Source: Ulva prolifera (Eukaryota > Chlorophyta > Ulvophyceae > Ulvales > Ulvaceae). Taken from it: DNA of 64,000 nt. How positions within the stretch are numbered: the first letter of the stretch is position 1; each line of letters begins with the position of its first letter. The translations under genes and the position numbers were made by a program. The stretch covers positions 9,037,836-9,101,835 of the forward strand of contig CM041198.1 in the NCBI GenBank assembly GCA_023078555.1, read 5' to 3'. The notes beneath the pieces were generated by a model, which ran no database searches, was not told the DNA's origin, and saw only the letters and a list, made by a program, of their open reading frames with translations. Below, piece by piece: positions 1-64,000 of the stretch.

Positions 1-3000
1 ACCTGATGTGCTCTTTCGATTGTCGAGATCCCCAGCCAGATCTGCATCTGAATACAGCTTCAATGCCTTATCTCTGATTACCCCGAGCTCCTTGAAGTCT
101 GCTTCTGTGAAGGTCTTCACCCCTTTCATCTTGTCTTCTGGGTCGAATCTGAACATCAGCCCATGATTCCATGTACCTCTCAATTGCAAGTACCTCAGAA
201 CTCTCTTCATTGCCTGGAAATGCACATCCGTCGGCTTTGCCATGAATCGACTCAGCACGCCCACTGGATACGCCAGATCTGGTCTCGTATGAGTGGACAG
301 GTACAGCAATGCACCCACTGTCTCTCCGTACGCCGCCTTCCTTGGGTCATCATCCTTCAGCTCCACTCCTGTGGTCTTCGTCATCATGTGCCTGGTCTCC
401 ATCGGAGTCGCCTTCGGCTTGCAATTCCACATGTTGGCCCTCTGTAGCACATTCTTGGCATACTGAGGCTGCTTCAATAGTAGACCTTCTCCAGCCACTT
501 CTTCAACTTCTTGCCCCAGAAAGAAATGCAGCGGTCCCAGATCCTTCACCTCAAAATGCTTGCCCAGCATCTCCAGAATCTTCTTCTCTTCACCTTCTTC
601 TGCAAGGATCGCAGAGTCATCTACATGCACCAGCACATATGACTTGCTTCTGCCTTCACCTCTGATGAACAGACATGGGTCATTCTCTGACACCATGAAT
701 CCTTCTGACATCATCGCCTTGGTGAGAGTTTCATTCCAGGCTCTCGGAGCCTGCTTCAGTCCGTACAGCGCCTTGCGAAGCTTCCAGACTCCTCCACCGA
801 ACTCCTCAGGTAGGCGGACATACACCACCTCGTCAAGGTCGCTGTGAAGGAATGCACACTTCACGTCCACCTGCCGGAGCTTCAGCCGCGGATTAGCTGC
901 CTTCATAGCCAGCATCATCCTGAATGTTGCACTCTGCGCTGTGGGCGCAAACACTTCTCCCACATCGTCCTTTCCCTGAAGATTGCCCAGCACCACCAAA
1001 CGATACTTGTACCGCTCCAGGTTGCCCTTGGCATCAAACTTCAGGTCGCACACGCCCTTCGCCGGCAGTGCTCTCTCTCCTGGAGGTAATTCACACACTT
1101 CAAATACCCCCTTGGCCAGAATCGACGCATACTCGTCGTTCTTCGCTTGCTCCCACTCAGCAGCATCTGGCCTTTTCATCGCCTCTTTGTACGACCGGGG
1201 CGGCACCAGCAAGTCCTCCGCCGGCTGCTCACCCTTTGCCATAAACAAATGTGCTTGATACGGCAGATTCGGCGCATGCCTCACACGCTGCGGGTAGCGG
1301 CCCGGCGCATCCTGGTCCTCACCCCCGGCTTCCGCATCTGGCGCACCCCCCGGCTCTGCGTCCGGGTCCGAATCGCTGCCGTCATCATCAGCATCTGCGT
1401 CCTCAGCCTCCATGTCCGCGTAGGCATCATCTGCCTCATTCACCCAGTCCTCATCTGGGTCCTCTGCGTCGTCATTTAGCGACCACGCCACAGACTCGTC
1501 ATCCAGCATCACATCGTCCTCTTCTGGCTTCTGCTCTGGAACGTCCAGCATGAGATCGTGATACACCGACGCTGCCGCCTGGCTCGCCGACGCGCATGTC
1601 TCCATTGCTGGCATGACTCTGTCCTCCTGGAAGGACACGTTCGCACTCTCCTTCAGCTTGAACTCGCCGTTCACGTGCTGCACCAGCCTGTATGCCTTCG
1701 AGTGCCTTGCGTAGCCCACGAAGATGACCTCCTCGCTGACTGCGTCCAGCTTGTCCCTCAGCTTCGATGGCACGAACAGCGTCGCCTTGCAGCCGAACAC
1801 CCGCAGATGCGAGATGTCCGGGCGCACCCCCCAGAACTTCTCATACGGCGTCACCACCTGTCCCTTGACAGGAATTCTGTTGCGCGTGTACGCCGCAGTG
1901 TCCAGACCAAAAGTCCAGAAACACTTTAGCATCATCGCGCCGAGCAGCATTGCTCGCATGCGCTCCAGCACTGTCCTGTTGTACCTCTCTGCTCGCCCGT
2001 TCTGCTTCGGCGTGCGTGGCGCGCTCAGTTGCCGCACCACCCCGTTCCGCCGGCACCACCGTTTCAGCGCACCCATGTACTCTGTACCATGGTCAGTACG
2101 CAGCACCTTTAGCTTGTGCTCTGTCTGCCGCTCCCATTCGGTCAGCCGTTCAATCACCGCTGGCGCCACATCCGACTTGTTCTTCACACAAATCACTTCT
2201 GCGTAGCTGCTGTAGTCGTCCAGGAGCGTGACTGCATACCGCTCATCACGGAACCCCGCAACGGGAAACGGTCCCATCACATCACTGTGGACCAGCTCCA
2301 TCGGCTTCTCAGCCCTGGACGAGGATCGTGCATAGTGCTCCTCGCACTGTTTAGCTCTTGGACAGATCTCACATAACGGCGCATGCTTCTCTGGCCAGTT
2401 CACCCGGCCCATGCCATCTACCGCCTTCTCCACCTTGTAGAGATTGTCCATCCCGACATGCCCGAACCGTCTGTGCCACACCTCAGCATCCACTGCCACG
2501 TTTGCAAAAGCAGTCGGCATCGGCACGTCTGTGGGAATCACCTGACAGTCCATGAGGTACAGGCCATCTTGCTTGGTACCCCTCAACAGCACTGTGTCAT
2601 CAGCGTCCTTCACCTCCAGCGTCTGTCCCTTCCCGTGATATGACCCCCCCTGGTCCGTCACGTAAGCGCCAGACATCAGGTTCATATGCATGGTGGGCAC
2701 GCACAGAGCCTCCAGCAGCTTCACCTGCCCGCCAGGAGCGCTGAGCACCACTGTGCCCGCACAGGCCACCACATGCTCTTCATTTCCTCCCATCTTCACG
2801 ACCTCCACTGGCGTGGAACGCTTGTCATGAAGCATACTGAGGTCTGAGACGTAATTATGCGTCGCCCCTGTGTCGAAGTGCACATAGTTCGATCGGTCTG
2901 ACGGAACCTTCACCGTCGCCATGGCCACTCGCGCGGTCCTGACGCACAGCGCGCGACCTGCACCTTCCTTGCTGCCATCACCGCCGCCATCCCTCCGGTT

Positions 3001-3744
3001 GGCCCACTGCAGCTTCTTGCCAGCAGCCATATCGTCCTGCTTCTTGGTGCACTCAAAATGTTTGTGCCCCTCCTTGCCGCAGTAATGGCACTTCAGTGGC
3101 CCACGAGCCTTGTTCCGCTCCCTCTTCGCCACTGCTGCAGCCGCTCGCGCAGCTGCACCCCTGTCGGGCAGGATCGCCGCCAGGTCCCTCAGCTGATTAC
3201 ACAGCTGGTCCAGACCCGCGCCTTGACTCATCGCCACCCCCAGTTGTACTCCCACAACATTCGCCAGGGCAGGCCTGAGCCCCTTCACAAACTGGTTGGT
3301 CAACACTGGCATTGATGTCTCCATGTCTGCCTCTACGAAATCATCTCTGATTTCCTTCACACGGTCTATGTACCGCTGTACAGAGTCGTCGCCTTGCTGC
3401 AGCTCAGTCGCCTTACGCAGCATCTGCGGCCTTCGGACAGCTAGTCCTCCTCTGTAGTCATCGTGCAGCGCGTCCCATGCTGCCTTCGCAGTCCGCGCAC
3501 GCGTCACGATCGCCTGTAATGCACCCTTAGTGTGCATCTTCAGGTATGCCCTCACTTTCCTATCACGGGTGAGCGCAGCCTCCACGGCTGCTTGTTCAGC
3601 TTCATCAGCTGCTTGTCCTGGTTCCTCATACAGCACGTCGTCCAGATTTTTCAGGACCAAGATTGACTCCATTTGCCCGAACCAGTGACGGAAGTTTCCT
3701 TCGCGTGTTAGCACCTCGACTTTCGTCGATATCCCGTCAGCCAT
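1..3744 (-). CDS. Ty1/copia retrotransposon gag-pol polyprotein (3' end beyond window)
   Basis: One open frame of 1248 codons runs from ATG at 3744 to the left edge without a stop. Approximate residues in order: gag with a CCHC zinc knuckle (CHYCGKEGHKHFEC) near 218-231; aspartic protease DTGA near 291; GAG-pre-integrase WHRRFGH near 423 and a C-x2-C near 460; integrase core (HSDVMG, DHGTEY, QNGRAERYNRT) between 483 and 583; reverse transcriptase with VHVDDSAI near 1041; and the start of RNase H (DLAGDLDNRKSTSG) at the edge. The protease-integrase-RT order is that of Ty1/copia (Pseudoviridae-type), not gypsy. Gag and pol share one frame with no frameshift. An intact frame of this length implies recent activity. 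The RNase H end and the 3' LTR lie left of base 1. Confidence 0.95.
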   Translation of the reverse strand, partial: MADGISTKVEVLTREGNFRHWFGQMESILVLKNLDDVLYEEPGQAADEAEQAAVEAALTRDRKVRAYLKMHTKGALQAIVTRARTAKAAWDALHDDYRGGLAVRRPQMLRKATELQQGDDSVQRYIDRVKEIRDDFVEADMETSMPVLTNQFVKGLRPALANVVGVQLGVAMSQGAGLDQLCNQLRDLAAILPDRGAAARAAAAVAKRERNKARGPLKCHYCGKEGHKHFECTKKQDDMAAGKKLQWANRRDGGGDGSKEGAGRALCVRTARVAMATVKVPSDRSNYVHFDTGATHNYVSDLSMLHDKRSTPVEVVKMGGNEEHVVACAGTVVLSAPGGQVKLLEALCVPTMHMNLMSGAYVTDQGGSYHGKGQTLEVKDADDTVLLRGTKQDGLYLMDCQVIPTDVPMPTAFANVAVDAEVWHRRFGHVGMDNLYKVEKAVDGMGRVNWPEKHAPLCEICPRAKQCEEHYARSSSRAEKPMELVHSDVMGPFPVAGFRDERYAVTLLDDYSSYAEVICVKNKSDVAPAVIERLTEWERQTEHKLKVLRTDHGTEYMGALKRWCRRNGVVRQLSAPRTPKQNGRAERYNRTVLERMRAMLLGAMMLKCFWTFGLDTAAYTRNRIPVKGQVVTPYEKFWGVRPDISHLRVFGCKATLFVPSKLRDKLDAVSEEVIFVGYARHSKAYRLVQHVNGEFKLKESANVSFQEDRVMPAMETCASASQAAASVYHDLMLDVPEQKPEEDDVMLDDESVAWSLNDDAEDPDEDWVNEADDAYADMEAEDADADDDGSDSDPDAEPGGAPDAEAGGEDQDAPGRYPQRVRHAPNLPYQAHLFMAKGEQPAEDLLVPPRSYKEAMKRPDAAEWEQAKNDEYASILAKGVFEVCELPPGERALPAKGVCDLKFDAKGNLERYKYRLVVLGNLQGKDDVGEVFAPTAQSATFRMMLAMKAANPRLKLRQVDVKCAFLHSDLDEVVYVRLPEEFGGGVWKLRKALYGLKQAPRAWNETLTKAMMSEGFMVSENDPCLFIRGEGRSKSYVLVHVDDSAILAEEGEEKKILEMLGKHFEVKDLGPLHFFLGQEVEEVAGEGLLLKQPQYAKNVLQRANMWNCKPKATPMETRHMMTKTTGVELKDDDPRKAAYGETVGALLYLSTHTRPDLAYPVGVLSRFMAKPTDVHFQAMKRVLRYLQLRGTWNHGLMFRFDPEDKMKGVKTFTEADFKELGVIRDKALKLYSDADLAGDLDNRKSTSG

Positions 3745-3769
3745 GGTAACCAAATTGAGTCACCAAATC

Positions 3770-4338
3770 CACAGACAATTACGTCCTGCGATTGTTCCAC
3801 AGACAGTTACGTCCTGTGTTGGCTTTTCCCTGACCAATCACGGCTCAGAGATCATCGACCAGTGACGGCTCGATGACGGGTGCGTGCGCAGTCTTCTCAC
3901 GCCGATGGACCCATAACCTGTGGCAATATGAGCTCTGTTAGCTGCTATGATCACTAGTCATACAGTACAGACTCCTGTCAATTGCCAGTCAAAGAACTTA
4001 CAGAATGACTATGCCGTGTGTCTCACCTGTGGCAATATGAGCTCTGTTAGCTGCTATGATCACTAGTCATACAGTACAGACTCCTGCACCACGTAGTACG
4101 CTCAGCACACTGTTCTCTGCTGTAGTCAGTAGACAGACACACACAAACAGTAAAGCATTCTCACCTGTCAATTGCCAGTCAAAGATGACCTGGAATTGAC
4201 AGCTACGTCCTATATTCTGTGCACTGGACAGCCGACCTACGGTCTGCCCGCAGACTCACAGCCAAATGCATGTGATCTGCTGCACTCGCGTTATCACAGC
4301 TACGACACGCTTGCACCAGGGGAGCTCTGCTTCCCACA
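3770..4338 (-). repeat. 5' LTR and leader of the copia element
   Basis: Read on the minus strand, the LTR begins TGTGGGAAGCAG at 4338, with the expected TG start. A second copy of the same terminus exists at 16269 on the plus strand, which fixes this end. The inner end next to the primer-binding site is not resolved. Candidate CA ends lie between about 3770 and 3915, and internal duplications blur the boundary. The 5' target duplication cannot be tested because the other end of the element is off the window. Confidence 0.75.
3916..4086. repeat. 62-bp direct repeat inside the copia LTR/leader
   Basis: A 62-bp unit beginning ACCTGTGGCAATATGAG occurs at 3916-3977 and again at 4025-4086, a 109-bp offset. 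A shorter motif, TCAATTGCCAGTCAAAGA, is likewise repeated at 3978 and 4168. Such duplications in LTR U3 regions often carry promoter or enhancer motifs; that role is inferred only. Confidence 0.85.
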
Positions 4339-4708
4339 GTTGGATCTAGCTGCATAGGACATTGTGACAGAGCTCTCTCTCGAGTCACAGGTGCAGTGAA
4401 GCAAATCAGAGCCAAAGCCACATCCATGAGACACAACAGGCATAATTATTGCGCTATGTACACTGTATATATACATACAGTGCATTGCACTGGCGACCAG
4501 GTGTCGTATTGTAGAGGTGGGCAGACGACACGCGGCCGTCCGTGTCTGCAGCATGCATGTGTGGCCATATGGCAGCCCCCACGGGGTGGTGGGGCGGCAA
4601 CCCAGGTGCTCATGTGCAAGAGCAATGCTTCAGCAGCTGCAGTCTGATGATGTATGCATGTGACCTGCCTCAGCTGGCTCTGCCAGCAAGCGAGCAGGCT
4701 TTACGGTA
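4339..4708. other. Intergenic, no gene seen
   Basis: The region lies between the copia LTR and the end of the next minus-strand gene. It has scattered stops in all frames, a few TATA-like and TGCATG palindromic runs, and no recognisable element. Confidence 0.5.
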
Positions 4709-6330
4709 TCAAAGAGCGCGGGTAAATAAGCAAATCTCAATGATCTGGAGAAATTGTGGATCCGGAGTGGTTCGCACGTAGTGGGCCGCCGTGAACGCTG
4801 CCGATTTGTGCCCCAGCTTGTTGAGCACTTGGACCGCAATGCATGCAGCCTTGGACGGAGTTTCCTTGAGGAGCAGCTGCTGCAATGTGATGGAGTAGGC
4901 GAGGGCGAGGCTGTCCTGGCCGAGGCGGAGGTGGGCCACCGCCAGGTTCGTAAGCAGCGGCACCACCGTGCGCTCCAGCAGGGGCCGCGCACGCCTCAGA
5001 CCCTCGACCCCCCGCGTCAGTGAAGCATCGTCATGTCCGGCCTTGCGGAGGAGCGAGCACACGTGCGCAGTCTGCAACAGGATCGTCGAGCTAGGGGAGC
5101 GCTCTCCTGTGTCGGGAATTCCCGAAGCTTGTGGGCACTGTGTGGACAACAGGCGGTGATGTGCGGGTCAGCAAATGCCCCGTGGCACAGCTGCTGTGAC
5201 CAGAGATGCTCATGTCAATTTCAGATGCTATTTGTCTCAAAATTATATCATGTTAGTGATCACGAGTCGAAAAACCTGCACAAGACCGCTGGCACAGCAG
5301 CCCCCCCCAACAAGCCCCCTCTGCCCACCCGGGCCACAGCTCGAGCTCATAAGACTCCTCATTTCGAATATTGTGCAAACTTTGAATATGCACATGCATG
5401 TCGTTCATCATGGTTGTATGCGATGCTTCAAATCTGTAAGGTTCGGGCACATGAACGCACACATAAGCATCAATTCCAACCCACATAGACTGGTGTGGCC
5501 GTAGCCATGACACCGGCAATCTGAATTCGAAGCGTCTCCGCTGGGATGTGGTCAGCGCACACCTGCGCCAGGCCAATGGGGGGCACCGCAGCATCGCCAA
5601 ACCAGAAGACATCTGCGCCGTTGTCTGGCTTCTCCACATTCACTCTGAAGGTGCCGCCATCTGCATGCAGCGTGAAGTTCTTTGCGCCGACTGTGGTGCC
5701 CCGCGGGTACCGCCGGGTGACGTGTGCTGCAAAGGCCGCAGCGCTCAGCTCCTGCAGGCCTTTGTCAGTCACCACCACTCTTACATCCTGTCCAGAAACG
5801 TCCTCTATGATGAGCAACGTTGCGAAGTCGCCGTCATGCTCAATCGGGTGGCCGTCCCTGACGAGTCGCCCTACAAGGAGAACGTCTTTGGGCCGCAGCT
5901 CTGCTCGCTCCCAGGCATGACGGGCGGTGGTGTGAGACAGCAGCTTCAGCTCCTCGACACTGATCGGCTTGAGAGTCTTGAGCATTCCATTAATTGAAAT
6001 GCCACTGTCTTGCACTGGGCGGCTCGGCTTGGGCAGCTGAGACTTGTCGATGTCGTGAGCTTCATAAAACGTGTTGCCTTTCGAATGACGAAGCTGCAGC
6101 TGGCGCATTGCCATATGCAGGCGGCGGCGCTCGGCAGTGCTGCTGGGCGACTCATCGTCAGAGCTTCCACTGCCATCCCCTCCGCCAGTCATACTATGCA
6201 GCGCAATTGCCGCCATCATTTGCTCAACATTCATTCGGTTTGGCATGGTCACGCCTCTCTTGTGCTGCATGGCACCGGCGCTGTTCATGCATGCAAGCGC
6301 TTGGCAGTCAGGGATCCCTGTATGAGACAT
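4709..6330 (-). CDS. Probable OB-fold plus TPR-like protein, two exons
   Basis: Exon 1 is 6330-5563 and exon 2 is 5137-4709. The intron has donor CAG|GTGTGCGC and acceptor CCACACAG, and both sides are phase 0, giving about 398 residues. ATG at 6330 was chosen as the first in-frame ATG; later in-frame ATGs (for example MNSAG) are alternatives. Residues about 40-70 are Ser/Asp-rich and low complexity. Residues about 150-250 alternate strands (VLLVGRLVRDG, FATLLIIEDVSGQDVRVVV, GTFRVNVEKP) in an OB-fold-like pattern. Exon 2 is helical with Leu/Ala repeats (TNLAVAHLRLGQDSLALAYS) like TPR units. The family is not recognised. An OB-fold joined to TPRs is known in TTC5/Strap, but in the opposite order, so no name is given. 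Exon 2 could belong to a separate gene. Confidence 0.6.
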
Positions 6331-7487
6331 CGGGTGGAGAATGACAGGCACAGGCAAGCATGTTGTCAGATGCTGCTAGCATCTGTAGTACGCAGGCTTT
6401 CATGTCTGACTGGAATCGTTCAAACTGTTCGAGACATATGCACAGCCAGTCAGCCCAACCAAGATGCACTATCTTGTCTCAGATTCAGTATGTACAGCAA
6501 CCAAATATCCAGTATAGAGATCTCTCGAAGGCTAAAGCTGCAACTGAGCAGCTCTGCCTTGATGATCCAAATGACGCCAATTGATTTAAATGACGCCAAG
6601 TTGGCTGTTCAAGATGCAAAGATGCACTTGTCACTGCCCCACGCGTACGGACATTTGATTGTGGAGCAGTGGCTGCACAATTGGGAATGTCTCACTGCTT
6701 GTAGCTAGCTGTCTCAATATTGCATATATTAATGCTGTCCACCACGGCCGGCTCCGAGCGCGCACCTGCACGTCCAGCGGTCGTACGCGTAGCGGTCACG
6801 GTATCGAAGCGAGTGCGATTTACTATGAGTTGTGGTGCATTTGTAGCAGACCAGCTCTGTTGGCCGTCGCACCACACAGCTATCTATTAAGTCGCTGTCG
6901 TCAATGCAGTGAATTCACCACGACGCGATTGCCTGTCCGGGAGCTCAGCTAAGCTAGCGACCATGGTCTGCAGAAATCATGCCATGTAGATTGTCTCCGT
7001 CCCTGCAATCCACTGACGTCGACACCGGCCATGGTGTAATTTGTCTCTGGACCCGTGCACATAACGTCTCCAACCACGAGTCTGTGCTATGCCTGGCGTA
7101 CGCTTACGCAAACAACCTCAATGAAGCTTTATGCTTGCAACACGTACGCAAAAACCCTGCTGTGCCCTTGGCTGTGACTCAAGGATTCTCGAATTCAGGG
7201 TAAGTTGGCGAATGAGGGTCTGCCATCAACGCATGGTGTTGGTCCGACCGAGAGTCTGGTCGGGATCTCTATAGAATCCAGACTCCTGATAAGGGTGCAT
7301 GCACAGTGCTACCACACATTCGCAGTCCTGGCCTGGAACGCCATCTTCCTGTATGAGGTCCCAAAAATGCTGGGACGGACATGTTCCAAGACGCCAGCGG
7401 AGTGGCACTTAGCTCAGATGTGGAGGGGTGCATCCAGCAAGCACTGGTGGCCTCCCTGCCACATTCGGTGCACCACATACTGTGTGT
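6331..7487. other. Intergenic / possible promoter of the 6330 gene
   Basis: No coding frame has family-like composition and no repeat was recognised. The DNA is more AT-rich than the neighbouring exons. Confidence 0.45.
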
Positions 7488-7613
7488 TACAAGGATAAAG
7501 GGGGCGAGGCGGGCAGCACCGCGAAAGAAGCAAGCAGACCAAGCACACACCCAGATACCCACGCACTCCACACACAAACCCCATGACGCTCTCAGCAAAC
7601 GCCACAGAGCCGC
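7488..7613 (-). mobile_element. LINE fragment A (5'-truncated)
   Basis: Minus-strand copy of the GT-targeting LINE family. Its 3' end (TTGTA when read on the minus strand) abuts TGTGTGT ending at 7487. It carries the diagnostic motif GCGGTGCTGCCCGCC and then a GT-rich tail, and belongs to the subtype with CTTTCGCGGTGCTGCC. A 9-bp duplication, ACTGTGTGT, is shared between 7479-7487 and 7619-7627, the latter overlapping the target duplication of element B. Confidence 0.75.
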
Positions 7614-7774
7614 GGAGGACTGTGTGTTACAAGGACAAAGCAAGCAAGGCAGGTAGCACCGCGAGCAGCAACCAGGGGAACCGCACACCACGCAAGAAGC
7701 CACACGCAGCACACACCAACACACCCACGCAACGTCAGCACCTGCGCCGCCCACAGCCACACAGCCACACACAC

Positions 7775-8310
7775 TGGTTCACGGGGTGTGGGTGGGGATG
7801 GGCGTGTGGGTTTGCTTGTGGGTATGGGGTGGGCGGCTTGTGTGGCCCGCCATTGGGGCGCTGGCTCCGGGGCGCTGGCTCCGGGGCGCTGGCGCTTTGC
7901 ACGCTAGCCTTGGCTGCATGTGCTTTCGGGGCCCTTGCGCCTGGCTGGTGGGCGGGGTGCGGGTGGGGTTGGGCGTGTGGGTGTGCTTGTGGGTGTTGGG
8001 TGGGCGGCTTGTGTGTGTTACAACGGAAAAAGCCAGAGGGGCCGGTCGCACCGCCAGGACCAAGAGGGAGAGCACGAAACAACGCGACGCACACGCAACA
8101 GGAGAGCAAGGGGAGGCTTGTGTGTGTTTGGGGATGTGTGTGGTTGTGTGGCTGTGTGGCTGTGTGGCTGTGGCCGGCGCGAGTGCTGCCGTTGCGTGGG
8201 TGTGTTGGTGTGTGCTGCGTGTGGCTCGTTGCGTGTGGCTCGTTGCGTGGTGTGAGTTCCTCTGGTTGTTGTTCGCGGTGCTACCTGCTTTGCTTGATTT
8301 GTCCTTGTAA
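7775..8310 (+). mobile_element. LINE fragment C nested in B, opposite orientation
   Basis: Plus-strand insertion flanked by a perfect 17-bp duplication (left 7758-7774, right 8311-8327; begins CACACAGCCACAC). Its 3' end reads GCGGTGCTACC ... CCTTGTAA at 8276-8310. About 150 bp of C is the inverted counterpart of the terminal part of B, and its upstream UTR at 7880-8014 is the inverted counterpart of 8345-8480. This makes the locus look like a foldback element. Confidence 0.85.
8019..8114 (-). mobile_element. LINE fragment D nested in C (innermost)
   Basis: A 96-bp minus-strand insertion between perfect 13-bp copies of GGCTTGTGTGTGT (8006-8018 and 8115-8127). It belongs to the subtype with CCGGCCCCTCTGGC next to the terminus, the same subtype as the plus-strand end at 52387. 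This is the third nesting level, again reversed relative to its host. Confidence 0.85.
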
Positions 8311-8724
8311 CACACAGCCACACACACGACCACGCACACCCACGAACACACACAAGCCTCCCACCCAACACCCACAAGCACACCCACACGCCCACCCCCA
8401 CCCGCACCCCGCCCACCAGCCAGGCGCAAGAGCCCCGAAAGCACATGCAGCCAAGGCTACCGTGCAAAGAAACAGCGAGACCCCAACAACAACCCCTGCC
8501 CCCGGGAGGCCCCCGCCTCCCCCAGCACAACCCCCCCGCGGCCGCCCAGCCCCTGCACACCACCCCGCCCACCCGCAAACCCATACCCGCAACCCCCACA
8601 GTCCAGCCCAGCCGGCCCAGACTCCCTGGCTGCGGCCCAATGGCAGGCCACACGCAGACGCACGGGGAAGACAGCGGCGAAGCGCGGTACGCCAGAGCCG
8701 CCACTACGACGGAGGACTGTGTGT

Positions 8725-10417
8725 GGCACTGCCCCAACATGGTATACCACTGATCCTTGGCTTCCGTAGACGGCGTATGTATGCACGGAGAAAGGCACCA
8801 GCACCGCCGGCAGCACCGCCGCGCCAATCTCATGGGAGCGCGCCTTGCGGCACACGCAGGCTCCCACGGCGTGCAGCACATCCTGGGCCCGCCGAGGGTG
8901 CCTAGGCACGCAGGCTCACCCACGGCAGCACATTGGTGGTGAGATCTGGCAGACTGTGTACTGGAGGACAAGGGCCATGCAGGAGAGCCAGCTGTAATTA
9001 CCAATAGACTCCGTCTAGTCAAGGCAGACACCAGATTGAGGCGCCGTGCTCTCCTTCGAGGAGCTGGTGCAGGCCAAGGCACGGAATCAGTTCGGGCCTG
9101 CTGCTGCCCCATAAGAATACACGGCATCCCGCTTTCTGCCAATTGACAATTGACATGATTGGTACATATGCACAAGCTTGCTGCAGCTCGTGAACCCAAA
9201 TGAGTGCTGGAACCTCGGCAGGTGCATATTGTGCGAGAGCAACAGCACTGCACTGAAGATGTCACCCCGACCACCCCGTCTGCACGGAGCATGACTATGC
9301 TGCTGTGATGTTGTGCGCCATATCCGCTTCGGCACCATGGAAGCGGGAGACAATCGTTGAGACATGCGCATCCCCCACCTGGGAGACAACACCACAGTGG
9401 GCGGCCTCAATGTCACGTCATAAGAGCCTGACGTCTGGCTTCATTGGTGATGATGACTTGAAATTCAGTACATTTGTTCACCAATGCCAAGTCGTCGAGG
9501 TTTCACGATCCAAGCATCAACGAACTTCAACACATGTGTACAGGACCCAACGCACGCGTACGGTCCACTCCCGCACACTTCCATCGCCCATGAATCTGCA
9601 TCCGGTGTGAAAGCTGACCTGTGTCGTAGATATGTTGACATATGGGCCAGAATCCTCACAAGCTGAAGAAGCGCACAAGGCGCGCGCGTCTGCTGGAAGC
9701 AACAATGCTCCGGAAGAGGAAGGCACGAGCGTCACATATACCATCGGTTTTGTGATGTCACAAAGGGTATATTCCGAACTTTTCTCGCTTGGTCGCTGGG
9801 ACAACCAAGGTTCAGCGAATTACAGACGGAGCGAGCCCGAATACTTGTCAGATGAACTACTTTTATACCGCTATCGCCAGTTCATGGTCAACGACCAGCC
9901 TGGGCTACCAGTGCGGCTGAAGCAGTCCGTGGTGCTGGACTGTCAGCACCGCCCAGCACTCGTCAAAGCGGTGTGTCCACACGTGTCTGGAGCATCTTCC
10001 AGCTCCCATCGCAATATGTTGCTCTCAAGCGAGACTGAAGTGCCGAAAACCATCCACAGCTGTACATGAACAGTGCCGAAAACCATCCACAGCTGTACAT
10101 ATATGAACGTTCACATGGGCTGTGCGTGGTAGCAGCCGCCGCTGTGGCAGTGACCATTTCCTGTGTTGCCCTCTACAGGGGTCACTGTGTCCTCGAGGCC
10201 GCACATATGGTGTACACGCGCCCTACGCATACGCGGCCTTCGGCACAGCGGACACATGTCTCCGCTGTGCCGCCGAATCCTGTTGGATAACATATATATA
10301 CATATGTGGCATAACAGACATGTCACGCGCCAACAAAGTGTGGACTCTCTGACTGCAAGTGCAACAGTTCATTGCACCGCCATCATTCGCACCCAATCAT
10401 CATCACTCCGCGCAGGT
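8725..10417. other. Intergenic; one short tandem duplication
   Basis: A 28-bp sequence starting GTGCCGAAAACCATCCAC occurs twice, at 10040-10067 and 10073-10100. A frame at about 9680-10069 (SVTYTIGFVMSQRVYSELF...) has reasonable composition and could be an exon of the following gene, but no splice pair could be fixed. Confidence 0.4.
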
Positions 10418-11730
10418 TGACATCAAAGGGGCTGGAATCGAAATCGAGGCCCTCGAGGCAGATGACAGGATCGTGCACAGCATGGCCAGCATGGTCTCGA
10501 CCCTGTCGCAGCAGGCCCTCCACCTCAACCAGAAGATCTCTGCTTATGCCTCCACACAGAGGCCCTCTCGCGTGCAGTGCGTGGAGCCTGCGCCACGGGG
10601 AGCATCTGCACAGCGCGTCCAGGCCAACACCGTGATCATCCAGGCCAACTTTGGCAACTTCAGGACGCAGCGGGATAAGCTCGTTGCGCGGGCGTTTGTG
10701 CGGCCGGAGGCGTACGCGGCGGTGCTGGAGGAGGCCGGCCGCGGCAGCGAGGCGGCGGTGCCGTTTGCGGACGACCCGGCGTGGCTGTACAGGGCGCGCT
10801 GGGCCACCAGCCTGCCATTCATGTCTGCCCACCCCTCCATCACCAGGCACGCCCCGCTGCCCCATGGCTACCCTGGGACCTCGGCCTCACTGTGTGCTTG
10901 CACACGCGCTGTGTGCCTCCATCGGCCGTGATGACAACCACAACCAGGTCCCTTTTCACCAGCCTAAGGTTGCACTTAAATTCAACTTGAACAGGATTGT
11001 TATCAGCCCGAGCCCCATATAGCCCCGAGCCCCATATGCATGCAGCAGCACACAGCGCTGCGGAGCGCGCCGGTGGTGCGGTGGCCGCAGCTGGACTCTG
11101 CGTCCTGATGCTGGAGCCCGACGCAAGCCTGTTGATGTGGTGTCACATGTATGCAAGTGCAGGATCAACACAAACGAGGCAGAGGTGGTGCTGCGAGGGG
11201 ACATCACCCGGCACGGCTTCCGCCCAGGGCCGGCCTTCACGCTTCCCCGTGCCTCCGGGCCCACGAGAGCTCAGATCTACTGCTCCACCGTGTTTCCCTA
11301 CTGCTTTGTATCTATAAAGCGCTGTGGCTCAGATCGCTTTGCCAGGCTCAGTACTGAGTCAGCGGCACAATTGCGTGATGGCACGGGGACACCAACAGGC
11401 ATCGCAGTAGCCTGCTTTGAAGCGCAGGACATTATGCATGTGGTACATGCGGTTGCGAGGGAACTTGCACGGCTCAGCCCGGCTGCGGCCGGCGGCCTTG
11501 TGAGCGCGACGCGCAACACTCACCCCGCTGACGCCGGCATGTCCTTGAATGTTGTGCCGGTGGCGCCTGGTGCGCAAATCCGAGTGTACGACTCTGGGGG
11601 GGATGGGTTCTCTCTCAAGGAGCTGGAGGAGGTTCGGCGCGGAGGGGGTGCGTCTCCCACGCTGCTTGGATTGCCAACTCTAATCCGCTCCAATTCACGG
11701 GTCGCGCTGCTGAACAAGACACTGCTGTAG
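10418..11730 (+). CDS. Uncharacterised protein, at least two exons (5' end not fixed)
   Basis: A first exon opens after the acceptor CCGCGCAG at 10417 (VDIKGAGIEIEALEADDRIV...) and stays open past 10860. It has Ala/Arg-rich helical segments such as LVARAFVRPEAYAAVLEEAG. A second exon opens after a GCATGCAG acceptor near 11046 (RKPVDVVSHVCKCRINTNEAEVVLRGD...) and runs to the stop at 11728-11730. The donor between them was not identified. No family was recognised: there are no transmembrane stretches, Cys is sparse, and the C-terminal third is Gly/Leu-rich (LKELEEVRRGGGASPTLLG). The opposite strand has frames too, but their composition is less protein-like. Start and intron ends need transcript data. 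Confidence 0.45.
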
Positions 11731-12300
11731 GTAGCTCCTGTACCGGTACCGGTCATGGGGTTGTGCTCTGCATCGATGCACACTTGGCAATACACACCTC
11801 TTAGTCTAGTACGGTATATGTATGCCTGTGCAGTGTGTAGCTAGTCAACATGCTTGTCTCTGTTTCAGCTCACACAATTAGAAACCCATGGAGCAATCCC
11901 AGAGGCAGCTAGAGTGGTGTGTCTTCTCGCCCGCGAAATTTTGTCATCTCTCCACCTGGTGCTCTCTGCTTGCATGTGTTGCCTGTGTCAAGCTAGCTGC
12001 AGACTAGCACCCAAAGCCGAGCACCGAACGGTTCGATGTGCTGCAGCCGGGACGCACCCGAGCACACGCCATGAACTCAATTTTTAACACCTGGCATGCC
12101 GTGGCGTGGAAAATGTGTATGCAGCATCGTCTGCATGGTTGCCTACCCTCCCAGGGTGCTAAGCACGTGTGGCCACCTGTGCAGTTTCATGCGGAGACAT
12201 CCGGCGGAGGCTGGTTGCGTTCCGAGCCTGGAAGGCAATCAACACAAAGTATAAGCAAGTCGCTTTCCACCCACGTGTGTTGCCCGGGCCACGGGCCTGC
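11731..12300. other. Intergenic, nothing recognised
   Basis: No family-like reading frame, no repeat family and no obvious hairpin were seen. Confidence 0.4.
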
Positions 12301-12897
12301 ATGCCTCCCACACCCACTCGCCCTGCTGCCTGGCTCTGCAACTGGCTCTGGGGCAGCCTTGCATCTTTGTACAAGGCTTGCGTCAAGGAGGTTGATGATA
12401 TAGACGCTGGGTGTGGCGACCTTGAATGCGACGACGCTCACGTGAGTGATGTTCAAGTTGACAGATACCCGGGAGCGGGCCCAGGCCTGAGCGTCACGCA
12501 TTATTGGCATGATAACGTTAACCGTGACGATGCCACGAGCAGCGCTCACGCATCCGATGATAAGGGTCATCTTGGAGAGGACGACATGTGTAGCTGGCAT
12601 GATGACCTTGAATGCGACAACGTTCATGTGTCTAATGACGAGGGATATCCGGGAGTCAACCCGGACGACATGTTCAGCTGGCATGATGACCTTGACTATG
12701 ACCAGGATAACGTGACTGATGAAGAGGGACGTCCGGGAGCGGACGACACATGCGGCTGGCATGTCGACTTGGACTGTACATGTCCTGTTGATCGCACATC
12801 TGCTGATCTGGAAGAGCTAGAGGACATGTACATGTCTCGTCACTGTGTGCCTAAGTCTCAGCGCAGGCACTGCAGATCGGGAGTTGATAACCTTTGA
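12301..12897 (+). CDS. Acidic protein with degenerate internal repeats
   Basis: The frame opens from ATG 12301 (MPPTPTRPAAWLCNWLWG) to TGA 12895-12897, 198 residues; it remains open upstream to 12169 without an ATG. After a short hydrophobic N-terminus with three Trp, the protein becomes Asp/Glu-rich. It carries repeats built on DD(M/T)CxWHxDL(E/D)xD, about 26-28 residues each (84- and 78-bp periods at about 12581, 12665 and 12743). A more diverged unit may lie near 12500. Conserved Trp-His and Cys positions in each unit suggest selection at the protein level. No known family is recognised. An expressed small secreted or nuclear acidic protein and a fortuitous tandem repeat are both possible. 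Confidence 0.4.
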   Translation: MPPTPTRPAAWLCNWLWGSLASLYKACVKEVDDIDAGCGDLECDDAHVSDVQVDRYPGAGPGLSVTHYWHDNVNRDDATSSAHASDDKGHLGEDDMCSWHDDLECDNVHVSNDEGYPGVNPDDMFSWHDDLDYDQDNVTDEEGRPGADDTCGWHVDLDCTCPVDRTSADLEELEDMYMSRHCVPKSQRRHCRSGVDNL

Positions 12898-13339
12898 TGG
12901 TGCCTGACCAAACTCATATCATGATGGTCAATCGGCCTGGGCACGCAAACTGCTTCGTGTCGTGGCCCCGGCATGCCATGGTGTTGGCAGAGGACTGGGC
13001 GGCTGCACCGTGGAGGTGTTGATGTGCCGACTGGTGTGGCGCATGCCGCTCAGGGTCAGCTCTAGAGATCTACTGCGTGGGGAGGCGCAAAAGGGGAGGC
13101 AGGGGGGAGGGAGTGCCTGCAATTGGGGGGCTGCAATATGGGGGCCACATGGGTGGGGCGAGATTTCGGATGTCGGCGCCAAGGGCACCCGGCGCGTTTT
13201 GTGTGCCCGGCGATGGTAAGGCGGTCACGTGTGTTAATATCGGGTCTGCCGGTGCACGCACACAGTGGGTTTTGTCGGAATGGTACCGGTGCCGCAGTGT
13301 GGTGTACACTCACGGGTGCATCATGATGCATGTGTGGGT
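12898..13339. other. Intergenic, G-rich
   Basis: The plus strand is strongly G-rich at 13080-13150 (runs of G). There is no supported gene. The end of the region becomes the target site of LINE fragment E. Confidence 0.4.
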
Positions 13340-13357
13340 GGGTGTTGGCGTGTGTGT

Positions 13358-13668
13358 TACAAGGACAAAGCAAGCGAGGCAGGTAGCACCGCAAGCAAGA
13401 AGCAGGGGAAACGCACACCACGCAGCAAGCCACACGAAGCGCACACCAAAACACCCACGCAACGGCAGCACCCGCGCCGAACACAGCGACACGGCCACAC
13501 AACCACACACACGCCCATGCCCACACGCCCATCCCCACCCGAACCCCGCCCAACAGCAAGGCGCACGAGCCCCGGAAGCACCAGCAGCCAAGGCCGCTCA
13601 GCAAACAAACAGCGAACCCGCAACAACCCCCAGCCCGGGGAGGCCCCCGCCTCCCCCAGCACAACCCC
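13358..13668 (-). mobile_element. LINE fragment E
   Basis: Minus-strand, 5'-truncated copy flanked by a perfect 18-bp duplication beginning GGGTGTTGGCG (13340-13357 and 13669-13686). The 3' motif GCGGTGCTACCTGCC is intact. The retained UTR segment matches that in elements B and C, with a stretch translating as RAPEAPAAKA / APKAHAAKA in the same register. Confidence 0.9.
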
Positions 13669-13686
13669 GGGTGTTGGCGTGTGTGT

Positions 13687-14237
13687 GGGTGTGGATGTGA
13701 GCAGGATCTAGCGTGCGCGGGAGGTGCACCGTGTTGATGGGCAGCAATGTATGTGTGATCATCTGTGTGGAGCTTGCCGATGGCTTGAGCGTGCAGTATT
13801 CCTACTGTTGCCGCGTGCGCGGATCCTGGGGTGCTACCTGCCTGTGCGTCTTTAAATATGTCCTGGCAAAAAACTGTTGCATGAGGCATCACTGCTACAG
13901 GACTACAACCAGAACGGGGAGGGTTCAGATGTGACTAGGCCTAGATCACAGATACGTGGCTCCCCTACGATCACAAATGTCAATGGGGCGAGCGCCGCAG
14001 AATGACGCGGTTAGGATGAAAGAACGAGAAACATGCGTCTGGGATGAGCGCTGTCTAGATCTGGGATGACTCAAAACAGCAGACGCTATGGGACAGTGGT
14101 GTTTGAACTCTAAGGTTAACCCGGACGGTCGCCCACACTGCGCTGCTGGGTGGGCATGCTCTCGAACATCTAGCTGAAAAGCGATCTTCACGTCCAGGCA
14201 GCCCAGCCCGGAAACTCAAAAGTTTTACATGACATGT
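13687..14237. other. Intergenic, nothing recognised
   Basis: Short frames only. No repeat shared with the rest of the window was noticed. Confidence 0.4.
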
Positions 14238-14490
14238 CTAAACCGTGCGGATAAGTCGTTGCACGTGCCGCACGAGCTCGTGGTGGTCTCCACTCGGGAT
14301 CGGCTGCATTGGAAACGAGGGCATGCGGAGCTCTGTCAGGGTTGTTGAGCTGGCAACAAGTACTCCTGCCAATGCCGTCGTGCTGCCGTCGGCCACTCGA
14401 GACTCGACGAGGTCCAGCAGCTCGAGACGGTGCAGCGCGGTGACGACCCACATCAGCACTTCAACGGACTCGTGGCTAGCGTAGCCTCTC
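14238..14490 (-). CDS. C-terminal exon of an LRR protein (paralogue A)
   Basis: On the minus strand this reads YASHESVEVLMWVVTALHRL, LELLDLVESRVADGST, and then LVASSTTLTELRMPSF up to the stop at 14238. These are ribonuclease-inhibitor-like leucine-rich units, followed by a short basic tail. It is clearly paralogous to 20160-20420 (same LDLVESRVAD and LTELR-PSF motifs). The upstream exon is probably 15480-15898. The intron between them contains the TRIM element. The extent of the 5' part is unknown. Confidence 0.6.
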
Positions 14491-14561
14491 TCCCCATATG
14501 CATCCACGCCTGCGCCTTTGCAATTGCAGGTTTGGCATACCTTCTCAGTGCTGCAAGCAAT

Positions 14562-14878
14562 TGTCATGTTGAGTCATCAGCACTCAAGTACATATATGAC
14601 CAGATCCTCAAAGGAAAGTAGTACACCTTCGGGTGGGCGCTTTTCCTGACATGGTATCGATGAGAGTGGTCATAGAGAGGATCTTAGCCTCCATAGACGC
14701 GGGTTCAAATCCGGGCAGCTGCACCCAGGATACGCGTCCGCCTTCCAAGCTTTCGGATCCTAGTCAACGGTCCTTGAGTGAAGGGGGGTGTCATGTTGAG
14801 TCATCAGCACTCAAGTACATATATGACCAGATCCTCAAAGGAAAGTAGTACACCTTCGGGTGGGCGCTTTTCCTGACA
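14562..14878 (+). mobile_element. Complete TRIM (terminal-repeat retrotransposon in miniature), 317 bp
   Basis: Two 90-bp LTRs (14562-14651 and 14789-14878) are identical by eye, begin TGTCA and end TGACA. The primer-binding site TGGTATC starts at the first base after the 5' LTR (14652), resembling the initiator-tRNA-Met site of plant LTR elements. A purine tract, GAGTGAAGGGGGG, sits directly before the 3' LTR. A 5-bp target duplication, GCAAT, flanks the element (14557-14561 and 14879-14883). The internal 137 bp has no coding capacity, so the element is non-autonomous. LTR identity points to a very recent insertion. Orientation is inferred from the PBS and purine tract. Confidence 0.95.
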
Positions 14879-14883
14879 GCAAT

Positions 14884-15107
14884 GTTCACAGCTGAAATAA
14901 GCTTGAAGCAGCTCAGTGTGAAGTATGTCATCCTGGCAGCTCGTAGTAGGTATGATACGAAGGACTGGTTCATAAGGGGAGCTGTGAGGGTGGTAGCTAT
15001 GGGATAGCTTACATTGTCAATCAGCATCAATGCAGCAGGCCCAATGCACATTGCCTTACTCATGCGGCAGAGCTATCTAACAGGTGTTTTTACGCCTTAC
15101 TGTCACC
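14884..15107. other. Intron-like spacer of LRR paralogue A
   Basis: AT-richer DNA between the TRIM and the hairpin cluster, with no frame of interest. Confidence 0.4.
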
Positions 15108-15193
15108 CTGCTTTGTATACTATACAAAGCAGAATGCATCTGGCGGAATCACACACGCAATTCAGTACATGTGTGTGTGATTGCGCCAGATGT
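15108..15193. repeat. Two adjacent hairpins (MITE-like?)
   Basis: 15108-15132 is a near-perfect palindrome with 12-bp arms (CTGCTTTGTATA / TATACAAAGCAG) around one base. Immediately after, 15135-15155 and 15173-15193 form a second inverted repeat (CATCTGGCGGAATCACACAC against GTGTGTGATTGCGCCAGATG). Two strong hairpins in 90 bp suggest a foldback or miniature DNA element; no target duplication was identified. Confidence 0.6.
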
Positions 15194-15479
15194 TGAACAC
15201 CGTGTGACATGCGTGTGCACAAGATAATACATCCACACGGGCCAATTCCCGGGCATCGGCAATTTGCCAATCTGTTAACAATTGAACAGATTAAAGGTCA
15301 CAGCATGCACACATGCTACCACAAGTATCGGACGGCACTGCAGATCGCACCAAAAGGTGGAAATGCGGTATGCCTGGCAGTACTAGTGGGTCAGGATCAC
15401 GCACCCCAGAAACAGATCGGCGCCCCTACCCGAGAACGAGCTCTTCGATTGACCACAGCTGCCTGTATTGGCCATGGGT

Positions 15480-15898
15480 AATGACACATGAAGCTGCTGA
15501 AGATTGGAAACAGCATGCATGCATCCTGCAACGCCACGCCATAGTTCCGGAGTCCAAGATTCTCCAGGCTTGCTGAGGTCCAGGTGCGTGCAGCAGTCCG
15601 CCCGCAGCCACTTCACACACAGCATCGGCGGCAGCCGCACCGCCTCAGCCACACTCTCGATCAGTGCCGGTGATGGGTTTTCTGGGCGTGGCGGCTGTTG
15701 CGTGCGTGGGTGTCTGGGTATGTCCTTCCAAATCGTCTGCTTTTTTCTTTCGCGGAATTGCCCGCCTAGGCAAGCTTGCTGCCTTTGTCCTTGTAACACA
15801 CTCTCGATCCGCGGCGGCCACTCGAGCTCGGGCCGTGTCACCATGTTGACAGTAAAGGCACCATCGGGCAAGCGCTGCAAAGCCTGCACAGCATGCAT
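15480..15898 (-). CDS. LRR protein exon (paralogue A) carrying an in-frame LINE insertion
   Basis: The minus strand reads QALQRLPDGAFTVNMVTRPELEWPPRIESV, then 49 extra codons ending in a second IESV, then AEAVRLPPMLCVKWLRADC, HLDLSKPGESWTPELWRGVAGCM, and LQQLHVSL. The LRR-like parts before and after the insert join in the same frame, because LINE plus target duplication add exactly 147 bp. The inserted part (LQGQRQQACLGGQFRERK...) is basic and unlike the host protein. This exon probably splices to 14238-14490. Whether the insert is translated or removed is unknown. Confidence 0.55.
15663..15797 (+). mobile_element. LINE fragment F inserted in LRR exon
   Basis: Plus-strand 5'-truncated copy between two ACACTCTCGATC duplications (15651-15662 and 15798-15809; 12 bp, perfect). 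It ends GCTGCCTTTGTCCTTGTAAC. Its 5' part (GGTGATGGG ... GGTGTCTGGGTATG) matches the UTR of elements G and H at 32566 onward, which gives the subtype. Confidence 0.9.
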
Positions 15899-16268
15899 GT
15901 ATGCGTGTCAATTTGTTGCAAGGACGCGGGCGACGAGGGGGGCAGCGCCGTGGCACACTGGATTGAGTACACTGTTTTTGGGCCCACGCACGCTGCCAAG
16001 GTGAATATAAGTAAGCGCCTTGATGCTTGTAGCATATGTAGGCGCCAGCCGGCCGGTGCAGCTTGCTTCCAGGGCACGTGGCGCTCTGGCTACTGGGTCA
16101 TGCAATCCGGCCTGGGCTGCTGAGCGGATGAGCATGTCATCGGCATGCATGCTGTGCAGTGGGTGCATGCAGATTCGGGAAAAATTGGGGTCCGCAGGTG
16201 CCGTGCATAGGTGTCTGCGCACGAGAGTCCACCGAGTAACTGCCACCACGTCCGTACGGACGCGCCTG

Positions 16269-16480
16269 TGTGGGAAGCAGTATCTCCCCAGGTGTAAGCG
16301 TGCCTTGGCTGTGATAACAAGAGTGCAGCAGATCACATGCATTTGGCTGTGAGTCTGTGGGCCGACCGTAGGTCGGCTGTCCAGTGCACAGAATATAGGA
16401 CACAGCTGTCAATTTCAAGTCATCTTTGACTTGCAATTGACAGGTGAGAACTCTCTGCTGGTTGTGTGTGTATCTGAGTG
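16269..16480 (+). mobile_element. Solo or partial copia LTR
   Basis: The plus strand starts TGTGGGAAGCAGTATCTCC and follows the copia LTR read from 4338 downward for about 200 bp (shared CAGCAGATCACATGCATTTGG and GACCGTAGGTCGGCTGTCCAG stretches), with scattered substitutions. It is in opposite orientation to the copia element. No gag-pol sequence is attached, so it is a solo or truncated LTR, clearly older than the element at 1-4338. Confidence 0.8.
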
Positions 16481-16744
16481 CTGATGATATATATGCATGC
16501 AGAGCGGTCTGCAGAGCGGTGCACAGGATGATTGCTGCTATGGATGTATGCATCGCCTCAATGTACAGGCTGTGAGGATGGTCACTAGTACTGCGCCATG
16601 TGTGGGGCGCGGAGGGTGTACTACAGCATTTGGGACGCACATTGCATAGATTCACGCCCTGAAGAACCAGAGACAGACGCCTTTCATATGTGGGCCCGCA
16701 GCGATGGCAGTCAAGTATGCACGGGTGTTGATCAGCAGAATTTG

Positions 16745-16891
16745 AAGAGCGGGATTTAGAGCTGTCCAGCACGAGGGTCCGCAAGGCAGTCCTGAGCCAC
16801 GACCGGACGCGGACGCTGACCGGCACACAGCCAAGCCAGTCTGCCATCTGCACCACATACCCGCTGGTGTCAAGCAGCACACCATCCACCT
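16745..16891 (-). CDS. Possible internal exon, unknown protein
   Basis: After a minus-strand acceptor TTCATGCAG, the frame reads VDGVLLDTSGYVVQMADWLGC and then VPVSVRVRSWLRTALRTLVLDSS. The composition is protein-like and the acceptor style matches the other genes. It might belong to the LRR paralogue A gene or to the gene ending at 17090. No family is recognised. Confidence 0.35.
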
Positions 16892-17089
16892 CTGCATGAA
16901 TGGTGAGGGCACAGGTCTACATGACATTGAATGCAGATCTGGGGTGACCCAGTTAGGCCACAGCTTGTAAGTGTATACATTTCGACCTATGGTGGACGTG
17001 CAGGCGATCGTCCGCTCCTGACTGGTCACTACTAATAGTACTGATGTCTACTAGCAGTCAGCAGCTGCTGACTGATCCAGCAGTGAACC

Positions 17090-17313
17090 CTAGACGAACT
17101 TGAGAAGCCTGCAGGCACACACCTCCACCAGGTCAGCGGCAGCACAGGGCTGCTCATCGCTGTCGGCAGCAAAGAACAGATCATCACAGCCTGGGAACAG
17201 CTCTCCACACAGTTGACACATGCCACACCCGCCGCATGTGGACTCTGTGGAAAGTAGTTTGAGCGCAATGATGAGGGCCCAAATGCCGGCCGGAAGCTGT
17301 ATCTTGCCTTCAT
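17090..17313 (-). CDS. Terminal exon of a Cys-rich protein
   Basis: The minus strand opens after the acceptor GATGTGCAG and reads EGKIQLPAGIWALIIALKLL and then STESTCGGCGMCQLCGELFP. It ends ADLVEVCACRLLKFV at the stop 17092-17090. Four close cysteines (CGGCGMCQLC) suggest a metal-binding loop. The upstream exon was not found. The family is unknown. Confidence 0.5.
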
Positions 17314-18103
17314 CTGCACATCACGGCCAAGATCTAGAACTGCAATTGCAATGTCCGACTGAGTCAGGTATATACACCATGCCATGTTCCCACCTGTTGC
17401 AGCTGTGTCCTATCAATGGACCTTCCGTCAGAACTCTGATATCATGGAGTTAGACAAGGTCACCAGCACATGTGCTTGCAATGCCCGTGTGAATGTGGCT
17501 GCCCATGGTTGTCCGGGGGTGCATCGGCCACATTACTAGGCTGCCACATCCTGCTGTTGTGCGCTCCAGGGGCATGTGTGCTCAGGCTGAATCTCTTGGA
17601 GACAAGCTACCAGTACACTGGGCTGCCGTAAGCGTAGCCAGCTGAATACTATAGCTCGTGCTGCGACAACTAGTACTGTGGCTACGCCACTGGCAGTCAA
17701 TGCCAGCGCACATGCCATGGTCACAAATCCACGTCACAGTGTGGCCATCTGCTTCAGTCATGCATAGTGCACAGTATAAGTATCGGCATGCATAGTGACG
17801 TACAACATCTGACACCGAGCCGATACTTATGCTGTGCTCTACGTAGGCCCAGTCAGCTACACTATAGCTAGCCTGCTGCAACGCCCTGACCAGTGAATAC
17901 ACTTGGAAGCAATTGACTGGTGACTGTCGCACCCATTCGCATTGCCTCACTATAGCTACCACGCTTGCGAGCGCAGCTGTCATGAGTTTGACATGCTGGT
18001 GTCAGCAAGACACGTGCCAGGTTGCGATGCCATATGATATCATAATGATGCCATATGATATCTGCACATATATAATACAAGCACTGCTTTGTACTGTCCA
18101 TAC
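17314..18103. other. No gene seen; small palindromic duplication
   Basis: GATGCCATATGATATC is repeated in tandem near 18027-18062. CGGCATGCATAGTG and CGGTGTCAG stretches around 17790 form a weak inverted repeat. Nothing codes convincingly. Confidence 0.4.
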
Positions 18104-18485
18104 CTGCTGCGGCCATCAATGAACGCCTGTTCCGCCTGCTGCTCGTATCACCGGATTCGGCAGACCCCGAATTTTGGGCCACGACCGGGGCGCTCCGCTT
18201 CAGAGTGATGGCACTGTTGCAGCGATCTCCATGGCAAGCTGCCAGCACAGGAAGTTTGTTCGTCACAGAAGTGGGCAAGGTCAGCTCTATGGACTCATGT
18301 TTTCCACGTGAGGTGATCGAGACTTGTATGTCAGGGATGTGATGAAGGCCAACAACATCGTAGTACTTTCTTGCCACTTGCGGGCGTGGCTCGGAGTCCG
18401 CGATGACGACATGCTCATCCGTGACCTCCAGTCGGCAGATGTGCGGCATACTGAAAAGCGACCAATGCGCTTGGGCAAGATTCAC
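18104..18485 (-). CDS. Exon with a PH-like N-terminal region, possibly RME-8/GRV2 type
   Basis: The minus strand reads MPHICRLEVTDEHVVIADSE, then ARKYYDVVGLHHIPDIQVSI, then SRGKHESIELTLPTSVTNKL, and ends at a donor GCAGCAG|GTATGG at 18104/18103. The alternating strands and the order of 'T...Y.V..I..I' and 'KHESIELTL...' resemble the N-terminal PH-like region of DNAJC13/RME-8/GRV2. This is a by-eye impression only. No J domain is in the window. Upstream and downstream exons were not fixed. Confidence 0.35.
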
Positions 18486-19189
18486 GAGGCAGGACGATGT
18501 TCTTGAAAAAACCTTGTTAATTGAAGTATGCGCTCCAGATGTATCCCCGAATTCGTTGAGACGAACCTAGTGTTTCACTGAATTCGAACTTCACGTGAAT
18601 GTACCCATCACCCCGGGCCCGGCCGTACCATTTACCTACAAGCGTCTGTCTCCTTTGCACGCCGATGCTGTCATGGTGTTCGAGCAGCAGAAAGTTTTGC
18701 GGCAAGCATTGTCTCCAAGACAAGTCCTGATTTGGCGGGATTTGGCTGGTCGGAGCTGCAGACTGACTTCGGAGACAATTCAGCACGAGCTAGCGAGGCT
18801 CCGCGGCCGCGGAGCTTCGGGCTGAACTGACTCTCCACTGCACACATACATGTGTGTGCGTGGACTCCGTTTCGAATTAGTTTGTGTGCTGTGTGCGTTC
18901 AGATCTGTGTTTGATCGACCCCTTCACTCCGCTGTAGCGCTTGCCAAGCTACTTGCCACTGGAGGCACTGATTAATCAATTAATTACACCATGTGCCTGC
19001 ACCACTTGCATGCAAGTGGTGCATGTAATTCAGTCAGCGAGCGAAAACCACCATGCATTGCAAGACTAGTCCAAACCGTCCGTGTACGTTGACAGCATGG
19101 AACAGTGAAGTTCCCACCTCAGAGAGTGCATCGACATATGTACATACAGCATGCATCATTCACAATTGCACATGTGCACAGACACAAAC
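18486..19189. other. Intergenic with a 26-bp perfect palindrome
   Basis: 18998-19023 is a perfect palindrome centred on TTGCATGCAA (arms TGCACCACTTGCA). Its flanks TAATTACAC and GTAATT extend it imperfectly. The centre is the ATGCAT-type core common in this DNA. No gene is seen. Confidence 0.5.
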
Positions 19190-19740
19190 GCGCGGTTGCT
19201 CGGCAGGTGCATGCCGCTGCCCCGCGGCGCGCTGATGGCACGTCATGCGTGCAATGCAGTCTCGACGGGCTGGCGGTCCCGTCCGATGACCTCACGCCGC
19301 TCACGGGCCACCCGGCCTGGGCGACGGCCCGCCCCTGCCATGGCTGCCGGTTGGGCGGTGGTCGCTGCTCGCCAGCGCGGCCACGTCCGCTCTGTGGCGG
19401 TGGCAGCACTTGTTGTACAGCCTTGCGCTCAGCATGCCGCGGCGTGGCCCCGACCTTGCCATGCATTGGCGTGTGGCCCACCGTGGGAGCGCGACAGGGG
19501 GGTGATCACTCATGAGGAGGGAGGGCTATGGTTTGGGATTGGGGGTGCGGGTGTACCGATCAGCAGGGTGTTGTAGGGGCAGGGCCTGCTGATGGGCGGG
19601 ATGGGTTTCGCTGTGGGAGGCTGGAGCCTCCCTGGGGTTGTTGTGGGTGTCTTTGTGTTTGGCAACCTGTGCTGCATATGCCTTCAAGGCTCTGGGGCCA
19701 GGCGGTGGGGCAGGGTGCGTGTGGGGGTGCTCCAGTGGGA
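19190..19740 (+). mobile_element. Old LINE fragment: RT C-terminus remnant plus 3' UTR
   Basis: The plus strand shares with element H the end of the LINE protein (VARQV(H/R)AAAP, LAVPSDDLTPLTGHPA). It then carries the G-rich UTR at 19610-19735 that matches the UTR of B, C and E (GGAGCCTCCC, GGGGTTGTTGTGG, GGCGGTGGGGCAGGGTGCG). It has frameshifts and no terminal CCTTGTA, so it is a decayed or 3'-deleted copy. Confidence 0.7.
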
Positions 19741-20159
19741 CATATCCAGAAGTCATGCATTGACTAGTCTTGCACACAACTATGGCATATATAGCTGTTG
19801 CCCGGCGTAGTCCAAGTCAGGCAGGTGTGCCTGCTGTCGCCTGCAATTGCGGCTTCAATACACAGATGTAGATGGAGATGAATTGACATTACAATCATAT
19901 GGCTTGCCCTTTTGCAGCAGCCCAGATCCTTCACAATCACAAACTTTAGACAGAAGGCGATATACAGGCGCTGTCCGGGGTGACGTGAAACAGCAGACGA
20001 TACAAAAGTGTGGTGGTGCACTCAGGGACATCTCATAGACGTTACCCTCAGCAATGCGCTGATGGACAAGCAAGTGCTTACACATGCTGTGGCGGTGCGA
20101 TCCTCACGTCCAGGTAGTACTACCGTCCAGGTAGGACGTCCAGCTGCTAGCCCACTACG
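19741..20159. other. Intergenic, nothing recognised
   Basis: Short frames only. Confidence 0.4.
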
Positions 20160-20420
20160 TCAGGCTGCATTCAAGTCGGTTCCGGTGCAGTGCTTCTGCA
20201 CACGTCGCACCAGCTCTTGTTGGTCTCCACTTGGAATCGGCTGGGCTGGGAATGAGGGGATGCGCAGCTCTGTGAGGGTCGCTGCGCTGGCCACTAGAAC
20301 GCCTGCCAAGGCCGTCATGCTGTCATCAGCCACTCGAGATTCGACAAGGTCCAGCAGCTGGAGGTGAGGGAGCGCCGTGACGGCTTGCATCAGTGCTAGA
20401 AGGGAGTCATGGCTAGCATA
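20160..20420 (-). CDS. C-terminal exon of an LRR protein (paralogue B)
   Basis: The minus strand reads ASHDSLLALMQAVTALPHLQ, then LLDLVESRVADDSMTALAGV, and then LTELRIPSFPAQPIPSGDQQ up to the stop at 20160. It shares nearly every motif with 14238-14490. The upstream exon is not found; this may be a truncated duplicate or share a distant 5' part. An RNI-like LRR protein is inferred. Confidence 0.5.
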   Translation of the reverse strand, partial: YASHDSLLALMQAVTALPHLQLLDLVESRVADDSMTALAGVLVASAATLTELRIPSFPAQPIPSGDQQELVRRVQKHCTGTDLNAA

Positions 20421-20490
20421 TCCGTTCCCACTCCAGTGTCGCCGCCGTCATTGCAGTATTGGCATACATGCATGGCACTGCAAGCAATGG

Positions 20491-20535
20491 GTAAAGTAAA
20501 GTAAATCTGAATTTACTGAGCCGTATCCTATTGGA
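20491..20535 (-). repeat. Dispersed repeat end, copy 1
   Basis: On the minus strand it reads GGATACGGCTCAGTAAATTC followed by a TTTACT-type tail (positions 20491-20535). The same unit is on the plus strand at 21091-21145 and 62577-62627. It contains a small hairpin AGTAAA...TTTACT. Copies 1 and 2 form an inverted pair around 550 bp. Confidence 0.7.
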
Positions 20536-21090
20536 AAGTGTGCTATATATCACCGTCGCTGCCAGCGCCGCCTCCCTGCCATGCTGATTTCCGCCCCCCT
20601 CCCTCGCTGTCTCCCAAAGTCCGTCTCCTGCTCCCTCTCCTCGTGTGGCTCATACTCCACATGTGCACCATGGTACTCCTCCCTCTCAACAGCCCTGAAC
20701 TTGCCGAAGGCCCTGTCCTGATCGTGCCACTGGGCCCGGCCTGCCTGGCAGCCCGCACCCGAGAATCCTCCCCAGGACTCGTCTGAGTCAAGCAGAAGAG
20801 TCACCGGCCCCCTGACAGCCGAAAGTCAAGCCCCAGTCAGAGCCCGCTGACGGTGCGTGAGTGCGGCACAGACTGGGTGTGCGGCAGCGCTGGCGTGAAG
20901 GGGGCACCCTGCGGCGGCAGCAGCGGCTGCACGGAGCGTGTAGACCATGCGCATGGACGCGTGGCACTGCGGAGGCACTGTGGAGGCATCCAGGTGCAGT
21001 GGCCACGGTGCTGGCAATGCCAGCGGCGCACCTCCAGGCTGCAACCACGACACACACTCGGCATATGTGGTCTCGTTAATTCGCAGTTGT

Positions 21091-21145
21091 CAATGTCTAA
21101 TGGGATACGGCTCAGTAAATTCAGATTTACTTTACTTGACTTTAC
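21091..21145 (+). repeat. Dispersed repeat end, copy 2
   Basis: Plus-strand CAATGTCTAATGGGATACGG followed by CTCAGTAAATTCAGATTTAC and a short TTTACTT tail. It is inverted relative to copy 1, so 20491-21145 could be a short element with about 45-bp terminal inverted repeats. The copy at 62577 is alone, which instead favours a retroelement 3' end. Confidence 0.7.
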
Positions 21146-22019
21146 ACACCGATGTTCCGGACGCATGCCTCCGGATCCACCGGTGTTTCCTGACTGTGTG
21201 AGCACATGGTTTGCATCTCCACCAGCATGCATGCAGTCAGCCATGCCAACGACAACAACAATCCCCCCCCCACGGGCAGAGAATCGAGTCTCTGAGCTCT
21301 CAGCAGGGACAAAGCAACAAACTGGACACACAGATCAGCCGGCCCGTATCCAAATCGATTCCCCTCGGAGCTCCCACACACTGCAGGGCAACGGGCAACG
21401 GCAGGCAGCTGCAGGGGGGGTGGGATCTCAGATGTCCACAGCGAATCTCCATTTTTCACAGGCAGTTCATATGCATGCATATGGATCCATATGGATAGCA
21501 CGCCGCTTGCAGTGACATTTCCTGTCAGTGCTCTCAACTTTGCCTTGTGACGGCCTTTGCCCGTGCAACTCGATGTTTGCGCTTGACACCTGACTTGTGT
21601 CACAACGTCAAGTTGGAGCGGCAGGTTGAGCGCAGCTCGCGTATGTATGAAATGGCAAACACGTCATACACATTGAAGTGTTGTGACGGAATCCTGCTCC
21701 TGCACGCGTCTCATCGGAACTCCCAGCATGGGGCAACGTGCGTGTAAAATGCTTGCACACGCGATTTGACTTCCAGCTTTGAATGACACGGCCTGTATCT
21801 TGTGTACGTGTACAAGCCGCGCCATTGTCGTTGGAGCAGCGCTAGCTGCGTTGCACTTGTGAGCATGGCCCATCAACACGGCCGTCGCATTTTTGCAGTG
21901 CGCAGATGAGCTTCTAGCATAACAGTCGAGAATGTCTCCGCGAGCTCCACTTCGCGTCGGCTAGAGGATAAGTGGTGCTTTACTTTCCGCTTTCGTGGAG
22001 ATCAAGCGATTTGAACAGG

Positions 22020-25000
22020 ATGGAGCGCACTCACGTCGACGCATGGACGCGCATCGATCCCGTTTTCAACGAAGGAACACCAGTAGAGGGCAGAGTGGCG
22101 TTAAGGCTGCAAGTCATCTCGGATCGTGTCGCTCGGGTGTGCCACAGCGCGCCTATCCTCCGGGATGTGTCGACGGATGCTCCGGCACGCATTGCCACAG
22201 CTCTTCTGAGCCCACGCCGTCCATGCGTCCGGGCAGGTCGACTGGCGCCTTTTGACTATGCCTGCACGGTCGTTGGGCTGTCAGGAACTCAATCGCCGCA
22301 TTGTCACGAATATGCATCACCAAATGTCATCGCACGCTGATTGATGTGTACATCAACGCGCATCTCGAGATGGCCGGCATGTCTCACTGCCGGCAAAGCA
22401 GCCGTCAGTCTGCAGAGCTTCGATGATTGCGTGTTGTTCTCCTTGTAGGTCGCATGCTGCTGGTGCTAGCTGAGGTTGTCCTCACAGGTCTTCCTCGGTC
22501 GGCGTCTGTCAACGATCATATCGCACAGGCAGTGCGACCTGTCGCACTGCAGACATCGCGTATTGAACCAGCAATCCCATTTACATTCACTCCCAATATG
22601 AACGCGAGATCACATGTACATGCACTCCCCACATGGAATCACCTCACCCCGCCACTCCAACGCAGCCTCACACCAGTGTGCCTCAGTGTACAATTGTGTT
22701 TCCTCACAGCATACACCAGCTTCACAAGTTCATCATCTCCACAATAGCATCATCCAGTCCTGACGCATTCCAGAGGCTATGCAATGCTCGATTCACACAC
22801 CATGGTGTTGTCCAGCGACCATGGATCCCAACCAATCAGCCAGGTCAACCTCCTTGTGTCCTGCAGCGGATGAGCCTGGCCATGCACCTCCTCTGGCTCG
22901 CTCTCCCAGCTACGGTGTTCATCCTGATCCTCAAATACGAAATGGTACGATTTCTGCTCTGAAGCACGCACAAAGTCCGCAACCATGCTGGTGAGGCACT
23001 GCAACGTAGCGGGTAATTGCTATGTTGCCAGCACAGTTGTCACAAATGAGTATATCAGCACAGACCACTCTTGTCCAGCCAAAGGTGGCAGTCTCACATT
23101 TGCAGAAGCGCAGGTCATGGTTGCAGCGTCTGAAATTGATAGAACAAGTGACACACACCGCACTGCTCTCCACACCTCAGCACGCCTACAATCCTCCCAC
23201 GCTACACCTTTGCCTGTGCGCCCAGAGTTGGATAGGCAGTGTTTCGTCCTGCCATGACCGCTATCAGCCTGTGGAGGCTCAGCTGCGGCAGCCGCTGTGT
23301 GTGCAGGACCCGAACGACTTTGTGCTCTCGCACAAGACTCACATCCCTCCTGCTGCAATATCAGCATTCATACTCATTGCGCTGCTGTACGTGCTTGTCC
23401 GCCTGGCCCTGGCCTGGATCAGCCTGAGGCATGCCCGCTGGTGCGCCTCCGTGCCCACACCCCCCGCTCACACGCACCCCCTCTGGCCACATTAATCACA
23501 GTGCGCACTTCAGCTAGCATTGCACCGGTCCAGGAGACGGCTGTTTCTGGTGCCTGCGACCTGCGTACGCCGCTCCCTGAGGCATGCATGCTGATGATCA
23601 TCCAGCAGATCACCGCATTGAGCCTTGCTGCATCAGTGCTGCGAATGTCAATTCCGGGGTGTCAGTCCTCTGTACGCCAGCGCAGACGCAAGAGTTACAA
23701 AAGTGAGTTGTGGTTTCGCGCATCGTGGGCCAGTTCGAGCCAAGTCCGCTGTGTGCGGTGTCTCATAGACTAGAGTCCATTGCTGCGCATGCGCATGCAT
23801 GCACACTGGCGACTACGCGATGCCTCAGCTAGGCTGCAAGCGGCATGCCCACCCCCCCACCCACAACCGCATACCCCGCCATTTGCAGATCGCCGCTCGC
23901 GGCCTCTCCGGAGGTTGCGTAGCAGTAGACTGTTGCAGCCCAGTGAAATGACCGCTATACCACCAGGCCTTTGGACATCGCGACGTGCATGCGTCTAGTG
24001 CGCCACGTTGTACACCGATCGGCCGTATCCCTGGACGGTGAGGAAAAAGGCTGGGGAACCCGAGATCGACGCATTGCGCGCATGCATGCAGGACGATCGC
24101 GCAGAGGCGGCTGGTGTGGCTACGCGGCCTCGTTGTGGCGCTGCTGGCGGCGGAGGCCGCACTAACGGTGCTGCCGAACGTGGCCGTGGTGCTGCAGCCG
24201 TGCTTGTACCGCGATGGCCGTGACTCGGTCGTGCGGTGGGCGTCCGTGGCGCGCCAGGGCCTCGCGTTTGCGTTTGTCGCTGCCAAGTGCACGGAGGTAT
24301 GTGCATGTGCCTCTGGCCTGCAGTCTGCAGTGCTCTGCCGCCGTCGCGCATGCATGTGTGTCCTCAGGCCTCGCCTCGCTGCAGCCACGCAAAACGGCAT
24401 GCTGCCCCCCCAGCCCCCCCTCCTTCCATCCTGGAGCAGCCTGCTGATGTAGACCACAAGGATTGACTGTACGTGCTCATCACCTGTGCGAGGTGCCGCG
24501 CAGGTGAGGTGCCTGCTGCTGCGCGACCCCGGAGACCGCTTCCGGGACGCCATCGGGGTGTTCCGCCACTGCCTGCCCCGCGCCGCCGCCGCCTCCATCA
24601 CCCGCAGCCTCCGCAACCGCTCCGCCCGCCTCCCCGGCGCGGACCCCCTCCGCACCGCCGAATGCCCCTCTGCAGACGCAGGCATGGTGCACATGCATGT
24701 ACTCGCCGGTGCTGACGCTACCAAGCCCAGCCCGGAGATGCACGTGCCGCGTCCGGCTGCGGGCGTAGTTGCTGATGCAGATGGAGAAGCTGACATTGCG
24801 GGGAAGGAGCGCGATGCTGTGGAGGCCGATTCAGGCAAGGGGGGACGGAGCGGGGGCTGTGGCGCGGCGGAGGTCTGGCCGTACGGACAGAAGATCATGC
24901 CCGTGCTGGCACTCCCAGAGCCGCTGCTGCTGTGGGCGTGGCATGTGTGGCTGCTCGCCGCAGGCGGGATCGGTGCGGCTCTGCGCCCTCACATCCGGAC

Positions 25001-28000
25001 ATGCATGACTGGGCGCAGTTGCTGTCGTTGGCGCCTGACGACAACGTGGGTCCGGCCTTCCATGCCGCGCGGAGCGTTTTCGATTGGAGACATCGGTTCA
25101 ACTCCCGAAAGCTTCATTCCCAGCACTACGCCCGCGCACGCAACACGCCTAGCACGGGTGCTATGTGCGCGCCTACATGCCGTGAGAATGGCGCGGACGT
25201 AGTGTGTGTGGCCTGAGTGCTGTGCGTGCTCCTGTGCGTGCTGTGCACCCAGACAAACATCCCCGCCTTGCGGCGCAATGTAGGCAGCCTGACGAATTGT
25301 GTAGCCCGGGGAGCGCGAGCCGGGGCGCCACCAGGCAGCGGCCAAACTGCATGTGGGAGCCACTGTGGCCACTGGTGCAGGCGCGATGGTCGTACACGGT
25401 CTGGTGCGGGCGCAGGCGGTACAGTTTGAGAGTGGCGGCAGCGTGTGCGACGGCAGCGGATGCCAGTGTGACAGAGGAACCTTGCTGTGTAAGGACCCAG
25501 GAATTGCAACCGCGGGTGCCGTCATTGTGGCGACAGCGCTGTATGCCGCCCTGGGGTGCCTCCTCCTCGGCGACCTGTGGCGGGCGCGGCGGCGCGTCGC
25601 GCGGCAGCTCTACATGGCCAACCGACACACCCACGCGCTGCTCACCATCACGGTGCGCCTCTTTCGCGATCGTGCCCTGACTTGTGCCTCGGCCTGTGCT
25701 GCAGTCTTTCATCTTCAATCATTCTGCTAGCACTGGGGACGGTGAATGGTGTGGGCCTGATGAGGGAGAGATGCTGCGTGCTGAGTCCGGCGAGGAGGAG
25801 GAATGGTTTGATTTACGTATACAAACAACGGCCCTGCATTCACGTCGTCTGCGGCTGTGTGGCAGTGCCTTGACGGCCCAGGCTGGCCGTTTCAGCAGGC
25901 ACACCGAAGGTGTGGCCACAAAGGGCCTGACACCTAGGCCCTTTTCCGCAGACCCGCGTTCTGCAGACTCAGTGCCCAGCGCGCACACAACCCCAGTCTC
26001 CTCCAGTCCCCTTGCTGCCTTTGAAGACGCACCTGCGGCTGTGTGCAGCAGCGTTTCAGCGTCGCGGCGGCGCTGATCGTTCTCGTGACCGCCGGCGCCG
26101 CCGTCTTGCCAGCCACACGCGGCGACATCCGTTCCGCACTGCCGGGCGACGGCATGCGCCGGCTGCAGACACCGCAGCGGTGCGCGGCCTTCGTGAGTTC
26201 CGCGTTTGGCAACCCCCTCACCAACGCCGTCCTCGCGGCCATTGCCGCGGTTGAGCTCGCACTCGTGTGGCCACTGCTCGCCGCCGAGGCGAAGCGGCCC
26301 ATGCATGAGCACCTGCAGCGCTTCGTGTGGGTGGATGCTGACCTTGCGGAGGCCAAGGCGGCACGCGATCGCAGTGCCCTCCCCCATGATACCTCAGAGG
26401 CGCGCCATCCCCTGCCTTTCTGTTCATCGATAATGCAAATGCGTTAGATGCATGCATGTGTGTAGTAGCGAGATATGTAAAAGCGCAATTCTTAAGACTA
26501 CCACATCCTTGAGATGTTCCGGCTTTGGTTCGGTGTGGCAAAGCTGAAACCGAGACGCTTGCGGAATACTTGCAAATTTGCATGGACCTGATGCATCTCT
26601 GCAACGAATTGTGTGGAGGACATCACTTGAGCATAGAAGCACGACCCGAGTATGCCGCACTCGCCGAGTCATGCCAGGGGCCGGAGTTGATGCTGCCATG
26701 TCGGAGCTATGCATTCTGACGTCATTCTGATGCATTCTGACGTCGGTACCTCGGCACATGCATGATGTGCATGCATGCAGGTGCCGATGTTCAGCATGCA
26801 GCGCGCGGTGAACCTGTTCTTCTGGATGAGCCTCGCGTACAAGCTGTCTGACGCGCCGCATCTGCGCGGCTCGATCGATCCGGCCGTCGCCGCGGCGCTG
26901 AACCACTCGCACCGCCCGGCCATGGCCCTCTTCGGCCTCACGCGTCTTCGCATCTTCTGGGAGCACCGCAGCGACGCCAAGGCCACCGTCGCGTGGGGCC
27001 GCACCGCCATCGTCATCGCCTGGCGCGGCACCAGCACCGTCACCAACGCCAAGATGGACCTCCACGTCTCGCGCACGCCGCTGCCCGGTGCCCACACCGC
27101 AGCGCCCAGCATGATGTCCGTCATCGGCGATGCGCTCTCGCCTTGCGGCGCGCTGGCCATGCTGCGCCGCAGCGTGCCGCTGTCGCAGCCGCTCGTGCAC
27201 AGCGGCTTCTGGAATACGTACCGGAGCTCGGGCGTCGCGGAGCGGCTGCTCATGCATGTGTTCAGCCTGCTGGCGTCGGGGGAGGTGGACCGGGAGACGT
27301 GCACGGTGTACGTCTGTGGCCACTCCCTCGGAGGCGCGCTCGCGGTCCTCAACTCCCGTGCGCCCCCTGCCTGCACCGTATGCAACCAAACAGGTACCCT
27401 AAAACAAGCGCTAACAACTATTGCCCCAAGCCGGGCTGACCACGACATAGCTGTGACTCACATGCTGCCGAGGTGCTACCGTGTCCACCTGCGCATGCAC
27501 TCGTGCCACGCATGCTGAGGATCGATGCACAGCAGAGTACCTACAGCTTGCGGTTTGGGAACAGTTACATGCATGCATGCATGCACGCATGCATGCATAC
27601 GCAGCGCGGCGGCGTGCAGTGGACATAGCGGCGGGCTGCGGGCTGCGGAAGGGCCAGGTGGTGGTGTACACGATCGGCTGCCCGCGCGTCGGGGACCGCG
27701 CGTTTGCGAGGCATGCTGACGCGACGGTGCCGGACACGTGGCACATCATCAACGGCCGCGACGTTGTGACGCAGTGGGGCAAGCTCGGCGGCCTCTACAA
27801 GAGCTCCGGGCAGCGCGTCGTGCTCAACAGCGCCGCGCAGCTCATCGTGCGGCCCTCATTCTTCGAGTATGCTGTGCACCGGGTGCGGTCCCCCCATCCC
27901 CCTGCCCCCCCTCAATTGTTATTCCTAGTTGTCCCTTGGTCCTACTGTGTGTTGTCTTGCTGTGTACAGCTGTAACGGACAGCGAGCAAGAACGCATGCA

Positions 28001-29587
28001 AGGCATGCACTACTCACTGCGAACGCACTGGGTGCTTGTCAGTGCCGGAGAAGATGCATTGTTGGCCGGGGTCCAGACACATTTGCGGTCTACGACGCGC
28101 CACGCGCAGAGATGACTGCGATGGGTTTCTGCAGGGAGGGGGGCGGTCGCACATCTCGGAGCACCATACCGGCAAGTACCTCGAGCGCCTCGCCCTCGCG
28201 ATCGCGCACCTGCAGCACCTCTGCGGCGATGGCCGCGAGGCCGGTCGCATCTCCCGCCTGCTGGGCCCCCCTCCTGCGGCCCCCCTCCCGGTGCACGGCG
28301 GCCCTGCTCAACACGCTGCAGGCGAGGGTGCTGCAGCCGAGCCAAAGCTCACCAGTCACAGGGCATGGCGTGTGACATTGGGGCGAGGGGGGGAAGCGCC
28401 GTCCGCAGCACAGACAGCACAGTCAGCGGCAGAGGCTGAAGACGGTGGGGGGTTGTCAGACTGGAGCTCACTGGGCGACAGTGGGGAGGTGCAGGCTGCT
28501 GCAGTGGCGCCGGTTGTCATCGGGGATGTAATCCGTGCGCTGTGCGCCGCGAGGAAGGGTGGCTGTGTGCGCACCCGTGCGGCCGCAGCGACCCTTGCCG
28601 CCGCAGCGCCGCCTGCCTGCGCCGCGGCTGCTGATGTGGACGGGGCTGGACAGGCCGCTGACGCCGCAGGTGTGCATCCGCCAGACTGGCCGCGCGGCTG
28701 ACCGCCCTTGGAAGCTAGCCTCGCAAGCCGGCCACTCGTTGTGCCGTGCCAGCAGCCCACCGTGAGTAGCAGGCACAGGGTACATGGGCCAGGACTGTCG
28801 CAGCGCAGCGTATGACAGCAGCACCGCCATCATTTGTGAACTGCATGATTCAACAGGTAATCCAGGAGTTTGGTGTGGCAATTCAGCAAGTCTGAGTGCA
28901 ACACAGACATGCGCACAGGCCACATGGTCACACCACGCGTAAGCGGCAAACATGGGGACCAAGCCGCTACGCACCTCACACGCGTCTGCCACTCTGCCAA
29001 TGCCCCACCCTCGCCAACGCCCACATCGTGCACGAGCGGCGGCAGCGTTGACCGGTGCAGTCACACCCTGCGCACAACCGCCCACGCTGTGTCCTGCAGG
29101 AGCCGACTCCGCCGCTGGGGAGCACGGCACCCTTCCCCATGTCTTCATCAACATCCACAGCCCCGGCGCCCCCCTTGGCTCCGCCGATTCCCGCGTGGTC
29201 GGCCCCAACACAAGCAGCGACCTTCCCCGCCACGACCCAGGCCCCGAGGACGCCGATGGTGCCCCGTCCAGCAGCGGGGCCGGGGCGCCGGCTGCTGCCA
29301 CACCCCCTGCCCGGGCACTCGACCGGGGGCATCGCAGCATAGCACGCAGCAGCGCAGCACGCACCACGCATGCTTCCGCGGAGGCTGCCGGTGTGGGTGG
29401 TGGGGGCGCGGAGGCGGCCGTGCGTCTGGGGGGTGTTGGTGCGGGGGGCATGGGGGGCGATTATCGGGCTTCGGCAGCGCCGACAGCAGCGCACCCCGTG
29501 CATAGCGGTGCTGCGGCGGCTGGGGGGGCGGAGGCTGGGCGCGCGTTCAGCGCTGTAGCACTGCGCATGCTTGGACACCGGCGATGA
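22020..29587 (+). CDS. Multipass membrane class-3 lipase (diacylglycerol-lipase-like), copy 1
   Basis: Exons: 22020-22136, 22867-22944, 23307-23440, 24092-24296, 24504-24972, 25339-25652, 26049-26399, 26781-27357, 27620-27882, 28135-28669, 29100-29587. All phases join, giving about 1176 residues. Exons 2-7 carry hydrophobic segments (LLWLALPATVFILIL, ISAFILIALLYVLVRLALAW, GLVVALLAAEAALTVL, GAVIVATALYAALGCLLL, VAAALIVLVTAGAAVL). Exons 8-9 hold the alpha/beta-hydrolase fold with the nucleophile elbow GHSLGGAL (Ser near 738) and NGRDVVTQWG (acid near 795). SHISEHH in exon 10 may give the His. The tail is Ala/Gly-rich and disordered. N-terminal membrane passes followed by lipase_3 is the layout of sn1-diacylglycerol lipases, so it probably hydrolyses membrane glycerolipids. 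Intron 7 uses a GC donor. Confidence 0.85.
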
Positions 29588-31232
29588 TGACAGATTGAAA
29601 ACGATGTCCACCGCGTTACATGAGACGCTGCGTGGTTCTGCTGCGCTCGATGTTTACAGGGCTGCGCGTTTGAGGGTGCTAGCTAGAGCCCCCGGGGTGA
29701 GTTGAAGGCGACACTCTCGTCGAGGTTGTCCGAGCAGGGCTGTGCGGTTCCGTGGCTGCTTTCAATTGCCATCTCGTTTCTGCCATTCATGAAGTTCTAT
29801 CTCAACAACATGCATGTACATTTTCAGTCATATACCACTCCTGATGATGCCAGGAAGAAGACACTCTGCAAGACATGGCCATTGCCGACATGCCCAAACT
29901 GTTCTCCCCGAGTCGTGTGCGTCTGCAGTGTCCACACACAGGCACGCAAATCAAACTTTAGGAAGCGAGTTGCAACTTGCGCATACAGATCGACTGCTCA
30001 CAGATGTACTGAACTAAAAAAAAGGTTGGCCATCGCATATATCTTTCCGCTTACATTCGCACCGGTTGCTAGCCGCTCGAAGCCTCGTTCCCACTTGTTA
30101 ACGTTTGTTGTAAACAGTTGGCGGGAGGCGAGCTGGTCAAACAGCTCAGAATCATTGTTTTTTGCCGTTGAACAACAAACAACTTATTCCTAAGTCCCAA
30201 TATTCGAGCACTGGCTGGAAGGTACATGTCGGACAGGTTCCAGTGGCAGCGCCATGTTCTGATTCGCAACTATGCGACTGCCATCGTTCTGTTCAAATAC
30301 ATGGTCATGCATTCAACACATGCAAACACACATGTACTCCTGTGGTTTACATTGAGACAGGGGCCCGTACAATATTCCGGAGCAACTGCATGCACTGATG
30401 GATGGTATGATCTATCACACGCCAAGAGTTCATGCTGCTGGGACTGTGACGGCTGCAGAATTGCAGTCCGCCGCCGCATGCGGCATTTCGGAAAGGGCGC
30501 TGGGGCGGCAACGTTTGTCACCCAGGCTCTGCTTGAGCCACGAGCCGGTTGCGACGCCAGTCGGTAGCACATCGATGCAGGCCTGCTTGGGTGAGGGGCG
30601 ATGCCCGGTTCTTGAGGTGAGCGTGTGGGAGTGGGGGGGGGGGGAGGAGATTTCAGATTGCATTTGCCACAAGCAGACCCCATGCATGCAAGGACTGGCG
30701 CCACATCGGGTGCAAGACTCTCACTGCGAGTGCTCTTGACTTGCCTGGAGATGGCCTTTGCCCATGCAATTGCATGTTTGCGTGCTATACAGCTCACGAG
30801 TGTCACGATGACAAGTCAATAGGTAGGCTGGACGCAGCTGGCGAGTGCAAGCAGGGCAAGAATGTGGAGCATGCTGCAGTGTCCACCCCTCGTGCCTCTC
30901 AAACATCGGGCGCTCGTCTGCACGCACTCGCAATGAGCATTGCTGACGCTGTGATTCCACAAGGTACTTCTTCTTTTATGCTGGAGGAATTTGGCCGTAA
31001 GTTGTGTACATGCGCACGCGGCTCGATCAATGTGGCAGCAGCGCTAGCTAGCTAGCTAGCAGCAAGCGCTACCTAGCTGCGATGCACAGGCAAGCATGTC
31101 ACAGGAATATGACCATCGCAATTCTGCAGTTCACATACGACATGCCAGTATAAGCGTGGAGACTGTCTCCGCGAGGTCCAGTCAGCGTCAGCGTGAGGAT
31201 AAGTCGTGCTTTCCACTTCGTTGAGGTCAAGC
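29588..31232. other. Spacer between the tandem lipase genes
   Basis: 29588-30490 is homologous to the 3' flank of copy 2 (40059-40700). 30730-31232 is homologous to the 5' flank of copy 1 (21530-22019), so the duplication joint lies near 30490-30730. A run of 14 G is at 30636-30650, right in the joint region. No separate gene is supported. Confidence 0.6.
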
Positions 31233-34200
31233 ATGGGGCGCACTGACGTCGACGCCTGGACCCGCGTTGACCCCGTTTTCAACGAAGGGACACCAGTACA
31301 AGGCAGAGTGGCATTAAGGCTGCAGGTCATTTCGGATCGTGTCGCTCGGGTGTGTCACAGCATCGTGTGCCGTATCCTCCGTGTCCTGCGTGCAACACCG
31401 ACGGATGCTCTTCGGCACGCGACGCCGCAGCTCTTCTGAGCCCACGGCGCCGTATAAGCATATCTACAGGTAGACTTACGCTGTTTGAATGCACTGCAGC
31501 CGGGCTGTCGGCAATGCCATCGCCGCATGATGCGCATCACCAAATACCTTGCCGCACCAGTCAATGTGTTACAAGGACAAAGGCAGCAAGTCGGGCAGCA
31601 CCGCGAAAGGAGCAAGCAGACGAAGCAAACACCAAGACACCCACGAACATCTCACACATCACCGGCGTAGCAAGCGACACAGATCCGCAGACCGCCAAGC
31701 ACACACCCACACACCAGCACACACACGCACAGACCCGCCCCCGAGGCCGCCGACCGGCGCAAGCGCGAAAAGTACGGCCGGGCCGGCGCGGGCGCGTTCA
31801 CGCTGGTCCCGCTGACGCATGAGACGTACGGCCGTGTTGGCCCGGCCGCCTTTGCATTCCTCAACAGGCTTGCTGATGTGGCTGCAGGGTCTGGCGCGGC
31901 CTCTCGGCGGCGTTTCCTGGAGAACGCAATGCGCGATCTCTCGACGACGCTCTGTCGTGCAGTGGCGCGCCAGGTGCGCGCCGCAGCTCCGCTGATGGCA
32001 CGTCACGCGGGCAAGGCAGTTTTGGCGGGCCTCACGGTCCCGTCCGATGACCTCTCGCCGCTTACAGGCCATCCGGCCTGAGCGGTGGGGTGCCCCTTGG
32101 GCGCCCCGTCCGCTTGACGCCACCGGCCTGTGGCCTCTGACTCCAGCTGGGCCGGGTCCGATGGGTGTGCGGGATGCCTTCGTTGGCATGTGCGGGGACT
32201 GCGGAACGGCTTGGGCGCTGCATTGTCCTGGGTGCGGTGCGGCGTGGGCCGGCGGGGCTGCGCGGCGGTGTGCCGGGCTGGCGTGGTATGCTGTGGCTTG
32301 GTGGGGTGGGGGTGGGTCTTGGGGCCAGGGCGGCCCCCGGCAATCGGGCGGCCATGATGGGCGGCCTCAGGCAGCAGTGTGTTGGGTTTGGCCCTGTCGT
32401 CCGGCGGCGGGCGTTGTGGTGCTGGTGGTTGTGATGTTGTGTGTCGGCCGTGGGGTTTGTGCGTGCGCGTGTGTGGGTTTGGGTTTGTGGGTGTGTGGGT
32501 CTGTGCGTGTGTGTGCTGGTGTGTGGGTGTGTGCTTGGCGGTCTGCGGATCTGTGTCGCTTGCTGCGCCGGTGATGGGTGAGATGTTCGTGGGTGTCTTG
32601 GTGTTTGCTTCGTCTGCTTGCTCCTTTCGCGGTGCTGCCCGACTTGCTGCCTTTGTCCTTGTAACACACGCACAGACCCACACACCCACAAACCCAAACC
32701 CACACACGCGCACGCACAAACCCCACGGCCGACACACAACATCACAACACCAGTCAATGTGTATATTAACGTTTATCTCGAGACAGCCGACCAGTCACAT
32801 TGGCGGCAAAGTACCCGTCAATCTACAAAGCTTCAACGATACTGCGTGTTGTTCACCTTGTAGTTCGCATGCTACTGGAACCAGCTGAGGCTGTCATCAC
32901 GGGTTTGCCTCAGTGGGCGTCTGTGTGTTGCAGCGATCATGCTGGAGAGGCAGGTAGCCCTCCAGGCATCGCACGTTAACACAGTGCATCCCATACACAT
33001 CAAATCCTACCATGGAATGACCTGACATCACCCCAGCCACTCCAGCGCAGCCTCACACCAGTTTGGCTGTGAGTACATGTACATACGCGTATGTTGCACG
33101 CTTGTAGCAGCTTGCAACAGCGTACACCACCTCCACAAGTCAACCATGCCCACATCAGCATCATTCAGTTCTGACACACTTCAGAGGCTGTGCAATGCCC
33201 GATACATGCACCATGTTGTCAAGCGACCATGGATCCAACCTTTCAGCCAGGCCAACCTCCCCGTGCCCTGCAGCGGATGAGCCTGGCCATGAACCTCCTC
33301 TGGCTGGCTCTCCCAGCAATGGTGTTCATCCTCATCCTCAAGTATGAAACGGTGCGATTGCTGCACTGCAACATGCACAGAGCCTGCAGGTGAAGCACTG
33401 GAACTGCCCATCCATCCGTTACTTCGCCAGCACAGTTGTCACAAACGTTCTCGCACACACCAACCCTCTCCGATCAAAGCTATGAATCTCACGACTGAAG
33501 CAGCCTGCGTCGTGGTCGCAGCGTCTGGAACCTATCGCAGCATGCCACACTCTGCCCTCGTCCACACACGTCAGCACCCTTGCAGCCCCCTCACACAATA
33601 GGTGCTTGCTCTGCTTGCTTCTTTCGCGGCGCTGCCCGCCTTGCCACCTTTGTCCTTGTAACACAATAGGTGCGCCTGTGCTCTCGGGATAGGCAGCGAG
33701 ATGACCAGGCATCACCGCTAGCAGCCTCAGAATCTTAAGCTGCGGCAGTCTCTGCTTGTGCAGGACCCAAACGACTTTGTGCTGTCGCACCAGACCCACA
33801 ACCCGCCAGCTGTGATGTCGGCCGTCACTCTCTTTGCCCTGCTGTGCGTGCTGGCCCGCCTGGCCCTGGCCTGCATCAGCCTGAGGCATGCCCGCTGGTG
33901 CGCCTCCGCACCCTCGCGCCTGAGGCTGCTCGCACCCCCCCTGGCCTCTTCCACAACAGAATGCACTCCAGCTCGCACTGTATCGGTCCAGGATGGTCGC
34001 TTCTGCTGCCTCTGAGACACGCCGCGCCGCGACGCATGCATGCTGCTCGTCACCTTGCGGCTCACTGCGCTGGGCTTTGCTTCGGCAGTGGTGCAGCCGT
34101 CACTTCCCGGCGCCGCATCCCAGCCCGCCAGCGCACGAGGCAAGAGCTGCGTCAGTGAACCGTGATGATCGCTCATCGTAGGGCATACCACGTCATGGTC

Positions 34201-37200
34201 ACGGTGTTCGACGTCTCCCATACCAGAACGCATGCGCTGTGTTGGCGCATGCATCATCACTGGCAGCCTCGCGCCAGCTCAGCGTGGCTGCCGCGGGCAC
34301 CCTCCCTCCCTGATCAGGGCTTGCCCTGCCGTTCGTACCGGTATCGGCGCTCGCGGCCGCATCGGAAAAAGCGGCGGCAGACGCATTGCGCGCATGCATG
34401 CAGGACGATCGCGCAGAGGAGGCTGGTGTGGCTGCGCGGCCTCGTCGTGGCGCTGCTGGCGGCGGGGGCCGCGCTCACAGTGCTGCCGAACGTGGCCGTG
34501 GTGCTGCAGCCGTGCTTGTACCGCGACGGCCGCGGCTCGGTCGTGCGGTGGGCATCCGTGGCGCGCCAGGGCCTCGCGTTTGCGTTTGTCGCGGCCAAGT
34601 GCACGGAGGTATGTGCATGTGCCTCTGGCCTGCAGCGGGAAGTGCTCAGCCGCCGTCGCGCATGCGTGTGTGTTACATGGACAAAAGCGGAGGGGCAAGT
34701 AGCACCACAGGAACACGAACAGGAACTCCATCATGCGTGTGTGTTTCCACAGGCCTCTTGGTCCTGCTGTAGCCACGCAGCACAGCACAGCACAGCACAG
34801 CACAGAGATCGTCCCCCCTCCAATGCCGGAGCGTGCTGCGGCAGACGAGGAGGTGTTACAGCACCCTGGCGGTGTTTGCGGGTCAGCCGTGCGAGGTGCC
34901 ATGCAGGTGAGGTGCCTGCTCCTGCGCGACCCCGGCGACTGCTTCCGGGACACCATCGGGATGTTCCGCCACTGCCTGCCCCGCGCCGCAGCCGCCTCCA
35001 TCACCCGCAGCCTCGGCAACCGCTCCGCCCGCCTCCCCGGCGCGGACCCCCTCCGCTCCGCCGAATGCCCCTCTGCAGGCGCAGGCATGGTGCACATGCA
35101 TGTACACGCCGGTGCTGACGCTACCAAGCCCAGCCCGGACATGCACGTGCCGCCTCCGGCCGCATGCGTAGCAGCTGACGCGGAGGGCGAAGCTGGCAGT
35201 GGTGGGAAGGAAGGGGATGCTGCAGTGGCCGATGCTGACAGGGGGGGCAGTGAAGCGGGGTGTAGGGGGGACTGCGGAGCTGCCGAGGTCTGGCCGTACG
35301 GACAGAAGCTTGTGCCCGTGCTGGCACTCCCAGAGCCGCTGCTGATGTGGGCGTGGCATGTGTGGCTGCTCGCCGCTGGCGGGATCGGTGCGGCCCCCCG
35401 CCCTCACATCCGGACATGCGACTCTGGTTCAATCGCCACAGCTGCAGTCCCAGGAGTTTGGCCACGCACGCACATGACCTGCGCGCCACACGCTTACCAC
35501 GCGTGCTGTGCACGCTGTGCTCGCAACCCGTATGCTGCGCAGTTGGCCGCTCCTTTCCGGCCTATCGGCGGCAATGCATGAGGTCTGGATGAGCTACGTG
35601 GCGCGGGGAGCGCGAGCAACGACGCTCTCGTCAGCGGCATGTGGGAGCCACTGTGGCCACTGGTGCAGGCGCGATGGTCGTGCACGGCCTGGTGCGGAAA
35701 CCTGCGGTGGAGTTTGAGAGCGGCGGCAGAGTGTGCCGCGGTGTTCGCCCGGGTGCGGGTGGCTGCAAGTGCGACAGAGGAACACTCCGGTGTAAGGACC
35801 CGGGGATCGTGTCCACGGGTGCTGCCATTGTGGCGACAGTGCTGTATGCTACCCTGGGGTGCCTCCTCCTCCGCGACCTGTGGCGGGCGCGGCGGCGCGT
35901 CGCGCGGCAGCTATACATGGCCAACCGACACACCCACGCGCTGCTCACCATCACGGTGCGCCTCCCTTGCGCCCGGGGTCTGTGCCGCATTCTTTGCCAC
36001 GGGCGGTGCCGCGTTCGTTCAACGTCAGCATTGTGAACGAGTCATGTCCAAGCACTGCCCTCGTGCCATTGACGGCGACTCCGCACGACCACGGCCGATG
36101 CCAGCTGGCCATGCCCCCACAAGCGCATCCATTGGTCCGTTCTCCGCGGCTGGTGCTGTGGAATTGGAATGCGCTGTGGGTGGGTTGGGGCCGATGAGGG
36201 AGTGGTGCAACTTACTAAGCTGCACTGGTTGATCTACTTATGCGTACAATGGCCTTGGCATGCATACGGCGTGCGACCAGGCTGTGCGTTCGTGGCCTAG
36301 GGGGCCACGCTAGCCCACCACGCAGGCAGAGAGGCCACCGGGGGCCGCCACACGGTGCCGTAGAATTTCTTTTCGCTGTATCTGTGGTGTAACATGTTGG
36401 TGCAAGTACGTCCCCAGCCTCCTCCCGCCCGCCAACACGGGTGTACGGTTTTGTACAGAAGCGCTTCAGCGTCGCGGCAGTGCTGATCGTGCTGCTTACT
36501 GCCGGGTCTGCTGCCTTGCCAGCCCCACGCGACGGCATCCTTGCCGCGCTGCCCGCCGCGCTGCAGACGCCGCAGCGGTGCGCATCTTTCGTGAGTTCCA
36601 CGTTTGGAAATTCCCTCACCAACGCCATCCTCGCGGCTCTCGCCGTGGTGGAGCTCGCACTCGTGTGGCCGCTGCTTGCAGCCGAGGCCAAACGACCCAT
36701 GCATGAGCACCTGCAGCGCTTCGTGTGGGTGGATGCTGACCTTGCGGAGGCCAAGGCGGCACGCGATCGTGGTGCCCTCCCCCACGACACCTCAGAGGCG
36801 CGTCATCCCCTGCCTTTCTGTTCATCGATAATGAAATGCGTTAGATGCATGCATGTGTGTAGTAGCGAGATATGTAAAAGCGCAATTCTTAAGACTACCA
36901 CATCCTTGAGATGTTCCGGCTTTGGTTCGGTGTGGCAAAGCTGAAACCGAGACGCTTGCGGAATACTTGCAAATTTGCATGGACCTGATGCATCTCTGCA
37001 ACGAATTGTGTGGAGGACATCACTTGAGCATAGAAGCACGACCCGAGTATACCGCACTCGCCGAGTCATGCCAGGGGCCGGAGTTGGTGCTGCCATGTCG
37101 GAGGTATGCATTCTGACCTCGGCACATGCATGATGTGCATGCATGCAGGTGCCGATGTTCAGCATGCAGCGCGCGGTGAACCTGTTCTTCTGGATGAGCC

Positions 37201-40058
37201 TCGCGTACAAGCTGTCTGACGCGCCGCATCTGCGCGGCTCAATCGACCCGGCTGTTGCCGCCGCGCTGCACCACTCTCACCGCCCCGCCATGGCCCTCTT
37301 TGGCCTCACGCGTCTCCGCTTCTTCTGGGAGCACCGCAGCGACGCCAAGGCCACCGTCGCGTGGGGCCGCACCGCCATCGTCATCGCCTGGCGCGGCACC
37401 AGCACCGTCACCAACGCCAAGATGGACCTCCACGTCTCCCGCACGCCCCTCCCCGGCGCGCACACCGCAGCGCGCAGCATGCTCTCGGTCGTCGGCGATG
37501 CGCTCACGCCTTGCGGCGCGCTGGCCATGCTGCGCCGCAGCGTGCCGCTGTCGCAGCCGCTCGTGCACAGCGGCTTCTGGGTCACATATCGGAGCTCGGG
37601 CGTCGCGGAGCGGCTGCTCATGCATGTGTTCAGCCTGCTGGCGTCGGGGGAGGTGGACCGGGAGGCGTGCACGGTGTACGTCTGCGGCCACTCCCTCGGG
37701 GGCGCGCTCGCCGTCCTCAACTCCCGTGCGCCCCTCCCTGAGCCCTGGCCAAACTGACTGGCACCCCGAAAACCTGAAAACCGGGGATGTTGACCGATGT
37801 CCGAAGCTAGGCAGCCATCACATAAATCTTGGCTCCCATGCCGCCATGGGTTTCCTGAGGTCACTGCCACATGCACTCACGTCATGCATGTCTAGGTGAG
37901 ATCTACCAAAGCATATGCAATCTGAGAACAGGTTAATGCCTGCATACATGCATGCGCAGCCCGTCATGCAGTGGACATAGCGGCGGGCTGCGGGCTGCGG
38001 AGGGAGCAGGTGGTGGTGTACACATTCGGCTGCCCGCGCGTCGGGGACCGAGCATTTGCGAGCTACGCGGACGCGACGGTGCCGGACACGTGGCACATCA
38101 TCAACGGCCGCGACGTTGTGACGCAGTGGGGCAAGCTCGGCGGCCTCTACAAGAGCTCCGGGCAGCGCGTCGTGCTCAACAGTGCCGCGCAGCTCATCGT
38201 GCGGCCCTCGTTCTTCGAGTACGCCGTGCACAGGGTGCGAGCCGGCCCCTGCAATTGTGAGCGCGCATGTCCTGGTCTCCCTCGGTCCTACTGTGCGTAG
38301 TCTTGCTGTGTACAGCTATAGTGCACAGCGTGCATTCACGCATGGAAGGCATGCACTACTCCCCGCGAACGTCCTGCGGACTTGTCGGTGCCGGGGCAGG
38401 TGCATTGTTGGCCGGGGTCCAGACACATTTGCAGCCTACGACGCGCCACGCACAGGGACAGCTGCTATGGCGTGCTGCAGGGAGGGGGGCGGTCGCACAT
38501 CTCGGAGCACCTTCCCGGCAAGTACCTCGAGCGCCTCGCCCTCGCGATCGCACACCTGCAGAACCTCTGCCACAACGGCCGAGAGATTGCCCACATCTCC
38601 CGCCTCTTGAATCCCCCTCCTGCAGCCCCTCCACCCCTGCACGGCGACCCTGATCAGCAGGCCGCCGAAGGCGGAGGCGCTTCACCCAAGCCGAGGCCGA
38701 CCACTCACAGGGCGTGGCGCATCACATCAGGGCGGGGCGGGGGAGGGCCGGCCGCGACACAGACAGCACAGACAGCGACAGAGGCTGTAGACAGTGGGGA
38801 GTCATCGGACTGGAGCTCGCTAGGCGCCAGTGGGGAAGTGGGAGCCACGGCTGTGGCGCCGCTCGTATTCGGGGATGTAATCCGCGCGCTGTGCGCCGCG
38901 GCGGAGGGTGGCTGTGTGCACACCTGCGCGGCTGCAGCAGCCCTTGCCGCCACAGTGCCGCCTCCCTGCGCAGCTGCTGCTGACGTGGACGCGGTCAGAC
39001 GGGGCGCTGACGCCACAGGTGTGTGTACTCGCCAGATTAGCCCCTCCTGCCTGCCCTTATTTGTCTGCCCTTGATGTTTTGGCTCACAACTTGGCCGTTC
39101 GCTGTGCTGTTCCACCAGCCCACCGTGAGCCGCTATGTGGTGGGCGTGCCATCTTGTGTGCGGCCTGATGGTGTGCAGGAGGCGCAGGTTGCATGGGCAA
39201 GGACGGTTGCAGGCCAGCGTACTAGAGCATTGCCACCATCATGCGTGCGTCAAACAATACAACTTGTACAGTAGGACACTGGTCCAGCGATCCACGATCT
39301 CCGACTACAATACACACAAGCACACGTCCCACGTGAGCACACAGCCTGTAAGCACAGGGACTGGGCCGCCACGCTCCTCACAAGAGGCTGCTATTTTGGC
39401 ATAGCACCAGACTTGCCCATGCCTATGGCCGCATCGCACGCAAGCATCGGTGACGGCATCGGCTGCCTCACACGGCCCGTCAGGGACCTGCCTGTGATGG
39501 CCATGACCGCCGACACTGTGTGCTGCAGGAGCCGGGGCCACCGCTGCGGAGGAATGCACGCTTCCCCCCGTCTTTGTCAACATCCACAGCCCCAGTGCCG
39601 GCCTCAGCTGCGCCGATGCCTTCGGCGTCAACCCCAGCGCAGGCAGCGGCCCTCCTGGCAGCGGCCACGTCCCTCCTGGAAGCGGCCACGCCGCAGGCCC
39701 AGGAGGCACCAGCGTAGCCCTCCCCAGCAGCGGGGGCGGCGCACAGGCTGTTGCCGCACCCCCTGCCCGGGCACTCAGCGTCGCCGAGCCCGGGCGGGGA
39801 CATCGCAGCACAGCACACAGCACCACAACACGCAGCACGCATGATGCCGCGGACGCGGCCGGCGTGGGTGGCCGAGCTGCGGTGGCGGCCGTGCGTGTGG
39901 ACGTTGCTGCTGTGGAGGGCACGTGGGGCAGCCATTCGCGTTTCACAGCGCCGGCGGTAACAGATTCTGCGCAGGGAGGTGTTGCAGCGGCCGCAGGGGC
40001 GGAGGGTGGACGCGCCTTCACCGCGGTGGCACTCCGCATGCTCGCACACCGGCGGTGA
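31233..40058 (+). CDS. Multipass membrane class-3 lipase (diacylglycerol-lipase-like), copy 2
   Basis: Exons: 31233-31349, 33274-33351, 33764-33897, 34404-34608, 34907-35387, about 35594-35955, 36459-36797, 37149-37725, 37972-38234, 38481-39018, 39529-40058. That is about 1207 residues. The order of domains is as in copy 1, with GHSLGGAL, GCPRVGDRAF, NGRDVVTQWG and SHISEHL kept, so it should be catalytically competent. Exon 6 is the doubtful point: relative to copy 1 it lost 8 bp beside the acceptor at 35634, which would shift the frame, but an AG at 35592-35593 restores phase and an open frame. Intron 1 is enlarged by LINE elements G and H, intron 2 contains I and intron 4 contains J; none is in copy 1. 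Both copies end (S/T)AVALRML(G/A)HRR. Confidence 0.8.
31737..32081 (+). pseudogene. C-terminal fragment of a LINE reverse-transcriptase protein
   Basis: In-frame from the first base of element H to the stop TGA 32079-32081, 114 codons. It reads KREKYGRAGAGAFTLVPLTH, ETYGRVGPAAFAFLNRLADV, RRRFLENAMRDLSTTLCRAV and VPSDDLSPLTGHPA. The pattern 'F-P...ETYG--G..A..FL..LAD.A....R..F...A...LS..L.R' is what I recall from the C-terminal tail of LINE RT proteins in algal genomes; family assignment is by memory, not search. The catalytic RT part is missing through 5' truncation. No frameshift in what remains suggests a young insertion. Confidence 0.7.
31737..32663 (+). mobile_element. LINE fragment H nested in G, with RT C-terminus
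   Basis: Plus-strand insertion into G, opposite orientation, flanked by a perfect 16-bp duplication ACACACGCACAGACCC (31721-31736 and 32664-32679). It holds the end of the LINE protein, a complete 580-bp 3' UTR and the terminus GCGGTGCTGCCCGACTTGC ... CCTTGTA. It is the longest and most informative copy, because it ties the terminal repeats to a reverse-transcriptase element. Confidence 0.9.
33606..33660 (+). mobile_element. LINE fragment I, 55 bp
   Basis: Inserted in intron 2 of lipase copy 2 between perfect 13-bp copies of ACACAATAGGTGC (33593-33605 and 33661-33673). It consists only of the extreme 3' end (CTTTCGCGGCGCTGCCCGCC ... TTGTA). It is absent from copy 1. Confidence 0.95.
34674..34731 (-). 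mobile_element. LINE fragment J, 58 bp
   Basis: Inserted in intron 4 of lipase copy 2 between perfect 13-bp copies of CATGCGTGTGTGT (34661-34673 and 34732-34744). The unoccupied site is preserved in copy 1 at 24350-24362 (CATGCATGTGTGT), which gives a direct empty/filled comparison. Confidence 0.95.
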
Positions 40059-41207
40059 CGCCGGATTGGGAGTGATGCCCAGTACGGCGCATGAGACGCT
40101 GTGTGCTTCTGCTGCGGTCGATGGTTGTATGATCGCAGATTTGAGGGTGCAACCCGACGCCGACGGGGTGAGTTTGTTGCACCGTTTTTGTCGATGGTGT
40201 CCCAGCAGGGCCTTGCTGTCCCGTGGCCGCTCTCAAATGCCATCTTTTTTCTGCCATGGATCATGTGCTATCGTATAGATATGCGTAAATCAGTAATACA
40301 CCACTCAAGATGAAGGCAGCAAGATGACACTCGGCAAGGCATGGCCACTGCCTACCTGCCTGAACTGCAAACCCTTTGAGTCGTGTACGTCTGCATTGTA
40401 CGCCCACAGGCACGCATACAGGGCTCCAAAAGAGAGCTGCAAGGCAGATCTCAGACTGGTCGCACTGTCGTGTCTGCAACAACTTCATGCCACTGCCATC
40501 ACTTTGTCCGAATATATGGTCAAGATCTCATGCAAACACACCAACATTGCTGTGCTTTACACTCAGGTAAGCACCAGTACACAATTCTGGATGCAGTGCC
40601 TACTCTGACTGACAGTATGAACTATCACAAGCCATCAATACATGGTGCTGCCGCCACGATGACCCTACAAATCTGCATTCGTCCGCCACATGTGATATTC
40701 CCTGGGGAGGCGAGCTTCGTCAAGTGGGCGCTGCTGGGGCCACAAGCCATTTGCGAGGCCAGCCAGTCGCACTTCGCCACCGCTTGTACACACTCGCACT
40801 TCACTGGCACGAAAATGGGTCCCCCCCACACTCCGCTGTTCTCCGCCACCGAAACACAAATGTTTGGGTGCCTCAGTTCTACTAAGCCGCACAGTGTTGT
40901 CTACACGTATGTGTATTGAGTGTAACCCGCACGTCATGCCAAGCAACCTCAAAAAATCGCCGCAACCCATACGCAGGGGCACAGCCTCCCCCCCCCACGT
41001 AGAGCACCCGGTCCGCCTATTGTACTCCCTAAAACGTGGTGGCCAACATCAAGACAATGTCACACCACAACTCTCTGAACAGAGCCTGTGCCCCCCACAA
41101 CGACGACCGCTCGTCTCTCTCAATCGAGCATCGACTCGCGTAGAAGCGTGCCACCATCGTCCACTCATCTGAGGCACAGCGCATCCTCAGGCTCCATGAC
41201 GCTGTGC
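40059..41207. other. 3' flank of lipase copy 2 and intergenic
   Basis: Homologous to 29588-30490 up to about 40700. Beyond that it is unique, with no supported gene before the convergent glycosyltransferase ends at 41208. Confidence 0.5.
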
Positions 41208-43100
41208 TCATGGCAGGAAGTCAGAGGCGGGGTAGACCGCGAGCTCCTCCGGCGCGTCGTCCGGTGGCGCGAGGTGGAACAGGGAGTTGCCGCACAGCAG
41301 GTTCTCGCCCTCCGGGCCGTCGATGGCCGAGGCCGGGAGGCCCTCCGCTGCCGCCGCCTCCCTCAGCAGCGCCTCGCGCACAGGGTGCAGCACGCGCTGC
41401 ATTGGGAGCTTCACACCAAGAGCAACGACGTCGCTGGGGTTGGTGTTGTTCGCCCGCACGTACTGCACACAAACATGCCTGTCACCGCCTCTGTGGACGA
41501 GTTAGTGGCGCCGAATTATGTACACATACACAAATCGCCGCCTCTTGCGAGGCGACTTTGAACAGATGGACAACCACATGCCGCAAAAGGATCGAGTGTG
41601 CAGTCTTCAGCATGCTGCTGTGTGTGTGATATTGTCCCCGGCCTTGAGTGTGAGCCCCGAGTATCACAAGGACAGGCAGGAGGTGGAGAGGTCGGCAGCA
41701 CCGCATGGACCGCATGCACCACAAGAACATACAGCACACTCAAGCCACCACTCGGCCGGGGACCACCCCACACACATGCGTTTTCAATAGCTGGCTGTGG
41801 AGAGCGGGGGGGCACCTTGCGCTTGTCGGTGCGCCACAGCTGCGACACCGGCGGCGGCAGCATGACGTAACCCGGCAGGTGGTGCGCCTTGAGCAGCGCA
41901 ATCATCGAGAGGTCGACCGGCTTGTTCACGTCGTGCCCGATGGCGTCCACAAACAGCTGCGCCACCGTCGCATTCCGCAGCGCGTACGCATGCGTGCACG
42001 CCGGGCTCTGCGCCCTGTACAGCCTGCACCCCACGACACCCCCGCGTGCAGCATGCAGAGGAGATGACTCCTGTGAATCACACTGTGTGGCCACAGGGGC
42101 GCGTGTGCCGCGGAGGGGGGAGGGCGCACCGGTGTCCGACCTTGTGGCCACTGTGGTCCTGCATCTCCTCGAAGCAGTGGCCGACCCAGAGGATCGCCCA
42201 GTCGGGCGGGGCGTTGCGCACGGCTGCGGCGACCGATTCCACAAAGTCGAGCTCTGGGTCGATGTCGTCCTCGAGGATGAGCACCGGGCGGCGGAAGTCC
42301 TTGGCAGCGATATCGAGCCACACCTCTCGGTGCGACACGAAGCATGCGATCTGTGCGCGGAGGAACGAGGGCTTGCGGGGGGGGTGCAATTTGTACAGAG
42401 GGGGAGGTGCGGCGTCAGGTACTGGCGGCTGGGGAGAGGGCGGGGGCTCCTCGTCAAAGATGGGGTTCGGGAAGGCCGTTTTGCGCTGCACGGCGTACGT
42501 CCGGACCGCGGCGGTGTACTTTGAGAAGGCAGGCCATAGGAGGGCGGAGATGTTGAGGCGCTGCAGGATGGAGCAGATGTAGTGGCGTCGGTCTGGGCGG
42601 GTCGGGAGGTTGATGGCGTAGACCTCTGCAAAGTGGTCAAAGATCTGGGGGTGCTGGTGCTCGCCCGGAGGCAGCGGCTGGATGCGTGTCGGCATGGGGA
42701 GCTCTGGTTTGTGCAGCTCCGTGAGCCGATCGAGAGCTGCTGTGTCAGAGTCGCTGTCCGGCTGTGCGGGGCAGCTGCATTGCCCGACTGGCACCTCTTG
42801 CACGGAGTGGAGGTCCGGCTGAAAGAATGATGTGGAGTGGATGTAGTCAGCCAGCGAGTCCTGCTCGGCTAAGCGGAACCGAGGAGCGGCCTGGCGATAC
42901 AAAGCCTTGTGAGCTTGCTGCTTCTGGGCCCTGTTGGTGGGGAGCCACGAAGCCTTGCCCGCGCTGGTTTCATCGCCAGTTTTCGCCACTTGCACGGTGG
43001 GGCTGGAGAGGAAAATATGCGTGGCCGCTGCGACGAAGGCCAGTCCCAGCAGTATGACTGACCTGCGATATTTGACGACGACATCATTGCCGCGGTACAT
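41208..43100 (-). CDS. Glycosyltransferase family 25 (LPS-type beta-glycosyltransferase)
   Basis: Exons: 43100-42130, 42023-41816, 41462-41208. Phases join (2/1, 0/0), giving about 477 residues. A signal-anchor helix near residues 14-31 (SVILLGLAFVAAATHIFL) predicts a type II Golgi membrane protein. A stem region follows, and then the GT25 core: VYAINLPTRPDRRHYICSIL near the start, RAQIACFVSHREVWLDIAAK, and the acidic metal/nucleotide motif VLILEDDIDPELDF. Donors are GTGCGCCCTCC and GTGCCCCCC; acceptors are GGGTGCAG and TGTGCAG. The family includes collagen and LOS galactosyl- or glucosyl-transferases; sugar donor and acceptor cannot be told here. The C-terminal exon (NNTNPSDVVALG ... YPASDFLP) has no recognised motif. 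Confidence 0.85.
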
Positions 43101-45926
43101 GCGCAGTTCCAGCTCGAGGCCGCTCTGGCGGTCAGCAGTGCCGGCCTACCGACCTGTCCCAGACACGACACGCTACTCAACAGTCTCTACTCAACATGTA
43201 ATTGAGATGTTGCGACCTATGTTGGGTTGCACGAGGCCTGCCAGTGGCTCTGATCAAGCTCCTCGAGTCCGGATGCCTTGCCGGTTTTAGCTGACGATGA
43301 ACGGGCACAGGCAGTTCCCTGGTCACGAATGAAAGGCCAAACACAGTATGTAAGATGCAAAAAGTGCACAATTCTACATTCTGAAAACCATCCGAGACTA
43401 TGCACCAGCAGCGTCGGTGTCCTATAACCTCTCAGTGCTCGTGCCACAGCGGCACCATAGTTGACAATAACCGTGAAATCATATGATCTGCACTGGTGTC
43501 TGACCACCGTTGAAATCAGACACAAGCGAAGACCTCAAGTCATCGCGAGCGCACGATGCTGCAGCGGAGCAGCTGCAGGTTCACCGCAAACCTAGCAAGG
43601 CGTCGAGGATGACTGTTACCGCGCAATCTCGGACTTTCGCCGTAGGCGCATCGCAAGAATTCGCTCGGCTCCTGCAGTGCTGCCTGCCTCTCCGACGTTG
43701 TGCTTGGAGCAAACACTTCTCAGGACAGTGCAAATCTGTATGCAAGCTGTACACATGTGCGGCACGTTGCCGCGGGCAGCGAACGTGACGAGGCCGGAAA
43801 TACGAGGCGGCATCGAGCACATGCAATCACATGCAAGTTTAAACAGCATCAGGAAGGCAGATCAGTCCTGCAGGATACTTAATTTGCGCCGAGGCACAGC
43901 TCATCCCGCCTGGCTGCCCGGCGTTTCGTCCCGATCACGCCCATAGATGCACGCACTCCAGGACCAGACTGACAAGCTGCGGCGTTTTTAGACTGATCAT
44001 CTGCCTATAGCTCCTGGAAGCAGCACAAGCGCAGTGTGTGTACGCTGGGGACGACGGGAATCCACATTTTGCGCGCCGAGCGTCAGGCAAGTCTAGTTCC
44101 CATTTTCCTCGGGATCACTACAATCCACACACAACAGATGAAGATGCGCTGTTGGTTTAGCGGCTTCTCCTTGTGCACTAACGCTCTCACGTAATGTCAA
44201 GCACTGACGTTCGTCTCAATGAGCTGCCACATCCCATCATATGTTCCCGAGGTCGTCCCCATATCCCCTCTGTCTGCTCAAAAACGAGCATATACGCAGA
44301 TCCCGGTCTGCGAGTTGCTATGATCAATGCCGTCACCTCCGTAGAGAATGCTATGCCCAGGTATTACCAATGGCACGCTGTAGCCGTGCCGGTAAGCCCT
44401 CAAAGCGCACAAGGGGCTGCACCGGCCGCAAACAAACCGATTTCAGCGATAAATTTCGTGGCCATGATATATATACGGCAATACCACCACGAAGCTGCAT
44501 ATGTGCTGGCCATCTGGTGTCAGCTGACACTTGCATGCAGGCCCGCCGGCCACGCCACTTCCATGACAGAATGATGCAATGTGGGGTCTCAACGGGACCT
44601 GTTCAAACATCATGCCGGCGAGTACATAGCTGGCCAGGGGTACATAGCTGCGACCTCTTGAGCTTGTGGAACAGGTGGCTACGCGTGGCAAATCACAGTG
44701 GCTTCATGCCACGCACGCAGGGAGACTTTACCATTACAGCGATGCATGAAGATTCTTGTGCACTCTATTGGTGGTACATTCTATGCTACAAATGTATCCG
44801 AGGCTGCTCACTGTAGATGCACGTTTTTCTGGGACAGTGCCATCGCGAAGAATTTTCATAGGCGGTCATCATGCGCGTGGTGCCGCGGACTTGCATGCTA
44901 TCATCATGGCGCATGTAGCCCTGCAGACTGACGCACCTGATGCCGTCCCTGCAGAAGCCTCGTGTCACTTCCGCAGTCGCGCGGTGCACTGTTCGCCAAT
45001 CACCTTGATAAAGGTTCACATACTGGCCAGTGACAGATTTCATTCTGTAGCAGTTCTCCAGTGTAATTTGATTGCCTTTTTTCCCTGAACACGGCTTTGT
45101 TTTTCGGTGTTTGAGTCACCTAGCACTCACATTTGCTTCCAATTTTGTCGCATACAGAAACACGAGCTGAAAGCAAGACAAAGTTCCCATCAGGCTTGTA
45201 TCGAGATTTTGGTCAGGTGTGAGAAAGCGGCTCTGAGACCGTGCTACTGGCAGTGTTGCGCACATTCGAGCTCGCGGAGCTCGCTTTGCTACGGAAGCGC
45301 TGACGCTGTTGAAGCTGCCGCTCCGATTGAATTTCCTTCTCAATGGATCGCATATGAGGCTGTATGCTGGTTTAGCAATTTCCAGTCGATGGCCGGCTTG
45401 AAGCCTGCTGGTCTTTGTGAACCTCGGGACCCTTTGCCTGGATCGCAGCCAGACAATCTTATTTTGACGACAGTAGACATGTTACAACATGTTGTTATGC
45501 CGAATGCCCCAGATTTTCAGGCTTTGCCACAGTTGATGGTGCTTGTGAGCAACACATGACGTGCGCTGGCGCGACACACACACATGGCGAGCTGATCGAC
45601 ATCAACATATTTTGCGTCATAACAACTCTTTGGGCAAAATCCATGCATGCGCGATTCATGGTCTCCATAAGGAGCGATGGCGCTGCATTTTGATTCGCGT
45701 CATGTGTTGTCCGTTCTATGCTAGATCGCGCAGGACAGAAAGGACACAATTGCAGCGGCTGGCAGGGGCTGGATGCCCCGGAAGAATGAGCGTGTCGAGA
45801 TATTGTCGCGTATATGGCTCTCCATATCGGGACGAGCGAACGAACGTGCATCTGTGTGACGCACACCTGCCTGCTTGTAGGTGAGAGCACAGGGAGGGCC
45901 TGCGCAAAGGAGCCAGGCAGCAAAGG
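43101..45926. other. Long intergenic region between divergent genes
   Basis: 2.8 kb between the start of the minus-strand glycosyltransferase and the start of the plus-strand LRR gene. It must hold both promoters. Only short, composition-poor frames occur (the longest, at 45107-45559, is not convincing). No LINE end motif, tRNA or rRNA was seen. The DNA is less GC-rich than the flanking exons. Confidence 0.5.
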
Positions 45927-48900
45927 ATGCGTTCGAGCTTCGTAGCTGTAACAGCTGTCTGTTTGGGCATGTGCACCTCAGCAGCTGCGGTGCATGCTTC
46001 CTTGGACCTCGAGCCAGTCGCACTGGATCAAATTCTGGCAGAGTACGGACATCAAGTTCTGCTGGGTCCGACTCGAGACGTTGGCAGGTCTCGTAACCTC
46101 CTCACGAACGCAGATATCTTTCCGCCCTTGGAGAGCCGAGGCTCCGATGTCCTACCTACGGGCAGGAAGATGCTGCAGGGGCAGGTTACCACAGATGTGA
46201 CTGACCCCTCCCCCCCCAATTCCACCGTCAGCACCTATGAGATTGAAGATGAGTGCCCACAAATCAAGAATGCGACACATCTGTGCGAGACAGGTCCCTG
46301 GATCATAGAAGGGGGGGCACGGGTGCGGCACCTCTGCCCTCGAGGCTGTGATGCACTGTCCCGTGCGGGTGCGGGTGGGGACAGGTGGGGCCTGATGCCT
46401 GGCTTGATCCCAGCCGTCCTTCCGCATGCATGCGCTTGTTCCTCCAGCAACGTTCCTCCAGCAATCTTCCTCCAGCGATGTTCCTGTTCCTCCAGCAGGC
46501 AGCATCCATGCCGTCCTGCCGTCCATGTGGCGCATCAGCTGTTGCATGCTGCCCCCTTCACCCCCTCTGCCGATCCCGCTGAACCAGAGACCTGGACTGC
46601 TGATTGCATCTCCCAGCATGAAGAAGCGAATTCCAGCTGCACTCCACACCCCGGCAACCCTTGTACACACATCCCGCCTCCGCAGTACTGCTCTGTCTTA
46701 CAAACAACACACCTCCCCTGCACCAACACTGCTGCATCTCATCCCCTACACCCTCCCGTGCACGCCCGTACCTTCCTCCACCTGCGCTTTGCGCGCCCCA
46801 GTGCGCTGTGTCGCACCATCAGCGCCGCCCCCCAACCGCCGCGGGCCGTGCAGATCACATACAACCTCACCGTGCCGGTGTCGGAGAAGGCGCTCGCGCT
46901 CCAGGTCACGCTGGAGCCGATCCTCGGCAACCCCGACATGATCCTCTTCCTCGTCGACACGTTTGGCCCCCAGGCCATCGGTGATAACAGCCTGCGGTAC
47001 GCGGGACGCGAGGTCGTGACGGTGGACTCGAGCTTCCTGCCCCCGGGCGTGATGATCGCAATCGTCGTGCACGCGCAGCACACGCGCGCCAGCTTTGACC
47101 TGACCGTCGACCTCTTTGAGGAAGGCCGCCAGGTCTCGCAGCGGGACGCAAAGGTGACCCCCCCCCCCCTGTTTGGGGCTGCATAATCCGCGGGCTCAGC
47201 CTGGCTGCGACGGCCGAGCTGTGGCAGCCCCGGCTACATGTGGTGCAGTCCACTGTCCCAACCATATGCAATGCATGTGTGTGGCCCATTTCTGCATGGC
47301 AGCATGTGGTGGCAGTGTTGCAGTGGTGAGATGGTGGAGTGGACTGCAGGAATGCCCACACCATCATTGCCCTTTGCCACACTCAATCCCCAGGCACACA
47401 GGCTGGAGTGTAAGGGGGTGTCAGGGTCCCACCTTCTGTGAGGGCAGCTGCTTGAGGCCTCGTGAGGGCAGGCCCAGGGGGCAGCCCTGCTGTGTGGTCA
47501 TCCTGTCATGGCCATGCATACCCATGCATATGCATATGCCTGTACCTGTCAGATTTGGCCACAGGGTCATTCGCAACCTGCAGTTCACCTCTCAGCTGCC
47601 TCTGCACGCTGTGTACTCAGTGGTGGTTCAGTTGTGACTTGACCCGGTTGAGATGTTTTATTGTTTTTTCTAGATGTCCGGCAGTGCCTGTCACTTGCTG
47701 CTTATGTTTGCCCCCCTCACCTGCAGCAGCAGTGACCCCACAGCCATGCCCAGCAGCTCCACATGTGGCCACTGCCGCCGCCCGCTGACGCAGGCCCTAC
47801 CCAACCAATTTTCGGCTCTGTCATGCTATGGCCCGAGCTCTTTGACTGTGTTGATCCCTGCAAACGAATGCATGCATGACACCACTGACATCAGCACGCC
47901 GAAACATGAAGATGCAGCGCCGCCGCCATGCACGTGCAGGCCCTCGCCGCCATCAGCGCCGCATGCTGCCAGAACGGCACATGCAACAGCGACGGCTTCA
48001 CGCAGTACGCGACAAACCAGACCGCGCTGAACCCGTGCGCCGTCCCCGGCTGGTACTGCAACGCCGCAGGCCACCTCACCCACCTCATCCTCGACAACCA
48101 GGGCTTCCAGTGCAAGGCGATCGACCTCAGCCCGCTGGCCCAGATGAAAGACCTCTACTCGTTCTCCCTCACCAATGCTCCCGGCCTCACTGGTGCGGCC
48201 TCATGATAGCTGGTGTGTCTAAACAGTCCATACGTAACCCCAGATTTCAATTCTCTTTGGAGACTGCTTTCCACGAACGAAAGTTGTGCCGGCGGGCGTG
48301 TGCCAGCACGATGTCCAGCCCGAGCATGCAGCATGGTCCAGCGCCGGGCTGGCGAGAAGCGATGCTACGCTTGCCATGCTCCGCAGCGCAGGACCCCCCT
48401 CCCCGTCAACGCCCCAGTGTCGCATCAACGTACTGTGTGACTACAGGTGACATCAACACGTTCCTCGCGCACTTCAAAGACGACCACGCGCTGCGCATGC
48501 TGGACCTGCAGTCCAACGGCATGACGGGCAAGCTGCACGCGGCATGCGAGGACGGCCACCAGTTCACGAAGCTCGTACAGCTGCAGCTGGACACGATGCG
48601 CATCAGCGGTCACATCCCAGACTGCCTCATGCGTGTGGAGGACCTCTTCATCGCCCGCACCAACCTCCACGAGACGCTGCCGGCGATCCCTGCAGACTCC
48701 CCGATGCGCCGCCTAACCATCATCCAGGCACCCCCCCCCCCCCCCCCCCCCACCCCCCCCCCCCCATATCTGCATGCCACTGTTTTGCCATATCTGTTGT
48801 TGTGAAACTCGTCCTGTCGATGTTGCGGCTTCCATGTTGGGCCGGCCATGGATCCCAGCTTATAATTGTCGTGGTCAGGTCTGTTTCGGCGACTCACAGA

Positions 48901-50659
48901 GCCGCGCGCCACCTCGTGCAACTGTCGCGCTGCCCCCCACGACTGCCCAATCATGGAAGGTGATGGGCATCGCAGCGATCCGCGGCGATGCCCCCATGTG
49001 CGCCTCTTGACCGACCACGACATTCCACACTCAGCCTGCTCCGCTGACGTCTGCTCCGCTGTTCCAGGAGGACAACAACAAGCCACGCATCAAGGGCGAT
49101 GCCGCAGTGTTTGAGCAGCTGGCCAACCTTCAGCTGCTCTCCCTCGCATACACCTCGTTCACAGGCACACTGAAAGTTGGCCCGCAGCTGCGGTGGCTGC
49201 AGACAGTCGGCCTGCCATTCACCAAATTCGCCGCGGCCTCTCAGAGCCGCCTGGAGAGCGTGGCCATGGTGGATGGCAAGCTCGCGGGCGCAGTGCCGCC
49301 GGAGCTGCTGAACGACTCGGACATGGCTCATCTCAACCTGCGCAACAACAGCCTGACAGAGATCGACCAGGACTTCATGTCGCTCAAGTTGCTCGTGCTT
49401 GACCTGTCATACAACTCGATCGAGGTGCGCCCTTTCCGACCTCCATCCCCTGCCGTGCAGAACACAGACTCCTGGAGGTGCACACATCGTGATGTGCCGG
49501 AGGTGCAGTATCTGAAAGGAGTGTCGCCTCGGAGCCCAAAGGTAGTAAGGCTCCAGTTCACAGCTGGCACCGTGAACAGCTTCCAATCAATGACTGACAT
49601 AAGGTGTGTGGCGTGTCAGCCCTGCTAGAGCTACATTTGATCCCGGCGCTGCCGTGCAGGGCCCACTGCCACCGGCTCTCGGCAGGCAACCCTGGCTCGC
49701 ATTCGTCACGGTCGCGCACAACAAGCTCACGGGCCCCATCGCCGAGTTCACCCGCTCAATCGACGGGAACAACATCGTGCACTACTTTGACATCTCGGGC
49801 AACCAGCTGACGGGGCCGTTGTCCGGCCTCGAGTCGCTGGGCGCCATCGCACGTGTGGACACGCTGCTCGTGCACCCGGAGAATGGAATGTTGCTACCAA
49901 ACGTCGTCAATGCCTCGTCCAACAATTTCGAGGGCTCGCTGCCGCTGGCGTACTACGCCGCGGCGAGCGCCGGGGGGCCTGACCGCCTGCCGCTCGTGAT
50001 TGTGCGCCCTCCCCCTCTTCCCCGATGTGCCGACTGCCGCTCTTTGGCCGTGCTGTGATTGCTTCGGCGCAGCACGTGCGTTATCATGATCATTGCAATG
50101 CATGGGGATACGCCGGATGCAGCGATAGCATGCACTGTGCGAAGACAACATGCACTGAGATGTGCGCTGGGGAGTATTTGGACAGAGCCTGTGGGTGAAA
50201 CGTTGACGGGGACTCGTGCAAGGTACGTGTGTGTGTGTGCAGATCGACATCCGCGGCAATGAGCTGATGGAGTGCGTTGACCCGGAGATCCAGAGCCCGA
50301 TGGTGCAAGTCGTGTGCGACCCCGTCACCCCCGCGGCGTCCCCCTCCACCTCCGCTGCCGCCAGGCCCCCCGTCCGAGACGTCAGCCTATCAGATGAGGC
50401 CGACGCGGTGGCCACGCCGGCCCCGCCGCCGGCTGGGGAGTCCCCTGGGGGCGCCGGGGCCTCGGCACTCGGCGGCGACGCCATTGCAGGCATCGTTGTC
50501 GCCGTCATCGCTGTCGCCGTGCTCGCAATGCTGCTCGCCGCGTTTGCGCTGCGGCGGTATAAGCAGCAGAAGCAGGACGCATGGACTGCGGCGACGCTGG
50601 ACGAGCGCAGGACATCCGGTGCGGGGACGACTGGGCTCACAGACCCCACACTAAGGTGA
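45927..50659 (+). CDS. Secreted/type I membrane leucine-rich-repeat protein
   Basis: Exons: 45927-46322, 46854-47153, 47940-48192, 48447-48727, 49068-49424, 49660-50001, 50243-50659. All phases join, about 781 residues. A signal peptide (SSFVAVTAVCLGMCTSAAAVHA) begins the protein. Exon 2 is a beta-rich domain (ITYNLTVPVSEKALALQVTL). Exons 3-6 contain LRRs of plant-receptor type (LRMLDLQSNGMTGKL, LVQLQLDTMRISGHIPD, MAHLNLRNNSL, LLVLDLSYNSIE, VAHNKLTGPI, FDISGNQLTGPL). Exon 7 has an acidic/Pro-Ala linker, a transmembrane helix (IAGIVVAVIAVAVLAMLLAAFAL) and a short basic tail without a kinase. Several N-x-S/T sites (NST, NAT, NLT, NGT, NQT) fit an extracellular protein. Intron 4 has a GC donor. 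Role in surface recognition is inferred. Confidence 0.85.
48728..48766. repeat. Poly-C tract at the start of intron 4
   Basis: Directly after the exon end (CAG|GCA) comes a run of about 36 bases that is C apart from one A. It lies at the donor side, not at the acceptor side where pyrimidine tracts act. Confidence 0.9.
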
Positions 50660-51681
50660 TGCCTCGGCCCGCCGCCCTGCAAGGCTGTGTGCCGTGCAGT
50701 GTATCTAACATAGACTGCAGAGCCAAGCATGCCGCGGACTCGCACGGGCGTGCGGCCGGGCCGGAGGGCATCTGTTTTTGACCCCAGCACACAGCACGGC
50801 CGCGGGCTCAGGGTCCGCAGCGGGCGATATGCGCAGCGTTTGGGCGCGGCTCACGTGTGTACAATGGCTGTTTTTGCATAGCCGCAGCCCCCCCTCAGGG
50901 CGGCCTTTCTGCATGGTAGCGTGCTTTTGGACAGCGTCCCAGCGCCTACCCATAAATGCCTTTCAGGTACAGTAGATCAGTACATGCGTCATGGTGGCCA
51001 ATGTATGTAACCGTCGGTTGTCCTCGTGGCTCTGGAGGTATGCTTGGCATCATGCATGTCAAACTATGCGAATTGGGCGTGCACCCCAGGCTGTGCGGAG
51101 CGTGGCACAGCGACTCCAAGATTGAGACGATTGGAATCCGCAATGCGTCGGGTCGCGACGGGCATAATGCGGCTGCTTTCAGTTTTCTTTCGGTTTTCAG
51201 GCACCCCTCCGTGGTGTCTGCGTGCACATCAGATTGAGGGGGATCAGTCACTTGGGTAAGGGCCACTGCATGGCACGTTTTCAGGTTAGGCTGACTCACT
51301 GACGTGATGTAAGTTGAATGCATGAGCATCGTGGCGGCCCAGGCCTGCATGTGCACTATGTCTGCTAGGCTGCAGAAATCCGCCTGTCACGTGAGCCTTC
51401 ACAAACGATGTTGGGTCATCGGGCCCGATCACATGGAACCATTCCGAATATCCAGGTCTCCGTTTGGGGTGGCATCCCTGAAAATGCTGCAAAACGACCC
51501 AACACTGTGAATCACAAGTGAATGAAATAAATGCACGAATATGCTGCCAGAATGGTAATCGGCTGTCAGGTAATTGGCTGTCGCTCCATGTCTTACGAAT
51601 CACCTGAGCCAAATCCAAACTTCGGTTTGGCTTTCAGAAGGAGGCGGGCTGTGCACACATCCTCTGCGCTGCAATTGCGCA
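50660..51681. other. Intergenic, nothing recognised
   Basis: Only short frames and no shared repeat before the LINE nest starting at 51682. Confidence 0.45.
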
Positions 51682-51971
51682 CACAAGAGCGAGGACACGG
51701 GGCGCCTCGGGCGTGCTCCGTTTCGGGTGGGTCGATGGATGGGGGCGCCCCCGTGTGTGCTGTTCCGGCGCTCGGGGCTGGCCTGGTCGGGGCTTTGGGG
51801 TGGGGGTCCTGGGGGCCCTCGGCGGCTTCCGCAGGGGACAGGCGCCGGCCGGCCGCCGCATGGGGCAACCGCTGCCGCGTGGGTGTGGGTGTGTTTAGGT
51901 GGGGTCTGGGCCGCGTGCGGTTGCGAGGGTTGGGTGTCGGTGTGTAGGTGAGTTTGGGGGTGGGTGTGTGT

Positions 51972-52012
51972 TACAAAGGACAAAGCCGGAGGGGCCGGTA
52001 GCACCGCCAGGA
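51972..52012 (-). mobile_element. LINE fragment K1, 41 bp, nested in K
   Basis: Only 41 bp of element between perfect 16-bp copies of GGGGGTGGGTGTGTGT (51956-51971 and 52013-52028). It is the shortest insertion in the window and a clean demonstration of target-primed insertion of the 3' end. Confidence 0.95.
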
Positions 52013-52068
52013 GGGGGTGGGTGTGTGTGGAGATGCGTGTGGGGGTGGGTGCGTGTGGGAGTGTGTGT

Positions 52069-52196
52069 TACAAGGACAAAGCAAGCGAGGCAGGTAGCAC
52101 CGCAAGCAAGAAGCAGGGGAAACGCACACCACGCAACAAGCCACACGAAGCGCACACCAAAACACCCACGCAACGGCAGCACCCACGCAACGGCAG
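52069..52196 (-). mobile_element. LINE fragment K2, 128 bp, nested in K
   Basis: Flanked by perfect 15-bp copies of GTGTGGGAGTGTGTG (52053-52067 and 52197-52211). Its sequence is nearly that of element E (same GCAAGCAAGAAGCAGGGGAA stretch), so the two come from the same subfamily, whereas its host K is of the CCGGCCCC subtype. Confidence 0.95.
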
Positions 52197-52401
52197 GTGT
52201 GGGAGTGTGTGGGAGTATGGGAGTGGGTGGGTGCTTGTGGTGCCTTGGCGTTGGGAGTGGGACTGTGTGGGTGCTTGTGGTGCCTTGGCGTTGGCTGTTG
52301 CTCTCCTGTTGCGTGCGCATTGCGTTGTGCGTGCTCCCCTTCTTGGTCCTGGCGGTGCTACCGGCCCCTCTGGCTTTTTCCTTTGTAGCACGAGAGCGAG
52401 G

Positions 52402-53022
52402 CTGTGTGGAGCTCCGCAGCACCGTTGGGAACCACAGAGCCTGTAAGGCCAGATGGCCACTGCGTCAGGAAGGATGCAGACTATATTCCAAATCTCTAGG
52501 AGTAGAAGACTTCTGCAGAGCACGGGCACCGGGGAGCCCCTCCGTGGAAACACCACCGCCAGATCAGAAGCCCTGTGCCAGATGTGTCCCTGGTGGGTGG
52601 GGGCCCACCCGGCCGAGTCATCGTTTCTGCTTGAGAGATCTCCACAACGCTGTGATGAACGCCGCTGTGCTTGCTACCATGACCGATAATGCTGGGTGTG
52701 TCGCAGGATATGCTGAGGGCGTCAAAACTGGCGCCACACCTAACGATCGGCTGCATGCAAAAACTGCATCGACGGCACGCATGATGGTGCGCGTTGTGAA
52801 ATCTGCCCCAGTGTGCTCCGTGCAGCCGCAAGCCCGGTACCGAGTGCTGCATCTCCGCACCATCATGTGGATTGGGCATCCGTCTGCCAACTTTGCATCG
52901 TCTGTGTCTTGAGCAGCTTACATGTGCCCCGTCTCACGCCTTGCACTGCCCCAGCAAATGGGCAATGTGAACACACACGTACTTGAAGAAGCACTTCAGC
53001 AAGAATTCCCGTAGCAAATCTA
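52402..53022. other. Upstream region of the DUF3754 gene
   Basis: Open frames continue out of the LINE but have no family-like features. It probably includes the promoter and 5' UTR of the gene starting at 53023. Confidence 0.4.
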
Positions 53023-56000
53023 ATGACTGGGGCTTCGAAGCCAGTGGAGAAGGAGGATCCCCCGACAGCGGGGTACCGCATCGTCTTGCCTCCAGCACGC
53101 CACATTCCGTTGACGGTCAATGATGTCGTGGAAGCAATGAGACATCTTGTTCCTCATCATGAGCGCTCCATGTTTGACGAGATCTGCCAGATCGTGGAAG
53201 GCCTGGCAATGACGGAGTTTTCCGCCATCCGTCGACGAACAAAGAAAAACTTCCGGTTTTTCTCGCAAGCAGCCTTGCACAGAGATATGCCGACCCGAAG
53301 AGGCCGAGGACGTGCGCTACACAATCTGGGAAAGCGTGCACTAGTAGCTAACGCACCGTGTGGCTTCCGTCGTTCGTCAGCACGCTGCACACTCAACACA
53401 GCATTATCAGTGACCGACTCTACCATGCTGCAGTGAAAAAGGAAGATACAATGGATGAAATGGAGGTGGTATTCCTCTCTGATTTCTGGTAAGCGCGCGC
53501 CCGGCAGAGCCTGACAAGTGCTTGTCAACACTGTACATCCATGCCTCGACGGCATGCTAGCCTCCGACGTTGCCCCTGATTTATGTTCCCAGAAAAGTGT
53601 TTTCGGCATATTGAAGGATACATGGCTACCTGGCATGATCTCTGATATGTGTACAGGGACCTCATGGACTTTGCACATTACTCCGCACTCAGTGAGGCGG
53701 ACTGGCTGGCGGTCAAGCAGGAGCGCCTGATGCTCGACATGCCTCTGACTATCAACTGGGATCATATGGACGCCAGGCTTCTGCAACGCTTTTTCAAAAG
53801 AAGGCCCCAGCGCATGGAGAACTTGTATCGGTACGAGCCATTCCCAGTCAGGCTGTCCCACTCTGCATCTTTCACATGGTGCAACAGATGGTGCAACAGC
53901 TAAAGTCTTCAGAAGAGTCTGCACATTGTTGACGCGACGTACGGCGAAGCTTTGAGCCCCTGTTGACTGTGTTGCCATGGCAGGGGCTCACAGACTACAA
54001 GGGCATAGCCTCCGCAATTCCTTGCTGCTACGGTCATGCCACACTTGCCCCAATAATGTATCGATGTCAGATATATTCCTGGCTTGTACGTCTCACAGCA
54101 TCCCCTGGACCCATACACTAAGGTTACAACCATGTGCACCATCCCACACTCTGAGGCGCAGCTGCTTGCAGAGGCACATACATATCATAGCAGGTCTCAG
54201 CCTGATGGTCTTCGTCACTTCGTCACTTTGAAGTTATACCTTGGCATTCTCAACTGAGGCCGCCAGCGCCATGCAACATCGTGGCCATGGTGCAGGCACA
54301 AGGAGCGCTGCCTGCTGTTCCACCGTGGCGTGGGTGTCGTCCGGAAGAAGGACCTCTTCATCATTGAGAAGGTCGACCTGCTTGTCAAGTACCTCGTCGC
54401 CTGGCCTGCGAAGCAGGTGCGCCCCATGCCTGCAAAACTCTTTCTGAAGATCTCTTCGAGAAGGCTCCACGTCCACACTGACACACACACACACACACAC
54501 AGACCTTGACACTGCCACCCTCGTATATCTGTACTCGGTGACCTCGAGCCTTCATAGGCCTGCAATACACCATCAGACTGTTTCGCGTGCGCCTACACAC
54601 AAGTGTGTGTGCCCGAGTTCCACACGGCCCCCCATGGGTAGAACGGCCCTTCTGGGAAGTGGCGGGCAGTACCACAAGGGTGCCATCGTGACCATCCAGA
54701 TGGTCTTTATGCGCCCACACAGCGAGCTGCTGTTTGCAAGCACGCGGCCGACCCCGCGTCTGTCTCAGCGCGTACCCGCGCGATCACGGACCCCTGTGTT
54801 GCGCAGAAGTCTGCCGACTATCTCTGCACACCACTGTGTCAATGGGGTGCGCAGGACAGGCAGGTATGCATCGCATATCCGGAGCGGCGTCGCCCTGCCC
54901 ACAGCTGCTCTGCGTGGGCTCTGTGAACAAAGCCGCCTGGTCGCTGCATACACCACACTTTTGCATCGTGGCGGGAACTCTGCAGGGGGAACTGGCTACC
55001 TGAAAGTGTATCCGCAGTCAGCCAAGAAATCCTGGCAGAACAGCCGCCAGCGCTTCTTCCACTGTTTCTCTCAAGAATGCAGTGGCCAGCAGCCTCACAG
55101 TTTGTTGCCGGCACACAGGTGTTCTACAAGATCGCGCCGCGTCTGCCAAAGTCGCTGCGCGACAAGGCAGAGGCGATGAAGGAGAAGGACCACGAGAAGT
55201 CCATCAACCCGAACTCCGCGCGGACGATGGACGAGGTGGAGGAGCGCGACGAGGCCGCGGCTCATCGCGCCGCCAACTCCATCACCCGCGTCTCGCTGCG
55301 CCTGCTGCTGCCGACGTGGCGGGACATCCTGCGCAAGCTCTTCACGCCGCTGGAGATCGTCGAGCCGACGTACAAGGACATCATCACGCTGTACCGGTGT
55401 GCATGGTCTCTCGCCTGCGCTGTGCTGCTCTGCGCCGCCGTCATGTTCGCCTCATGTTTGTGCGGAGTAGAGTCGATAATTTTGTTGTTACTGGTTTGAA
55501 GCTGCGGCATCAGCACCCTGTGGCGATCGTTCGTGTGCCCTGTGCCTGTGTGGCTGAACATGGCGGGGGGTGCTAGCCCCGCCTCACCGGCGCCTGCGGA
55601 CACTGCCGGTCACACGCGAAAGGGCGGGCACACCCCACGGCAGCACAAGATGCGGGCTTGCTTCAGTGCGATGCTGTACTCTATGTGCACATCGGTCCGC
55701 TGAGCCCAGCAATGCCCTGCTGTGCCCAAAGCCTACAATCAGCACAACACACGAACGCCCCGCACGGCGCAGGAAGAAGGTCGCGGCCCCATCAGAGAAG
55801 GAGCTCAAGGCCAACCCTGCCAAGGCGGAGGCGTTCCGGCGCGACCAGCGAGGCATCGTCGTGAAGCGCTTCGACGAGGTGCCCGTCGCCGACGTCGAGA
55901 TCGTGTTCCCGGACAAGTCCGTCGGCCTCAAGCTCATCGACCTCCTGACGCTGTACGGCACGGCCATCGGCGCCTTCATCGGCGGCGTCATGGCCTTCTT

Positions 56001-57861
56001 CGGCGCACAGCTCGAGTTGTCCTACGTGCTGTCCACCCTCGGAGTTGTCGGCGGCAAGCTCTTCCAGGTGCGCCCCCCCCCCTTCCCCGTGCCCAGTGGG
56101 GTTCACCAGACTGCATGCTGTGTGGGCGTCAGCCTGTAGGTCATGATCAAATCTGACTGGCGGTATACATGTTGGGGATGGCATACCCATGCTGCAGTAG
56201 CCTGGCGTGCAGCACCGTCACGATCAACATCTCCGGTGAGTGTGCTCGGCGGCCAGCACAAAACAGTGTGCCGTTGTATCCTGTGGCACAAGTCAGATTC
56301 TGCGGCCACATGTGGCTTAGATGCTTCGTTCGGTCCAGAATCTCGGCATTGTCAATGTCCCAGTGGGTGTGACTTTGTCATCATGCATGCCTGCCCGCGT
56401 CGCACGGCCTGCGACAGCCACGGTCGCGTGCCCGCGGTTGTGCCCATGCACCGCAGTGAATCGTGCACTCTCGAGGACAGTTGTGCTGCGAGAGCCACCG
56501 CAGCGGCACGAGGCGTTGGTGGACGTGTGGGGTGGCATGCAGACATACACCAAGATGGAGGCGAAGAAGGCGGAGATGATGAAGCAGATGTCGCAGACGG
56601 TGTTTGACATCAGCATGGACTCGCAGGAGGGCGCCATCTACTCCGTGCTTGACGAGATGGCCGACCAGTACGTCAAAGAGATCCTGCTCGCCTACTTCCT
56701 CCTCCTCAAGTACAAGTACCCCTGCACCGAGGCGCGCCCCCTGCCTCACCTGCAATCAGTCCACGCGCAACAACAAGGTACAATCTTTCCATTGGGAATT
56801 CAAGACCACCAAACACTCGCGGCCATCGCACATGCTGTTGGACGCGGCGCGCGTGGTAGACATCGCCCAGCGTCTTTGGCGCTGGGGCACAGGAGAGGCC
56901 TGCTTGGCCTGCTTCTTACTGACGAACAGATCAACACTCAGCGTGTGCGCCTCGTGCTGTGGTGCCGAGCAGCGGTGTAGCAGCAGGCGGGTAGCAACCA
57001 CGAGGGTGCGCGAGTGGCTAAGGGCACCTGCGGCTGTGCATGGTGTGCGTGCGTGGCGCTGCAGCCCCACAGCTGCCTGTGGCTGCAGGGCGAGTTGGAC
57101 GAGCTGTGCGAGTCGTTCCTGGACGACAAGTTTGACGTGCGCATCGACTTTGCGATCGAGGAGTCGCTGCCGCGGCTGCGCCAGTACGGCCTCGTCGACG
57201 CGCAGCCCGACCCCGACGACCCCCGCGTCAAGGCCCCCGAGCTCGCGACCGCCCATAGCCGCCTCCTGCAGCGCTGGCAGCGGTGCGCCCCCACCCAGCC
57301 GCCCCGCCGCCGACATGCGTGCTTGTCTGCCACTCCGGTCCTCCATCCACTGCGTCCCAAGTGTAATTATTAAAGCATCAGTGCATGTGATGGATGGGCG
57401 CTTCCCTGGTGGCGCCCCCTCACATGTGCTTGACTGTGTGCATGTACACCGCTTGGCGGCTACCTGTGCGCATGTACACTGTGTGCATGTACAACGCTGA
57501 CTGTGTGCATGTACACCGCTTGGCGGCTGGCTGCATGGAGCACGTGGCTGTGAGGGCACATGTGCATTGCACTGATACCTCAGCTTCTCTACGGGTGCTA
57601 CTGTCTGGTCATGCTATCATCTGTGGACCTGCTGCTCGCATGGTCATTGAACTTTGTATCTCACAACGAGATGGCGAGATCCTTGGGATTGACGGGGCAC
57701 CTGGCGCAAGTAGACACTGTCGCCTTGTGTGTTACAAGGGTAAAGCAAGCAAGGCAGGTAGCACCGCGAGCAGCGACCAGGGGAACCGCACACCACGCAA
57801 CAAGCCACACGCAGCACACACCAACACACCCACGCAACGCAAGCACCCGCGCCGGCCACAG

Positions 57862-57951
<90 letters not shown>

Positions 57952-58184
57952 GTCGACTTGTGTGCAGGGCGTTCGATGTGCGCGACGATGACTCGTCGCT
58001 GACAGACACGCTGTCCGCGCCGCTGTCGGTGGCCACTGGGGCGCTCCAAGGTGTCGGCGGCATCAGCATGAAGGCGGTCAGTGGCGTCACCAGCACCCTC
58101 AAGGCCGTCGTGCCGGGCGTCGGCAAGTCCAGTGACAGCAAGAAGAAGCACTGGTGGAGCAAGAGCAAGACAAAGGCGTCCTAG
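53023..58184 (+). CDS. TMEM143/DUF3754 family membrane protein
   Basis: Exons: 53023-53255, 53381-53488, 53657-53830, 54296-54416, 55119-55396, 55773-56067, 56543-56731, 57089-57282, 57968-58184. All phases join, about 603 residues; the first junction is the least certain. Family signatures: the N-terminal RHIPLTVNDVVEAM, then RCLLFHRGVGVVRKKDLF, then the central IVVKRFDEVPVADVEIVFPD. Two hydrophobic helices follow (LTLYGTAIGAFIGGVMAFFG, LSYVLSTLGVVGG), then MSQTVFDISMDSQEGAIYSV and DQYVKEILLAYFLLLKY, as in plant and animal DUF3754 proteins. Members are predicted organelle (mitochondrial or plastid) membrane proteins of unknown activity. The Lys/Ser-rich C-terminal exon is lineage-specific. 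Intron 7 has the GC donor GAG|GCGCGCCCC. Intron 8 carries LINE L directly before its acceptor. Confidence 0.85.
57733..57951 (-). mobile_element. LINE fragment L with CA microsatellite, in intron 8 of the DUF3754 gene
   Basis: Minus-strand copy whose 3' end abuts TTGTGTGT. The flanks GTCGCCTTGTGTGT (57719-57732) and GTCGACTTGTGTGC (57952-57965) match at 12 of 14. The 5' side of the fragment has become a pure (CA) repeat. The insertion lies 16 bp from the intron's acceptor AG. Confidence 0.85.
57863..57950. repeat. (CA)44 microsatellite
   Basis: About 88 bp of uninterrupted CA, expanded from the CACACA part of the LINE UTR at the 5' end of element L. Confidence 0.97.
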
Positions 58185-60099
58185 GCACTGCGTGCTGCGC
58201 TGCATGCTGCGCGGCTGCAAACGACACGCGGCCGCGCGCGGCGGCCTGCGCCATGAGGTGCGCGGAGGCGCGCGCGTTGAATCGTCTGTGCTCGCCGCGG
58301 CATTTCGACGGGAATTTTGACTGGGGGTGTTGAATTGGCTGCGGCCTGGGCGTTGGGGTTGGAGGCGTTGATTGATTTCGATAGTGGCGTGGGTGTACGC
58401 AAAAGCTCGAGCTGGTTCCTGTTGGCGTAGGTGCCAGGAACCTCGTGGCTATGACTTTGATTGTTGACTGTGTGAAAAGGCTGTAGACGGCAGAGGCGGG
58501 CGGGATCCGGGGTGAGATGGCGGAATGCCGTATGTTTGATTGTCCCCTCGGTATATGTGGATGAGTCTCTCGACATGGTACTGGGTGTGGGGGGTGTAGC
58601 GTGTCCCCAGTCGTAGCTTGGGGGCTAGCATGGCGTGGTCGGGTAAAGCTAAGGTGATCTGTGGGCTGTAGACTGGGCCGTGTGTGCGTGACGAACGACA
58701 GCCAGCTGAGCTCGCTGCGCTCCGGCTTCACACTGGGTAGACCAGGCAGCGACGAGACCCGTTGCTGCTGCGCGTATGGTATGGTGTGCGGTGTGAACAG
58801 TAGCGCAGCTGCATGGCGGTGGCATGGGTGACCGTACTGGCTCACGCTGGTGGCGGGAGCTGATTGGCAATACAATACCATAGTAGTGTTGTATATACTG
58901 TGGCGATCCTGTGCACTGCTTACCTTCGCTGTTCCAGTGTTGATGGTGCACTGTGCCTTGGAGTAGCCCGTCTGCTTGGCCATGTTGAATCTCATCGGCA
59001 TCGTAAACACCAGTAGCCATCTCCGGCGCATGCGCTTCGTTCAAGTCACGATGGCGCGACTTGCACATCACAAAGGCGATACGATGTTCGCGAGCTACTG
59101 GGATAATTCCTTCTGCGATACACCTCAATCAGCGCTATTTGCAGTCCTCGCTTTCGGTGTAGCTGCTCTGCAAGCTGAGCGCAGAATCTACATCATTGTG
59201 TCGAATCGTGCGATACTGAACCAGGTTACGCCGCGAGGGGATATACCGCCGTGCTTAATCTTTGATCTGCTTCTGTAAGCCAGAGAGAAGATGAGAGTGG
59301 GGGCCAATCAACAGAGGGTCCGTTGGTGCTCATCGCCGGTAGCCACAACAGGACCTCGGGTTCCTCCACCACGAGCTGCGACAACAAGACCAAATGCTGA
59401 GGTGCGGAGTTAGTGATGCTTTCATGTCTGTGCCATCCCGCATCCGCCCGCATCAGAGCTGCGCATGGCATTCCTGACTTGCCTGTAGACGTTGGCAACA
59501 GTCAGCTGATTATCTCCGCGGCCAGGAAGCAAGCTCGCGTACTGTTGAAAAGACCGCAGCACTGTTGCATTGCGCTGAGATATCGCGCGTTGGTCCCGTG
59601 GCTCATCAGCGCGCACCCTTGACGCATCAGTGTGTACACCTCGTCTTGACTCGCTGGTTCCGTCGTCGCGTTGCGCAACAGTGTCGCTCGCTTGTTCCAA
59701 CTGACCACCCAAATTCCTAGCCTATGGCGTAACTTGGTGGTGAAAGTTCGGCTGCTCCGTCTCCGAACCATCAGTCCTCCGCTGAGTTTCACATGGGCTG
59801 TTGCTCGCTGCCTCTCCACACATCCCTATCTCCCCTCTTGTCCTGCGAAGATGCGATACCCGCATCATCGCAACAACAACGTTCTGGTCAGCTCGCACAT
59901 CCAGTCGCCCATGCCGCGAGTGACCCGCGTTTGACACCTCCATGCAGCTCACCCCATCATCAACTGAATCTGAGGGACCATTCAGCCCCCATCTGCATGC
60001 TCGTACATCTCGCCTGTGGCCACAACGACAACATCGCCCCACCCTGCAGCACGAGCCTTGCCAACCACCACCACTGCTCACCACCCCCGGTATCCGCAG
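58185..60099. other. Intergenic; should contain the 5' exon(s) of the DUF1995 gene
   Basis: No clear coding exon. A plastid transit peptide exon for the next gene is expected somewhere here, but several short frames (for example near 58976 and 59942) are equally plausible. Confidence 0.4.
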
Positions 60100-62008
60100 G
60101 CCACAGACGCGGTGGCAGCGGGCGCGGCAGCCCCGCAGGTAGTCGCACTGCCGACACGCATGAACGGCACGCCCCACCCGCGCGAGATGCGGCGCTTCTT
60201 CTACACCGACGCCGCGGACTCGGTGCTGCGCGCGCTGGCCGCCGCGGAGACCCGCGTCACGCTGCGCTGCACCCTGCCGGAGCTCAACCCTGAGAATGAC
60301 GTGTACCGCGTCGGCACGCTCCTGGAGCTTGCGCGCGAGGTGGCAACGCGCATCGCGGAGGATGGCCGCCGCGTCAAGGTCTGCGTGCAGGGGACGATGG
60401 GCCAGGGTGTCTTCCAGGGTCTCCCTCTGTCGTTGAGTGGTGCGCAGCCCCCGTCGTAACCACGACTGCAGGCCGCTGCCGCGCATGATGGTGCCTGCGC
60501 GTGACGCCGTGGACGTTGCTCCGTGTGTTTTGCCGGCGTGCATGAGAGCCATGCATGCAGGGGTGTCGCGGATCATGAAGGTCATGGACTGGGGCGAGGT
60601 GGCGGACATGGTGACGTTTGGGGAGGTCAGCGCAGAGGACGCCGACGACCCGGCGGACGTGTTCTTGCTGCTCGCGCCGCAGAACATCGTCGGCAACACC
60701 ATCATGACCAACCTCTCCGACATGGTGCGTTCCTGGCAACGGCGCCCAGGCAGGGTTTCCTCCTCTCCACCACCTGCTGTTCCCTCTTGGCAGCTTGGAG
60801 TATGCCCCCCCGGTGAAACTTGTTCATTCGGACTGGTCGCGTCCAGTGCACACACACGGGGTGACCGGACAGGGTGGCAGCGCGCCGTGTGCCGTTCAAT
60901 GCTCCCGCTGGTGAGAGCCTTGGGCAGGTGGCTTGACGCCACTGCGTTGCACCCCTGTCACCACCTGCGCTACATCACCCGACTCCCCTGTGGGAGTCCG
61001 AACGCCCGTATCGCCACCGAGAGTCTGCCCGCTGTGCCACGCCTCACCACCACCTCCTCCCATGCTGCGCCGCGCTGCGCCTGGCACACACCCGGCCGCG
61101 AGGCCCCGCCACCCCAGCGGCCAGACGCGGCGGCGGCAAGGCGGTGACCATGCATGCAGGTGGAGGCGGCGGAGGCGAAGGAGAAGCAGATGGTGCTGAT
61201 CAACCCGCGGCTGAAGGACATGCCGTCCCACAGCGGCATCATGGGCGTGCGCGGCCGCGAGGGCCGCCTCGCGCTCGCTGACTCCTTCCGGGACGCCTAC
61301 CACTTCCGCCTGCTGTTCTTCTCCGGCTCGTACTACCCCATCATGGGCGCCATGCGTTACGAGTACGGCGGAAAGTGGCAGGTGCGGCCCCCCAGCCGGC
61401 CTGTGTGGCGCACGTGCTGCGTGATAAGCACGCAGTCGGAGACGCACCGCAGTCGATGTTCGGCCAGCTTTGTTAGGCTGTGTCGTTTGGACCGTGCCTC
61501 AAACACTCGACAGCCGTGAGGGGCTTGTGCTGTGATGCGGGATGCGCAGCCGTCACGAGTTTCCGAACGGGTCTGCTTTGGTATCACAACGGCCGTGTGC
61601 CAATCTGAGGACGTGTATATGCTTGCTGTGCTGTCTCGCTGACGTCACTGAACGCTAGCGGCCACCCACTGCACAGCAGCTTTCACGCAAGTCAGTGTTG
61701 GTGCTGTCGCCCGGGGCTCAGGGTGCACGTCAGATGGTGTGGCACCCTCGACCAGCCACGGGCGAGCTGTGCACCAGGCCATTCACCGCAATTCCCGGTG
61801 CCAATCTCTCACGCTGGAGTGGCCGCGGGTGCAGGTGTACAAGCGGGTGGACCTATCACGGAAAGATGAGGAGTACAAGCTGTGGGGGGAGTTTGAGAGG
61901 GAACCAAACGGAGGGCAGATCACGCAGGAGATCCGCCAGAAGGTGCCTCTCCTGCTGCGAGGCAAGGTCTCCGAGGAGCCAAAGACTAAAGGTGACAAGT
62001 GGTGGTGA
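60100..62008 (+). CDS. DUF1995 family protein, probably plastid (LPA3-like); 5' end missing
   Basis: Exons: 60100-60406, 60561-60724, 61160-61381, 61835-62008. Phases join (1/2, 0, 0), about 288 residues as seen. Motifs typical of DUF1995 follow in order: VTLRCTLPELNPENDVYRVG, LLELAREVATRI, DVFLLLAPQNI, MVLINPRLKDMPSHSGIMGV, REGRLALADSFRDAYHFRLL, MGAMRYEYGGKWQVYKRV. DUF1995 is found in cyanobacteria and plastids. The plant member LPA3 helps photosystem II assembly, and related domains occur on chloroplast adenylate kinases. A photosynthesis-related role is therefore plausible but not shown. Exon 60100 opens after the acceptor TATCCGCAG; the start codon and transit peptide lie upstream and were not identified. 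Confidence 0.8.
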
Positions 62009-63907
62009 CAGCTGGACTGATCGCTCACTGGCTGCCCTTAGCAGGGCTGGGCCCACCTGCTGGGCTGGCAGGCAGCGACGCACTTGCCAGCAAAGCACAC
62101 TGGCTGGTCGACATGACCATGCTGCCGCTAGAGCCATGAGCTGCCACTAGAGCCATGAGCTGCCAGCAGCGTGTAGCTCAGGTGGTGTGGCGTGTGTCAC
62201 TGGCCAGGGATCTGTTTCACTGGACCAGAGGGCTGCTCCGATGTGCCTGGCTTAATCTGGCCGTGCAGAGATGACACCATGAAGCGGATGAGGGCTGTGT
62301 AATGCCAGCATGTCGTCGCTGGCCTCAGAAAGGATAGTGGGGCCTGTTGAGGGAGACGGTGTGTTCGTGTGTGCCACACATCTCTCGTTGGCAGATCTGA
62401 GATTGTGCAGCATGGTCATGTACAGTGAAGTGGCACCGTCATGTGAAGTAGACACGATGCCCTATGGTTGGGCATATCATGTACAGAGCCTTGATAGCTA
62501 TGAGTGAAAGCGGCAGGCATTCAGTGTATGCGTACATGCCTGATGGGATGTTCTTTCACAGCACTGCACCAATCAGTCAATGTCCAATAGGATACGGCTC
62601 AGTAAATTTAGATTTACTTTACTTGGCCAACGCCAGTGGTGCTGCCGATGTGTCGCTGTAAAGCTGCGTGAGCGGCTGGCATTCAGAGCGGGCCTGCAAG
62701 TTGTCGGCGCTACGCTCGACAGCGACCGCTTGCGACCAAGGTGTACGTATACAGGTGCCTGCCGTGATTGGAGCGCTTTTGTAAGTGCACCAGGGTGGCA
62801 GCCAGCACTCGTTGTGACAGCCTTGCATTCTCAGGGGCAGTTGGGGTGCTGAAATTCAGTGCTGATAGGCCGCCTTAAACAGGGAGACCAACCCAGACAC
62901 ATGCCAAGAGGAGATGACCTGTTGACCTTGGAGCAGCACACTGCTGGGGCTGGGGGATCGGAAGCTACTGTAGAGATAGACTGGGCACTAGAGACATGGC
63001 CTGGCAGAGGGTGGAGAAAATTGCAAAGGCAAAGACGGCGTTCTGGCAAATCACTACAGCAGAAATCTTGCTCATCTTGACACCAGAATTCGTGCTGGAC
63101 ATGGCCAAACCAGCATGCTTTGAGTAAAGCATCAGTGACGGACAGCCCCACTTCCACGATCTGATAAACTGCTCTGGTGTACTTGCCAGTATCGCACTAT
63201 TTTGTTGGGCATACAAGCCAGGTGATTCTGCCTCATTTTCCGGGAAACTGCAGCCAGTGTCAGAACACTGCCATCTGATGACTGGCACTCGGTAAACTGA
63301 GTTCAAGGCTGCAGAGAAACTTTGGTTGCACCAGTGATGCTGATGTTCCCCTGCAAGATCCTCTTGCCATGTGTGTGAACACGATGTCGGAGAAAAAGGC
63401 AGCTGCGAGTCAGCCTAGGCCTGACATGCGGCATGCCATGAGCTATGTGTAGGTCACGGTAGCGATCTTCCCCACCATGTAGATGCATGCAGCATCAGAT
63501 GTACTGTCTGCTAGAAATAATCATGTGTCACTCTTGATGATCCGAATGTAGCTGCTACACCGAAGCGCGCGCGGCCGCATGTAACATGTGTTCGCGAGGC
63601 GAAAGTGTTACCACCATGCATGTGCCACAATGTCGCCCATCGATCGTCGGATGTACGTGCCTAACAAAAAGTGTTGCCAGCATGCCCCACGGGTTGAGTA
63701 CTTTGACTGCTTCACGCTTCACGCAGCCATCCTCGTCTGCTTCAAAATACTGGCTGCGTTGTAGACAGGCTTGATTTTTCGCCTTACTCCACCTGGACTA
63801 TCAGTGACAAGCCGCAGCACTGTTACCAGGAGTTCCTCACCCGTAAACATCCAGCTTGACGAGTTTGCGTTTGCGCTAGTTCTCGAGCCAACTGCGCTTC
63901 ACCACGA
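62009..63907. other. Intergenic; one dispersed repeat end
   Basis: No gene is supported. A tandem CTAGAGCCATGAGCTGCCA unit occurs twice near 62130-62166. The third copy of the GGATACGGCTCAGTAAATT repeat is at 62577-62627. Confidence 0.45.
62577..62627 (+). repeat. Dispersed repeat end, copy 3
   Basis: Plus-strand CAATGTCCAATAGGATACGG followed by CTCAGTAAATTTAGATTTAC and a TTTACTT tail. It is close in sequence to 21091-21145 over about 45 bp and then unrelated on both sides, as expected for a conserved element end. Confidence 0.7.
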
Positions 63908-64000
63908 TGGCACACGACGGTCTGGACGAAGGCCTCATTGACAGGCTTCGTGAGAAGTATGCACACATGTCCAAGACAGCAAACAATTCTGCGGGAGCTA
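63908..64000 (+). CDS. Start of an unidentified gene (cut by window end)
   Basis: ATG at 63908 opens 31 codons to the right edge (MAHDGLDEGLIDRLREKY...). The hydrophilic, helix-prone start and the preceding CACCACG context look like a genuine initiation site. Too short for a family call. Confidence 0.45.

Follow-up and report, generated by a model that had tools for sequence, protein, structure and literature searches.

Mino and Waldo, LINEs of the R1 clade, sit at AC or ACAY repeats and carry an apurinic-type endonuclease, and Penelope-like elements of the Chlamys type insert into (CA)n in green algae. R2-type elements are under development as gene-insertion tools, and it is still an open matter how far their site is set by the match between primer and RNA and how far by protein recognition. 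Among LINEs with a restriction-like endonuclease (RLE), the Togen elements of fish have been described as specific for (TG)n and as related to NeSL/HERO, and some families of the HERO clade as microsatellite-specific (Kojima and Jurka, 2015, PMC4640811). Green algal LINEs ending in the 3′ repeats (CA)n, (CATA)n and (CTTGTAA)n are tabulated under the L1 and RTEX clades (Ohshima, 2013, Table 3, PMC3747384).

Here we describe a set of repeats from the window, i.e., the whole 64-kb stretch of Ulva prolifera DNA that was analysed, which we take with a probability of roughly 90% to be 5′-truncated members of several related LINE families of the R2-like type. As in R2, the polymerase, a CCHC-like motif and a C-terminal domain come in the same order, there is no poly(A), and R2 proteins are the best fold matches; unlike R2, which resides in 28S rDNA, the family sits at scattered (A)CACA sites and has CHDD as its active-site letters. 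Its target sequence is like that of Mino and Waldo, whereas its endonuclease is most likely of another type than their apurinic one. Compared by description only, it shares with Togen a TG/CA target, but it uses a short motif, usually without a repeat run (a run of 10 or more at 1 of 46 sites), and lives in an algal host; likened to HERO by description only, it has a loose microsatellite preference and, most likely, the RLE type in common. Its 3′-terminal letters are, at the level of description, very similar to those of the green algal LINEs in the table of Ohshima (PMC3747384). Since LINEs of the RLE type that insert at TG or microsatellite sites are already in print, as set out for Togen and HERO (PMC4640811), the kind of element is known; with clades compared by description, it is well supported that this is a new R2-like LINE family whose target motif is short and in part carried by the RNA.

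Truncated Copies in the Window

The constant 3′ end (...TTGTCCTTGTA or close to it) occurs in 14 copies in the window at a fixed mismatch limit, and the reversed window, used as a control, gave no tail match at the same limit. Thirteen of the 14 tails run into ACACA, the exception at 52387 running into GCACG, and 12 are flanked by an exact duplication of 10–18 bp in a search within 4 kb (at 7488, 8019 and 34674 the last A belonging to the tail is counted in). The inserts of these 12 copies are 41–1178 bp long, and no two are equal.

A 5′-truncated copy on the reverse strand (7488..7618), with a duplication of 9–10 bp, adjoins the 3′ end of a second reverse-strand copy (7628..8709; 15-bp duplication ACACACAGTCCTCCG). 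The latter holds a forward-strand copy nested in opposite orientation (7775..8309, 17-bp duplication), in which a further reverse-strand copy is nested, again in opposite orientation (8019..8114, 14 bp). Single copies lie at 13358..13668 (reverse strand, 18 bp) and 15663..15795 (forward strand, 13 bp), the second diverged and with 10 mismatches in its tail. The reverse-strand copy at 31570..32747 (15-bp duplication), whose arms are the inverted repeats I1 and I6, is interrupted by an oppositely oriented forward-strand copy at 31737..32663 (16 bp), and the 5′ part of this inner copy (31737–31955) encodes the C-terminus of the protein, with 47% identity to the protein of a second R2-like family (L086, see below). 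Very short copies of 55, 58 and 41 bp were found at 33606..33660 (forward strand, 13-bp duplication), 34674..34731 (reverse strand, 14 bp, diverged, with 10 tail mismatches) and 51972..52012 (reverse strand, 16 bp), followed by a copy at 52069..52196 (reverse strand, 15 bp). The remaining two 3′ ends are without an exact duplication: the one at 52387 (forward strand, other tail type) has a 12/14 match 693 bp upstream, where the upstream copy starts with ACACA, and the one at 57733 (reverse strand, then ACACACAAGG) has a 12/14 match 219 bp upstream.

An earlier note on this DNA had listed at least 13 insertions ending at ACACA or a close variant, with a constant 3′ and a variable 5′ end, and all of this holds. 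Its duplication lengths agree with ours to about 1 base when taken as sets, its letters being without coordinates and not matched singly; its weak case A, with only 9 bp, is real and probably the copy at 7488..7618, and the 12/14 matches it gave for its copies K and L agree with those found for 52387 and 57733.

Several inverted repeats of the window are there because LINE copies nest in each other, and all three directly nested pairs are opposite in strand. The window further contains a segmental duplication (approximately 22.0–29.6 kb and 31.2–40.0 kb, spacing 9.2–10.5 kb, blocks of 74–99% identity) in which a class 3 lipase ORF is present twice (26766 and 37134), a perfect 90-bp direct repeat (14562–14651 and 14789–14878, spacing 227) and an ORF for a glycosyltransferase of family 25 (42078–43142) with 64% identity to an Ulva mutabilis protein. 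Among four matches of this ORF it was the only one with a name, and by this single protein the host would probably be a green alga of ulvophyte-like affinity. No Rfam family matched in the window at the gathering threshold.

A Full-Length Element with an R2-Like Protein

The longer copies extend into sequence coding for the C-terminus of an R2-like protein. When this C-terminal stretch was searched against the genome and 150 of 1,540 candidates were scored, all 150 were matches, and at least nine of them fall in open frames no shorter than 1,400 aa. Of the nine long frames listed, C1:786443 is the family itself (99%), the other eight belonging to sister families (84–86%); full-length open frames thus exist in the genome. 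On contig C1, seven of eight C-terminal matches have a tail on the same strand 524–573 bp downstream, while none was found downstream of the eighth (C1:2212073). A separate route to an autonomous copy through PF00078, with 150 of 452 candidates scored, gave no tail in the 30 cut-out loci scanned, and a locus considered as a long copy (L055) was rejected, its upstream match, at 4.9 kb, being no longer than 10 letters.

It could be argued that the repeats are non-autonomous and SINE-like, with a borrowed tail and moved by another LINE, given that the window copies are mostly short and non-coding and that the genome holds several LINE lineages, one of them of apurinic type with a 1,574-aa frame. 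But the continuation of longer copies into C-terminal coding sequence, the varying insert lengths and the lack of a 5′ end common to the copies make this explanation quite improbable.

The C1 copy of the family (L087) measures about 5.4 kb, is bounded by a 21-bp duplication and has one frame of 1,535 aa. Two Cys/His clusters can be seen by eye at its N-terminus, where Pfam returned only zf-Di19 (E 0.71), and the reverse transcriptase has CHDD at its active site. Behind it follow CPCGRSGESGTHSLVC, RHN, a low-complexity linker and then GDILAF...GDVCVSHP...K. The 3′UTR of about 555 nt ends in TTTGTCCTTGTAACT and is followed by CACACACACGG; in the autonomous element it is GT-rich, the end being ...TTTGTCCTTGTA plus A, AC or ACA.

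The 1,535-aa protein has a sequence match to R2, and in a Pfam scan RVT_1 was found at E 3.4e-4, below the Pfam cut-off. A protein 98% identical to it has R2 proteins as its best fold matches, R2 and LINE-1 being on top; identities in the structure alignments with R2 are 12–17%, and the full-length model aligns with R2 up to residue 1007, LINE-1 reaching nearly as far. Neither Exo_endo_phos nor GIY-YIG was found in the ORF at E values up to 1. This sets the family apart from Dualen/RandI, which combine an apurinic endonuclease and an RLE in one ORF, from L1, from which it also differs in being without a poly(A) tail, and from Penelope-like elements. A Chlamys element, the algal Penelope-like type with a GIY-YIG nuclease, would share the host group and have a similar target, but a single long sense ORF with RVT_1 (below the cut-off), without GIY-YIG and with R2 and LINE-1 proteins as best fold matches renders this origin hardly credible, and favours an R2-like LINE.

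The pattern of C-terminal motifs, CxCx..H..C, RH(N/D) and D..D..K, is present, whereas P0013 is without this part and P0002 without the end of it. The putative endonuclease domain on its own, modelled from P0004 and four relatives, did not fold (mean pLDDT 42.5); from the motif pattern, the endonuclease is most likely of the R2-type restriction-like class. A tree of 23 rows, built without Togen, HERO, NeSL or CRE reference sequences, groups the family with P0001–P0006 and L086 (100/99), apart from P0014, which is SLACS-like by name. The full-length copy that the earlier note had asked for, with endonuclease and reverse transcriptase, is thus at hand as regards the reverse transcriptase, its endonuclease being a prediction. 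Taken together, the constant 3′ end, the variable 5′ ends, the duplications and the frame and fold of the full-length element identify a LINE, as had been proposed, that inserts by target-primed reverse transcription.

Tails and Duplications Across the Genome

In the whole genome (88.9 Mb, 44 contigs) the tail pattern has 1,771 matches (875 + 896), compared with three (2 + 1) for the reversed pattern as a control. With the flank left free except that its last letter must differ from G, there are 640 exact GCTTTGTCCTTGTA tails, of which 459 (72%) are followed by ACACA, whose background frequency is 0.3% of window positions. A duplication of at least 12 bp is present in 36 of 55 distinct copies sampled, whereas swapping flanks as a control gave one in 0.39% of 1,018 pairs. 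Because most of these 55 loci were fetched by a query containing ACACA, the 640 tails are the unbiased set for junction letters. Random flanks and missing target duplications, which would have spoken against a target-primed LINE, are not what these copies show.

Junction letters were read from 69 printed junctions, 62 of which are distinct. The first five letters after the tail are A in 58, C in 61, A in 56, C in 60 and A in 59 of these 62, and past letter five there is a weak preference, position 6 avoiding A (2/62) and position 7 leaning toward it (27/62). None of the 69 has a poly(A) tail, in line with what had been seen in the window. As candidates for a common 3′ hairpin, 21 distinct tails were folded singly; eight of them share a short stem (GCGG.GC/GC.TCGC), and the rest fold otherwise.

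A Short Motif Shared Between Element and Target

At 28 of 46 ACACA insertion sites there is no repeat beyond ACACA itself, a share to be set beside 52% of the ACACA occurrences in the window, and a run of 10 or more was found at one of the 46 versus 12% of the window occurrences. Of the ACACA/GT-repeat target originally proposed, the ACACA sites stand, while long GT repeats are not supported. What is targeted is (A)CACA, a short motif, and the family is no microsatellite specialist.

Which of these letters belong to the element was read from 38 copies with a duplication of at least 11 bp, the full-length element among them. In 20 of them the duplication follows TTGTA directly, and in 10, 3 and 5 it begins after 1, 2 and 3 further letters, respectively; these intervening letters read A (10), ACA (4), AC (2), AA (1) and ACT (1). 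In 16 of the 18 copies whose target is without the first letters of ACACA, A, AC or ACA is present anyway; in one ACA case (L044) an imperfect duplication is an alternative reading. When a copy in a tandem array, a run of AC alone and a duplication of 34 bp were dropped, 35 copies remained. The 5′ copy of a duplication consists of target letters only, and in 32 of the 35 it begins with CACA or ACACA. Duplications in the copies counted are 11–24 bp long. The pure-target 5′ copies together with the extra letters imply that the target needs (A)CACA and that the end of the element carries at least the first ACA letters. ACACA is therefore partly element sequence, since its first one to three letters can be element-derived, and its earlier description as target holds for the (A)CACA of the pure-target copies and not for all of these letters.

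Were ACACA wholly element sequence and the target random, the element-derived letters found in 16 of the 18 informative copies would be accounted for. Yet (A)CACA at the start of 32 of 35 pure-target copies would not, and with offsets of 0–7 allowed, none of the 38 copies needs 4 or more, unlike the expectation for a random target; we consider that reading very improbable and retain a junction shared between element and target. With 1,771 tails, and a readable duplication at roughly two in three of the sampled ones, the shares of RNA end and target can be separated letter by letter. What is useful is that the junction can be divided quantitatively between RNA letters and target letters, and the fit of the RNA end to the cut end of the DNA is unusually clear in this family.

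A Possible Route of Insertion

In the mechanism we envisage, the endonuclease would nick the bottom strand on the 3′ side of TGTG(T), and the nicked end would pair with the RNA terminus ...UUGUAACA(CA) and prime cDNA synthesis. A loosely placed cut of the top strand, 11–24 nt away, would give the target duplication. The occurrence of A, AC or ACA where the target lacks these letters is what would be expected of an RNA that ends in ...UUGUAACA and is paired to a TGTG primer, and the pairing of ...UUGUAACA(CA) with a TGTG(T)-3′ primer appears to be the simplest reading of the junctions. Microhomology between a (TG)n primer and an RNA ending in AC, as suggested in the earlier note, is favoured by the element-borne letters (16/18), and we still only infer it. 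It seems rather unlikely that pairing of the last RNA letters (...UUGUAACACA) with TGTG-3′ is what mainly sets the target throughout the lineage, so that sister families with different tails would use different motifs; in the L086 family, the single junction examined goes from ...TTTGTAAC to TACATACATACATACA. If this were true, site choice could be rewritten by changing the tail rather than the protein.

The sense strand of the full-length element's 3′UTR holds six TGTGT and no ACACA, so that sister copies would be expected to nest in opposite orientation. The opposite strands of the three nested pairs in the window fit such head-to-head self-nesting, which is suggestive only.

Other LINEs and Minor Copies

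The second R2-like family (L086:135-3368 and 3911 onward; C3:1730401-1735400) has numerous matches to the query at close to 95% and open frames of up to approximately 1,200 aa. The L086 locus holds two copies in the same orientation, and the family tail CGGCCTCTGTCCTTTGTA has 628 occurrences genome-wide. Clusters of this family lie on C1, C3 and C9 and might mark centromeres.

The apurinic-endonuclease LINE (G000; for example at C3:1727278 and C1:1768568) has 11 of 25 matches in open frames of 1,574 aa, and the scores of these are nearly all equal. Truncated copies were also seen on the reverse strand within a long CA run (L046) and near a run translating as poly-isoleucine (L063).
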